Shown here: positions 1 to 39,185 of the stretch, one piece after another
Layout: every line of letters starts with the position of its first letter
How positions within the stretch are numbered: the first letter of the stretch is position 1
From: a virus
IMG/VR virus record: IMGVR_UViG_3300032046_000082
Coordinates: 1 to 39,185 of that record
DNA: 39,185 bases
Reading direction: 5' to 3' (one strand)
The notes under the pieces: generated by a model
What the model saw: the letters and a program-made list of their open reading frames with translations, nothing else
Database searches by the model: none
Told to the model about the DNA's origin: nothing
Translations under genes and position numbers: made by a program

Positions 1-635
1 TCCGTTACTGTTGCTCTTGATCTTAGAATTGCAACGACCATATTGTCATATGCTGCAATTGAAGTACCTGAATATGTTGTCGTGTGAAGTTGTACAGTAC
101 CACTACCTGCACTCAATGTAAGTACTCTGAATGCTCTTATTGTTGTGGTGAATAATGTAGGACTTGTCTTAGTAAAACCTGTGTATATTACACCTGTTTG
201 ACCTGTATTGGTAATAGTAACACCCAAGTAAGAGCTATTAATAAATCCAACAACAGATGAGCCTGATGAGGTTAATCCAGTAGAAGCAGGATTAACGGCT
301 GAACTGATTTTCAATGCCCATGCAGTACCTGCCTTATAACCTGAAAGACCTAAGACTCTAGTAACATAAAGTTGGTTTGAATTGTCCAAATATGCATTTG
401 CAACATATGGCAATTGAAATTTCAAGTCACCTGTAGGGAATTTTTCGATAGATTGACTACCAAATCTTGAACTAAATTGACCCTTGTCTTCAACCGCTAC
501 TGGTTGGAATGCTGGCCCTTTTGGTGTTTCTCCAACTAACCCTAATGTGGTTGTACCCACTGTTTTAGTTACGAATGATAAGTCTTGCTCTCTGAATTTT
601 ACTCCCGGGCTAACGAATACAAAGTTATTTGCCAT
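1..635 (-). CDS. Tail sheath protein, gp18-like (N-terminal part, runs off the window)
   Basis: An open frame of 211 codons starts at the ATG ending at 635 and continues without a stop past base 1, so only the N-terminal part is present. It begins MANNFVFVSPGVKFREQDLS, followed by a VGETPKGPAFQPV segment and a QFSSRFG segment. The opening 'PGV...E' strand and the later 'G..PKGPA..PV.V.....F...FG' pattern are typical of contractile-tail sheath proteins of myoviruses, the family of T4 gp18. The protein would polymerise around the tail tube and contract at infection. A GTATTTAT element lies 60 bases upstream. The family call is firm; the C-terminal half cannot be seen. Confidence 0.85.
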   Translation of the reverse strand, partial: MANNFVFVSPGVKFREQDLSFVTKTVGTTTLGLVGETPKGPAFQPVAVEDKGQFSSRFGSQSIEKFPTGDLKFQLPYVANAYLDNSNQLYVTRVLGLSGYKAGTAWALKISSAVNPASTGLTSSGSSVVGFINSSYLGVTITNTGQTGVIYTGFTKTSPTLFTTTIRAFRVLTLSAGSGTVQLHTTTYSGTSIAAYDNMVVAILRSRATVT

Positions 636-695
636 TTGCTATTGATATTTTAGTTTAATAATTATAATTTCTGCTTTCTGATAGATGAAACTTTT

Positions 696-705
696 TAATA
701 AATAC
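696..705 (-). promoter_or_regulatory. GTATTTATTA element, putative late promoter of the sheath gene
   Basis: Exact GTATTTAT core read toward the sheath gene, 60 bases before its ATG. It sits back to back with the plus-strand copy at 741-750, so the divergent genes would each have their own element. Confidence 0.6.
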
Positions 706-740
706 TTTTTAATCCGTCAAAATCATTAATTTTGTAGATT

Positions 741-750
741 GTATTTATAA
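741..750 (+). promoter_or_regulatory. GTATTTATAA element, putative late promoter
   Basis: Exact core in gene sense, 18 bases before the ATG at 769, followed by an A-tract. There is no Shine-Dalgarno sequence between it and the start codon. Confidence 0.65.
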
Positions 751-768
751 AAAATAATAACCACGACT

Positions 769-2811
769 ATGGGTAGTAAATCATTCAGAATTCAAACCAC
801 TGCTGGTGGTAGTGATAAATACTTAAAAGTTCAGCTAGAGCAAGAAGTAGACCTAGTAGAGATATTATCCTTGAAAATTAGTCAAAAAGACCTCTATGCT
901 AGTTTTAATGGTGATTTCGGTGTTTTAGTGGGTAGAGTTATCGCAAATGGTGGTGTTGGTATTCCTAACGCCAAAGTTTCTATTTTTATACCCATTTCTG
1001 AGGATGATAAGCTCAATTCCGACATATTATCGATCTACCCATACTCTACACCTAGAGATAAAAATCTTGATGGAGTTAGATACAATCTTTTACCTAGAGT
1101 AGCTACAAATAATCCCTTTCTTATTGCAGGAGAGTATCTTCCTGTTGTTCCAATTGGCACATTCCCAACTAAAGAAGAAATCACAACTAATCAGACATAT
1201 ATTGAAGTCTTTGAGAAATACTACAAGTATACCACAGTAACGAATAATTCTGGAGATTATATGATATATGGTGCACCTATCGGTAATCAAACAGTACATA
1301 TGTCTGTTGACATTACTGACATTGGAAAGTATTCAATGAATCCATCAACGATGATAACTAGTTTAGGTTATTCGGCAAATTTATTTAGTGATAATGGAAC
1401 TAAAGTAAAGTTCAGTACTGATTTGGATACATTGCCAAATGTAGAAACACAAGAAATCGCTGTGGATATAAAATCATTTTGGGGTGATGATGTAAATTTC
1501 AGTATAGGAATTACTAGACAAGACTTTAAGATACGTGCAACATTAGTAGGTACATTTACATTATTTGGATCAGCTTTTACTGATAATCAGGGAGCTACTT
1601 TTGGACAGGGTGGTAGTGGTGTCCAACAACTCTATAAAATGGCTGCAAATGACTTAGGACGTTCAATGGCAACAAAAAGAAATGGAATAATAAACGAAAC
1701 TATCTTTTACATTCCACCAACAATTAGCGATGCTATCATTGCGGGTGGAACATTTAACACAACAACGGACTATAAAGTTTTGGATTCTTCACAGTATTCC
1801 ACTTATAAGGCCAACGGTGAATTCGTATATATTATACCTTGTAATAGAAAAAAAATTATTACAAAAGATGATGGAAGTGAAGTTGAAGTTGATCATACTA
1901 GCCCCATTGGTGTCTTTACTGAGTTCGTTGGGTTTACAGTTTTCTCCTACGGAGATTTAATTCAATTACCTGTAGATCATCAAGGAGATTTAAATTCAAA
2001 TACTGCGAATGCAAGCAGATTGATATTGAAATTTCCACAAGATACATCAATAAATTTAACAGCAGATAATACTTTTGGTTCTAATGAAAGTAATGCAACA
2101 AATGAGGTGTGGAGAAAACAGCACTATATTTTTCAAGGGTCAAAATTTTATAGTATTGCTAGATTCATGGGAACTAGAGGTATCACAGGTACTAATCCCG
2201 GTGATACTCATACTCAATTTACTAATAATCTAAACACTGATCCTAATTTAAATGTTGGACTTGTAATAGCACAAGGTGGTGGAAGTGGTGCAAATGCACC
2301 CTATTATGAATTTCCTTCTAATCTAACTCTTTCTAGTGATTCCAATCCAAAGCGTCAATTATTCGGTGTGGAGTGGTTAAATTTTTGTGCATACTTCCCA
2401 CAAATTACATATTATCCCGGTAGAATAACAAATGATGGTAATGCTGGTGTTACTACATACATGACTACAGAAGACAGTAGTACATTTTTTCTAAATGACA
2501 ATGCTCAATTAATTGCAGATAGTAAGAAAAACACAAAATGGTTTGGCAGATCGGACATAAACAGAACGGCATTCATTAATGTTCCAAAAGAAGACATTCT
2601 GAATATCATAACTCAAACAGAATTAGGAGTATCTCCGCAAGGATTTTATAATACACAACCGCCATATAACATGAATCCATTAATTGGAACTGATTATAAG
2701 GGATTGACTGGAACTAAGTATTTCTACAAAGGATTGAGTAGCACAAACGAAGTTGCAATCAATGGAAATGCTGATGTATTCCTGTATATGAGATCATTAA
2801 ATATTATCTAG
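769..2811 (+). CDS. Large virion/baseplate-type protein with a carboxypeptidase-regulatory-like domain
   Basis: 680 aa. Residues about 45-75 (GVLVGRVIANGGVGIPNAKV) followed by NNSGDYMIYGAPIGNQTVHM near residues 160-180 form the paired halves of a carboxypeptidase-regulatory/prealbumin-like beta-sandwich: a 'G.V....G.PI..A.V' strand, then a 'T...G.Y.I...P.G' strand. The phrase VDITDIGKYSM follows. The rest is Asn/Thr/Ser-rich beta-type sequence with glycine-rich loops and no catalytic motif that I recognise. Its position beside the sheath gene and behind a late-type element suggests a structural protein of the tail or baseplate, possibly fibre-associated. The gene ends convergently with, and overlaps by 8 bases, the lipoprotein gene. 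The virion role is inferred; the domain call is moderate. Confidence 0.6.
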   Translation: MGSKSFRIQTTAGGSDKYLKVQLEQEVDLVEILSLKISQKDLYASFNGDFGVLVGRVIANGGVGIPNAKVSIFIPISEDDKLNSDILSIYPYSTPRDKNLDGVRYNLLPRVATNNPFLIAGEYLPVVPIGTFPTKEEITTNQTYIEVFEKYYKYTTVTNNSGDYMIYGAPIGNQTVHMSVDITDIGKYSMNPSTMITSLGYSANLFSDNGTKVKFSTDLDTLPNVETQEIAVDIKSFWGDDVNFSIGITRQDFKIRATLVGTFTLFGSAFTDNQGATFGQGGSGVQQLYKMAANDLGRSMATKRNGIINETIFYIPPTISDAIIAGGTFNTTTDYKVLDSSQYSTYKANGEFVYIIPCNRKKIITKDDGSEVEVDHTSPIGVFTEFVGFTVFSYGDLIQLPVDHQGDLNSNTANASRLILKFPQDTSINLTADNTFGSNESNATNEVWRKQHYIFQGSKFYSIARFMGTRGITGTNPGDTHTQFTNNLNTDPNLNVGLVIAQGGGSGANAPYYEFPSNLTLSSDSNPKRQLFGVEWLNFCAYFPQITYYPGRITNDGNAGVTTYMTTEDSSTFFLNDNAQLIADSKKNTKWFGRSDINRTAFINVPKEDILNIITQTELGVSPQGFYNTQPPYNMNPLIGTDYKGLTGTKYFYKGLSSTNEVAINGNADVFLYMRSLNII

Positions 2812-3328
2812 TGAATTGATTCACCACTACATATCCCAAAGTATTCACTTTTGATGCTTTTATTAAATTTGGCGAGATGTCTGAAACATTAATGATAAAC
2901 GTATCCCCTTGTGAAAGGGTAAAGGTAACAGTACCATCAGAATTCTGAATAAGTGTCCAAGTTATATTAGGGTCTGTTTGAGAACTTGAAGGTGGTAGAC
3001 AAGGATAGAATGCAGAGACATTATTAATTCCACTAAAGGTGTAAATAGGTTCGACAGTTACACTTTTCCAATTTGTATTAGTGAACAATCCAGCAACGGC
3101 CAATTCAGTTTTAGCACATGTCGATGTTGTAGCTGATTTTCCAGTTGAGATTTGCGTAACTGTAACATCTTTGAATGTCCATACACCTTTAAGCGTAGCC
3201 TTAACTTGATCGAGATTCGATACTACAACAGGCCCAGTACTGGATGGTGTAGGGTCTCCAGATTTTGAACAATTTGAAAACGTGATTGCTAGTACAGCAA
3301 ACAACATCAAGAAGGCGTAATTTTTCAT
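2804..3328 (-). CDS. Phage-encoded lipoprotein, lipocalin-like
   Basis: 174 aa. It begins with a Lys and a hydrophobic stretch ending AITFSNC, with Cys20 as the likely lipidated residue, then a Ser/Asp/Pro linker (SKSGDPTPSS). This is the usual look of Bacteroidota outer-membrane lipoproteins, although the residues before the Cys (F-S-N) are not an ideal lipobox. The mature part contains LKGVWTFKDVTV and alternating beta-like strands, resembling the small lipocalin-like domains of Bacteroidota lipoproteins. It stands alone, convergent with the virion gene to its left. A host-envelope lipoprotein on a phage could block receptor or superinfection, but nothing in the sequence proves this. Only a degenerate late-type element (CATTTATTA near 3361-3371) is visible upstream. 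Confidence 0.65.
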   Translation of the reverse strand: MKNYAFLMLFAVLAITFSNCSKSGDPTPSSTGPVVVSNLDQVKATLKGVWTFKDVTVTQISTGKSATTSTCAKTELAVAGLFTNTNWKSVTVEPIYTFSGINNVSAFYPCLPPSSSQTDPNITWTLIQNSDGTVTFTLSQGDTFIINVSDISPNLIKASKVNTLGYVVVNQFTR

Positions 3329-3377
3329 GGTTTTAGCTTTTTTCTAATTATACGCATAAACATAATAAATGTTTCAG

Positions 3378-4223
3378 TTATTCACCTAAATTTTCAAAAA
3401 ATTCTTTGTTATGATCAATAAAATCCTTATCGAACTTAGCTAAGTAAAGTGTTTTAGCTTTTCTTAATTGATCAATTGTTAGTCCTTTTACACCTCTCAT
3501 ATCTGTTTTATAGAGACTTGCATTTTCAAAATCAGCACCCATTAAGTAGCTATTACGTAAATTAGCTTCCATTAGATATGCATCTCTGAAATTGGTTTTG
3601 ATCAAAAAAGAGTTTTCTAGATCAACCTTAATTAAGAATGCGTCAGTAAAATTAGCACCACTAGCATATGCGCTTTTTAAGTTAGATTGATTCAAATTAG
3701 AATTTTGAAAATTAGTTTGGTTTAGACGTGCATCTTCAAGCACTACATTGATCAAAGAAGAGTTCGAAATATTAGCTGAGTTCAAGTTCGATCCCTTCAA
3801 ATTTATGTAGTTTAAATTTGTGTTACATAAATAGCAATTTACTAAGTTAATCTCATGAATATTGTGTCTGTTAAGACGTTTTAAATTTCCGACAGTACGA
3901 AAAGCTGCTTCGGCAGATTCCCATAATCTAAAGTCATCTATTTCATCTTTATAAGTACGAATACGTTGATTTTTTTCGCCATTCTGATTTAACCAAAATA
4001 AAAGTAAACCAATTAATGCAATGTCGAACATCATACCATGCCCCTGAATGAGAAGTTCGTATTTAATTGTTTGAAAATCATTAACATAATACGGAATGCT
4101 CAATCCGATGACAAAAATGGAGATAAATAGAAGAAGTATCGATGTGGTTAGCATTGGTCTTTCCACAATATAATTATGTGTTTTCGTTAGTTTTTGAAGG
4201 ATTTCTTTAAGGAATTGGATCAT
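3378..4223 (-). CDS. Membrane-anchored pentapeptide-repeat protein
   Basis: 281 aa. Two hydrophobic segments, about residues 26-45 (TSILLLFISIFVIGLSI) and 66-81 (MFDIALIGLLLFWL), are followed by a short charged linker. From about residue 118 to 250 there is a run of pentapeptide repeats of the A(N/D)Lxx type (LNLKGSNLNSANISNSSL, ANFTDAF, ANLRNSYLMGADFENASL), which fold as a right-handed quadrilateral beta-helix. The C-terminus is short and charged. The gene has its own late-type element one base before the ATG. Membrane pentapeptide proteins are common in bacteria with few assigned functions; some soluble ones mimic DNA and inhibit gyrase. A host-membrane or exclusion role is inference. Confidence 0.8.
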   Translation of the reverse strand: MIQFLKEILQKLTKTHNYIVERPMLTTSILLLFISIFVIGLSIPYYVNDFQTIKYELLIQGHGMMFDIALIGLLLFWLNQNGEKNQRIRTYKDEIDDFRLWESAEAAFRTVGNLKRLNRHNIHEINLVNCYLCNTNLNYINLKGSNLNSANISNSSLINVVLEDARLNQTNFQNSNLNQSNLKSAYASGANFTDAFLIKVDLENSFLIKTNFRDAYLMEANLRNSYLMGADFENASLYKTDMRGVKGLTIDQLRKAKTLYLAKFDKDFIDHNKEFFENLGE

Positions 4224-4224
4224 A

Positions 4225-4234
4225 CAATAAATAC
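4225..4234 (-). promoter_or_regulatory. GTATTTATTG element abutting the start of the pentapeptide-repeat gene
   Basis: Exact core in gene sense, only one base from the ATG at 4223. If it works as a -10-like element the mRNA would be leaderless or nearly so. Confidence 0.6.
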
Positions 4235-4251
4235 TAAAAATTTATTCAAGG

Positions 4252-4261
4252 CTATTTATAA
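4252..4261 (+). promoter_or_regulatory. CTATTTATAA variant element
   Basis: One-base variant (C for G) in gene sense, two bases before the ATG at 4264. With 4225-4234 it forms a back-to-back divergent pair in a 40-base gap. Confidence 0.55.
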
Positions 4262-4263
4262 AC

Positions 4264-5439
4264 ATGGAAGAAGGTTACTCGATTCAATTAGGCCAAACAC
4301 AGAATGTTAATTCAATTAACGTTGATGAGTATTTTTATACAAATCTACAATCTCCATCGGTTGAACTTCTTCCATATGATCAGACCTCTGTCATCAACGC
4401 ATCACAATTATTCGATGATGAACGACAAGCCAGTGAGGTTTATAGAGTTTATGGAACTGTTAATTTTATGTCTATTATCAACGGACTGAAAAGAAACTAC
4501 ACTACCGTTGATGATTTTTTCACAAGACCTAGAATTGGTGATGAAGCTAATAATCTAACCAAAAATTTACCATATTGTTTTGATGTTTACCTTTGTCGTG
4601 CGTTAGGAAATACATTTACTGGAAGTACAGTACTGGTAAGCGGAAATACTAAAATAAACAGCACAACATATCAACTGAAATATGAAATACTAACTAATCT
4701 TACCTCCTGTGAAATTTATAAATCTGGTTTTGGAAAAAACATATACTATGATCAACAATATTCATATGATTTCAATGTAGATATTGATATTGCAAATCAA
4801 TACGATAGTTTTGGAAAACCGTTGACTAACCTATATTTATTCTTTAATTATCGACCCTCAGTAAATGGTTTAAGTCAATCAGAAACAGTACAAAAAAGAA
4901 CATTTAGTGGTAGTAAAGTTAGCAGACCATATACAACATATGTTGCTGGTGATGTTATCGAAGGTGATTGGGTTTTCTATTTACCTGAAAATTTCGAAGA
5001 AATTGTTACTCAACGTCAAGAATTTTACGTTACGTTTTATTGTACTGGTGCTGTTTCAGCACTACAATTTAAATACAATCCACTAATACCTATCAAACTT
5101 AGGGATTTTGGAGATGAATTAATCACTGCAAATATTAGCGGAACCAGTGAGACGGATCAATCAATTCCAAACTATGCAGTAAAGTTAGATAATGATGGTA
5201 ATTATTTATGGAAGGATTTACTTCCAAATGGGTACATTGATCCATTATCAAATAGGGGTGTCAACTATTCTTTTGTAAATGAAAGACATTATGTTTTTTC
5301 TAATGTTGTATTAGGATTAAATACTGAGTTAAACGATGCAGCTACTGCAGCCTTGTTTGCAACAATAGAATTTGGCCCTAATACAAAACAATACAATAAA
5401 CCAACTAGTGATTTAAATACGTTAGGAAACAAATGTTAA
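4264..5439 (+). CDS. Putative virion structural protein
   Basis: 391 aa, not recognised as a named family. It is rich in Tyr, Asn, Thr and Phe with beta-type periodicity. The C-terminal third contains LWKDLLPNGYIDPLSNRG followed by VNERHYVFSNVVLG, which has the look of a conserved virion-protein segment. No signal peptide, membrane span or enzyme motif is visible. The start is fixed by a late-type element two bases upstream. The gene overlaps the next by 7 bases, implying translational coupling, and both sit between sheath and gp15-like genes. A baseplate or tail role is likely but inferred. Confidence 0.55.
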   Translation: MEEGYSIQLGQTQNVNSINVDEYFYTNLQSPSVELLPYDQTSVINASQLFDDERQASEVYRVYGTVNFMSIINGLKRNYTTVDDFFTRPRIGDEANNLTKNLPYCFDVYLCRALGNTFTGSTVLVSGNTKINSTTYQLKYEILTNLTSCEIYKSGFGKNIYYDQQYSYDFNVDIDIANQYDSFGKPLTNLYLFFNYRPSVNGLSQSETVQKRTFSGSKVSRPYTTYVAGDVIEGDWVFYLPENFEEIVTQRQEFYVTFYCTGAVSALQFKYNPLIPIKLRDFGDELITANISGTSETDQSIPNYAVKLDNDGNYLWKDLLPNGYIDPLSNRGVNYSFVNERHYVFSNVVLGLNTELNDAATAALFATIEFGPNTKQYNKPTSDLNTLGNKC

Positions 5440-6197
5440 AACACACAATAAAAATACCGTCAAATAATCAAGATTCAAATGTCAAATTATTTTTTGAATC
5501 AAAGAATAATTTGGCAGGATTGAGCGAAGACATTACCAATTTGATCACTGATCAAACTGATGGTAGTATTAATACTGGTAGTGATGGTGAAAAACTTAGA
5601 TTCACTCCATCATTAAATTATGCAATGACAGCGTATTTTTATAAAACTGCAACATTATCATACGTAACGAATGTTGCACCAAACGAATTTACTTCTGGAG
5701 ACATAACATCAGATTCATTTAAAAACAGTTTTTATATATATAAAATATTTGATTCACCAGAAGAGAATAATCAAAACTTGCTTCATACAGGATATATTAA
5801 CGGATTTAATTTTGTTAATGGATATACAAGTTTATATAACTGGGACACAAATAATTTCGAATATGGTGATATACATATTCCAAACTCTTTTTTAGTTTCG
5901 TTAACTGGCGATACTTTCTTTGCTTATATGAAGCTAAATTTCTATAGTGCCAAATCTGGAGTTGTATATCCATTTTCTGGAATAACGGCATCTAACACGG
6001 AATCTGATCTGTACAATAAAATGACCTTCATAGTTTCAACAAAACGATACACTGTATCGACATTTATTTTTAAGGAGGTTAAAAACACTGCGTATGTTAA
6101 TCAAGTTAATGATAGCGTTGATTCTCTTTCATTAGAAAAGCCAACATTCCCATCAGGAACAACATTCACTACTGATGGAAATTACGTGACTTTATAA
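5433..6197 (+). CDS. Putative virion structural protein, coupled to the preceding gene
   Basis: 254 aa, unrecognised. It opens MLKHTIKIPSNNQDSN and is mostly short beta-like stretches with Asn/Ser/Thr loops (for example GYINGFNFVNGYTSLYNWDT), with no catalytic signature or membrane segment. It starts inside the end of the 391-aa gene and has no element of its own, so it belongs to the same transcript. It ends one base before the convergent gp15-like stop. The composition resembles the neighbouring virion genes; the specific role is unknown. Confidence 0.5.
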   Translation: MLKHTIKIPSNNQDSNVKLFFESKNNLAGLSEDITNLITDQTDGSINTGSDGEKLRFTPSLNYAMTAYFYKTATLSYVTNVAPNEFTSGDITSDSFKNSFYIYKIFDSPEENNQNLLHTGYINGFNFVNGYTSLYNWDTNNFEYGDIHIPNSFLVSLTGDTFFAYMKLNFYSAKSGVVYPFSGITASNTESDLYNKMTFIVSTKRYTVSTFIFKEVKNTAYVNQVNDSVDSLSLEKPTFPSGTTFTTDGNYVTL

Positions 6198-7028
6198 TTA
6201 ACCAAATGTAGTATCAAAAGTAGTATCGAAACTTCCCGATGTTTGTGCTAATACTGGTGTACTTATATTGTCCTTAACAGTCACAGATAATTTAGGTAAT
6301 CTAGTTGTTTTAACGATTTGAAATTTCTTTTCATTCTGAATGAATCCAAGAAGTTTTATTTGATAGACACTAACTTTCATTCTATCACCCTTGATGTCCT
6401 GCACATTATCTTCATTGGTTTCTTCCAAATGGATTGCAAATGGTGTACCTTTAACCCAACAATAAGCCTGTCTACTGGCGAATAGATTTAAAATTTGTTC
6501 ATCATAGATGTTTGCATTTTCTTGATACTTGGTGAATAATCTTACTTCATAATACATGTCTACAAATGTTGGTTCTGGAACTTTGAATCGTAAGTTAATA
6601 ACTTCACCTTCGTCTAAGATAGGTACATCAACATAGGTAAAGGTGCGTGGTTGCGGAACGATATATCTCTTTCCAACTCTGGTTCCAAGTTCTTTTTTAG
6701 TACGCTTAATTGTGATGAATGGAGTAAGAATATTTTTGTCGTTATCAGTAAATTGCCAAGTTTTAGCAAATTCACCCCATCTTTCTTTCGATAATAAAAA
6801 AGCAGGTACATCTTTTCCATCTAGAATTAATTTCATATCTTTGTTATTGACATAATCAATAATTGCAGCATCTAAGTCTCTTAATTTGATGGTACGTGGT
6901 AAATAGTTGGTTTTTTGATCCGTTTTTTGCATTAACTGCTCAATTCGATCAAATCCATATTTTAAATATTCAGTACCAATTTTGACTGGATTTAGTATAA
7001 AGTCTGTCTTTTTTCTTGGAAGTGCCAT
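6198..7028 (-). CDS. gp15-like tail terminator / sheath-stabiliser protein
   Basis: 276 aa, the size of T4 gp15 (272 aa). The central region (PEPTFVDMYYEVRLFTKY, then QENANIYDEQILNLFASRQAY) follows the gp15 pattern in which a '.Y.L.IFT.Y..d...I.EQIL..F.P' segment follows a proline-rich strand. Upstream, RTFTYVDVPILDEGEV also fits. In T4 this protein caps the tail and joins it to the neck. The N-terminus (MALPRKKTDFILNPVKIGTEYLKYG) has no signal or membrane feature. A late-type element lies 13 bases before the ATG. The call comes from a remembered family pattern, not alignment, so it is moderate. Confidence 0.6.
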   Translation of the reverse strand: MALPRKKTDFILNPVKIGTEYLKYGFDRIEQLMQKTDQKTNYLPRTIKLRDLDAAIIDYVNNKDMKLILDGKDVPAFLLSKERWGEFAKTWQFTDNDKNILTPFITIKRTKKELGTRVGKRYIVPQPRTFTYVDVPILDEGEVINLRFKVPEPTFVDMYYEVRLFTKYQENANIYDEQILNLFASRQAYCWVKGTPFAIHLEETNEDNVQDIKGDRMKVSVYQIKLLGFIQNEKKFQIVKTTRLPKLSVTVKDNISTPVLAQTSGSFDTTFDTTFG

Positions 7029-7041
7029 TTAATAATTTTAA

Positions 7042-7051
7042 CTATAAATAC
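7042..7051 (-). promoter_or_regulatory. GTATTTATAG element, putative late promoter of the gp15-like gene
   Basis: Exact core in gene sense, 13 bases before the ATG at 7028. The same bases read TATAAATAC toward the plus operon at 7060, but only 8 bases separate it from that ATG and no plus-sense GTATTTAT is present. Confidence 0.6.
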
Positions 7052-7059
7052 TTGTTTTT

Positions 7060-7413
7060 ATGCTATTAGAAAGAAAGGAATACAAAAGAGAAACAAACAA
7101 AACGACATTAATTGAAGCTTTCTACGATTCAAGCAATATCGTTAAGACTAATTATATCCCTGAACAAAATTTTATGTTCATCTTTTTTAAAGGTGGGTCG
7201 GTTTACTCATATTCGAATATTGATCGGGAACTCTATGAGAAGTTCGAAAATTGTGAATCTCAGGGAAAATTCTTCATTGCCGAGATCAAGAAAAAGCCAC
7301 AAATCTACAATTATTTGAAGGAATATAAATTGTATGAGTTTGAAAAACAGGATATTAGCGATATAATCGAAAATTTGAAATCAACCCAAAAACCCAAAAT
7401 TGAGAACATTTAA
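7060..7413 (+). CDS. KTSC-domain small protein
   Basis: 117 aa. From about residue 24, DSSNIVKTNYIPEQNFMFIF, then FKGGSVYSYSNIDRELYEKF and SQGKFFIAEIK, fits the KTSC domain: Ser near the start, a 'L.V.F..G..Y.Y..V....Y..F' core, then 'S.GK.F...I'. This domain is named after the C-terminus of some lysyl-tRNA synthetases and is widespread as a small stand-alone protein in phages; its biochemical role is not established. It is the first gene of the plus-strand operon running to 13473. No ribosome-binding site is visible before the ATG. Confidence 0.7.
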   Translation: MLLERKEYKRETNKTTLIEAFYDSSNIVKTNYIPEQNFMFIFFKGGSVYSYSNIDRELYEKFENCESQGKFFIAEIKKKPQIYNYLKEYKLYEFEKQDISDIIENLKSTQKPKIENI

Positions 7414-7448
7414 GTAGATTCTGCGTATAATAGGAAAAAGGATATTTT

Positions 7449-7790
7449 ATGCAAAGCTATATAAAGAAAAGTACGCTCATTAGGGAATTTGGTTCTCTGG
7501 TTAAAAAGAAGAAAAGGGATATTATTGAAAAACTAGACGCTCCCTTCTTTCAAATTATCAATGCGATTTTTAAAAAGAAACCACAAGACATCAAATTTCA
7601 CATAACAAAAGAGAACACTTTGGTTTTCAATATTAAAATGAATGATAACACCGTTATTTATCTTGAACATTTCTACGACAAACCACCTGATACTTTAATA
7701 ACCATCACTGGAAATACCGATGATTTAATGGTTACAATGCACGAAGATTTGGAGCTTTGTTTAGAAGCAATATACACAACATGTCACTAA
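7449..7790 (+). CDS. Small protein of unknown function
   Basis: 113 aa, unrecognised. The first 30 residues are Lys/Arg-rich (IREFGSLVKKKKRDIIEKL). The rest alternates beta-like strands and ends with an acidic helix (MHEDLELCLEAIYTTCH). No membrane segment or enzyme motif. It follows the KTSC gene by 35 bases and overlaps the next gene by 10 bases, so it is translated as part of the same operon. Confidence 0.55.
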   Translation: MQSYIKKSTLIREFGSLVKKKKRDIIEKLDAPFFQIINAIFKKKPQDIKFHITKENTLVFNIKMNDNTVIYLEHFYDKPPDTLITITGNTDDLMVTMHEDLELCLEAIYTTCH

Positions 7791-8023
7791 GAATACAAAT
7801 TTTAGAAAATCAAATAGCACTCATGAAAAAGTGCCTCGAATTTTATTCGAGCGAATCCTCTTTAACAGATAAAGGATTTCTTGCACAGGAAACTTTAAAA
7901 CATGTTAATGCTTTAGAAAAACAGTACGATGAGATTATTAATGACTACGAAAATTACGAAAAAGAGAATCCAACAGTAGAATCAATCAATATCGAAATTC
8001 AAAAAATTCTTGATCAACAATAA
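7781..8023 (+). CDS. Small helical/coiled-coil protein
   Basis: 80 aa, unrecognised. The chosen start is the ATG at 7781 (MSLRIQILENQIALMKKCL), which overlaps the previous gene by 10 bases; an in-frame TTG at 7757 is possible but less likely. Almost the whole sequence has heptad-like spacing (LRIQILENQIALMKKCLEFY, then ALEKQYDEIINDYENYEKE), predicting an alpha-helical hairpin or coiled coil. Its stop overlaps the start of the nucleotidyltransferase gene by one base, so the two are tightly coupled. It could be a partner of that enzyme, but that is inference. Confidence 0.6.
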   Translation: MSLRIQILENQIALMKKCLEFYSSESSLTDKGFLAQETLKHVNALEKQYDEIINDYENYEKENPTVESINIEIQKILDQQ

Positions 8024-9012
8024 TGGGCGGTAATTTATATAAGGTTCAAAGAGTAAGCAGAGAACGCTACGATGAAATTGTAGCATCTCTCAAACCAGTA
8101 CTGGATAAGCACTTTGGTGATTATTATAGAATTCCTATTGCCTACCACGAGAAATCGAGTTATGGTGATGTGGACATTATTTTGGATGCAGGATTTCTAT
8201 TAAACAAGAAATGGGAAGGCCCACTCCTTAAAGATTTAGGTGATGTTGAGGTGAAGAAAGTTCGTAACGTCACATCCGTTTTATATATGAATTTTCAGGT
8301 TGACTTTTTCTGTGTGAGTACATCGAGATTTATAAGCACCAGTAATTTCATGAATTACAATATTTTTGGAAATCTTATTGGCAGAATCTACCACAAATTC
8401 AATTTGAAATATGGAGAGGATGGATTGAAGTATGTGCTGCGTGGATTTAACGAACATATTTCCAAAGAGATAGTACTATCAAGAGACATGAAAAAAATGT
8501 TGGAATTTCTCGAATTGAGTTATGATCGTTGGACTGTTGGATTTAAAAATCTAAACGAAATATTTGAGTACGTTATCGGTTGCAAATATTTTTGTTCAAA
8601 CTCATATTCAGAGGATTATTTCAATGTGAGAAAGAGGGCAACAGAACGACCAGACTTCAATAGCTTTTTAGATTATTTGAAACAGAATAATATTGATAAA
8701 AATTATCCTTTTGAAAAGAATAAAGAGATTTATCTTCCAATGATTAATGATTATTTTCCTGAAAGTAATCTAGTTGAGAAATATAAGGCTCATGTTAAAT
8801 TACAAGAAAAACTAAAGACAATACATGATAAATTCAATGGAAAAATTATAATGGAATTACTTCCATTGGAAGGGAAAGAATTAGGACAATTTATCAACTC
8901 CTACAAAGAACATAAAGGAGATGATTTTGAAAGATATATTCTTGAATCAAATCAAGGACTTATAGAATTTTCAATTAAAAATCACTATAATATGCTTCTG
9001 TATGCAAAATGA
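8023..9012 (+). CDS. Nucleotidyltransferase (pol-beta superfamily), CCA/poly(A)-polymerase-like layout
   Basis: 329 aa. Residues 45-53 (SSYGDVDII) form the Gly/Ser-Asp-x-Asp metal motif of the nucleotidyltransferase fold, with Asp49 and Asp51 as likely metal ligands. A third acidic strand, FQVDFF near Asp94, completes the usual triad. The C-terminal part has a helical region (IIMELLPLEGKELGQFINSY, residues about 276-295) reminiscent of the RNA-binding helices after the catalytic core in CCA-adding enzymes and poly(A) polymerases. The likely reaction is nucleotide transfer to an RNA end or another acceptor; the substrate is unknown. It is one of three different nucleotidyltransferases in the window. 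Confidence 0.7.
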   Translation: MGGNLYKVQRVSRERYDEIVASLKPVLDKHFGDYYRIPIAYHEKSSYGDVDIILDAGFLLNKKWEGPLLKDLGDVEVKKVRNVTSVLYMNFQVDFFCVSTSRFISTSNFMNYNIFGNLIGRIYHKFNLKYGEDGLKYVLRGFNEHISKEIVLSRDMKKMLEFLELSYDRWTVGFKNLNEIFEYVIGCKYFCSNSYSEDYFNVRKRATERPDFNSFLDYLKQNNIDKNYPFEKNKEIYLPMINDYFPESNLVEKYKAHVKLQEKLKTIHDKFNGKIIMELLPLEGKELGQFINSYKEHKGDDFERYILESNQGLIEFSIKNHYNMLLYAK

Positions 9013-9293
9013 GTAGAAAAGATTTTCCACTAGACAGTGAACTTACTAATAGCGATTGGGAGTTATACAAAAGAGAAATACTAGAGTATAGTGGGATAGT
9101 GGAATTAAAAAGGGGTGACCGTATTAACATACCCAATTGTGATATTGCATATGTTAATTATACTACGATAAGTTGTTATGTGGTATCAAAGTGGAAGATT
9201 TACGATAAAAATAAAGAGATGTTACCTATAGATAGACAAACTTTTACAATTGAAATGGTTGATATACTAAAGTATCACAATAAAAATAAATAA
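9009..9293 (+). CDS. Small protein of unknown function
   Basis: 94 aa, unrecognised. It begins MSRKDFPLDSELTNSDWELY and has a central RGDRINIPNCDIAYVNYT stretch with beta-like alternation. No signal peptide, membrane segment or metal-binding cluster. It starts on an ATGA overlap with the stop of the nucleotidyltransferase gene, a clear sign of coupled translation, and ends one base before the HD-protein gene. Confidence 0.55.
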   Translation: MSRKDFPLDSELTNSDWELYKREILEYSGIVELKRGDRINIPNCDIAYVNYTTISCYVVSKWKIYDKNKEMLPIDRQTFTIEMVDILKYHNKNK

Positions 9294-9294
9294 T

Positions 9295-9822
9295 ATGTTA
9301 AATTTAACAGCAAAACAAGTAGAAGATGCAATTATATTTGCAACTGAGAAGCATAAGGGCCAAGTAAGAAAGGGTGATGGGAGACCATACATCCTACACC
9401 CTATTTCAGTCTTGATAAGATTGAATAACGTGAAGGAATCTAAAAACATCTTTCTGTTGATGACTGCATGTATTCTACATGATGTTGTTGAGGATTGTGG
9501 TGTAACACTTAATGAAATTTCTGAGAAATTTGGACATCATGTTGCTGGATTGGTTGAAGAATTAACTCTTGATAAAAGCAAGTATGAAACCATTGGTAAG
9601 AAGGAATATCTTGCACAGGAAATGGTACATATGTCTAGCTACGCATTAGCAATTAAGTTGTGTGATAGATTAGATAACGTCTCAGACATGAAATCGATGT
9701 CAGAGGATTTCAGAAAGAAATACAAGGATGAAACGAATTTCATTCTTAATAGGTTATCTGGTCGCAAATTAACAAAGACACATTTAAAATTGATTAAGGA
9801 AATAAGAAAAGTAGTTGCCTAA
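9295..9822 (+). CDS. Small (p)ppGpp hydrolase-like HD protein (SpoT/MESH1 type)
   Basis: 175 aa, the size of a stand-alone small alarmone hydrolase (MESH1-type, about 180 aa). The motifs of the RelA/SpoT hydrolase domain appear in order: HKGQVRKGDGRPYILHP (His35 in PYILHP), the HD pair His62-Asp63 within ILHDVVED, Glu66-Asp67 in the same helix, and KLCDRLDN with Asp124. No synthetase domain or ACT/TGS tail is present. The expected activity is Mn-dependent removal of the 3'-pyrophosphate from (p)ppGpp, which would blunt the host stringent response. MESH1-type enzymes can also act on NADPH, and other nucleotides are possible. It lies mid-operon with one-base junctions to its neighbours. Confidence 0.8.
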   Translation: MLNLTAKQVEDAIIFATEKHKGQVRKGDGRPYILHPISVLIRLNNVKESKNIFLLMTACILHDVVEDCGVTLNEISEKFGHHVAGLVEELTLDKSKYETIGKKEYLAQEMVHMSSYALAIKLCDRLDNVSDMKSMSEDFRKKYKDETNFILNRLSGRKLTKTHLKLIKEIRKVVA

Positions 9823-10028
9823 TGGAAGAAAACACACCAAACCCTATATCTGAAAACGAATATGAACCCGCAGAAGTTATTTGTGGCGATTGTGATGGTA
9901 ATGTGATACAAACGAAACTACCACGTGATAAACCACCATTATTCAGTGTGAATTTCTATTTCAATTGGGCTTATTATTGTCAAAAATGTGGTAAACAAAG
10001 TAAAACGTTTTGTTCCAAAAAGATATGA
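9822..10028 (+). CDS. Small zinc-ribbon protein
   Basis: 68 aa. Two CxxC knuckles, CGDC at residues 21-24 and CQKC at 53-56, with a further Cys near the end, predict one zinc-binding ribbon. The first 18 residues are acidic and Pro/Asn-rich, probably disordered. The start shares a base with the stop of the HD-protein gene and the end overlaps the next start as ATGA. Zinc ribbons like this often bind nucleic acid or partner proteins; no specific role can be given. Confidence 0.6.
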   Translation: MEENTPNPISENEYEPAEVICGDCDGNVIQTKLPRDKPPLFSVNFYFNWAYYCQKCGKQSKTFCSKKI

Positions 10029-10399
10029 CCTATAAGCAAACAACATATGATGGACGTAGATTAGATCACGATGAAATGACTCATCAGCATCTAAGTAATT
10101 GCGTGTGGCATTTTCGTATCTGGACGAATGCACCTGACTATAAGCTGGCCCATTTTTTTGAGACCCTAGATAGGAGGTTCAATGGAGAATTATTACCATT
10201 TCATCCACCTCTTAGATTCAAAAATGAAATTCAAGCATTATATGATGCAGGAATGGTTCGTGATGTGGGAGAATATAAAAGTAATATATACTTTAACGAG
10301 AAAGTTATAGGTGAGATTTTCAATTCACAGGAAGCTGAAACTGCATTTCATGAACGTGAAGCGTATAATAAAGAAATTGAGAAATTAATAAAAGAATAG
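10025..10399 (+). CDS. Protein of unknown function, ATGA-coupled
   Basis: 124 aa from the ATG at 10025, preferred over an in-frame TTG at 10010 because it makes an ATGA overlap with the preceding stop. Unrecognised. It is rich in His, Arg and aromatic residues (HQHLSNCVWHFRIW) with a C-terminal Glu/Lys helix. No membrane segment. His64, His82 and nearby acidic residues do not form a motif I know. Confidence 0.5.
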   Translation: MTYKQTTYDGRRLDHDEMTHQHLSNCVWHFRIWTNAPDYKLAHFFETLDRRFNGELLPFHPPLRFKNEIQALYDAGMVRDVGEYKSNIYFNEKVIGEIFNSQEAETAFHEREAYNKEIEKLIKE

Positions 10400-10402
10400 A
10401 TT

Positions 10403-10807
10403 ATGACAGGGATATTATTTTTAATTGTTATTTTTAGTTTCTTGTATCTTTTCATACATAATGTTGAACCTAAAGACCATTCCAATCAAATGTGGGAGAT
10501 ATTGGTTCCTGCTTCAAATAAGGATCAGGAGTTTTCATATGATCATCATAAAGAATGGGATGAATACGTAAAATCCTTGGCTGGAGGATTGACAATATTA
10601 AAAACAGCCAAAGGAGAGTGGTTAAACAGAGAAGGTACATTATTCAAGGATAGGGTTATTCCTGTTAGAATTAAGTGTAAAGAGAAGCATATTAAAAAAA
10701 TAATTAAATTTACCATTAAACATTACAACCAACAGGCAGTTCTTGCGTATAAGGTAAGTGATAAGGTATTATTAATACACAGAAGAAACCCTCTAATACC
10801 ACGATAA
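10403..10807 (+). CDS. Membrane-anchored small protein of unknown function
   Basis: 134 aa. Residues 3-18 (GILFLIVIFSFLYLFI) form a single N-terminal membrane anchor. The soluble part contains WEILVPASNKDQEFSYDHHK, WDEYVKSLAGGLTILKTAKG, and a strand-rich RVIPVRIKCKEKHIKKII segment. This compact pattern of conserved-looking aromatic, His and Gly positions suggests a folded domain, but I cannot name the family. The stop overlaps the start of the RlaP-type gene by one base. Confidence 0.55.
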   Translation: MTGILFLIVIFSFLYLFIHNVEPKDHSNQMWEILVPASNKDQEFSYDHHKEWDEYVKSLAGGLTILKTAKGEWLNREGTLFKDRVIPVRIKCKEKHIKKIIKFTIKHYNQQAVLAYKVSDKVLLIHRRNPLIPR

Positions 10808-12015
10808 TGGGATATTTAAAGGAAAAATATACACAGCAGTTCATCCGAGATAATAATCTTATTTTGGGGGAGGTTATTATTGGGTCGTATGCTTTTAATC
10901 TGCACACCCCTAAATCTGACCGTGATTTATATGGTATTTATCATCTTACAAAGGATGATTTTTACTCATTACATCATCGTGCCGATAAGTCGTATAACGA
11001 TGTTGTTGAAAAACAAAGTCCAAAGGATCAGGATATTACTTATATGGAAGTCGGAAAATTCTTTGAACTACTGGCTCATGGTAACCCTAATGTTCTTGAA
11101 ATGTTGGCTGCATTTGGTGATCTGTCAAATGTTGTTCATTGGAACGAGATGATGTATTCAATTGATATAAATAAAGTATTATCAAAAAAATGTCAAACAT
11201 CTTTTGGACAGTATGCTGCAACCCAAATAAAGAAAGCTCGTGGACTTAACAAGAAAATAGTTAATCCTGTTGAAGTAACGAGAAAAACTCCTATCGATTT
11301 CTGTTATCTTTTAACAAAAGGAAAAACAAAGCCATTAAAAGAAGTACTTGAAAAACTTAATTTTCCGCAAAAATTTTGTGGTGTAGTTGCATTACCAAAT
11401 GCGAGAGACATGTATGCTGTTTATTTTGATATGGTATCACATGCTTTATTTGGTGGACATTTTGATGAAGAACGTGTTGAAGGAATAAAGGAAGCAAGAC
11501 GTAGCGATAATAAACCTATGGGATATGGGTTTAAAGGAATTGAACTGGAAAATTCCAATGAAATTCGTTTATCATCTGTTCCTAAGTTAGAAACTGTAAA
11601 GGGAGATGTTTATTTCGTGGGTCATATGAACTATAATAAAGACGGTTATGTCCAGCACTGCAAAGACTATAAGGAATACTGGGATTGGACGAATAATCGT
11701 AATGAAGAGCGTTATAATAACAATCTCAAGCAGAATTACGATACCAAGAATATATCTCATTGTGTAAGGCTTTTAAGCGTTGCTAAAGAGATTGCAGAAG
11801 GAAAGGGTATAATCCTCAAACGTACAGAAGATCATCAATTCCTGATGGATATAAAGCTTGGGAAGGTTGAATATGACGTTGCTATGGGTTATGCAGAAAA
11901 TATTGCCAATTCTTTGGAAGATTTGTATAAAAATAGTACCTTGCCGAACGATCCAGATTTTGACTATCTGAACGATAAACTTATCGAAATTCGCAAGAAA
12001 CTATATGACGCATAA
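10807..12015 (+). CDS. RlaP-type nucleotidyltransferase (RNA repair-associated family)
   Basis: 402 aa. Residues 26-43 (GSYAFNLHTPKSDRDLYG) carry the Gly-Ser and Ser-Asp-x-Asp signature of the nucleotidyltransferase fold, with Asp38 and Asp40 as likely metal ligands. DITYMEVGKFFELLAHGNPNV downstream holds the third acidic strand and the helical 'E...F..LL..GNPN.LE.L' pattern of the family described as an RNA-repair-pathway DNA polymerase beta (RlaP, PF10127). Members are predicted to modify or repair RNA ends; their direct activity is little studied. No RNA ligase is encoded next to it. The end overlaps thymidylate synthase by 11 bases. Confidence 0.8.
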   Translation: MGYLKEKYTQQFIRDNNLILGEVIIGSYAFNLHTPKSDRDLYGIYHLTKDDFYSLHHRADKSYNDVVEKQSPKDQDITYMEVGKFFELLAHGNPNVLEMLAAFGDLSNVVHWNEMMYSIDINKVLSKKCQTSFGQYAATQIKKARGLNKKIVNPVEVTRKTPIDFCYLLTKGKTKPLKEVLEKLNFPQKFCGVVALPNARDMYAVYFDMVSHALFGGHFDEERVEGIKEARRSDNKPMGYGFKGIELENSNEIRLSSVPKLETVKGDVYFVGHMNYNKDGYVQHCKDYKEYWDWTNNRNEERYNNNLKQNYDTKNISHCVRLLSVAKEIAEGKGIILKRTEDHQFLMDIKLGKVEYDVAMGYAENIANSLEDLYKNSTLPNDPDFDYLNDKLIEIRKKLYDA

Positions 12016-13201
12016 TATGCCCTACCAAGCCCAGTATTACGATATACTGGCAAGTTTACTATCAAATCCAGACAAAGAGGTTGTAAGCCGTGTTGGAGAA
12101 GTAAAGAGCAGATTTTCTGAGAAAATGAAAATCGACCTTACTAAGGAATTTCCATTAATGGACATCAAACAGACTTCATTCAAGAATATTCTTGTTGAAT
12201 TGTTGTGGTTCATTAATGGAAATACCAACATCAAATATCTCGTTGACAACGGATGTAATATTTGGAATGATGACGCTTTCCGTTGGTACAACGAGAAGTA
12301 TGTACCACAAGGATTACCAAGAATTACAAAAGAAGAATTTATTCAACGTACAAAAGATGGTTCCAAACACGACATTACTGAGACTGTTCTAGTAAGTGTT
12401 GAATCAAATTTCGGCTATACAGATCAACGTGTAATGCACACTTATGTATACGGTGATCTTGACATCATTTATGGCCGTCAATGGAGAGCATTTGGTGGAA
12501 CAGTAGATCAACTGGGCGATGTTATAAAAATGCTTAGAACTAATCCAGATGATCGTAGAATGATAATTACTGCACATAATCCTGCAGATATTGCTGATGG
12601 CAAAGTGGGACTACCTTCATGTCATAACTACATGCAATTCTACACACAACCAATACCTCTTAACAAAAGAGTTCAACATGCCATCGATAATAATTTGATG
12701 ACTCCAGAACTGCAGTCGTTGGCAGATACTTACGTGTTCTATAAATTCGGTAAACGTAAACTTGAAATCACTAAAGAAACGTTGAACGACATTGATTCAA
12801 AACTTGATGCTGTTGGTGTACCTAAGAGGTACATATCAGTACTGGTTAACATCAGATCGAACGATTTCTTCTTGGGTAATCCCTACAATATCGCATCCTA
12901 TGCATTGTTAGTTTCAATGATTGGACAATGTGTTAATATGATACCATTAATTCTTTCTTGTGAGATGGTTGATTGTCATTTATATGATAAACATATTGAT
13001 GCTGCTAATGAATGGATTGGCCGTTTTGAGAAACTTTTGAATGATGAAGATAAATTAATGGATGTGAGTGAAGATTTCTATTGCGATGCTAGATTGAAAT
13101 TGAATCCATCAGTAAAAGAAATTGATGAATTTACTTTGGCTGATTGTACAATTGAGGACTACAAGTCGTTGGGCAAAATTTCAGCCCCACTTTTGACTTA
13201 A
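12005..13201 (+). CDS. thyA: Thymidylate synthase with a large internal insertion
   Basis: 398 aa, against about 264 for typical ThyA. Recognisable elements in order: LWFINGNTNIKYL (residues 67-79), YGRQWRAF (156-163, phosphate-binding Arg), DDRRMIITAHNP (182-193), LPSCHNYMQF with catalytic Cys206, and FFLGNPYNIASYA (288-300) with Asn295. That Asn is the residue that favours dUMP; dCMP hydroxymethylases have Asp there. The reaction is methylation of dUMP to dTMP with methylene-tetrahydrofolate. About 64 residues (214-277) are inserted between the catalytic loop and the next core strand, and another segment around 100-145 is also longer than usual. The ATG at 12017 is an alternative start four codons in. 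Confidence 0.95.
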   Translation: MTHNMPYQAQYYDILASLLSNPDKEVVSRVGEVKSRFSEKMKIDLTKEFPLMDIKQTSFKNILVELLWFINGNTNIKYLVDNGCNIWNDDAFRWYNEKYVPQGLPRITKEEFIQRTKDGSKHDITETVLVSVESNFGYTDQRVMHTYVYGDLDIIYGRQWRAFGGTVDQLGDVIKMLRTNPDDRRMIITAHNPADIADGKVGLPSCHNYMQFYTQPIPLNKRVQHAIDNNLMTPELQSLADTYVFYKFGKRKLEITKETLNDIDSKLDAVGVPKRYISVLVNIRSNDFFLGNPYNIASYALLVSMIGQCVNMIPLILSCEMVDCHLYDKHIDAANEWIGRFEKLLNDEDKLMDVSEDFYCDARLKLNPSVKEIDEFTLADCTIEDYKSLGKISAPLLT

Positions 13202-13215
13202 AATGAGAACTAAAA

Positions 13216-13473
13216 ATGGTGGCATTTTTATTGGTATTGGTTATAATACTGACAGGTAGTGCTATCTACACGTATCTCCGATACATTGCAGAAAAGAAAA
13301 GAAGAATAAAGTTAGAGGAAGATAAAATCCCCACCAAAGATTTACAATTTCTTGAATTCACAGTTGATATGTATATCAAATATGCACAAGAATTAGATAT
13401 ACATTCAAAAGAACAGCACGAGTATATCGTAAAGCAATTGGAAAGGATTAGAGAAAAATATTTGAATCCTTAG
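13216..13473 (+). CDS. Small single-span membrane protein
   Basis: 85 aa. Residues 2-22 (VAFLLVLVIILTGSAIYTYL) form an N-terminal transmembrane helix, followed by a basic stop-transfer stretch (EKKRRIKLEEDK) and an amphipathic charged helix to the end. Last gene of the plus-strand metabolic operon; it overlaps the stop of the convergent gp14-like gene by four bases. No family recognised; a membrane tether or inhibitor role is possible but unsupported. Confidence 0.55.
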   Translation: MVAFLLVLVIILTGSAIYTYLRYIAEKKRRIKLEEDKIPTKDLQFLEFTVDMYIKYAQELDIHSKEQHEYIVKQLERIREKYLNP

Positions 13474-14006
13474 ATATTTGTCATAAAAGGAAGTACGTCT
13501 TCCTTAACTGGTATAGCAACTATTTTTCTCCAATAAGGTCTGAAACCTCCAACTGATCTAGATGTAATATCGTTAACATTATCGGCTTCCATAATTTCAT
13601 AGAATCTTTCTTTTTCTCCAGAGAAATTAAATGAAAGGTAATTACCTCTAAGAATTTCGGTTTGTTTTTCCTTGATTTCATCAACGTAAATTCCAACAGT
13701 TAATGGGCCTGAATCATTTCTAGGTAATCCATCTTCTCCGAAATACTTGGTCTCCCCATCATCCACATCAAGCATAACATGAAATTCTATTGGTGCAAAG
13801 AATTTCTTATCTGCAGGTTTTGCTTCACCGTATATATCATCGACTTTTGAATTGATGGCATCAATTCTATAGTATTTTACTTTGAATGGAGAATCTGAAT
13901 TAAGATATTCTCTACCATACATAATATCAAGATCAAAACTATTATCACTCATAAAGAGGCCATAGCGTTCTTGTTCTAAATCAATGTTTTGTTTTTTCTT
14001 TGCCAT
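13470..14006 (-). CDS. gp14-like neck protein
   Basis: 178 aa. It begins with a basic stretch and then has ERYGLFMSDNSFDLDIMYGR. The middle (FFAPIEFHVMLDVDDGETKY) and the GNYLSFNFSGEKERFYEIME segment resemble the T4-type gp14 neck family, in which a 'F.PI' strand, a glycine-rich turn, and a '...D.L.F.......Y.I..V' strand recur. In T4 gp13 and gp14 form the collar joining head and tail. It lies one base downstream of the gp13-like gene in the same transcript, as expected for partners. It is shorter than T4 gp14 (256 aa). Moderate confidence from pattern and pairing. Confidence 0.55.
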   Translation of the reverse strand: MAKKKQNIDLEQERYGLFMSDNSFDLDIMYGREYLNSDSPFKVKYYRIDAINSKVDDIYGEAKPADKKFFAPIEFHVMLDVDDGETKYFGEDGLPRNDSGPLTVGIYVDEIKEKQTEILRGNYLSFNFSGEKERFYEIMEADNVNDITSRSVGGFRPYWRKIVAIPVKEDVLPFMTNI

Positions 14007-14007
14007 A

Positions 14008-15126
14008 TTATCCTGTCATGATAGGGAACATTGGAGGTTGAAATCCTCTTTCTTTATTTACATTAGCTGCAATTTCTGCTCTATCTCTGGTCATTTGAAC
14101 TAACGACAACTTCATTAAGGATTGAAGAATCAATTCCAATGTCTTTTCTTTAAGTTGAATACCTTCTTCAAGAATATGTCTGTAATCCATAGTTAATTCT
14201 TTTTGTGCCGAACCAAGTTCACCACTATAGAATCCTCTAATACCACCAATAGCTATTTTGCATTGTGCAATAAATAAATCTCTTATTTGTGTTCTAGCCA
14301 CAGTATTCAATCTCTCCCATTTAAGAATACTTATTGGTGCATCGCTAGGTAATTTTACTATGTCAGTATTTTCTTCTAAACACTTATCTCTTCCTTGAGC
14401 ATTGGTATCATAGTAAAAATACCAAACTTTTGAACCTTCGTAATGTCTTGAAAAACCATTAGAAATTTCATGGCGACTTCCGGGGATTGGATACAAGTAC
14501 AATAATTTAGTACCATTTGGGCCACCAGTAACTCTGTATGTTAATTCAGATTGAAGAATTCTTCTTTTTGTGCTTCTGTCTTGTGCAGAAAGAAGCAAGG
14601 AATAGGTGGGCTGAACGTACTGGGCAGGTCTACCTAGATAGCTCCAACCGAAGTTACTAGCACTCCAATTGGTAAGAGCAAAAGGGTCTACAAGCCCACT
14701 ATCGATCTGTGGTGGGGTAGTCCATAGGATTTCATTTATCTCTCTGTGGGCTGGAATTACGTAAATCTGAGTGTCTGCAGAGATAACCACGAAATCTCTC
14801 TTTAGATGCCACGTATTGCCCTCTGGAGCGTTCATTCCTAAGCCAACCTGCTTAGAGTAGGCATGGGTGAAACTACGCATAAAGTCCGTAGATTTGCTTG
14901 TATAGGCTTCCACGAAATCAGCACTATTTATCTCCAATCCTTGTAGTGCAACCCATTGTTGCTCAATTAACCAATTATTAAGATAACTGCTATAATCCTC
15001 AATTACCATTTCCAGATATGAGTCCATCATTTCCTCTTTTAATTCAAATGGTCTGAGAGGATAACCCATAACGTGTTTTACGAAAAGGTATAATTTTTCT
15101 CTATCTTCTTTGGTTATTAGTGACAT
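14008..15126 (-). CDS. gp13-like neck protein
   Basis: 372 aa. The N-terminal helical part has a MGYPLRPFELKEEMMDSYLE motif. This is the 'lG.P...ieL....i...i..al' pattern of T4-type gp13 and related connector proteins, followed by DFVVISADTQIYVIPAHREI and NEILWTTPP, equivalent to the 'y.v......Y.lP..v..V..V' strand pair. C-terminal helices (LIAQCKIAIGGIRGFYSGEL) follow. Adjacent gp14-like gene and a late-type element 13 bases before the ATG support a neck role. Longer than T4 gp13 (309 aa). No membrane segment. Confidence 0.6.
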   Translation of the reverse strand: MSLITKEDREKLYLFVKHVMGYPLRPFELKEEMMDSYLEMVIEDYSSYLNNWLIEQQWVALQGLEINSADFVEAYTSKSTDFMRSFTHAYSKQVGLGMNAPEGNTWHLKRDFVVISADTQIYVIPAHREINEILWTTPPQIDSGLVDPFALTNWSASNFGWSYLGRPAQYVQPTYSLLLSAQDRSTKRRILQSELTYRVTGGPNGTKLLYLYPIPGSRHEISNGFSRHYEGSKVWYFYYDTNAQGRDKCLEENTDIVKLPSDAPISILKWERLNTVARTQIRDLFIAQCKIAIGGIRGFYSGELGSAQKELTMDYRHILEEGIQLKEKTLELILQSLMKLSLVQMTRDRAEIAANVNKERGFQPPMFPIMTG

Positions 15127-15139
15127 AATCGCTTATTTT

Positions 15140-15149
15140 ACATAAATAC
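15140..15149 (-). promoter_or_regulatory. GTATTTATGT element, putative late promoter of the neck operon
   Basis: Exact core in gene sense, 13 bases before the ATG at 15126. The plus operon at 15159 begins only 9 bases from its other side and has no plus-sense copy. Confidence 0.6.
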
Positions 15150-15158
15150 TAGAAATCT

Positions 15159-15656
15159 ATGTTTTCATTCGAATACTCAATAGAGTTAAATCTTCATGGT
15201 AGACCAATCATTATACCCTCAGAAAAGACAGATAAAGAACTCGATTTCATCGAACATAAGTTTATGGCTCTAGAAATAACTAGAGCAATCATAACAAATA
15301 CATTAGATGATTATAATGAAAATCCCGAAAAGCATCCATTGCAACCATCTGATCTCACAAATTTATTGGCAGCAAAATCGAATATTGAAAAAATTTGCGA
15401 TATATTTGCAGATGCAATAAAGAACCAATTTGATCTAATGGATGATGCTAATGCAATACTTAACCCACAGACATATAATCTGCAGGTTAAGACAATGAAT
15501 GATTTATATTCTTTGAATTACAATGGCATTATTTATGAGACGACAATTTTTAAAAGAGTAGAAGGGTTACGTGTAAAAGTTCTTGCCGATATGAGAATTT
15601 ATGAATTAAGGGGTGGAATAGATAATAACAACTGGATTGATGTCACAAACGAATAG
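15159..15656 (+). CDS. Protein of unknown function, first gene of the helicase operon
   Basis: 165 aa, unrecognised. The N-terminus (MFSFEYSIELNLHGRPIII) is beta-like; the middle is helical and acidic (LLAAKSNIEKICDIFADAIK); the C-terminus returns to strands. No metal-binding or nucleotide-binding motif and no membrane segment. It overlaps a 51-codon gene by 17 bases, which in turn overlaps the helicase, so all three are probably co-translated. A replication-accessory role is guessed only from context. Confidence 0.5.
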   Translation: MFSFEYSIELNLHGRPIIIPSEKTDKELDFIEHKFMALEITRAIITNTLDDYNENPEKHPLQPSDLTNLLAAKSNIEKICDIFADAIKNQFDLMDDANAILNPQTYNLQVKTMNDLYSLNYNGIIYETTIFKRVEGLRVKVLADMRIYELRGGIDNNNWIDVTNE

Positions 15657-15795
15657 AAGAAAAAAAGATTTCTACACTGAGTTAATGTACATACATTATA
15701 ATTGGTCTCCATTAATGAGAAGAGCATTAGGTGTACCAAAATCACACATTAAATCTTTAATCAAAACATACGAAAAATACGCATGGGCGAAATAA
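15640..15795 (+). CDS. 51-aa small protein bridging two overlapping genes
   Basis: A short open frame that starts inside the end of the 165-aa gene (17-base overlap) and ends 13 bases inside the helicase gene. The product, beginning MSQTNRRKKDFYTELMYIHY and ending YEKYAWAK, is basic with a Trp/Pro-rich middle. Without it there would be a 126-base gap in an otherwise gapless operon, and the double overlap matches the style of neighbouring junctions. Its role is unknown; it may simply couple translation. Confidence 0.55.
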   Translation: MSQTNRRKKDFYTELMYIHYNWSPLMRRALGVPKSHIKSLIKTYEKYAWAK

Positions 15796-17348
15796 CACAT
15801 AATTACGACCCAAGATCAACACCAGAACAAGTAGCTATTTACGATTGGGTTGTAAATGGGACAGGTAATCTACTGATTAGAGCACGTGCAGGTTCAGGAA
15901 AGACCAGTACTTTAGTTGGTATTTCAAAACTTCTTGATCCATCGATCAGAACAACATTTCTTGCATTCAATAAGCATATTCAAGTTGAGTTGAAAAGTAA
16001 ATTACCAAAGCACGTGTTCTGTTACACTGCGCATGGACTTGGATATTCTGCCATTAAGAAGAAATACAAAGATGTTGTTGTTGACAATCTTAAAGTCGAT
16101 AAATTGATCAATAAACATCTAAAGACTTGGAATCCTAAACAGATTGACAATATTGTTCTGTACATAAAGAATTTCAAGAAGATGATTAATCTGATTAGAT
16201 TATCGTTGACTCTTAATAAGAAATATGTGCCTGATCTTTGCGAAAGATATGATGTTAAATTCGATAGTCAAGATATTGATAGGATGTTTTTGATTCTGGA
16301 AGAAATGCTCAATGATAAGAAGACAATTGATTTCACCGATATGGTATATCTTCCAGTTGTTGATCCTAAGATTTGGTTATTTCCTCAAGAATTTGTTTTA
16401 ATAGATGAAGCCCAAGATTTGTCTAAAGCACAGCACGAGCTTGTAAAGAAGTGCGTGAAAAAAGATAAGGCAGGTAAGTTTATTGGAAGAATGGTTTTTG
16501 TGGGTGATGATATGCAAGCTATTTATGGATTTACTGGTTCAGATGCGTTCTCATTCATGAACCTATCTAAAATACCAAATACTATAATTCTCCCATTGAC
16601 AACGACATTCAGATGTGCCAAAAATATCGTTCTTGAAGCTAATACCATAGTAAAAGATATTCGACCTATGGATAATGCCCCTGATGGTGTTGTACGTAAA
16701 GGATCAGTACTGGATGAAGCCGTTGCAGGTGATTTTGTATTATCCAGAAAGACATTTCCATTAGTAAAGATGTTCTTTGATCTTCTCGTTCAAAACAAAA
16801 AGTCGTATATTAAAGGAAGTGACATTGGTAAAACGCTAATTGACTTCACATACGGGAAGAATTCAATGTCACAATTAGACGCATCATTAACAAATAAGCT
16901 ATCAGAGTGTCGTGCTAATTTGGCCAAACACGGTGTTATTAATTATCAAGATGATGTGGGATATACTACCTTAAATGATATGGTAAAAATTCTTCGTTTC
17001 TTAATGACTATGGTTGATGGAAATATAGAAGCATTAAAGGAACGTATAGAATATATATTCAGAGGTGGTGGCTCGGAAGAAGAATTGATAGATGAGGATG
17101 GCGTACCTATTATTAATAAAAGTGATGGTATACTTTTAAGTACTGTGCATAAAGCAAAAGGTCTTGAATCAGATAGAGTGTTCATTATTATGCCAAAAGA
17201 TATGCCATTAAGAACATCACAGCCTTGGCAATATCAACAAGAAATGAATTTAAAATATATTGCTATAACACGAGCTAAAAGAGAACTAATCTATGATATG
17301 GATTGGGCTGTTGATGATGGAACCTTTGAATCCTTCACGAAGGATTAA
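15783..17348 (+). CDS. UvrD/Rep-type superfamily 1 DNA helicase
   Basis: 521 aa with the SF1A motifs in order: Q-motif region STPEQVAIYDWV, Walker A ARAGSGKTS (34-42), motif Ia FLAFNKHIQ (59-67), motif Ib TAHGLGY, Walker B LIDEAQDL (206-213), motif III GDDMQAIYGFTGSD (241-254), motif IV region TTTFRC, motif V STVHKAKGLESDRVFII, and motif VI AITRAKRELI. All key Lys, Asp-Glu, Gln and Arg residues are present, so ATP-driven 3'-5' unwinding is expected. The length is shorter than UvrD (about 720 aa) and near that of compact phage helicases. A replication, recombination or repair role fits its operon. It ends convergently with the membrane-protein cassette. Confidence 0.92.
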   Translation: MGEITHNYDPRSTPEQVAIYDWVVNGTGNLLIRARAGSGKTSTLVGISKLLDPSIRTTFLAFNKHIQVELKSKLPKHVFCYTAHGLGYSAIKKKYKDVVVDNLKVDKLINKHLKTWNPKQIDNIVLYIKNFKKMINLIRLSLTLNKKYVPDLCERYDVKFDSQDIDRMFLILEEMLNDKKTIDFTDMVYLPVVDPKIWLFPQEFVLIDEAQDLSKAQHELVKKCVKKDKAGKFIGRMVFVGDDMQAIYGFTGSDAFSFMNLSKIPNTIILPLTTTFRCAKNIVLEANTIVKDIRPMDNAPDGVVRKGSVLDEAVAGDFVLSRKTFPLVKMFFDLLVQNKKSYIKGSDIGKTLIDFTYGKNSMSQLDASLTNKLSECRANLAKHGVINYQDDVGYTTLNDMVKILRFLMTMVDGNIEALKERIEYIFRGGGSEEELIDEDGVPIINKSDGILLSTVHKAKGLESDRVFIIMPKDMPLRTSQPWQYQQEMNLKYIAITRAKRELIYDMDWAVDDGTFESFTKD

Positions 17349-17668
17349 GGGTGATTGATATTACCTTTGGTATCTTCAACCAGAGGTTTCTTATCCATAG
17401 TTTGTTTCAATATGATCTCAAGATATGTATTCAATTTGATTTGCATATCTCTTACATCACCGACATTACCTTTAGTTTGATCCAAATCAACTTGAATTTT
17501 TTCGATGGTTTTTTGTACTGCATCGTGTTTTTCGTTCATATCAGCAATAGCAAAATTGTAGAATGTATAGAATAAGCCACACATAGCGATAATTAGGCCC
17601 AAAGCATAACTAACTAATTCCTTGAGACCTATTTGTATAGTCGTTTTATCAGCATCAATTTTTGTCAT
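17345..17668 (-). CDS. Single-span membrane protein with coiled coil (last gene of membrane cassette)
   Basis: 107 aa. A short polar N-terminus is followed by a transmembrane helix at about residues 19-41 (VSYALGLIIAMCGLFYTFYN). Then comes a helical heptad region (EKHDAVQKTIEKIQVDLDQT, and MQIKLNTYLEIILK). It is the fifth gene of a compact set of small membrane or secreted proteins reading leftward from 19209, one base after the previous stop. The topology would fit an inner-membrane holin- or spanin-like component, or simply an envelope protein. No family recognised. Confidence 0.55.
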   Translation of the reverse strand: MTKIDADKTTIQIGLKELVSYALGLIIAMCGLFYTFYNFAIADMNEKHDAVQKTIEKIQVDLDQTKGNVGDVRDMQIKLNTYLEIILKQTMDKKPLVEDTKGNINHP

Positions 17669-17669
17669 G

Positions 17670-18110
17670 TTAATAATGTTGAATATTTTCCCACGTTAAG
17701 GAGAAATTTAAATTAGTGTCATTTGTTTTGTAGAAGAATATTGTCGTTGCTTCTTCATATGGTACTAATGACCAAAATCCGTTAGGATATGCCCCACTAA
17801 TTGTAACACCATTAACAAAAGTTCTGATTCCAGACATATATATTCTCGATGGTTCGTTATTATACAGGGAATGATTTATTACGACAATATCATACTTAAA
17901 TTCATATAAAGGGTCATCTATTATTTCTTTAGTGACATAAACGGAAAATTGAAGAAAAGATGGTGTTTGATTATTGCCATAAATAACTTCATTAAATTTT
18001 TGATAAATTTGACGTGTAGAATTTAAATTAGAACCAGCAGCATAAGTTTGTGCTTTACAAGCGAATGTAACGGATAATAAAAGAAAAACGAATAGTAATA
18101 ATCTTTTCAT
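17670..18110 (-). CDS. Secreted or lipid-anchored protein of unknown function
   Basis: 146 aa. Residues 1-20 (MKRLLLFVFLLLSVTFACKA) are a clear signal peptide. Cys18 after T-F-A could be lipidated, giving an imperfect lipobox; alternatively cleavage occurs after CKA before QTYAAG. The mature domain is beta-like (FLQFSVYVTKEIIDDPLYEF, and GFWSLVPYEEATTIFFYKT) and resembles no lytic enzyme I know. It is part of the membrane cassette and has a possible extra late-type element 20 bases upstream. Confidence 0.55.
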   Translation of the reverse strand: MKRLLLFVFLLLSVTFACKAQTYAAGSNLNSTRQIYQKFNEVIYGNNQTPSFLQFSVYVTKEIIDDPLYEFKYDIVVINHSLYNNEPSRIYMSGIRTFVNGVTISGAYPNGFWSLVPYEEATTIFFYKTNDTNLNFSLTWENIQHY

Positions 18111-18113
18111 GAT

Positions 18114-18611
18114 TTAATTGTTTGCTTGTACTATAAATATGCATATAAAGAAAAAAGCAGCCAAACCCTTCCAAACATATAACTGTGTTTGACCTTTTTG
18201 CATTTTTACCACCTTACCCTTTTCATCATAATAAGACCCATTTAAGCGTCTATAGCTTTTATCTAATTCAGAATATTTTTGTCCCATTTCTATGATTCTA
18301 GACTTTAAAGACTCCACTTCATTCTCCATAGAGACTATTCTAGTATTAGCTTTTTTCAATTCATCAAAAGTTTTTTCTGAGGTTTTAGATTGTCTCTCAA
18401 GATCAGCTAAAGTAGTTTCATACTCAATCTTGACGGATTGGTATCTAATCAGTAAATTCTTATAATCCTCAATATCTTTTCGTAGAGCATCATGTTTTGC
18501 TTTTGTCAAAACGATTAGCTCTTCATCACTACTTGGGCTGTTTGGAATTGACTGGCTCAATATCACTCCACTTATATTTAAGAATAAGACGAGCAAGAGA
18601 ATCTTTTTCAT
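18114..18611 (-). CDS. Periplasmic coiled-coil protein with signal peptide and C-terminal membrane span (spanin-like)
   Basis: 165 aa. An N-terminal signal peptide (KKILLLVLFLNISGVILS) is followed by a long coiled coil from about residue 35 to 120 (for example LKKANTRIVSMENEVESLKS). A C-terminal transmembrane helix (WKGLAAFFFICIFIVQ, about 146-161) closes it. The layout, an envelope-spanning coiled coil tethered at both ends, recalls unimolecular spanins, but there is no lipobox cysteine at the N-terminus. The first 83 bases overlap the end of the preceding membrane-anchored coiled-coil gene in another frame, an arrangement seen in Rz/Rz1 spanin pairs. The function is inferred from architecture only. 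Confidence 0.55.
   Translation of the reverse strand: MKKILLLVLFLNISGVILSQSIPNSPSSDEELIVLTKAKHDALRKDIEDYKNLLIRYQSVKIEYETTLADLERQSKTSEKTFDELKKANTRIVSMENEVESLKSRIIEMGQKYSELDKSYRRLNGSYYDEKGKVVKMQKGQTQLYVWKGLAAFFFICIFIVQANN
18131..18140 (-). promoter_or_regulatory. ATATTTATAG variant element inside the membrane cassette
   Basis: One-base variant (A for G) in gene sense, 20 bases before the ATG at 18110 and within the C-terminal coding region of the spanin-like gene. It may be a weak internal start or a chance match. Confidence 0.3.
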
Positions 18612-18912
18612 GTGTTAGTTTTTTTATTTCAACATCTCTTTCGGAGATAATTACACTATCCTTTAATTTCGCTTGAGCAATTAGAGCAATTGTATAGTTT
18701 AGTCCCTTTATACTATCGTTTTTATCAACAACGAGTCTGGTTAGAGCTTCATTAACAACTACATCTCTTTTCAATTGTTCATCATTAGAACGTATACTAA
18801 TGGCTAAGTTGGTTGTATTATTAAAAAACACATAACCACTTAGTGCTCCAAAAATTACTATAAAACTAATGAAGGCAATAATTCCAACTCTGTTAACTTT
18901 ATTTTTGTCCAT
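18529..18912 (-). CDS. Membrane-anchored coiled-coil protein (i-spanin-like)
   Basis: 127 aa. A short basic N-terminus (MDKNKVNR) precedes one transmembrane helix (VGIIAFISFIVIFGALSGYV, residues 9-28). The rest is a charged helical region with heptad spacing (IISERDVEIKKLTHEKDSLA). N-in orientation with a periplasmic coiled coil is the topology of an i-spanin. Its 3' end overlaps the next gene's signal-peptide region by 83 bases in a different frame. No sequence family recognised. Confidence 0.55.
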   Translation of the reverse strand: MDKNKVNRVGIIAFISFIVIFGALSGYVFFNNTTNLAISIRSNDEQLKRDVVVNEALTRLVVDKNDSIKGLNYTIALIAQAKLKDSVIISERDVEIKKLTHEKDSLARLILKYKWSDIEPVNSKQPK

Positions 18913-18918
18913 TTTCTC

Positions 18919-19209
18919 TTATTTATCGATTTTTAGTTTAGTATATACGTCTTGAATTTCTTTTCTTAGGTCTTCTTCCGCTTTAATTCTTTCTTTTAAA
19001 TCGGCAATTCTCTCACTAGAAACTTCGCTGATTTTTAGCCATAATTTAACAATAACGCCAGCTTGTACCACAACTATAAAATAGAGGATACCAACAACTG
19101 CGTTGTTTTGTCTTAAACTATCGATTGCGCCACCAGCATCGACAATAGTCTCTGTTTGGGCAAGTACAAATAGGTGAAGAAATGCCATTACGAATAAATA
19201 TAGTTTCAT
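18919..19209 (-). CDS. Two-span small membrane protein (holin candidate)
   Basis: 96 aa. Hydrophobic segments at residues 2-17 (KLYLFVMAFLHLFVLA; a signal peptide or first span) and about 38-59 (AVVGILYFIVVVQAGVIVKL) are followed by a highly charged helix (ERIADLKERIKAEEDLRKEI). Small size, two hydrophobic segments and a charged C-terminus are general features of class II holins. First gene of the cassette, with a late-type element 11 bases before its ATG, just after the capsid-gene terminator. Holin function is a hypothesis; the first segment may be cleaved. Confidence 0.5.
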   Translation of the reverse strand: MKLYLFVMAFLHLFVLAQTETIVDAGGAIDSLRQNNAVVGILYFIVVVQAGVIVKLWLKISEVSSERIADLKERIKAEEDLRKEIQDVYTKLKIDK

Positions 19210-19220
19210 GCGTCTTTTTG

Positions 19221-19230
19221 TAATAAATAC
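19221..19230 (-). promoter_or_regulatory. GTATTTATTA element, putative late promoter of the membrane cassette
   Basis: Exact core in gene sense, 11 bases before the ATG at 19209 and about 35 bases past the capsid terminator, so the cassette is restarted separately from the capsid transcript. Confidence 0.65.
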
Positions 19231-19264
19231 TTTTTTTGATTTGAAAGACTTTTTAAAAATAAAA

Positions 19265-19290
19265 AAAGGGTAAGATTTCTCTTACCCTTT
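19265..19290 (-). terminator. Intrinsic terminator of the major capsid gene
   Basis: A perfect 10-bp stem (AAAGGGTAAG paired with CTTACCCTTT) with a 6-base loop lies 22 bases beyond the capsid stop. On the minus strand the stem is followed by a run of seven T residues, then ATTTTT. This is the strongest terminator in the window. Confidence 0.85.
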
Positions 19291-19311
19291 GTAATTTAAT
19301 TACTCAATAGA

Positions 19312-20991
19312 TTATTGAAGTAAACCGATACCGAATGTATCCAAACCATCACACAATACCTTACCGAAGTAACGGTTGATGATGAACTTCTTAGCGTATC
19401 TGGTCATGATACCTCTGATAGGCTTGAAGTCAAATGGATTGTACATTACAGGAGTCAATTGCATTGGCACGTAAGGTGCGTAGATGTAACCAGACTCAAG
19501 AATTGAACTTCCTTTGTGTCCAATCAAACATGTGTTTGCTGGCGCATAAGGATCACGATATACTTGGTATCTTCCTTGAAGTGTTCCCACTTTTTCGATA
19601 CCCATGTTGTACTTGTCCTGTTCAGGAGCAGCACTTGATACGTGGAAGTACTCCAAGTTATCAAACACGGCACTGATTTCAGGAGATACTACAACCCAAG
19701 TTGCACCACCTCTAAGAGTTGACTTGTGAATTTGTGCAGAGATTTGGTTGATTTTGGTAATCAAGGTTTGGTTCCAATCTTTCTGAGTACCGTAGTACGT
19801 AGTTGATTGCTTTCTCAAACCGTTATAGTCCCAACGTGCAACCCAAGCAGCACCTCTTCTAAGGTCTCTAAGGATTTCTCTATCAACCTCAGCAGCCATT
19901 TGCTCAGACAATAAAGCTGTCAATTCGGCTTCTGCGTCAATATTGTGGAATGCACTTACGTCTTGCGCAAGTTCAGGAGTCCACTGTGCTCTCATTTTTC
20001 TTGTCTCAACAGAAACTGTTACTTCGTCAAGGCCGAAGGTTACTTCTGCCATTTCAGAATCTTCTTCAAGTGAAGAATAAGTTCTGTAAGAGAATTTAAA
20101 GGTAGTACCTGTAGTTACAGCAGTTAATGCTTGGTAACCGTTAGTTCCACCGTAGGTTAAGTCGATGATAAGAGTTAAAATACCTGCAGTAGAAACAATT
20201 GCTTGTCCGTACTTCTGTACTTTAACGTTATAAGGAATTGAACCACCTGCAGCGATGTTCTGATCAGTGTAAGGAGATACTGCGTTGAAGTTTCTATTGC
20301 TAGTGATAGCCAAAGAAGCTAAAAAGCTTTCTGTATCCATAGGTACACCTACTGGGCCTACAATCTTACCTTGTGAGGTAGTTGTGAAACCACCAACAGT
20401 TGCAGTTACGAATTTGTCACCTTGTATATAAGAAGGAGTTTGAGTACAAGTACCTGTTACGGTAGTGAACTTACCCTTGCTAATATCAAACAATGATGTA
20501 CCTTCGTCAGATGCACTTGAAGCGTAGAACGCATCATACAATGAACGTGTTTCGTACTGAGTACCACCAGTTCCTCCACCAAAGCTGTTAGCGTTAGCTG
20601 CGTTTGAATACGCACCATCTGGTGATGTGTGACGGTTGTTCGGAGCAGCACTTCTTACAGAAACTTTAGGGTTCATGTAATACAATTTACCAATAGGTAA
20701 ATTCAATGCCTGTACAGATACGATGTCGTTAGCTAAAAGTTTTGCGAATACTCTTCTGATTACAGGGAATGCTACGGTTTCGAATTGACCGCTTGATGCT
20801 GAGTCTGTAGACTCGTTGATCATATAAGACAATTGATTTTCGAACAACTGCGCACAGTTTTCTCTAATGTTGCCTTCAAGACCTTTCAACAAACCGATTT
20901 TATCCCATCTGTTTGTGATAAGTTCTCTTTGTTCTCTAAGTTGTTTCAACCCAATGTTTCCAACTTCTTTACTTTCTGTTAAAAAACCCAT
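19312..20991 (-). CDS. Major capsid protein, gp23-like
   Basis: 559 aa. The N-terminal region LFENQLSYMINESTDSASSG then ETVAFPVIRRVFAKLLANDI matches T4 gp23, in which a helical N-terminus is removed by the prohead protease and the mature chain begins just before the '.P.vm.mvRR..P.LiA.Di.gVQP' segment. Here the equivalent is VIRRVFAKLLANDIVSVQAL. The likely cleavage is after Glu60 (INE/S), close to Glu65 in T4. The C-terminal segment (PYVPMQLTPVMYNPFDFKPI) and GIMTRYAKKFIINRYFGKVL also fit the family. HK97-fold shell subunit. It has its own promoter-like element upstream and a strong terminator downstream, consistent with very high expression. Confidence 0.92.
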   Translation of the reverse strand: MGFLTESKEVGNIGLKQLREQRELITNRWDKIGLLKGLEGNIRENCAQLFENQLSYMINESTDSASSGQFETVAFPVIRRVFAKLLANDIVSVQALNLPIGKLYYMNPKVSVRSAAPNNRHTSPDGAYSNAANANSFGGGTGGTQYETRSLYDAFYASSASDEGTSLFDISKGKFTTVTGTCTQTPSYIQGDKFVTATVGGFTTTSQGKIVGPVGVPMDTESFLASLAITSNRNFNAVSPYTDQNIAAGGSIPYNVKVQKYGQAIVSTAGILTLIIDLTYGGTNGYQALTAVTTGTTFKFSYRTYSSLEEDSEMAEVTFGLDEVTVSVETRKMRAQWTPELAQDVSAFHNIDAEAELTALLSEQMAAEVDREILRDLRRGAAWVARWDYNGLRKQSTTYYGTQKDWNQTLITKINQISAQIHKSTLRGGATWVVVSPEISAVFDNLEYFHVSSAAPEQDKYNMGIEKVGTLQGRYQVYRDPYAPANTCLIGHKGSSILESGYIYAPYVPMQLTPVMYNPFDFKPIRGIMTRYAKKFIINRYFGKVLCDGLDTFGIGLLQ

Positions 20992-21033
20992 GATGATTTA
21001 TTAATTTTAATTTTTTATTTTATTTCTTATTGT

Positions 21034-21043
21034 GTATAAATAC
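21034..21043 (-). promoter_or_regulatory. GTATTTATAC element, putative late promoter of the capsid gene
   Basis: Exact core in gene sense, 42 bases before the capsid ATG. The leader between them is almost entirely A and T, without a Shine-Dalgarno sequence. Confidence 0.65.
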
Positions 21044-21069
21044 GTTATAATTTTAGAACGGCTAATTTA

Positions 21070-22539
21070 TTACACGATTTGTTTCTTTGGCGTTAAGCCA
21101 GAGTATCTCAAAATCTTATTGATGTGTTCATTTTCTACGCTACCAACTGATTCCTCAAGTTTGTTTGCAGATGAATTCTCAACAATTACTGAACTTACCT
21201 TCTCTTCGAGTGATTCTTTGGTTGATTTCTTAGATTCAGACAAATCCTTCAACAATTTCTTGTAGGTTTCTTCTGATTCGTGGATGTTACCAACTTTCTT
21301 GAATTTTTCGATAATTTCTTCTTTATCCTTTACTGAAAGTGCAAGACCTTCGTTGATCAAAAGATTGTTCACATACGAAATATTCGTATTTAAAACAGCC
21401 ATTTCTTTCAACTGAACTCTGTACTTATCAAGGGCGTTTTTGTAGTCACCATTCAATTTCTTGATAGCGTCAACATCTTTTACTTTCCCTTGTGATTCTG
21501 TCAATGCAGTCTTAGTTTTATTCAACTGCTTTGTCAAACTTAAGTTTTCTTTAAGAACACCTGTCAATTTCTTAGCTTCGTTTTGCAACGCAACTCTGAT
21601 TCTATTGGCAGCGTATCCCTTGCCGTTCTCAATTCGTGGTTGCATTTCTGCTCCCACCAACTTATTAGCAGACAACGCTACTCCGTGTACCTCATCAACT
21701 GCAGGTGCAGCTTCTGGTGCAGCGACTTCTGCAACTTGGGTCTCATCCACTTTGTTAGCAGGTTTTCCAGCGTCTCCGCTTTTAACCTTCTTGTACATAG
21801 AGTATAATTCTCCAATTTTTGCTTCGTCCATCTGTGCCTTGTATGATTCACCATACATCTCTGACATTTTTGAATGAAATTCATTCATCATTGCTTGGTT
21901 TGTGCTCATTTCTTCCATTTCTTTTAAAAATTTACCCATTCCTTCGTACATCTCTTTCATTTTGGCCATAGGGTCATTAGGATTCGACATTGCAGGTGAT
22001 GGTACGGTTGCTTGCGCTTGTGGCGCAGCTTGAGGTGCTTGTTGTTGTAGTTGCATTTGTTCGGCATTATTAACTTCTTGCATCATTTCATCGATCTCGC
22101 TCTCAATTGAGGTCAAGTCGAAATTATTACTCCCATCTGATGGCATTTGTTGTTGTTGATCATCTGATCTCACTACTTGGAAATCATCATCTGCATTAGC
22201 ATTATCAAACGCTGCTTCCACTTCTGATAAAGAAGCTTCTTTCATGTTGATTGCTGCAGGTGATACCATTCCCTCTTTTACGACTTCGCCTATTGGTTTT
22301 TGAATCATTGTTGATTCCTGTACTTTTTTATCTACATTAGTAGACTCTTGAGTTTTCGCCTTATTAAAAGGCTCATTTTTATTTTCAGATTCCTTTAAAA
22401 ACTTTGTTATCAAACTGTCTAATTCTTTGCTGTTATTTTCAGCTAGTTTATTTTTGGCAGCTTTAATTACTTCTTCGTACTCTAAAAGGGCTTCTTTTAG
22501 AACTGATTCGCTACTGTTATTTTTTTCCTTTTCTTTCAT
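21070..22539 (-). CDS. Prohead core/scaffold-like protein (gp22 position)
   Basis: 489 aa, highly charged and predicted mostly helical. The N-terminal 70 residues are Lys/Glu-rich. Residues about 125-195 are Gln/Met/Pro-rich and probably disordered (QQQQMPSDGS, AEQMQLQQQAPQAAPQAQA). The C-terminal half is a long coiled coil (LKENLSLTKQLNKTKTALTE). Several L-x-E-S sites could be cut by the prohead protease. It sits between the protease and the capsid genes, the place of gp22 in T4, whose product forms the internal scaffold and is degraded during maturation. Assignment rests on order and composition, not on sequence match. It is longer than T4 gp22 (269 aa). Confidence 0.65.
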   Translation of the reverse strand: MKEKEKNNSSESVLKEALLEYEEVIKAAKNKLAENNSKELDSLITKFLKESENKNEPFNKAKTQESTNVDKKVQESTMIQKPIGEVVKEGMVSPAAINMKEASLSEVEAAFDNANADDDFQVVRSDDQQQQMPSDGSNNFDLTSIESEIDEMMQEVNNAEQMQLQQQAPQAAPQAQATVPSPAMSNPNDPMAKMKEMYEGMGKFLKEMEEMSTNQAMMNEFHSKMSEMYGESYKAQMDEAKIGELYSMYKKVKSGDAGKPANKVDETQVAEVAAPEAAPAVDEVHGVALSANKLVGAEMQPRIENGKGYAANRIRVALQNEAKKLTGVLKENLSLTKQLNKTKTALTESQGKVKDVDAIKKLNGDYKNALDKYRVQLKEMAVLNTNISYVNNLLINEGLALSVKDKEEIIEKFKKVGNIHESEETYKKLLKDLSESKKSTKESLEEKVSSVIVENSSANKLEESVGSVENEHINKILRYSGLTPKKQIV

Positions 22540-22566
22540 ATTGAAAAAATATATTGAAATAATTTC

Positions 22567-22576
22567 TTATAAATAC
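22567..22576 (-). promoter_or_regulatory. GTATTTATAA element, putative late promoter of the scaffold-like gene
   Basis: Exact core in gene sense, 27 bases before the ATG at 22539. Confidence 0.6.
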
Positions 22577-22628
22577 ACATGAAAATCAAAAAAGTATAAT
22601 TTTTTACTGTTTGGATTAAATAATATCC

Positions 22629-23369
22629 TTACAATAAGAATTTCTCAATACTAGTTATGATCTTTCTGTTCTTTTCGTTTTCGATAATGACACCTTTTTT
22701 ACTTGTTTTTCCTTCATCAAAGTTCTTTGATTCTTCTGGAAATAGATATGCTCCGGGGGTACTTGGGGATGCTACTAAGTCAAAACATATTAATTCAAAG
22801 TCATTTTGAACCATATTTTCACCACGTACTTCCTTTAAACTACCTACACCTCTACTTGAAATTCCTAGTTTTATACCTCTCTTAAGATATTCAACTATCT
22901 TATCGCCAATCATACAAACAAACCCATCTCTCATATAAGCTGGTGATGTTATAATCTCCAACGTTCCATAAAGGATATTTTTGTCGGGGCCACTACCCCA
23001 CCACATTTTAGTAATTCTATGTGACACATTTAAAAGAGATACTACAGATGACTCTGGATGATCTGCCTCACTAATTGCAGAGTTAAGCTCAACTTGTTCC
23101 ATGTATCTCTGAACTTCGGGAACCAATACATCTTCGGGGTATATTCTACCGTTCTTATTCTTTACGCCCCACTTTTGTAAAATGCAATTTATGAGTATTG
23201 GTTGATTCGGTTTAATAGTAAAATTCTCATTGAGTATTCTATCGAATAGTTCTTTGTTCATTTTTTTATCAACGTAACCAGCATCACTCTCGATTAACAA
23301 TCCAAACCCACTTTCATTTGGGCCTAAAATTTTACTTTCTCTTAAACTATGGTTGTTTTTTGATGTCAT
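22629..23369 (-). CDS. Prohead maturation protease, gp21-like
   Basis: 246 aa, close to T4 gp21 (212 aa). After an N-terminal extension, KNKNGRIYPEDVL (71-83) is the conserved 'NGR.Yp...l' motif. SEADHPE (100-106) contains catalytic His104, and LGISSRGVGSL (168-178) contains the catalytic Ser at 171 or 172. FDLVASPSTPGA completes the fold. This is the T4-type serine protease (family S80) that forms the prohead core and cleaves capsid and core proteins at (L/I)-x-E sites, then itself. It lies directly upstream of the scaffold-like and capsid genes. Confidence 0.9.
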   Translation of the reverse strand: MTSKNNHSLRESKILGPNESGFGLLIESDAGYVDKKMNKELFDRILNENFTIKPNQPILINCILQKWGVKNKNGRIYPEDVLVPEVQRYMEQVELNSAISEADHPESSVVSLLNVSHRITKMWWGSGPDKNILYGTLEIITSPAYMRDGFVCMIGDKIVEYLKRGIKLGISSRGVGSLKEVRGENMVQNDFELICFDLVASPSTPGAYLFPEESKNFDEGKTSKKGVIIENEKNRKIITSIEKFLL

Positions 23370-23386
23370 TGTTCTTTAAAACTTTG

Positions 23387-23396
23387 TAATAAATAC
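23387..23396 (-). promoter_or_regulatory. GTATTTATTA element, putative late promoter of the protease gene
   Basis: Exact core in gene sense, 17 bases before the ATG at 23369. It is back to back with the plus-sense copy at 23436-23445. Confidence 0.6.
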
Positions 23397-23435
23397 TAGT
23401 CCGATACGAATAAATTGTTGAAAAACTTAGTTTTA

Positions 23436-23445
23436 GTATTTATTA
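23436..23445 (+). promoter_or_regulatory. GTATTTATTA element, putative late promoter of the hub operon
   Basis: Exact core in gene sense, 11 bases before the ATG at 23457. Its position supports that ATG over an in-frame TTG at 23415, which would put the element inside the coding region. Confidence 0.65.
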
Positions 23446-23456
23446 TAAAATTACCA

Positions 23457-26400
23457 ATGAATCCAATTATCGATCCCAATGATCTTATTATTGACCCATC
23501 TCTTCTAGGTAAAGGATTTCATGGTATGCCTGATCTTTCCAAAATGCATCTCTTTGTTGAGTTAACTGCAAAAAGAAGAGAAGGTAGTGTCTTAGTTAGT
23601 AGCGGTATAGGAACTGCCAATGAGAACACCACACTGAATTCAATTGATAATGATATTAGTATTAATATGATGGGATTCGACCAAGTAACGGGTTCATATA
23701 CAACGAAATGGTCAAGAAATTATTCGGACAATAAAACTAACTATGAAGGATTCGGAATAACTGATGTTTCAATAAATGTTAATAGTAGTTATGTTCCTAC
23801 TGTAGATATTGATTTCGTTGACATTAGAGGTGCATCTTTATTTACATTCGGTGCTAAATCCCCATATTCGGTTTTATTTAGTTTTCCACCACCAGTATTC
23901 ACTTTAACTGTAAAAGGTTATTACGGTTTAGCTCTTACATATAATCTACATATGGTAAGACAAAATAGTAAGTTTGACGCAACAACAGGTAACTATACAA
24001 TACACGCAAATTTTGTTGCACAAAAGTTTGCACCACTAACTGACGTGTTATTTAAATATGTTGATGTTGTTCCACTGATGAATGAACAATCTACTGATAG
24101 CGGTGTTAGTTTTGATCCTTCACAACCACCTAGAAATACTAGAGAACTTATTGTTAGAGCACAGAAGTTATATGATGATCTGGAGAAGTTTAAAACGGAG
24201 TCTACATTAGCCAAGGAAGCAGATCAATTTAGAACAGATTTTTATAGTGCTAAATCACTATTGAATACAATCAATGGTGCACATAATTCTATGGATACAC
24301 AATTTCAGAACATAACTGATTTGTATATACAAAATAATGACGTAAAAAATGCTCCTGTATTTGACAAAACTACGTTAGATAAATATGATTTGATCATAAG
24401 AGAGAATTCCCCAACGTCAATAACCACTCCAACGACTAAATTACTGCTTGCAACATCATTTACTAATCCAAATAATGATAAGAGTGGTGATGCTATTTTA
24501 ACAAGAATAAAAAGCGGGTTGACTTACACGAAGTCAATACTAATAACCCAAGCACGAAACGTTGAAGGCACTATATCAGATAAAGACATAAAAAAACCAA
24601 TATATAATGGTTCTAATTATGTTACTATGGATATAACTGACTATTATGTAAAGATATACAAGACAATTCAAACGAAACAAAAGCAATTTGAAACAAAACA
24701 AGATGCTTATAAGAGTGAAGTTAATAAAATATCTGTAGCATCACTAGGCAGAGTTCCAACAATCAAAGCAATATTCGAGATACTTTGCAATGATGTGGAT
24801 AAATTCTTTACTAAGTTAAAAGATGTGGGATCATTAGGCGAGAAACACCACTCAAAGTACTTTTCCAAAATAGTAGACAATAACCAATCTAATAAACAAA
24901 AAATTTCACCATTTCCATTAGTAATAAAGAAAGGGTCTGTGATAACCGATAAGAACTCAACAACGAACTCTGCTGCAATTACTAGAGATGAAAGAGCATA
25001 TCCTGCAGAAATTTTTGTGGATATTGAACCGTTTCCCGAAGTTAGTTTTGTTGAGTCGTTTATAAAGACATATCTTGATATAGTAAAATCCGAAGAGATA
25101 TTGAATCTAAAGAACAATATTGATGAAAACGGTAATAACAAATGGATGCCAATAAATCCTTTAGATTCTGCCATAAACGGTAGAATCAGTGCTATTAGTC
25201 CATATTATAGTAAATTCAATCCCATACCAGATTTAATATCAGAGATTCTTAATAGATTCTACATTGTTAGTCAATTCAGTTATGATAAATTCTTTTATCA
25301 TGATGATTCAAATGCTATATTGAAATTTTTTGGTGTTGAAAGTAAACAAATTGATCTTTTGAATTTTATTGCAAAAGGTGAAGCTGCAAACATAGTTAAT
25401 TCAATAACAGATTCTAATTTATTAAACGCATTATCTGTACAAGCAAATACTTGGAAGCAAGGGTTGGCACTTAATAGTGGTAATTTTTACGATACACTAA
25501 AAAACAATGTAAGTGTAAAAGGGCCAACAGGTGTTGGTGTTAATATCTATAATAGTTTTGAATTACCGGGACAACCAACAGCAGATTTCATATATGACGA
25601 CATAAATCATTCAGCACCATTCTTGATGTTAAATAATCAAATAGTAACTAAAGACAGAAGAAATCCATCATATAAAGGATTTGAACTATTAACTAATGGT
25701 AGACCTGCATTCAGAACACCAACTAATGATGGTAGTGAAACTGGTGAAGAAAATGCAGTTGATAAATTTCTAAATAGATACTCTACAGATACTTTAAGAA
25801 ATTTCTTATTTTCAGGTGATAAACCAGCCTTTGATACATTTACCAAACAAAACATAATGTATGTCAAAGATAAGCAATTTGAGGGCGATGAATTCGATAG
25901 TGATTTTATAAAGGATCGTTCATGGTTCACATCGGATATAGTGGCTTCATTATTTTCAACTGTACCAAATCAAAGTGATCAAACTGCACCTGTAATATTA
26001 GCGAGAATGTTGAGTAATGGTGAAGATTTAGCACTAACTATTTTAAATGATAATGACCCAAATATTACAAAAAATGTAAAGGCATATATTTTTGCAACTC
26101 TTTTTGGTAGAGCAATTCCCTATTTCGATCTAGATAGCAAAATCAATCAAAAATTTGCATTTCCAGCTATAGTTGAAATTCCTAATTTCGCCCATATCCA
26201 TATGGGTGCGTTAGCTTATTTTTATACTACAGGAGCTACAATAAATGGTGATGCTGAAATTTTCTATTTTAATAATAAGTATGCTGGAAAATTAGAGATA
26301 CCCACACAATATATATCAACTAATGGAGAAGATGCAACACAACAAATTCAATTAATATCAAGCATTGATTATACTGAATTAATAAAACATTTCACAGGAT

Positions 26401-27824
26401 TTACACAAAATACGGGTCAAGATGGGTATCTAGTATTACAAAATAAATTCATCGAATTGATCAACGAAGTAAAGTTACTAGGGTTGACAAATACAGAAGA
26501 TAAATTTGATGCATACTACAAGAGATTATCAGGAACAGATTTACAATCCACAGAAACTAATTTCTCACAAAATATAACTGGGAAACTAACACAACAGTTG
26601 TTTCTATTAAATTATACTCAAATCACTTTCTATCCAGATAATTCACCTGTAGATGAATTTATTCCGATGGCAACCATAAATAACAACACTAAGAATAAAG
26701 CAACACATGATACTTATTTTGGGGTGTTTTTTGCCGAAACCATCAGACTAATTGAAGAACGTAAGAAAGCATTAAGAAAAATAGAAGATAAATTCCAATC
26801 AAGTATTGAAGATAACGACATAAAAACACAGTGCTATTACTCGTTCAAATCTATTTCTGATAGATGGGTTTTAGGGTTTGGACAAGAGGGTATAATGGGT
26901 AAATTAACTCCATTGATTGATGATTTTGCATTCGTTGATAGAGCAGGTAATGATATTGGGGAAAAAGTGGTTATTGATTTCAGACCTATCATTGAAATGT
27001 CTAAGGATTTTGATGTTAGTATTTTTAGCGTCATGACCAGAATTTTAGCTTTAAATGGGTTTGAATTTTTTCCATTACAGAATTTTATAGATTACTCTGG
27101 TAAGAATAAAAATGCGAAATTTGAAGACACATTCAAGATTTCAAGCAGTCAAAAACTACAGGTTAAATCTTCACCTAAATTCGTCTGTATGTACATTGGT
27201 GGAACGTCATCCCAATTAGATGATGTTGGTGGTGATTTTGATGATGATGGTGTACAAAAGCTAGAGAATGTGGTTGATTTTAAAGATAGTCAAACACAAG
27301 CATTTGTAGTATCGTTTGCAAAACAAAATCAATCAATATTCACTAATGTTGAATTGAATACTAACGAGCATAAAGAGACTAATGAGAGTTTATCTATTTT
27401 ATCAGAAATAGCACAAGATCAAAGTGCATCATCCCCAGTACCTAAAGGACAAAATTTGTTTTCAACATACGAACAGAGAAGTTACACGTGTAAGGTAGAG
27501 ATGTTAGGATGTATGATGATTCAACCAACACAATATTTCATGCTTGAAAACGTACCTATGTTCAGAGGTGCATATTTGATTTTACATGTAATGCATAACA
27601 TTACTGCAAACCACATGAAAACTTCATTTGAGGGTGTTAGAATAAGAAAAGTTCCACAACCATTCGTAAGAGATTTTGCTACTGCAACTGGTGTTAAGGG
27701 AGGCTCTGCTGATGCACATCTTACTGATCCTAATATAGTGGGAAATGCTTTCAATGGAAATGCAATAAATGGAGTGAATCCAATAACTAACGACCAAACA
27801 TCACGTTTATTAAGTCCTAGATAA
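23457..27824 (+). CDS. Giant baseplate hub-like structural protein
   Basis: 1455 aa from the ATG at 23457. The N-terminal domain (ITDVSINVNSSYVPTVDIDF, SLFTFGAKSPYSVLF, then FTLTVKGYYGLALTYNLHMV) reads as a tail-hub beta-barrel of the gp27 or Mu gp44 type. The C-terminal end (MIQPTQYFMLENVPMFRGAY, then LILHVMHNITANHMKTSFEG) matches the 'i.P.q.f.i.n.P.f.G.Y.i..V.H.i....m.T.f.g' pattern that closes many baseplate hub proteins. The long middle region is unrecognised. The next gene, a cell-wall hydrolase, starts one base after its stop, paralleling the hub-lysozyme pairing of T4 gp27 and gp5. The hub role is inferred; virion membership is strongly suggested. Confidence 0.6.
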   Translation: MNPIIDPNDLIIDPSLLGKGFHGMPDLSKMHLFVELTAKRREGSVLVSSGIGTANENTTLNSIDNDISINMMGFDQVTGSYTTKWSRNYSDNKTNYEGFGITDVSINVNSSYVPTVDIDFVDIRGASLFTFGAKSPYSVLFSFPPPVFTLTVKGYYGLALTYNLHMVRQNSKFDATTGNYTIHANFVAQKFAPLTDVLFKYVDVVPLMNEQSTDSGVSFDPSQPPRNTRELIVRAQKLYDDLEKFKTESTLAKEADQFRTDFYSAKSLLNTINGAHNSMDTQFQNITDLYIQNNDVKNAPVFDKTTLDKYDLIIRENSPTSITTPTTKLLLATSFTNPNNDKSGDAILTRIKSGLTYTKSILITQARNVEGTISDKDIKKPIYNGSNYVTMDITDYYVKIYKTIQTKQKQFETKQDAYKSEVNKISVASLGRVPTIKAIFEILCNDVDKFFTKLKDVGSLGEKHHSKYFSKIVDNNQSNKQKISPFPLVIKKGSVITDKNSTTNSAAITRDERAYPAEIFVDIEPFPEVSFVESFIKTYLDIVKSEEILNLKNNIDENGNNKWMPINPLDSAINGRISAISPYYSKFNPIPDLISEILNRFYIVSQFSYDKFFYHDDSNAILKFFGVESKQIDLLNFIAKGEAANIVNSITDSNLLNALSVQANTWKQGLALNSGNFYDTLKNNVSVKGPTGVGVNIYNSFELPGQPTADFIYDDINHSAPFLMLNNQIVTKDRRNPSYKGFELLTNGRPAFRTPTNDGSETGEENAVDKFLNRYSTDTLRNFLFSGDKPAFDTFTKQNIMYVKDKQFEGDEFDSDFIKDRSWFTSDIVASLFSTVPNQSDQTAPVILARMLSNGEDLALTILNDNDPNITKNVKAYIFATLFGRAIPYFDLDSKINQKFAFPAIVEIPNFAHIHMGALAYFYTTGATINGDAEIFYFNNKYAGKLEIPTQYISTNGEDATQQIQLISSIDYTELIKHFTGFTQNTGQDGYLVLQNKFIELINEVKLLGLTNTEDKFDAYYKRLSGTDLQSTETNFSQNITGKLTQQLFLLNYTQITFYPDNSPVDEFIPMATINNNTKNKATHDTYFGVFFAETIRLIEERKKALRKIEDKFQSSIEDNDIKTQCYYSFKSISDRWVLGFGQEGIMGKLTPLIDDFAFVDRAGNDIGEKVVIDFRPIIEMSKDFDVSIFSVMTRILALNGFEFFPLQNFIDYSGKNKNAKFEDTFKISSSQKLQVKSSPKFVCMYIGGTSSQLDDVGGDFDDDGVQKLENVVDFKDSQTQAFVVSFAKQNQSIFTNVELNTNEHKETNESLSILSEIAQDQSASSPVPKGQNLFSTYEQRSYTCKVEMLGCMMIQPTQYFMLENVPMFRGAYLILHVMHNITANHMKTSFEGVRIRKVPQPFVRDFATATGVKGGSADAHLTDPNIVGNAFNGNAINGVNPITNDQTSRLLSPR

Positions 27825-27825
27825 T

Positions 27826-29415
27826 ATGCCATACAGACCATTAACACAAAACGGTGAAAAATTCATTATTGACGCATGTAATAAAAATACTAATAGCGTT
27901 AGTGGTTCATTTCCATATGCTTTAGGTAGAAGCAATGTTGCTGCAAATACAATTCTAACGGCAGATTCGAAGTATCAAAGTTTATCAATCACAGACAATT
28001 TAACATTGGCCACAGCATTAATATTCTGGTTTAATCAGTATTGCGAATGGTATCTCTTGGATGCTAACATTATTGCAGCACAAACCTATATAGAAAGTAA
28101 TTTCAAACTATGGGAATATTCAAATAGTGGAGATGCTACAAAAAGCAGTGCTATGGGAATAAATCAATTGTATGACAATGAAATTTGGGATTTATTCCTA
28201 GATGATAATGGTATGGAAGTAGATGTACCGAAAGATCAAGATTTGTTCCTTCAACAAAAGGCTATAATGTCTACCAATCTACTTGGTGATCTTACAGATA
28301 TTAGAAACATTATACCATATCAAAATGACTCAACATCAGCAACAAATGCTGTTGCATTGGAAAATAGAAAACAACTATTTCAAAATATAATGAATAACAC
28401 GGAATTAATGATTCAAATTCAGTGTAGATATATGAGTGAGATTGGTGAAAGAAATAACAACTTAGCATCATCGTCACTATTCGCCTATTCAACTAATGGA
28501 TATTTAGAATCAAAGACATATAATGAAGTAATAAATAATGCTTCGAAAGGTAATCTACCAGTAAAGCCCGGAATTGATTATGTCGATAAAGTCTTTAAAG
28601 TATTGGGTGGAAAATATAAAGGAGATTTAATCGGTTTTGGAAAAGATTATGTTTATGATCCCACACCAAATGATCAAGCGAATAAGAATTTGTCTGGAAC
28701 GGTCATTATAGGGCAAGGATCAAAAAATCCTCCTGTTGGTTTTCTTGGAACCTTTCCAGAAGATACTATTAAAACAATAGCAAATTCATTGAATAAGTTC
28801 GGCATAACTAATCAGTATCTTCAAGCAGGTATACTAGCTCTAATAACAACAGAATTATCACCAAAAGGTGGATTTGTTCCTCAATCGGAATTAAGCTATT
28901 CACAAACATCTAATGATCGATTGAGATTTATTTTTACAACCAGATTATCCGATTTAACTGAAAGTCAATTAGGATTATTAAAAACTGATGATGTTGCTTT
29001 CTTTGATAAAGTCTATGGTAATAGATATGGAAATACCAGTACTGGTGATGGATATAAATATCGTGGTAGAGGTTTTAATGGTATAACTTTTAAGAGCATA
29101 TACAGTGATGTTGCAAAGGCAATTGGTGTTGATATTGTAGCTAATCCTGATTTACTTAATACCATTCCAGTTGCTGCAGATGCGGTTGCTTCGTATTTTC
29201 AACAATACTTAAAGAAAGCTGAGGAAATAGGTATTCCAGCAAAATTCTATGGATTAAATCACTTTTCGGAAGTAACTGATCTAGTACTTGGAAGTAGAAT
29301 TGCACTTCAAGCAAATGCTGGTTGGAAAAAGAATTTGAACACAACAATTTATCCCGAAGTGTTTAGAAAACAACTTGCTGTGGTAGGAACCCTACACACA
29401 ATTGTTATAGCGTAA
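27826..29415 (+). CDS. Two-domain cell-wall hydrolase: lytic transglycosylase-like plus GH19-like
   Basis: 529 aa. Domain 1 (about 75-220): NIIAAQTYIESNF (Glu90 as candidate catalytic acid) followed by SSAMGINQL (107-115) is the 'E(S).f....S..G..Q.' signature of lysozyme-fold transglycosylases. Domain 2 (about 310-525): LITTELSPKGGF (Glu343), then YGNRYGN (397-403) and GDGYKYRGRGF (407-417), then IVANPDLL, is the pattern of GH19 chitinase-like endolysins, in which 'YRGRG..QlTG...Y' follows the catalytic Glu region. The canonical GQL of domain 2 is altered here (RGFNGIT). No signal peptide. It directly follows the hub gene, so it is probably a tail-tip enzyme that opens peptidoglycan during entry, though a lysis role is possible. 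Confidence 0.75.
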   Translation: MPYRPLTQNGEKFIIDACNKNTNSVSGSFPYALGRSNVAANTILTADSKYQSLSITDNLTLATALIFWFNQYCEWYLLDANIIAAQTYIESNFKLWEYSNSGDATKSSAMGINQLYDNEIWDLFLDDNGMEVDVPKDQDLFLQQKAIMSTNLLGDLTDIRNIIPYQNDSTSATNAVALENRKQLFQNIMNNTELMIQIQCRYMSEIGERNNNLASSSLFAYSTNGYLESKTYNEVINNASKGNLPVKPGIDYVDKVFKVLGGKYKGDLIGFGKDYVYDPTPNDQANKNLSGTVIIGQGSKNPPVGFLGTFPEDTIKTIANSLNKFGITNQYLQAGILALITTELSPKGGFVPQSELSYSQTSNDRLRFIFTTRLSDLTESQLGLLKTDDVAFFDKVYGNRYGNTSTGDGYKYRGRGFNGITFKSIYSDVAKAIGVDIVANPDLLNTIPVAADAVASYFQQYLKKAEEIGIPAKFYGLNHFSEVTDLVLGSRIALQANAGWKKNLNTTIYPEVFRKQLAVVGTLHTIVIA

Positions 29416-30196
29416 GACTTGACTTTAATTCGTTGAGAGAAATAACATCACTAGAATAAGTTTCATTATTGAATGACATGGTATTAATCTTAGTGATTGA
29501 CTCATTTATTTTATCATTCATTTGTGAAGACTCACCAATAAGACTAGTTAAAGATTCTAATGTTTGACTTTTCAAATTTTCAAACACTGTTTGCTTTAGG
29601 CTAGGGTTATTAGAAACAATACTTTTAAATATTGATCTGTCTGACTCGGTTAAGGAAGAATATCTATTGTTAAATTTTTCTATGGCTTTCTTAATTAAGA
29701 ATTCTTGTGGAGCATGATTAAATTCAACACCAAGATTATTGGTCTCAACTAATTTAGGCTTGTTATTTTTTATGTGTTCGAGTACGAAAGAAAATGATTC
29801 GTGTAAAGTATCAACATCGGTAGATTTTTCATCTGCAAGTGATTCACTAAGCATCGTATCGATATGTGAATATAACTCTTTTTTACGATCTGAAACCTTA
29901 ACTTCCAAACCTTCCATTAAACTCTGGAGTTTATCGTTCTCTTGTGCGAATTTCTTTCTAACACTGATTGCTGAAAGAGTAGCAATATTTTCATCGATAT
30001 ACTTGATGGCTAAATTCTCATTTGGAATGTATTTGCTTTCCAAGTTCTTATAAATTTCGAACTCGGTTCTAAGAACTTTAGATTCTTTAATCATGTTCAT
30101 AAATTTACCGAACATCTCTTTTGCTAAGAGATTTTCTGATTCGTTCATGTAATTAGTGAACGTAGCTTTGATTACTCCAAAGTTATGCTTTGCCAT
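29405..30196 (-). CDS. Helical protein upstream of the portal stop, possible head protein
   Basis: 263 aa, unrecognised. Predicted almost entirely helical and charged, with heptad-like stretches (KKFAQENDKLQSLMEGLEVK, and KINESITKINTM). Candidate prohead-protease sites occur, such as MNE/S at residue 19 and IGE/S near residue 230. It begins MAKHNFGVIKATFTNY, has its own late-type element 14 bases before the ATG, and lies between the portal gene and the hub operon. An internal head or core role is plausible from composition and location, but not shown. Its 3' end overlaps the hydrolase gene by 11 bases. Confidence 0.55.
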   Translation of the reverse strand: MAKHNFGVIKATFTNYMNESENLLAKEMFGKFMNMIKESKVLRTEFEIYKNLESKYIPNENLAIKYIDENIATLSAISVRKKFAQENDKLQSLMEGLEVKVSDRKKELYSHIDTMLSESLADEKSTDVDTLHESFSFVLEHIKNNKPKLVETNNLGVEFNHAPQEFLIKKAIEKFNNRYSSLTESDRSIFKSIVSNNPSLKQTVFENLKSQTLESLTSLIGESSQMNDKINESITKINTMSFNNETYSSDVISLNELKSSLTL

Positions 30197-30210
30197 AAGG
30201 TAAATTTTAG

Positions 30211-30220
30211 TAATAAATAC
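30211..30220 (-). promoter_or_regulatory. GTATTTATTA element, putative late promoter
   Basis: Exact core in gene sense, 14 bases before the ATG at 30196, in a 41-base gap downstream of the portal stop. Confidence 0.6.
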
Positions 30221-30237
30221 TATTCATTTAATAAAAG

Positions 30238-32301
30238 TTATTCAATTTTATCAAGGGTTGTAGATATATCATCATCCAAACCTTTAAATATATCTTCATC
30301 TTCCTTCACTTCCTCATTCAATTTTCTAAGTTCTTCCTTATTTTCTTTATATTCAAAATTTTCGGGGTTTGAATGATCGGTATTGAATTCACCTTGATTA
30401 TACAACAATTTGTCGATTTCGTTGATCATCATTTTAGCGTTTTTATTCAATTCATCATTTTTAACCTTAAAGGCTTCTTCGGTATTCTTTTGACTTTCAA
30501 CATTTTGTCTAGTTACCAAATTGTTTAAAAGTGCATCAAAATTAGACTCACTTAAGGCTGGCTTACCTTTAATACCCTTAGATTCTTGTTTAGGGGCTGC
30601 TGGTGCGCCTCCTGCTGGAGCAGGTGCTCCTGCACCACCTGCGACTAATCCTTGCGGCTCAGGCAATTGTGAAGGGCTTTGAGGGGCATTTGTTGCTCCT
30701 GCTGCAGGTGGCTGATTCTGTTCTGGTTGACCCTCACCTTCGGCAGGTGGTGGCCCTTGTTGCATTGCTGCAGCATTAGGATTACCATATTTCTGATCAA
30801 TGTCATCAAAAATACCAGTTTTAGGAATAACAACTGCAGTATCTTGCAATTCTTGGCTAATAGCTCTTTCCATTCTTTGGTTTTTGAAATCTTCAATGAT
30901 TTCTTTATCTGACCAACCAAGAATATTTCTCTTTGCCCATGTGTGTGAAGATGCTGCGATTCCAGAACCTTCATTTCTAGTGATTTCAGTATACAATTGA
31001 ATTTTAGCTGTAAGAGTTTCTGTCTTTAACTTATCTGCTTGACTAGATGGATTCGTTAATGATAAACTGAATTCATGAAGATCATCCTCATACCCTTTAA
31101 GATACAAATGAACGATAGCCATCTTGTTTAATTCTTGAAGTAATGCTTGTTGAAGTCTATTAATCTTTTTAGCAAAACGTACATCCATTTGTGCAAGGTT
31201 TTTACCTTCACCTGCTGATCCTGAAAAACCAAGAAATGGTTTAGGGATACCTAGACCACTAAATAAATTATCACGCAAATATGCAATGTCTGCAATAGCA
31301 TCAAGGTTTGTAGCTCCCGGTAAGGTTTCAATAACAGTACTCTTACCATCACGTACTGGAACAAAAATATCTTCATCGTTTCCCAAGATATTAAACCTGT
31401 AATCGATCTGACCTGTGTTGTTATAAGTTTGTGTTTGCTTCTTAAATTTAGTAGCCACCTTATACACATACGCTTCAATATCTTTATCTTCTAAATTACC
31501 AACTTCGATTTTATAAACTCTCTTTTCTCCTGCTCTAAGTATACGATAAGTTAGCATAGCGTCTTCTGCCATAACTAATTGTCTGAATACTCTTCTTACT
31601 TTATTTAATACTGACGAACCGTATGGAAGATACTTATCATCTCCAAGCAATCTAAAATGTGCTATTTCGAATAGGTTGAATTCATCTCCGGTAGTTCTAT
31701 TTCTAAAAATGGTTCTGGCCTTTCTATCTTTGACCTCATCTTTTCTTTCAACATCAAAATTTACTAGCTGTCTTACATAACGAATACCCTTTCCCTTTTC
31801 ACCAAGCATATAGACGAAATTGTCTCCATACTTCGCAAGGTTTCTAGCCCAAAACGGTAAATTAACGTTTACATTAACAACACCATAGAAAAAATCTTCG
31901 AGAATAGTTTTAATTCTCTCTTTCTTAGAATAGATATTCAACATTTTTCCATTGTCACCAATGGTAGTTGATTCCTCCGAAAACAAATCCAATGCAGATG
32001 CAATCAATGGGTAATATTCCATACCCTCATAATCGACATATGCTGGCATACGTGCTGCTTCATATTGCATAGCCTTTTGAAAGCCATGCTGTTGAACTTT
32101 ATAGAATTTATCGAAGATAGATTCTCTTTGCTGCATTTCCAATGCTGCTTTTTGAATATCTTCGGGATTTTCTGCTTTGAGAATGATTTTTCTCTTTTGC
32201 TCGTTATCTTTTTCAGCCTGAGCACCAAATCCAAATCCGTCCAAATTCAAGAATGAATTTAATTCGGAATAGATTGTTTTTTTGTTGTTGTTGTCAGCCA
32301 T
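30238..32301 (-). CDS. Portal protein, gp20-like
   Basis: 687 aa; T4 gp20 is 524 aa. The core shows the T4 portal pattern: YPLIASALDLFSEESTT (helical wing entry), INIYSKKE-like strand (MLNIYSKKERI), PFWARNLAKYGDNFVYM, EIAHFRLLGDDKYLPYGSSV, then LVMAEDAMLTYRILRAGEKR and VYKIEVGNL, and the KPFLGFSGSAGEGKNLAQMD segment. The dodecameric ring at the head vertex carries the packaging motor. A long C-terminal tail (about residues 510-687) is Pro/Gln/Ala/Gly-rich, then Lys/Glu-rich, is not part of the T4 portal core, and contains an LSE/S site. The terminase gene lies immediately upstream. Confidence 0.9.
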   Translation of the reverse strand: MADNNNKKTIYSELNSFLNLDGFGFGAQAEKDNEQKRKIILKAENPEDIQKAALEMQQRESIFDKFYKVQQHGFQKAMQYEAARMPAYVDYEGMEYYPLIASALDLFSEESTTIGDNGKMLNIYSKKERIKTILEDFFYGVVNVNVNLPFWARNLAKYGDNFVYMLGEKGKGIRYVRQLVNFDVERKDEVKDRKARTIFRNRTTGDEFNLFEIAHFRLLGDDKYLPYGSSVLNKVRRVFRQLVMAEDAMLTYRILRAGEKRVYKIEVGNLEDKDIEAYVYKVATKFKKQTQTYNNTGQIDYRFNILGNDEDIFVPVRDGKSTVIETLPGATNLDAIADIAYLRDNLFSGLGIPKPFLGFSGSAGEGKNLAQMDVRFAKKINRLQQALLQELNKMAIVHLYLKGYEDDLHEFSLSLTNPSSQADKLKTETLTAKIQLYTEITRNEGSGIAASSHTWAKRNILGWSDKEIIEDFKNQRMERAISQELQDTAVVIPKTGIFDDIDQKYGNPNAAAMQQGPPPAEGEGQPEQNQPPAAGATNAPQSPSQLPEPQGLVAGGAGAPAPAGGAPAAPKQESKGIKGKPALSESNFDALLNNLVTRQNVESQKNTEEAFKVKNDELNKNAKMMINEIDKLLYNQGEFNTDHSNPENFEYKENKEELRKLNEEVKEDEDIFKGLDDDISTTLDKIE

Positions 32302-32330
32302 TTTTATAGTTTTTTATAGTTTTTTATATA
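32301..32330 (-). repeat. Three 10-base tandem repeats in the portal leader
   Basis: The plus-strand unit tttttatagt occurs twice in a row and a third time as tttttatata, which merges into the late-type element. Read in gene sense this gives repeated AAAAAACTAT units between element and ATG. A single AAAAAACTATA follows the elements at the terminase gene and at 38696-38705, suggesting that the unit is functional. Confidence 0.7.
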
Positions 32331-32335
32331 AATAC
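32326..32335 (-). promoter_or_regulatory. GTATTTATAT element, putative late promoter of the portal gene
   Basis: Exact core in gene sense, 24 bases before the ATG at 32301, followed by tandem AAAAAACTAT units. Confidence 0.65.
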
Positions 32336-32358
32336 TTAGGAAAACCCCAAAAGCACGT

Positions 32359-34371
32359 TTATCTACGGTTTTTGTCAAGACCTTTAAAAAGCCAAGAATG
32401 ATCCGCATAAGGGTTATTTTTGTGTGATCTAAAATCTTCGGGCATACCATGTTTTTCCTCATTAGGTTTAATGTGCGAATTATCGTTCACAACCATAATA
32501 GCGTTTAGCATACTTTTGATTTTTTCGGTATTATCACCTTTCTTCATCATATCACAATTAAGGACATAAAGACCTATAGCAAGGCCCATTATATCATCAT
32601 CGTGAAAAGTTCTTCTGTGATCAGCTAATCTTGTAGGATTCTCACTAGTAATAAATGTCTTGAATTCATTAGTCATTCTAACTGAACGGATAATAACATC
32701 TTCCATACGTATGCTTCTTTCCATTTCTTGAAGAACAATAGGTCTATTATTTCCTATCATGAATCCCGGGATCAAATCGACCTTTACCATATGTCCACCA
32801 CCAATATTTTTCTCAACAGTTTTCACATAGACATTCAATCTATCACGTGTTGGTTTGTGTTGAATTTCTGCATAGTGTAAATTGATATAACCAAAATTCT
32901 TCAAGCTCTCAATAGTTGAAACACCATATCCACCACTAACATCAATAACACAATAGGCATTATTATATCTGGTTCCATAATAATATGCAATTTCAGCAAG
33001 TTGTTGTGGTGTTACCTTTCCATAGTATTCAGCAACTTGCTCAGATACTCTACGTTTAATGTCTTTAGTTTTTTGAATACCATTCTCGATATATGTCTTT
33101 GGTTCTATCAAATCACGATACTTTAACATGTTCAATGTAGAATAGTCATTTCCATACCCACTAGCAACATCGAGAGCCATTACATACTGAGCACCCTCAA
33201 TTGGGTCTTCAAAAATATACATCAACTTATCGTTGTACTCGGTTCTGATGGGTTGTCTTAATTCATTATCTTCAATTCTTTTAATGAACTCTTCATTAAT
33301 AAAGTTATCTCCAGAACCCAAAAATGAACATAAAATTTCTTGAGAAAATCTTCTCATATCACCGTTATAACCAGCCTTTGCATTTTCGAACCAAGGACTA
33401 GTTGCTGAGTATCCATCTAGAATTAATTTTGCACGTTGATCCTTAGAAAAATTAACATCAGTAATTCTTATCTCACTATCTTTAAGCTCATTTTTAACCC
33501 ATTGCAATCCAACATTGTATCTTGGATCGTTATACCACCATAATTCAATTGCTTTAAATGGTTTACCTTTTGTTCTTGCTGTTTCAAAAGTCTTATAAAA
33601 TATTGGGTCTAATCCATTTGGAGTAGATACAAAGATTACTCTACCACCTGTGTTTCTTACAGCAGCACCAGCAGATTCCCAAAACTTTTCACCCTTTTCT
33701 GTCCACGCAGTTTCATCCCAAAAAATTAGTGTTGGGGTCGGGCCTCTAAGTTTGGTAGCAGCAAATGCTTTCATTTGACTACCATTTGCATATTTCATGT
33801 GATGTGCAGAATCCTTATTACCAACCTTTTGTCTTAGATAAGCAGGACAACCATCAATAAAGTCCTTGATGTCACTCATTAACTCATCACGTGCTGTTTC
33901 AAGTTTATCTGCAATAACTGCAACATATCTATTCTCATTAAACAATACGTACCACGAAATAAAAGCACAAGTTGTTGTTGACACACCAGCCTGTCTGTAT
34001 TTGTTAGCTATATTCTCTTTGTTTTTTTGATAAGAAAGTACTAGTTCCTTTTGAAATTCGAATAGTTTGAATGGTACAATTTGACCACTTTCTCCTTTAG
34101 TTTGGTCAAAGACAGTGAGATAGGTCTCAATGAAATAGATGGGATTGATTGCACACTTAAGGTATTCATCTGTCTGCTCTGAAATTGTAAGAATGTTTGC
34201 TTGTTTGGCAATACCTTCTTTTGTGATGACAATTGGTTGATCAACATATTTTTTTCTGAGTTCTTTTACTTTCTTTTTAAGCTCAATTTTTTTGACTTCT
34301 TCTTCGGTAAGGGGTCGGTCATTATTATCTGGCTCAAAATCTAACTCATCTTCAATGTTTTTCTTAGACAT
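32359..34371 (-). CDS. Terminase large subunit, gp17-like
   Basis: 670 aa (T4 gp17 is 610). After a charged N-terminus, FKLFEFQKELVLSYQKNKEN precedes the Walker A-type loop RQAGVSTT (126-133), with Ser-Thr-Thr after Gly-Val in place of the usual Gly-Lys-Thr/Ser. Walker B plus catalytic Glu is TLIFWDE (214-220), and FVSTPNG is the coupling motif. The C-terminal RNase H-like nuclease has acidic strands at YVMALDVASGYGNDYST, YCVIDVSGG, and HDDDIMGLAIG. This is the ATP-driven packaging motor and headful nuclease. It lies upstream of the portal gene, with two late-type elements in its leader region. Confidence 0.93.
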   Translation of the reverse strand: MSKKNIEDELDFEPDNNDRPLTEEEVKKIELKKKVKELRKKYVDQPIVITKEGIAKQANILTISEQTDEYLKCAINPIYFIETYLTVFDQTKGESGQIVPFKLFEFQKELVLSYQKNKENIANKYRQAGVSTTTCAFISWYVLFNENRYVAVIADKLETARDELMSDIKDFIDGCPAYLRQKVGNKDSAHHMKYANGSQMKAFAATKLRGPTPTLIFWDETAWTEKGEKFWESAGAAVRNTGGRVIFVSTPNGLDPIFYKTFETARTKGKPFKAIELWWYNDPRYNVGLQWVKNELKDSEIRITDVNFSKDQRAKLILDGYSATSPWFENAKAGYNGDMRRFSQEILCSFLGSGDNFINEEFIKRIEDNELRQPIRTEYNDKLMYIFEDPIEGAQYVMALDVASGYGNDYSTLNMLKYRDLIEPKTYIENGIQKTKDIKRRVSEQVAEYYGKVTPQQLAEIAYYYGTRYNNAYCVIDVSGGYGVSTIESLKNFGYINLHYAEIQHKPTRDRLNVYVKTVEKNIGGGHMVKVDLIPGFMIGNNRPIVLQEMERSIRMEDVIIRSVRMTNEFKTFITSENPTRLADHRRTFHDDDIMGLAIGLYVLNCDMMKKGDNTEKIKSMLNAIMVVNDNSHIKPNEEKHGMPEDFRSHKNNPYADHSWLFKGLDKNRR

Positions 34372-34384
34372 CTATTATAGTTTT

Positions 34385-34394
34385 TTATAAATAC
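34385..34394 (-). promoter_or_regulatory. GTATTTATAA element, proximal putative late promoter of the terminase gene
   Basis: Exact core in gene sense, 13 bases before the ATG at 34371, followed by AAAACTATA as at two other genes. Confidence 0.7.
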
Positions 34395-34412
34395 TCATAA
34401 ACGCAAAACCCG
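34386..34412 (-). repeat. Element-plus-hairpin-arm repeat, copy A
   Basis: The plus-strand 27-base stretch from TATAAATACTCA through GCAAAACCCG recurs nearly identically at 34472-34499, about 86 bases away. Each copy joins a late-type element to the first arm of a hairpin. Confidence 0.75.
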
Positions 34413-34465
34413 ATACATATCTTGATGTTCGGGTTTCGAATCTCCTTCCTCCGAATGGTAGGATG
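34404..34465 (-). ncRNA. Possible small RNA between tandem elements
   Basis: If the distal element at 34471-34480 starts transcription, the first about 60 bases would contain a short bulged hairpin (CCTACC-ATTC-GGAGG, around 34448-34459) and then the long hairpin 34406-34436, followed by TTTTGCGTTT. It contains no start codon with a meaningful frame. This could be a short structured RNA, or only the long 5' leader of the terminase mRNA. Confidence 0.25.
34406..34436 (-). terminator. Hairpin, possible terminator or leader structure
   Basis: An 8-bp stem (AAACCCGA with TCGGGTTT) continues, after one bulged T, into a 4-bp stem (ACAT with ATGT) closing a 6-base loop. On the minus strand it is followed by TTTTGCGTTTATG, a weak T-tract. 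It lies between the two late-type elements. Confidence 0.5.
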
Positions 34466-34470
34466 AGCAT

Positions 34471-34480
34471 CTATAAATAC
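34471..34480 (-). promoter_or_regulatory. GTATTTATAG element, distal to the terminase gene
   Basis: Exact core pointing at the terminase gene, 99 bases before its ATG, directly after the terminator of the upstream operon. Confidence 0.55.
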
Positions 34481-34499
34481 TCAAAAAATGCAAAACCCG
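34472..34499 (-). repeat. Element-plus-hairpin-arm repeat, copy B
   Basis: Partner of 34386-34412: same TATAAATACTCA start and GCAAAACCCG end, with one extra base and one or two changes between. Confidence 0.75.
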
Positions 34500-34515
34500 T
34501 CACATGAACGGGTTT
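34493..34515 (-). terminator. Intrinsic terminator after the 34560-37414 genes
   Basis: An 8-bp stem (AAACCCGT with ACGGGTTT) with a 7-base loop. On the minus strand TTTTGCATTTTTT follows, overlapping the next late-type element. The plus strand also has a T-rich tail (GTTTACTTTT), so it may act both ways. Confidence 0.7.
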
Positions 34516-34559
34516 GTTTACTTTTCTCCACTTACAATTTTACTATGGAAGATAGCACG

Positions 34560-35066
34560 TTAAAAATCTATTCCATTATCTATCTCGTCATCACCCTCTT
34601 CTACATCTTCTTTATCCAGTACTGGAGTTGCAACAACAGGTTCCTTCACTTCACTTTCTTTAAGCATGATGTCTCTGGTAAGAAACAAATCCTTAACTTC
34701 CGATGCCTTCATGCCATAATGAAAAACAAGAAGTGGAGTTTCATCGTAAAGCACATCATTGTTATCACTCTCAACGTTCTCGTAGGCTAGACAATGGATG
34801 GTGTAATAACCATCAATATATGCCCTATCGTTTAATTCATGCAAACAAATTAAATCAAGTTTTTTTGTTTTAAGAGATAAGACCATATCAATTGATTCTT
34901 GTGGTGGAGCGTCAGCATTTCCATTAGCTGGAACATCATTCCATCCACACGCATCGGTATCAATTGAAGAAGGGTCTTTACAGAATATAAATTCGTAAAG
35001 ACCCTGCCCCTTATTGTCATAACCGATCTTTAAAACATAACAAAGTTTTAGATCGTCTTTATCCAT
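34560..35066 (-). CDS. Acidic protein of unknown function
   Basis: 168 aa, unrecognised. The N-terminal part (LKLCYVLKIGYDNKGQGLYE, then FIFCKDPSSIDTDACGWNDV) looks like a compact alpha/beta fold. The C-terminal 30 residues are strongly acidic (KEDVEEGDDEIDNGIDF) and probably disordered. Its start shares a base with the stop of the 782-aa gene, so the two are co-translated, and a terminator follows. Its place between a probable head protein and the terminase suggests a packaging or head-assembly accessory, without direct evidence. Confidence 0.55.
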   Translation of the reverse strand: MDKDDLKLCYVLKIGYDNKGQGLYEFIFCKDPSSIDTDACGWNDVPANGNADAPPQESIDMVLSLKTKKLDLICLHELNDRAYIDGYYTIHCLAYENVESDNNDVLYDETPLLVFHYGMKASEVKDLFLTRDIMLKESEVKEPVVATPVLDKEDVEEGDDEIDNGIDF

Positions 35067-37414
35067 TATTTTTTGTACTTCGATAACAAATCACTGTTTT
35101 TCTTAATCTCTGCACTTACCATTTCATCAAGTTTCTTTGATAATTTTGATTTAGATGCTTCATTAAGTGAAGGCTTTTTTAAACCTAATTGTTCTTGAAT
35201 TTTAACATTGATGATTGCTCTCAATTTAGCTTTAGCACTTTCAGAAACGTCTTCTTTTTCAGCTTTTTCTTCTTTCTTTTCTTCTGCTTTAGATTCCTTT
35301 TCTGCTTTATTCAATGATTGAGAATCTTTAGCAAAACCGAATTTTTCTTTCTTTTCACCCTTTTCTTCTTTTTCACCTTTATCTTCTGCCTTTTCTTCTT
35401 TCTTCACATTTTCTTTTGTATCGTCATCATCCTTCTTCTCAAAATTCCATGTTTCGTCAACGTACTCCATTACTGGTTCCAATGACTTATATTTCTTAGG
35501 TTTTACTGAGAATGTCTCAACACTTTCAGCAAATCTTTGGAAACCACTTTCAACAACACCTTCTTTAACTTCTGGACTCATGTATTCTGCAATTGTTTGC
35601 ATATCAGCACCAGCATAGTTACCATCACATTCGTTAGCATATCCGTTAACAAGTGATACCATTTCCATGATAGAAACTTCATTCACGTTTTCAGGATTGT
35701 AACCTCTTTCAGCCATATAAGACTTGAAAGGACTTGCTTGTTTAGTTGCATTGCCCATTGCAGCAGCATTAGGAGCACCAGCACCAAGTGCTAATTTATC
35801 TCCTTTTGATGGAACTGCACCAGTAGAACCTGCACCTGCTGCAGTAGCTACACCATTTCCACCTTCATCTTCCAAGCCCATAGCTGCAAGATGTTGGTTA
35901 ATTGCTTCTTCAATTTCGTGATCTTCTGGAATAGCCATTGCCATTTCATCAACTTCACTATCAGCACTAGCACTACTTGCACCAGCATCTGGATTATCTT
36001 CCACACCAACTGGATTTGCAGAAACTGGAGAACCATTTGATTCTTCACCTTCTTCACCAGCTTTTAAAATTTTATTTGAAAGTTCTCTCTTAAGATCGGA
36101 ATCTAGATTAGCAAGTTTGCCATCGAAAGCTGCAAGAATTGATTTCAAGAAACCACCAACCATTTCGTCAGTCAATTCGGTTGCTCTGATTTTTTGACCA
36201 GTCTTACCTACTAATTTCTCTACATCCTTAACTGCTGCGTCATCGCTACCTGCATCACCAGCACCTGCTGTTGCACCCGCATCAGCAACACCTGCTGAAC
36301 CAGCTTCTGGTGATGGCATTTCTGAACCCGCTTCTGCACCAGAGGCATCACCTGCTGGAGCTTCTGCTGATGGTACTTCTGCTGAACCAGCGTCACCAGC
36401 ATCGGCTTTAATATCCAATGCATCTAATGCTGATGCTGCTGCATCTAAGTCTGCTGTTTCTTCACTACCCTGTACTGGAGCACCTGCAGGAGCTTCTACA
36501 GATTGTCCTGCTCCCGGTTCTTCTGGAGATTTTTCTTCTTCACTACCAAAAGTTTCAGCAACAATTGCCTTTTCTTTAGTAGCTAAATCTTTGAAATGTT
36601 TCTCATCACCTAAATCAGCTTTAAGTTTTGTACCTGTATCAGCCTTTTTATTAGTATCTGCAACTTTTTGTGCTTTAGAAGCACCAGTATCATTACCGTT
36701 AATTTTTTCTTTTGCAATTTCAGATTGGCTAGGTGTTGTAGCTTTTGGAGCTTGACCTTTCTTTTCTGTGTCTGCAGTTTCTTGTGCTGTTCCAATATCT
36801 TTTCTATCAGCACCAGTAACTGTTGATGGTTCGTGGAAAGTTTTATTCTTAGCACTTGCATCATCTGATTTATTGCTATCGGCAACACCTTGTGCTTTAG
36901 AAGCACCAGTATCATTACCATTAATTTTTTCTTTTGCAATTTCTGCTTTTGGAGCATTCTCAGCTTTTGGAGCAGCACCAGTAGCCTTTTTGTCAGCTAC
37001 TACTTGTGCATTAGCAATTCCACCCTTATCTGCGTTTGTCTTTGAAAGCAATTGTTCTTCTTCGTTGATTGTTTTTGCTGGATTGAATTTTCTATCCAAG
37101 CTTTCGTTTAATGCGCTAACATAAAAATCTTTGATTTTTGATGCTTCTGCTAAACTATTATACTTGTACTTAAGTTTGTTTTCCAAACCACCAATATATG
37201 TGAAGTGTTCAACAGCAATTTCACCTTTAGTGTTTGAAGACTTGATGTAATAGCTTTGGTCTTCTTTTACGATACCTAGTGCTGAACCATCGTTAGCTCT
37301 TGAATATTCGATCAAGGTCTGCTTGTCCAATGATGTTGACTTAGATGGGGCATCAACGCTGCTCAATTCTCTGAGTCTTTTATAGAAATTCTCTTGGTTT
37401 GAAAATGATTTCAT
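35066..37414 (-). CDS. 782-aa low-complexity protein, probable prohead core/internal head protein
   Basis: A folded-looking N-terminus (residues 1-110) ends in ALNES (101-105), a candidate prohead-protease site. Then follows a long Lys/Ala/Asp-rich region with an internal duplication: EIAKEKINGNDTGASKAQ occurs at 158-175 and again at 232-249, within longer similar blocks. Residues about 290-400 are Ala/Gly/Asp/Ser/Glu-rich and surely disordered. A globular segment (SPFKSYMAERGYNPENVNEV) and a Lys/Glu-rich helical C-terminus follow, with another SLNE/A site at Glu752. No enzyme motif. Composition and cleavage-like sites fit an internal scaffold or head protein. It has a late-type element upstream. 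Confidence 0.6.
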   Translation of the reverse strand: MKSFSNQENFYKRLRELSSVDAPSKSTSLDKQTLIEYSRANDGSALGIVKEDQSYYIKSSNTKGEIAVEHFTYIGGLENKLKYKYNSLAEASKIKDFYVSALNESLDRKFNPAKTINEEEQLLSKTNADKGGIANAQVVADKKATGAAPKAENAPKAEIAKEKINGNDTGASKAQGVADSNKSDDASAKNKTFHEPSTVTGADRKDIGTAQETADTEKKGQAPKATTPSQSEIAKEKINGNDTGASKAQKVADTNKKADTGTKLKADLGDEKHFKDLATKEKAIVAETFGSEEEKSPEEPGAGQSVEAPAGAPVQGSEETADLDAAASALDALDIKADAGDAGSAEVPSAEAPAGDASGAEAGSEMPSPEAGSAGVADAGATAGAGDAGSDDAAVKDVEKLVGKTGQKIRATELTDEMVGGFLKSILAAFDGKLANLDSDLKRELSNKILKAGEEGEESNGSPVSANPVGVEDNPDAGASSASADSEVDEMAMAIPEDHEIEEAINQHLAAMGLEDEGGNGVATAAGAGSTGAVPSKGDKLALGAGAPNAAAMGNATKQASPFKSYMAERGYNPENVNEVSIMEMVSLVNGYANECDGNYAGADMQTIAEYMSPEVKEGVVESGFQRFAESVETFSVKPKKYKSLEPVMEYVDETWNFEKKDDDDTKENVKKEEKAEDKGEKEEKGEKKEKFGFAKDSQSLNKAEKESKAEEKKEEKAEKEDVSESAKAKLRAIINVKIQEQLGLKKPSLNEASKSKLSKKLDEMVSAEIKKNSDLLSKYKK
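36669..36721 (-). repeat. 53-base direct repeat, copy 1
   Basis: Identical except for one base to 36891-36943, exactly 222 bases (74 codons) away and in the same reading frame. It encodes the KEKINGNDTGASKA block of the 782-aa protein. Confidence 0.9.
36891..36943 (-). repeat. 53-base direct repeat, copy 2
   Basis: Partner of 36669-36721; the single difference is a silent third-base change in an Asn codon. Confidence 0.9.
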
Positions 37415-37461
37415 TTGTATATTAGTTTTTAAATTTATTACACTAAGCTTATTAAACTTTT

Positions 37462-37471
37462 TTATAAATAC
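37462..37471 (-). promoter_or_regulatory. GTATTTATAA element, putative late promoter of the 782-aa gene
   Basis: Exact core in gene sense, 47 bases before the ATG at 37414, followed by AAAAAAGTTTAA. It lies between two minus-strand genes, so a plus-direction reading would be antisense. Confidence 0.65.
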
Positions 37472-37516
37472 TATCTCCTAGTTGAAAAATACAATTTTTG
37501 TAAAAAATTATAACAA

Positions 37517-37807
37517 TTAGAGGGTTTTTGTTGTTTCGGGTATACCTGCATCTTTCAACTGGTCTAAAGTGACCTGTTTTGTGGACAGTATTGACTCAAC
37601 TAATGACTTGCTCATAGGCTCTTTTGTGGCGTACTTTTTAAGTATTGCGACCACCGTATCGTTAACGGCTGATGCCTCATTCAATGTAGTCATGGCTGTG
37701 GTAATTTCCTCCATTATTCTTTTGAAAGTAACCTTTTCTTGTTTCTTTTTCTCAATAAGTGCCTTAAATTGAGATTCGGTTATGTAGTAAATTTTAGGAT
37801 TTGCCAT
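37517..37807 (-). CDS. Small helical protein, possible head-processing substrate
   Basis: 96 aa, unrecognised. It begins MANPKIYYITESQFKALIEK, then a basic/acidic helix. TTLNEASAVND at residues 41-50 is a good match to a T4-type prohead-protease site (LNE/A, cut after Glu44), dividing the protein into two roughly equal halves. It has no element of its own and starts two bases after the upstream nucleotidyltransferase stop, so it is in that gene's transcript. Confidence 0.5.
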   Translation of the reverse strand: MANPKIYYITESQFKALIEKKKQEKVTFKRIMEEITTAMTTLNEASAVNDTVVAILKKYATKEPMSKSLVESILSTKQVTLDQLKDAGIPETTKTL

Positions 37808-37809
37808 TT

Positions 37810-38673
37810 TTATATTTCCATTTTTTGTTCTTTAACTGATAATTTTCTGTCAAAGCTATCATTTTTCAATTTTGATAGCTTATCTAAATAGCCTGAATTT
37901 CTCAATATTTTAAATGTTAAATTTTCAGGTGAATACTCCCCTTCCTTATATAATCCAGATTGTCTCATTTTCTTTATTCTATCTTTAACGACTTTAGCTT
38001 TTCCAGTAACGTCTTCTCCTTTATTGAAGTCATCAACTAAAATATCAATTTTATTTACAATATCGGAGACCTTCATTTGAACATCTGGTTCATCAATACT
38101 TATAAATTTCTTCATAGGCTTTCTAATCCAATCATTCTTCATCACCGAATATACACCAGATGACACGTTCTTTTCATTAGTATTCTGTACATAACATTCA
38201 ACGGTGTGGTCATCAATTTTTACTTCATGCTCTAATGACCACAATTCTTTTTTTGCTTTAAAGAACTCACCAATTATTTCAGGATCAGCATCAATTTCAT
38301 TAAAATCAAATAGAATATGAAGATCAACATCGGAATGTGGAGTGTAGTTGTAATTAGCACTACTACCAACCATTAGAATATCAGAAAACTTCTTATCTTC
38401 TATTTTACAGTATTTGATGAATTCAACAGCAATCTTTAACAATGCTTGTCTTACAACATCTTTCAATTTACCATCCTTATCCCATAATTCAGGATTAAGG
38501 TCATCATTCATCTTCACAGAGGACATATCAATGTCTTCTGGCTTGATAACTTCCGAAATCAAATCCTTAACTGTCTTATCAGTCCAAAATTTACTTGTCC
38601 AATATCTTGGCTTTGCATTTCGTCTGATCATCGGAATGGCTTTATCCTCTCCTTGTTTTGTTTCTATTGACAT
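37810..38673 (-). CDS. Late-type nucleotidyltransferase
   Basis: 287 aa. GSSANYNYTPHSDVDLHI (103-120) is a clear nucleotidyltransferase signature: Gly-Ser, then Ser-Asp-x-Asp with Asp115 and Asp117. The third acidic position is probably Glu159 in TVECYVQ. Before the core, LWDKDGKLKDVVRQALLKIA suggests a conserved N-terminal helical domain; after it a charged helical domain. Unlike the two nucleotidyltransferases in the plus-strand operon, this one is preceded by two late-type elements and sits among head genes. It may be virion-associated or act late, for example on tRNA, protein or DNA; the substrate is unknown. Confidence 0.75.
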   Translation of the reverse strand: MSIETKQGEDKAIPMIRRNAKPRYWTSKFWTDKTVKDLISEVIKPEDIDMSSVKMNDDLNPELWDKDGKLKDVVRQALLKIAVEFIKYCKIEDKKFSDILMVGSSANYNYTPHSDVDLHILFDFNEIDADPEIIGEFFKAKKELWSLEHEVKIDDHTVECYVQNTNEKNVSSGVYSVMKNDWIRKPMKKFISIDEPDVQMKVSDIVNKIDILVDDFNKGEDVTGKAKVVKDRIKKMRQSGLYKEGEYSPENLTFKILRNSGYLDKLSKLKNDSFDRKLSVKEQKMEI

Positions 38674-38695
38674 TTAGTGATTGAAATATAGTTTT

Positions 38696-38705
38696 TTATA
38701 AATAC
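38696..38705 (-). promoter_or_regulatory. GTATTTATAA element, proximal putative late promoter
   Basis: Exact core in gene sense, 22 bases before the ATG at 38673, followed by AAAACTATA as at the terminase gene. Confidence 0.65.
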
Positions 38706-38714
38706 AGAAAAAAG

Positions 38715-38724
38715 CAATAAATAC
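38715..38724 (-). promoter_or_regulatory. GTATTTATTG element, distal putative late promoter
   Basis: Second exact core for the same gene, 41 bases before its ATG and 19 bases from the proximal copy. Confidence 0.6.
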
Positions 38725-38736
38725 TGAACCAAATTA

Positions 38737-38746
38737 GTATTTATCT
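38737..38746 (+). promoter_or_regulatory. GTATTTATCT element, putative late promoter of the right-edge gene
   Basis: Exact core in plus sense, 12 bases before the ATG at 38759; back to back with the minus copies at 38696-38724. Confidence 0.6.
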
Positions 38747-38758
38747 AAAAAAGAGAAA

Positions 38759-39185
38759 ATGAAGGACTTATCTTGCCTCGATACTATTATTACCGACAAC
38801 CTTGCAGTTCATATTGATTTATCTAATCAAAACTCATGGAATTTAAATACAGGTTTTACATCAGTTAGTTTAACTAAGTGGCGTAATGCTGTGTCTGACA
38901 ACATTTTTCTCTATGATTTTGGTTTGACTGCTTTCGATAATGGACGTGTAAATAAAATGTACAACACATTAACGATAGTACCTACCGATAAGAAATTAAC
39001 ATTATACAGCGTTGGAAATAATACAGCGACTGGTGGTACTTTTCATACATTATATCCAATAACAGGTATGACATCAACTCCAGTTGGTAATTATTTCAAT
39101 GTCGATGGTGGTTATTTACAGGGGTTTTTTAAGCTAAAGAACTATAATTATGAATTATTACCGCCTAGATACGGTAGTGGAATTA
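38759..39185 (+). CDS. Putative virion structural protein (partial, runs off the window)
   Basis: 142 codons are open to the window edge. The product begins MKDLSCLDTIITDNLAVHID and is rich in Asn, Thr, Tyr and Gly, with YLQGFFKLKNYNYELLPPRY near the visible end. No signal peptide or enzyme motif. The composition and the late-type element match the other plus-strand virion genes of the window, such as those at 769 and 4264. No family recognised. Confidence 0.5.
   Translation, partial: MKDLSCLDTIITDNLAVHIDLSNQNSWNLNTGFTSVSLTKWRNAVSDNIFLYDFGLTAFDNGRVNKMYNTLTIVPTDKKLTLYSVGNNTATGGTFHTLYPITGMTSTPVGNYFNVDGGYLQGFFKLKNYNYELLPPRYGSGI

Follow-up and report, generated by a model that had tools for sequence, protein, structure and literature searches.

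Putative late box sites in the window

The window, by which we mean the whole stretch of 39,185 nt that was analysed, carries virion genes on both strands, and copies of the sequence GTATTTAT lie upstream of many of them. We refer to this element as the late box because many of the genes that follow it are of virion type, a gene content that would place their expression late in infection. Offsets to the start codon are given for the window and, where three values appear, for the window, G1 and G2 in that order; G1 and G2 are two relatives of the window phage, both of complete size (371 and 366 kb).

The box at 698..705 (minus strand) precedes 3-635 (-), a probable tail sheath gene cut by the window end; the G2 gene at the matching place (38823-41546) has a box at offset 63. 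On the plus strand, 741..748 precedes 769-2811 (+) (offsets 28/29/30). A box of leaderless type (4227..4234, minus strand) belongs to 3378-4223 (-), a gene for a pentapeptide-repeat membrane protein, and is only 3 nt from its ATG; in the G1 ortholog this distance is 5 nt. The variant CTATTTAT (4252..4259, plus strand), assigned from its sequence, lies before 4264-5439 (+). Minus-strand boxes at 7044..7051 and 15142..15149 precede 6198-7028 (-), in the neck/tail region (offsets 23/23/20), and 14008-15126 (-) (offsets 23/23/23), and the one at 19223..19230 precedes 18919-19209 (-), in a small membrane-protein cassette (offsets 21/24/25).

Minus-strand boxes at 21036..21043, 22569..22576 and 23389..23396 lie before the major capsid gene 19312-20991 (-), the scaffold-like gene 21070-22539 (-) (offset 37, G2 39) and the head maturation protease gene 22629-23369 (-) (PHROG match; offsets 27/27/29). 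The plus-strand box at 23436..23443 precedes 23457-27824 (+), encoding a virion protein of 1455 aa (offset 21, G1 26), and makes the ATG at 23457 a better choice of start codon than the TTG at 23415. Four further minus-strand boxes, at 30213..30220, 32328..32335, 34387..34394 and 37464..37471, precede respectively 29405-30196 (-) (offsets 24/23/19), the portal gene 30238-32301 (-) (PHROG portal; offsets 34/32/33), the gene for the terminase large subunit 32359-34371 (-) (PHROG terminase; offsets 23/23/24) and 35066-37414 (-) (offsets 57/58/59). The terminase gene has a second, distal box at 34473..34480 (minus strand; offset 109), and the nucleotidyltransferase-like gene 37810-38673 (-) likewise has a proximal box (38698..38705; offsets 32/32/33) and a distal one (38717..38724; offset 51, G2 52), both on the minus strand. 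A plus-strand box (38737..38744) precedes 38759-39184 (+), which is cut by the window end. Boxes of another class, the ECF-type -10 box GCGTATAA(T), lie at 3348..3355 (minus strand) before 2804-3328 (-) and at 7423..7430 (plus strand) before 7449-7790 (+), the head of a metabolic operon; the latter is kept in G2 with offset 30.

Enrichment and orientation

GTATTTAT is the top-ranking 8-mer and the top motif found by EM. It has 20 exact matches in the window, compared with a mean of 3.5 and a maximum of 7 in 100 dinucleotide shuffles. An earlier sequence-only reading had put the chance expectation slightly higher, at five or six, and the excess that it reported stands. Each of its 18 exact sites is present (on the minus strand it gave the positions of the 10-mer), and so are its two one-base variants, CTATTTAT at about 4252 (+), which is frequent across the clade, and ATATTTAT near 18131 (-). 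The crowding into gaps that it described is also seen, as 18 of the 20 exact sites fall within the 6.1% of the window that is non-coding; the remaining two, at 815-822 (-) and 10934-10941 (+), which that reading had not listed, are inside genes.

By automatic gene calls, 11 of the intergenic sites are in gene sense only, five lie in divergent gaps and two are antisense only. When upstream regions alone are considered, gene-sense GTATTTAT occurs 16, 48 and 49 times in the window, G1 and G2, against 0.2, 1.1 and 1.8 times in shuffles. The claim that the element always stands in gene sense thus holds for tandem genes and is too strong for short divergent gaps, where one element could serve either side. 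In two such gaps, 7029-7059 and 15127-15158, we assign it to the minus-strand gene because its offset to that gene is conserved in the relatives. Two further statements of that reading proved correct: gene-sense boxes are absent from the metabolic/helicase operons (7060-13473 and 15159-17348), and seven sites lie 11-14 bases before the ATG if the distance is measured from where the 10-mer ends.

Conservation in related phages

G1 and G2 each have 59 intergenic GTATTTAT sites, with gene-sense-only to antisense-only ratios of 35:3 and 35:2, and 80 further contigs or loci agree in orientation (186:23). The box is common to 28 orthologous gene pairs, compared with 5.6 expected, and its offsets are mostly within 3 nt. 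The whole-genome check proposed with the sequence-only reading, run on these two relatives of complete size, gave a strong intergenic and gene-sense excess, conserved before virion genes. As that reading had it for head, tail and neck genes, the box is carried by terminase, portal, protease and tail genes, and the gene-sense enrichment and fixed offsets before virion genes in two relatives support its view of the element as a putative late transcription signal. The expectation of a separate late box for each capsid gene failed, as the capsid genes of most relatives lack one.

The late box precedes the terminase, portal, head protease and tail tube genes, whereas rIIA, rIIB, RNA ligase, NAPRTase, QueC and the PIF1 helicase have TAnnTTTG or CGTATAA boxes instead. 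Late boxes and CGTATAA boxes occupy opposite genome arcs, and the late box is nearly absent from the arc with the rII, RNA ligase, NAD and queuosine genes. Some late-box units are non-virion, namely those of a tRNA nucleotidyltransferase/RNA ligase and of a glycosyltransferase. GTATTTAT does not match TAnnTTTG, whose sites precede other genes.

Two cultured phages, immuto and Mel-JY01, have a TATTTAT box in gene sense; hosts of phages with this box include Flavobacterium and the cyanobacterium Microcystis. In immuto, forward [AC]TATTTAT is found 34 times in the late half versus 17, an enrichment of about twofold that is not exclusive. TATTTAT was not in excess in the 41 kb of LR756508 that were read, despite the gp55-like gene of this phage, and P-HM1 had too few sites in either orientation. 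The EM motif finder was uninformative (ribosome sites or noise) for Mel-JY01, LR756511, LR756508, SCTP-2, T4 and P-HM1, and k-mer orientation counts were therefore used for those phages. A literature search found no published TATTTAT late box and no published immuto promoters.

Architecture of the probable promoter and predicted transcription start

Across 117 sites there is no conserved -35 element at the late box, the best upstream signal being 0.37 bit; the CGTATAA class, used as a positive control for the same scan, gives 1.2 bits. The ECF-promoter pairing of an AAC-type -35 with a CGT-type -10 is thus present at the CGTATAA class and absent at the late box. The 12 nt behind the late box are 77% A+T, versus 70% upstream, and an AAA is conserved at +4 to +6 after the box (69/84/86% of leadered sites). 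Distances from box to ATG range from 3 to more than 100 nt, none of them falling at 8-10, and the leaderless subset clusters at 4 nt, where its ATG occupies the same position as the AAA of leadered sites. This coincidence suggests that transcription probably starts about 5 nt downstream of the box.

It is hard to credit that the element acts in the mRNA leader, as a translation or stability signal. Bacteroidota make no strong use of Shine-Dalgarno sequences and A/T-rich leaders are common there, which would suit such a role; however, the spread of ATG distances and the gap at 8-10 are unlike a ribosome site, and boxes 3-7 nt before an ATG fit better upstream of a leaderless start. Still more improbable is a T4-type late promoter TATAAATA on the opposite strand, whose antisense transcripts would point away from the genes. 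The reverse complement TTATAAATAC does include the T4 late box without a mismatch, but the site keeps fixed offsets to the start codon of the facing gene, sites in gene sense only are more than 10-fold as numerous as the reverse, and both the AAA and the ATG of leaderless sites are found on the gene side.

Candidate sigma factors

The best candidate to read the box, for which the sequence-only reading had proposed no protein, appears to be a gp55-like sigma, judged from protein sequence and models. It is encoded by the relatives, its gene lying outside the window; within the phage collection, related proteins were found only in immuto (immuto26A_153, next to a 116-aa neighbour), Mel-JY01 and LR756508. 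On a second look, the protein model (pLDDT 64, low confidence) had a sigma-2 fold with Z 9.4 to T4 gp55; Foldseek alone gave no match below E 0.1. The gp55-like profile matched T4/P-HM1 gp55 co-linearly and weakly (E 4e-4, probability 37%), a PHROGs search gave a weak sigma match for one protein (E 4e-4) and nothing useful for the others, and a PDB sequence search with the profile gave no relevant match. A C-terminal clamp-binding motif shared with T4 gp55 seemed possible in G1/G2 and was rejected, being absent in immuto and Mel-JY01. The conserved neighbour of the gp55-like gene (116-135 aa) is a gp33 candidate only. No phage RNA polymerase or beta subunit (PF00562) was found in G1/G2, nor a gp45 clamp by PF02916, a profile that a divergent or other-type clamp could escape.

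Both relatives also encode ECF-like sigmas (G1 141756-142325 / G2 300487-301059; G1 258579-259112 / G2 175395), and one pair, 67% identical, is situated among late-box genes. That an ECF-like phage sigma, rather than the gp55-like protein, reads the late promoter nevertheless seems unlikely: immuto and Mel-JY01 share the box with no Sigma70_r2 match other than their gp55-like gene, and ECF sigmas normally use a -35, which the late box lacks. The CGTATAA class is the better ECF partner because it has the ECF-like AAC -35. We regard recognition by a host alternative sigma as very unlikely. Bacteroidota possess many ECF sigmas (PMC7366714), but the same box occurs in the Flavobacterium and Microcystis phages, whose common feature is the gp55-like gene.

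We thus think it probable that the phage has T4-type late promoters with GTATTTAT(A/T)A as their -10 box, read by a gp55-type phage sigma on host RNA polymerase. The polymerase, carrying the phage-made sigma, would recognise the box alone, without a -35, open the A/T-rich stretch behind it and start about 5 nt downstream, usually on A. Some late mRNAs would begin at or a few bases from the ATG, and most leaders would measure about 7 to 50 nt. Other genes would use the TAnnTTTG box of a presumed Bacteroidota host or the ECF-type AAC...CGTATAA box. More tentatively, these phages may represent a widespread T4-like lineage with Bacteroidota-type and cyanobacterial hosts, having a gp55-family late sigma with a reverse-complement T4 box, a longer sigma, partly leaderless late messages and a three-sigma programme (host, ECF-type phage and gp55-like).

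Such a signal would serve a large, mostly uncultured giant-phage clade (135 contigs from one capsid query); one member in culture is the Flavobacterium phage immuto, whose laboratory host is LMO8. Late operons become readable from raw sequence, and once the co-occurring boxes of host type and ECF type are added, an early/middle/late map of the whole genome becomes predictable and testable. The lineage also offers a natural test of promoter reading by a minimal sigma-2 protein, as the TATnnATA frame is kept and the centre changes from AA to TT.

Comparison with known systems

Late transcription in T4 is coupled to replication, starts roughly one helical turn behind the promoter box, and has the gp45 sliding clamp as activator and gp33 as coactivator. 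T4 late promoters use the gp55/gp33/gp45 system and an 8-bp box, TATAAATA (PMC2988020, PMC7892883). The present element resembles them in being a single 8-bp box, at a predicted -10 position, with no -35, A/T-rich downstream and placed before virion genes, and the phages resemble T4 in their T4-type virion proteins, in the putative sigma-2-type factor encoded by the relatives and in their presumed use of host polymerase. Unlike in T4, the box is TATTTATA, the reverse complement of TATAAATA, with the frame TATnnATA in common and TT for AA at the centre; TATAAATA itself is found in gene sense only 0, 3 and 4 times in the window, G1 and G2. The sigma candidate is also longer than T4 gp55 (256 vs 185 aa) with remote similarity only, a subset of promoters is probably leaderless, and the PF02916 search of G1/G2 yielded no gp45 clamp. 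The late box can vary within T4-like phages, as in Aeh1, where it differs in the first two bases; the boxes of Aeh1, S-PM2 and KVP40, which are in silico predictions, are all without a TT centre (PMC2988020).

Group 2 jumbo phages have a gp23-type capsid and sigma factors and no RNA polymerase (PMC7824862). The relatives are similar in their gp23-type capsid and phage sigmas and in that no RNA polymerase was found; the survey of that group gives no late box and has few Bacteroidota members (PMC7824862). Finally, the primary sigma promoter of Bacteroidota has the -7 box TAnnTTTG (PMC7366714), which in these same genomes stands before early-type genes, separate from the late element.

An orientation-specific element upstream of virion genes

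Judged by its sequence, the window (39,185 bp, 34% G+C, no tRNA) is a fragment of a T4-like myovirus. Its capsid, portal, head protease and terminase match T4-type PHROGs and are 26-41% identical to those of cultured T4-like phages, the nearest of which include Flavobacterium phage immuto and Microcystis phage Mel-JY01. Near relatives are present in IMG/VR, two of them complete-size (G1, 371,504 bp; G2, 366,038 bp), and the proteins of these two are mostly 40-87% identical to their window counterparts. Gene calls for all three sequences come from a simple longest-ORF script, which may have misplaced some start codons.

The late box, GTATTTAT, occurs 20 times in the window against 3.5 expected, and 18 of the 20 copies are non-coding, in 6.1% of the window. 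The sequence-only reading had listed sites of this element just upstream of genes and taken it for the likely late transcription signal of the phage; the list is correct, two additional exact copies are both intragenic, and we judge both the observation and its meaning to be right. Gene-sense copies in upstream regions number 16 in the window, 48 in G1 and 49 in G2, compared with 0.2, 1.1 and 1.8 after dinucleotide shuffling of the same regions. The element ranks first among upstream 8-mers in all three, and an independent EM search of the window returned AGTATTTAT as its top motif (log ratio 59 versus 26 for shuffled sequence).

With the count restricted to sites flanked by a gene start on a single side, the ratio of gene-sense to antisense late boxes is 35:3 in G1, 35:2 in G2 and 186:23 in 80 further capsid-gene loci (1.42 Mb); in these loci TATTTATA and GTATTTAT are the commonest upstream 8-mers and CTATTTAT is frequent. 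The T4 late box, TATAAATA, shows no gene-sense enrichment in the window, G1 or G2 (0, 3 and 4 copies). By the same counting, T4 and SCTP-2 have ATAAATA in gene sense, and TATTTAT gives 14:5 in immuto and 10:1 in Mel-JY01. The orientation counts, here and in the other phages, thus identify the box as the reverse complement of that of T4, used in gene sense.

The late box is common to 28 of 260 G1-G2 reciprocal best pairs, against 5.6 expected, and its offsets in those 28 pairs mostly agree within 3 nt. In the window, G1 and G2 respectively, the offset is 23, 23 and 24 for terminase, 34, 32 and 33 for portal, 27, 27 and 29 for the head protease, and 57, 58 and 59 for the gene at 35066-37414. As these proteins are 45-86% identical, the kept position of the box argues for selection. 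We conclude that GTATTTAT is a real, conserved, orientation-specific element of a large phage clade. An ORF at 34488-34790 (+) overlaps the opposite-strand gene 34560-35066 and is probably no gene; the box adjoining it belongs to the terminase gene.

Genes under each box class

Late-box genes in the window and G2 encode the tail tube, a ClpP-type head protease, the head protease, portal, terminase and many proteins of unknown function; the probable tail sheath, named by gene order, is also preceded by the box in both. Units with rIIA, rIIB, RNA ligase, NAPRTase, QueC and PIF1 helicase are headed by a host-type (TAnnTTTG) or an ECF-type box. The window operon with thymidylate synthase, which includes a small HD hydrolase (HD_4; 9295-9822, +) and an RlaP-type nucleotidyltransferase (10807-12015, +), has no gene-sense late box. 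Late boxes and CGTATAA boxes lie on opposite genome arcs in G1 (Rayleigh P = 2e-4 and 6e-6, respectively) and G2 (P = 1e-3 and 2e-4), and, counted by operon, the late box covers 86 of the 208 G2 genes that lie beyond 110-285 kb, versus 21 of the 380 within that interval. Exceptions are a glycosyltransferase and a 1405-aa protein that joins tRNA nucleotidyltransferase and RNA-ligase-like parts (G2 323214-327431, -; L030:3214-7431); the latter has a conserved late box and is an unusual gene for the late class. Taken together, the sequence evidence makes GTATTTAT almost certainly a promoter, and very probably one of the late class.

A pentapeptide-repeat protein with N-terminal hydrophobic stretches (window 3378-4223, -) has a leaderless-type late box; its gene lies beside virion genes in G1 and, lacking the box, at 234 kb in G2. 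Repeated palindromes stand upstream of small genes in both relatives, mostly outside the late arc: in G1 CCAGTACTGG inside AACCTTAAGCCAGTACTGGCC (88 counts of CCAGTACTGG over both strands), and in G2 CTTAATTAAG with TGTAACCTT (82 counted over both strands).

Anatomy of the probable promoter

Over 117 intergenic gene-sense late-box sites no -35 element was seen, the strongest upstream signal being 0.37 bit. The same scan at TTTACGTATAAT gave a clear -35 (AAC/AAA, 1.2 bits) 19 nt upstream, resembling that of ECF promoters. This second promoter class, AAC/AAA-N(17)-TTTACGTATAAT, is represented by 28-33 intergenic sites in each relative, on the genome arc that faces the late boxes, and by two in the window (7423-7430, +; 3348-3355, -); the ECF-like sigma factors of the phage itself are candidates for recognising it.

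Behind leadered late boxes, A occupies +4, +5 and +6 at 69, 84 and 86% of sites. Distances from box to start codon form a cluster at 3-7 nt (mode 4), with none at 8-10 nt and a broad range from 11 nt; in the close cluster the A of ATG falls at the same +5 position. A transcription start at an A roughly 5 nt downstream of the box would explain both the AAA and the ATG, and would place GTATTTAT at about -12 to -5. Close clusters at host-type and ECF-type boxes (3-4 and 6-7 nt) are in keeping with such a start.

A candidate sigma factor

A PF00562 search found no phage RNA polymerase in G1 or G2. Both encode several sigma factors, some ECF-like (G1 258579-259112, -, 141756-142325, +, and 321015-321560, -; G2 175395, +, and 300487-301059, -), so that one phage genome carries several of these plus a gp55-like one. 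The two gp55-like factors (G1 36965-37735; G2 31400-32173) are 55% identical. The low-confidence predicted model (pLDDT 64), whose C-terminal half carries no assignment, suggests a sigma-2 fold, with VIA Z 9.4 to T4 gp55 (7d7c) and 9-10 to other sigma-2 domains, and the profile gives a co-linear match to T4 and P-HM1 gp55 (E 4e-4, probability 37%).

Relatives in the phage collection were found only in immuto, Mel-JY01 and LR756508. Because immuto and Mel-JY01 carry the TATTTAT box and have no Sigma70_r2 match, the gp55-like protein is the sole sigma candidate found common to the three box lineages; LR756508 is an exception: it has the gene, and in the part of its sequence that was read TATTTAT is not in excess. 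We consider it likely that the gp55-like protein reads the late box. A 116-135 aa gene conserved beside it in G1 (36522-36929, -), G2 (32213-32587, +), immuto and Mel-JY01 encodes a possible coactivator or partner. No gp45-type clamp was found by PF02916 search.

Comparison with known systems

G1 and G2 fit a recognised group of jumbo phages, whose members have a gp23-type capsid and sigma factors and lack an RNA polymerase (PMC7824862). Our literature search found no paper reporting a TATTTATA late box. T4 late promoters consist of one 8-bp box at -10, with no -35 and an A/T-rich downstream region; gp55, together with gp33 and the gp45 clamp, reads them on the host polymerase (PMC2988020; PMC7892883). 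The late box probably works in a similar way but fails the literal T4 consensus, and we therefore class it as a variant of the T4 type outside that consensus. The two boxes share the frame TATnnATA, and its central pair of bases, AA or TT, sets them apart.

Follow-up and report, generated by a model that had tools for sequence, protein, structure and literature searches.

Phage T4 transcribes its late genes from the word TATAAATA at -13 to -6, which is read by gp55 with gp33 and gp45 (PMC2988020, PMC7892883). In the DNA analysed here, a 39,185-nucleotide stretch of a viral genome (IMG/VR record IMGVR_UViG_3300032046_000082; hereafter the window), a nine-base element, GTATTTATA, stands before a number of genes, and its core, TATTTATA, reads toward the gene as the reverse complement of the T4 word. 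Which strand carries the signal, and what might read it? We assign a probability of about 0.87 to the reading that the element is a -10 box in the sense orientation, with the form G-TATTTATA-nn-AAA and no -35 element, and that it is read by a lineage-specific late sigma factor derived from gp55.

Copies of the element in the window

The window holds nine exact copies of GTATTTATA, against 0.96 expected (the mean of 100 dinucleotide shuffles, whose maximum was 4). All nine are followed by an ORF that runs in their own direction, with 14–100 nt between the end of the motif and the ATG. The copies and the features around them are as follows.

741-749, + strand: putative GTATTTATA promoter box, 19 nt before ORF 769-2811
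7043-7051, - strand: putative GTATTTATA promoter box, 14 nt before ORF 6198-7028, in a divergent gap with 7060-7413
19312-20991, - strand: major capsid protein gene, T4 gp23 type (phrog_138), one box upstream
21035-21043, - strand: putative GTATTTATA promoter box, 43 nt before the major capsid gene
22568-22576, - strand: putative GTATTTATA promoter box, 28 nt before ORF 21070-22539
30238-32301, - strand: portal protein gene (phrog_213), one box upstream
32327-32335, - strand: putative GTATTTATA promoter box, 25 nt before the portal gene
32359-34371, - strand: terminase large subunit gene (phrog_2), two boxes upstream
34386-34394, - strand: putative GTATTTATA promoter box, 14 nt before the terminase large subunit gene
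34396-34470, - strand: structured 75-nt stretch with a hairpin at its end, directly before box 34386-34394
34472-34480, - strand: putative GTATTTATA promoter box, second terminase copy, 100 nt before the terminase gene
34484-34530, - strand: terminator-like hairpin with U-rich tail, directly before box 34472-34480
37463-37471, - strand: putative GTATTTATA promoter box, 48 nt before ORF 35066-37414
38697-38705, - strand: putative GTATTTATA promoter box, 23 nt before ORF 37810-38673

The motif thus precedes the capsid, portal and terminase genes, and it stands before none of the ORFs from 7060 to 17348, which include those for DNA polymerase, thymidylate synthase and a helicase. For the structured stretch at 34396-34470, Rfam gave only weak, sub-threshold matches, the best of them on the opposite strand. 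Two copies in the window have clear hairpins beside them, despite the lack of any general pairing of terminators with the motif: a systematic test led us to reject intrinsic terminators as its regular partner, since contig G004 (below) shows no enrichment and the relatives have fewer hairpins than controls.

Orientation and enrichment

The sequence-only reading had placed the sites near 34386, 34472 and 37463 between two minus-strand genes; the sites are there, each one base higher than it had put them, and the ORF positions agree. At these three sites TATAAATAC, taken as a normal T4 promoter, would yield antisense RNA, as that reading had pointed out. In favour of antisense transcription or bidirectional initiation from TATAAATAC, a T4 word is necessarily present on the strand opposite each box, and divergent gaps contain a few of the sites (7043-7051). 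We counted sense TATTTATA against antisense TATAAATA in gaps whose two flanking ORFs share one strand. The ratio was 6:0 in the window, 214:30 in 80 related contigs, 60:10 in contig G004, 136:21 in 80 other loci and 19:2 in Flavobacterium phage immuto, which infects Flavobacterium sp. LMO8; T4, as a control, gave 0:4. Of 244 such sites in the relatives 30 thus have the reverse orientation, as does none of the 6 window sites, and the conserved 5' G and 3' AAA also point the element toward the gene. The sense orientation is so overwhelming that we reject an antisense or bidirectional T4 promoter on these counts and give it next to no probability, and the earlier doubt that TATAAATAC serves here as a normal T4 promoter was well placed.

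The box signal is real and extends beyond the window. When 8-mers upstream of ORFs were ranked by enrichment in the 80 related contigs plus the window, with no motif supplied beforehand, GTATTTAT, CTATTTAT and TATTTATA were among the most enriched (17–21 fold), and TATTTATA occurred upstream of ORFs 354 times in the sense direction versus 114 times as its reverse complement, in 79 records.

Anatomy of the box and its relation to the T4 word

The 69 occurrences in a single contig have the consensus G(0.77)-TATTTATA-nn-AAA, with a most common distance of 10–20 nt from motif end to ATG; apart from the G, the box and the AAA block, their base frequencies show no conserved position and no -35 signal. 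TATTTATA departs from the T4 box at two of eight positions. Because TATAAATA is nearly palindromic, the A to T changes at -10 and -9 suffice to turn it into its own reverse complement, and the likeness to the T4 complement follows; the description of the element as the T4 core on the opposite strand is thus misleading. A-12 and A-8, two bases that T4 gp55 places in pockets (PMC7892883), are kept. A variant with C at the 5' position, CTATTTATA, occurs about once per capsid locus; a tie between this variant and duplication of the sigma gene found no support, as the loci with duplicated sigma genes carry no C sites.

Like T4 late promoters, the element is a single 8-bp TATA box with no -35 element and A+T-rich DNA downstream, and it stands before head and packaging genes; unlike them, it has T in place of A-10 and A-9, and its motif includes a G (or C) on the 5' side and an AAA block further downstream. 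Lineage-specific variants of the T4 box are known from KVP40, 44RR, S-PM2 and Aeh1 (a/gC at -13/-12) (PMC2988020), and in the present analysis we saw late boxes CTAAATA in P-HM2 and ATAAATA in SCTP-2. The other T4-like phages that we examined keep the AAATA half, whereas the clade has TTTATA or TTTAA instead.

Which genes carry the box

Another reading is an element acting in the RNA, as a translation enhancer or a site of 5' leader processing: many copies finish 10–20 nt upstream of an ATG, before genes that have no obvious Shine-Dalgarno sequence. In the window, however, the ATG may be as near as 14 nt or as far as 100 nt from the motif, and genes in tight operons lack the box: the upstream gap is shorter than 30 nt in 4–8% of motif genes versus 45–47% of others. 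The element is also limited to part of the genome. In G004, a relative of 364.7 kb, it precedes tail tube, baseplate and portal genes, and is found at only 2 of 233 ORFs in the 160–280 kb block versus 50 of 286 elsewhere (Fisher p=5e-12); another upstream motif is commoner inside that block. Finally, the terminator-like hairpins that end directly upstream of two window copies leave no space there for another promoter. We consider an mRNA element improbable, at a level slightly below that of the host-factor explanation discussed below. The broader proposal that the element marks a start site, leader or mRNA feature rather than a -10 box is made less likely by the 5' G or C, the variable distance to the ATG and the AAA block a few bases downstream, at the place expected of a start site, and is further disfavoured by the restriction to gene blocks and by the way the element tracks sigma type across phages.

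A candidate late sigma factor

A search for gp55 and gp45 homologues, as the sequence-only reading had proposed, returned a gp55-type candidate in relatives; the 39-kb window fragment contains no sigma gene, so the link between sigma and box runs through those relatives, and no sliding clamp was convincingly recognised with phrog_223, PF02916, PF00705 or PF02768. The candidate is an unannotated protein of 240–290 aa, listed as hypothetical in immuto, where it is KNV73_gp118, and in Microcystis phage Mel-JY01, and tied to T4 gp55 by profile comparison. The 250-aa family (A3) matches the proteins of immuto, Mel-JY01 and LR756508 (A5) at E=2e-16, and A5 matches the T4-type gp55 profile at E=8e-7 over 110 columns; the direct comparison of A3 with gp55 is not significant (E=0.11), so homology reaches gp55 through intermediates. 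The gp55 of a sister phage, LR756511, is matched by both phrog_234 (7e-8) and A5 (3e-8). These comparisons indicate that the sigma-2 domain of the candidate is homologous to that of the gp55 family (phrog_234), with which the candidate shares a likely -10 recognition helix and the tyrosine aligned with Y97. Of the base-contact residues N13, T99 and Y97 of T4 gp55 (PMC7892883), those aligned with N13 and T99 differ in the candidate.

By structure prediction, too, the candidate may contain sigma region 2. Residues 12–121 of its AlphaFold2 model align with region 2 of E. coli sigmaE on the -10 strand (4lup) over 93 residues at 2.9 A with Z 8.6, a Z within the range of helical models, and among the 50 chains listed as matches to these residues almost all are sigma factors; Foldseek with the sigma model gave nothing at E<=0.001, its E-values being 0.2 or worse. 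Unlike the aligned gp55s of about 155–190 aa, the clade protein has a further, helical C-terminal domain (about residues 143-250), as predicted (pTM 0.73 folded alone), that has no significant fold match. A sigma70 530-610 fold was considered for it and rejected, the matches to 6pb5, 4llg, 7bef and 5uaq (3.3–3.5 A, 78–79 residues, Z 4.2–4.4) being within noise. In the gp55 family a hydrophobic and acidic epitope at the C-terminus binds the sliding clamp. The window-lineage sigmas mostly end in DY[LM][DE]D, resembling LDFLYE of T4; the ends of the immuto and LR756508 proteins do not. It is possible, if rather doubtful, that late transcription in the clade uses a single-chain sigma of natural origin, in which a gp55-type region 2 with altered -10 specificity for TATTTATA would be joined to a C-terminal domain doing the job of gp33 or sigma region 4.

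At none of 78 loci does the sigma gene itself have a box, which is consistent with its being expressed earlier.

Proposed pairing of sigma and box

The phages with the candidate sigma (the window lineage, immuto, Mel-JY01 and LR756508) are also those with TATTTA-type boxes. LR756508 carries the sigma and TATTTAA (9:2) and lacks TATTTATA; recoding was dismissed as the cause of the missing motif, since it raised the coding fraction only slightly and TATTTAA was found instead. In the sister phage LR756511 the contact residues are still T4-like, and a TAAATA signal is weakly present. Sigma type and box type change on one branch of the gp23 tree (support 100/99), and the association of residues with promoter therefore counts as a single event. 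A divergent promoter-reading protein of the clade probably explains the change of box, and the earlier suggestion that a late sigma of this lineage reads a different word gains from the presence of a divergent gp55-type sigma there.

The pairing of sigma with box is drawn from co-occurrence, and bacterial -10 boxes are often A+T-rich, as this word is, so that a host sigma or another phage regulator (of a middle promoter, for example) could be the reader in place of a gp55-type protein. The -7 box of Bacteroidota primary-sigma promoters is TAnnTTTG, however, and the core TATTTATA does not fit it. Moreover, the box has no accompanying -35 signal, it is common to a Flavobacterium phage and a cyanobacterial phage and so goes with the phage rather than the host, and it changes on the same branch as the sigma. 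We regard a host or other regulator as unlikely, if the least unlikely of the alternatives. A beta-prime-like RNA polymerase subunit (PF00623) was found in 0 of 13 phage records versus 14 of 14 control genomes, where the model may miss phiKZ-type enzymes and several records are incomplete; in a search for single-subunit RNA polymerases the controls gave no match.

We infer that GTATTTATA is the -10 (TATA-box) element of the lineage's late promoter, read toward its gene as TATAAATA is in T4. Late in infection, DNA melting at the box would be carried out by host RNA polymerase with the phage-encoded, gp55-derived sigma, and RNA would start a few bases 3' of it, near the conserved AAA, with no need of a -35 box; the change in specificity would accompany the divergent gp55 homologue. 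T4 late transcripts start about one helical turn beyond their box. Such a system would resemble that of T4 in using a gp55 relative and differ from it in the greater length of the sigma, its changed residues at the N13 and T99 positions and the lack of a recognised clamp.

Implications

In a large group of uncultured T4-related phages, late genes thus appear to be turned on from TATTTATA in the normal direction; our literature search turned up no account of a phage late promoter of the TATTTATA type. Genome papers use the word TATAAAT to locate T4 late promoters (PMC3037559); in this well-populated clade that approach would overlook the late promoters or give them the wrong orientation. The probable cognate sigma can now be named among the hypothetical proteins of immuto and Mel-JY01, and a two-base promoter change paired with changes at the residues that touch those bases in T4 offers a candidate case of sigma/promoter co-evolution. 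The extra length of the sigma is also relevant to the question of why the late sigma of T4 is divided between gp55 and gp33. The absence from nature of a fused sigma for late transcription has been remarked on (PMC2988020); if the single-chain reading is true, a fused late sigma does exist, and the reasons for the split sigma of T4 would be directly testable.

The box and the genes it precedes

Nine copies of GTATTTATA, the T4 late promoter core in reverse complement, occur in the 39,185 bases of the window (mean 0.96 and maximum 4 in 100 dinucleotide shuffles), and every copy lies 14–100 nt before an ORF on the same strand, in agreement with the sequence-only reading that it reads toward the genes. 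The window is part of a T4-superfamily genome, with recognizable genes for the major capsid protein (phrog_138), head protease (phrog_207), portal (phrog_213) and terminase (phrog_2); the capsid, portal and terminase genes are each preceded by the motif, and no copy precedes any ORF between 7060 and 17348, a stretch that includes DNA polymerase, thymidylate synthase and helicase. The terminase gene has two copies, with a hairpin and U-rich tail directly before each. Two further features lie beside boxes:

34396-34470, minus strand: 75-nt stretch separating the two terminase-gene boxes, which folds well (z = -3.1), has a hairpin at its end, and could be a small RNA or attenuator
37810-38673, minus strand: nucleotidyltransferase-domain protein (PF01909 above cut-off, PF22600 just below) with a GTATTTATA box upstream

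We ranked 8-mers, without supplying the motif, by enrichment in the 80 nt upstream of ORFs in 80 related contigs with capsid proteins 70–80% identical (several contigs used in the analysis are fragments); the top-ranked words include CTATTTAT, GTATTTAT and the box core TATTTATA, enriched 17–21 fold. Since divergent gaps confound orientation, orientation was counted only in gaps whose flanking ORFs are both on one strand. Sense:antisense counts were 6:0 in the window, 214:30 in the 80 relatives, 60:10 in the related 364.7-kb contig G004, 19:2 in Flavobacterium phage immuto and 7:1 in Microcystis phage Mel-JY01; the count in T4 was 0:4, the T4 word being the sense word there. The element is genuine, sense-oriented and shared by the whole clade. 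None of the 80 contigs has a copy just upstream of the capsid gene itself, and the window's capsid promoter is therefore a local feature. In immuto (L090, L091), a set of overlapping words, ATCAATAATTAAAAC and TATATTTAGGTA among them, is repeated upstream of many ORFs, and their reverse-complement copies are almost absent.

The 69 occurrences in G004 give the pattern G(0.77)-TATTTATA-nn-AAA with no -35 signal, and the end of the box is most often 10–20 nt from the ATG. Placing the box at -13 to -6, its position in T4, would put the AAA block at about -3 to -1, beside the start. A C variant of the box is found across contigs, about once per capsid locus. The motif precedes 2 of 233 ORFs in the 160–280 kb block of G004 and 50 of the 286 ORFs outside it (Fisher p = 5e-12); tail tube, baseplate and portal genes are among those that carry it in this contig. 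The block lacking TATTTATA (pieces L208-L213) is richer in a second upstream motif, TTTCGTATA/TGTAACAA, perhaps an early or middle promoter.

Why the box looks inverted

The T4 late promoter word TATAAATA is a near-palindrome that differs from its own reverse complement solely at positions 4 and 5. In T4 numbering, the clade box has T in place of A-10 and A-9, with T-13, A-12, T-11, A-8, T-7 and A-6 unchanged. The two-base change is enough to give the clade box, so reversal of the protein on the DNA is unnecessary, and the supposed T4 core on the opposite strand is a by-product of near-palindromy. The idea that a late sigma-like factor of this lineage reads an inverted-looking site survives in part: the clade has a divergent gp55-type sigma, but its probable site is not inverted.

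A candidate sigma factor

Searches with phrog_234, the T4 gp55 family model, found solely short relatives (about 110 aa), in 3 of 21 large contigs. A profile built from these (A1) retrieved a second protein of roughly 250 aa in five contigs (78–81% identity among them), and one scan with the latter gave 80 loci. Profile comparison (E = 2e-16) links it to proteins annotated as "hypothetical" in immuto and Mel-JY01 and to one without annotation in LR756508; the profile of these three in turn matches T4-type gp55 (E = 8e-7 over 110 columns); direct profile comparison of the roughly 250-aa protein with T4-type gp55 was not significant. The capsid tree places LR756511 as the clade's sister, and its gp55 of 186 aa is matched by phrog_234 and the clade-sigma model alike. 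In an AlphaFold2 model, helical domain 13–121 aligns to sigmaE region 2 with bound -10 strand (4lup, 2.9 A, 93 residues, Z 8.6), and sigma factors make up nearly all of the 50 structure matches listed. Foldseek alone gave weak matches, so a sigma region 2 fold is strongly suggested, not proven. The sigma gene is absent from the window, a 39-kb fragment. The proposed gp55/gp45 homologue search yielded a divergent gp55-type protein in relatives and no convincingly recognized sliding clamp.

Several variants accompany this gene. Loci L093-L095 have separate gp55-like genes of roughly 110 aa. Most of L162-L193 form a subgroup whose region 2 contains about 40 additional aa, inserted in frame immediately ahead of the helix that aligns with the contact residues of T4. 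Downstream of the full gene lie:

L124, L125, L126, L127, L133, L137, L153, L154, L155, L161, L183-L186 (14 loci): second, partial late-sigma copy, about 120 aa, approximately the region-2 part
L101:2317-2709; L106:2221-2571; L194:3235-3630: small ORF, about 116–131 aa, no clear family

The small ORF is present in the window lineage, immuto and Mel-JY01, and is a candidate late-transcription partner.

The clade sigma carries an extra stretch of about 110 residues with a predicted independent fold (pTM 0.73); alignments of this stretch to sigma70 region 4 are within noise. The window-lineage C-terminus, mostly DY[LM][DE]D, is reminiscent of the T4 gp55 tail LDFLYE. Geiduschek and Kassavetis (PMC2988020) asked why a fused gp55-gp33 late sigma does not exist; the clade's protein is a candidate for one, though we consider this rather unlikely.

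Sigma, box and timing

The capsid tree has a branch (support 100/99) that sets apart the phages in which TATTTA-type boxes occur together with the divergent sigma. Gp55 of the phrog_234 type and TAAATA-type boxes occur together in T4, cyanophage P-HM2, SCTP-2 and LR756511, the LR756511 box count being a weak 6:1. Pockets of T4 gp55 take A-12 (stacked on Y97), A-9 (N13, H95) and A-8 (T99) (PMC7892883). In a contact-residue comparison that leaves out SCTP-2, Y97 is conserved in the clade; at position 13 the clade has A, T or D, against N in the longer gp55 of LR756511 and in 5 of the 6 gp55s of alignment A6; position 99 is T in most classical rows, and Q or S in the clade (S in Moby too). Position 95 is F in several classical phages as well and is therefore not diagnostic. 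Because it represents one evolutionary event, this covariation is only suggestive; the gp55-type protein is the probable reader of the box.

Late timing is suggested by the genes served and by the sigma gene itself, which the box precedes in 0 of 78 loci. Most likely the element is a novel T4 late promoter variant, whose cognate sigma is probably the divergent gp55 relative.
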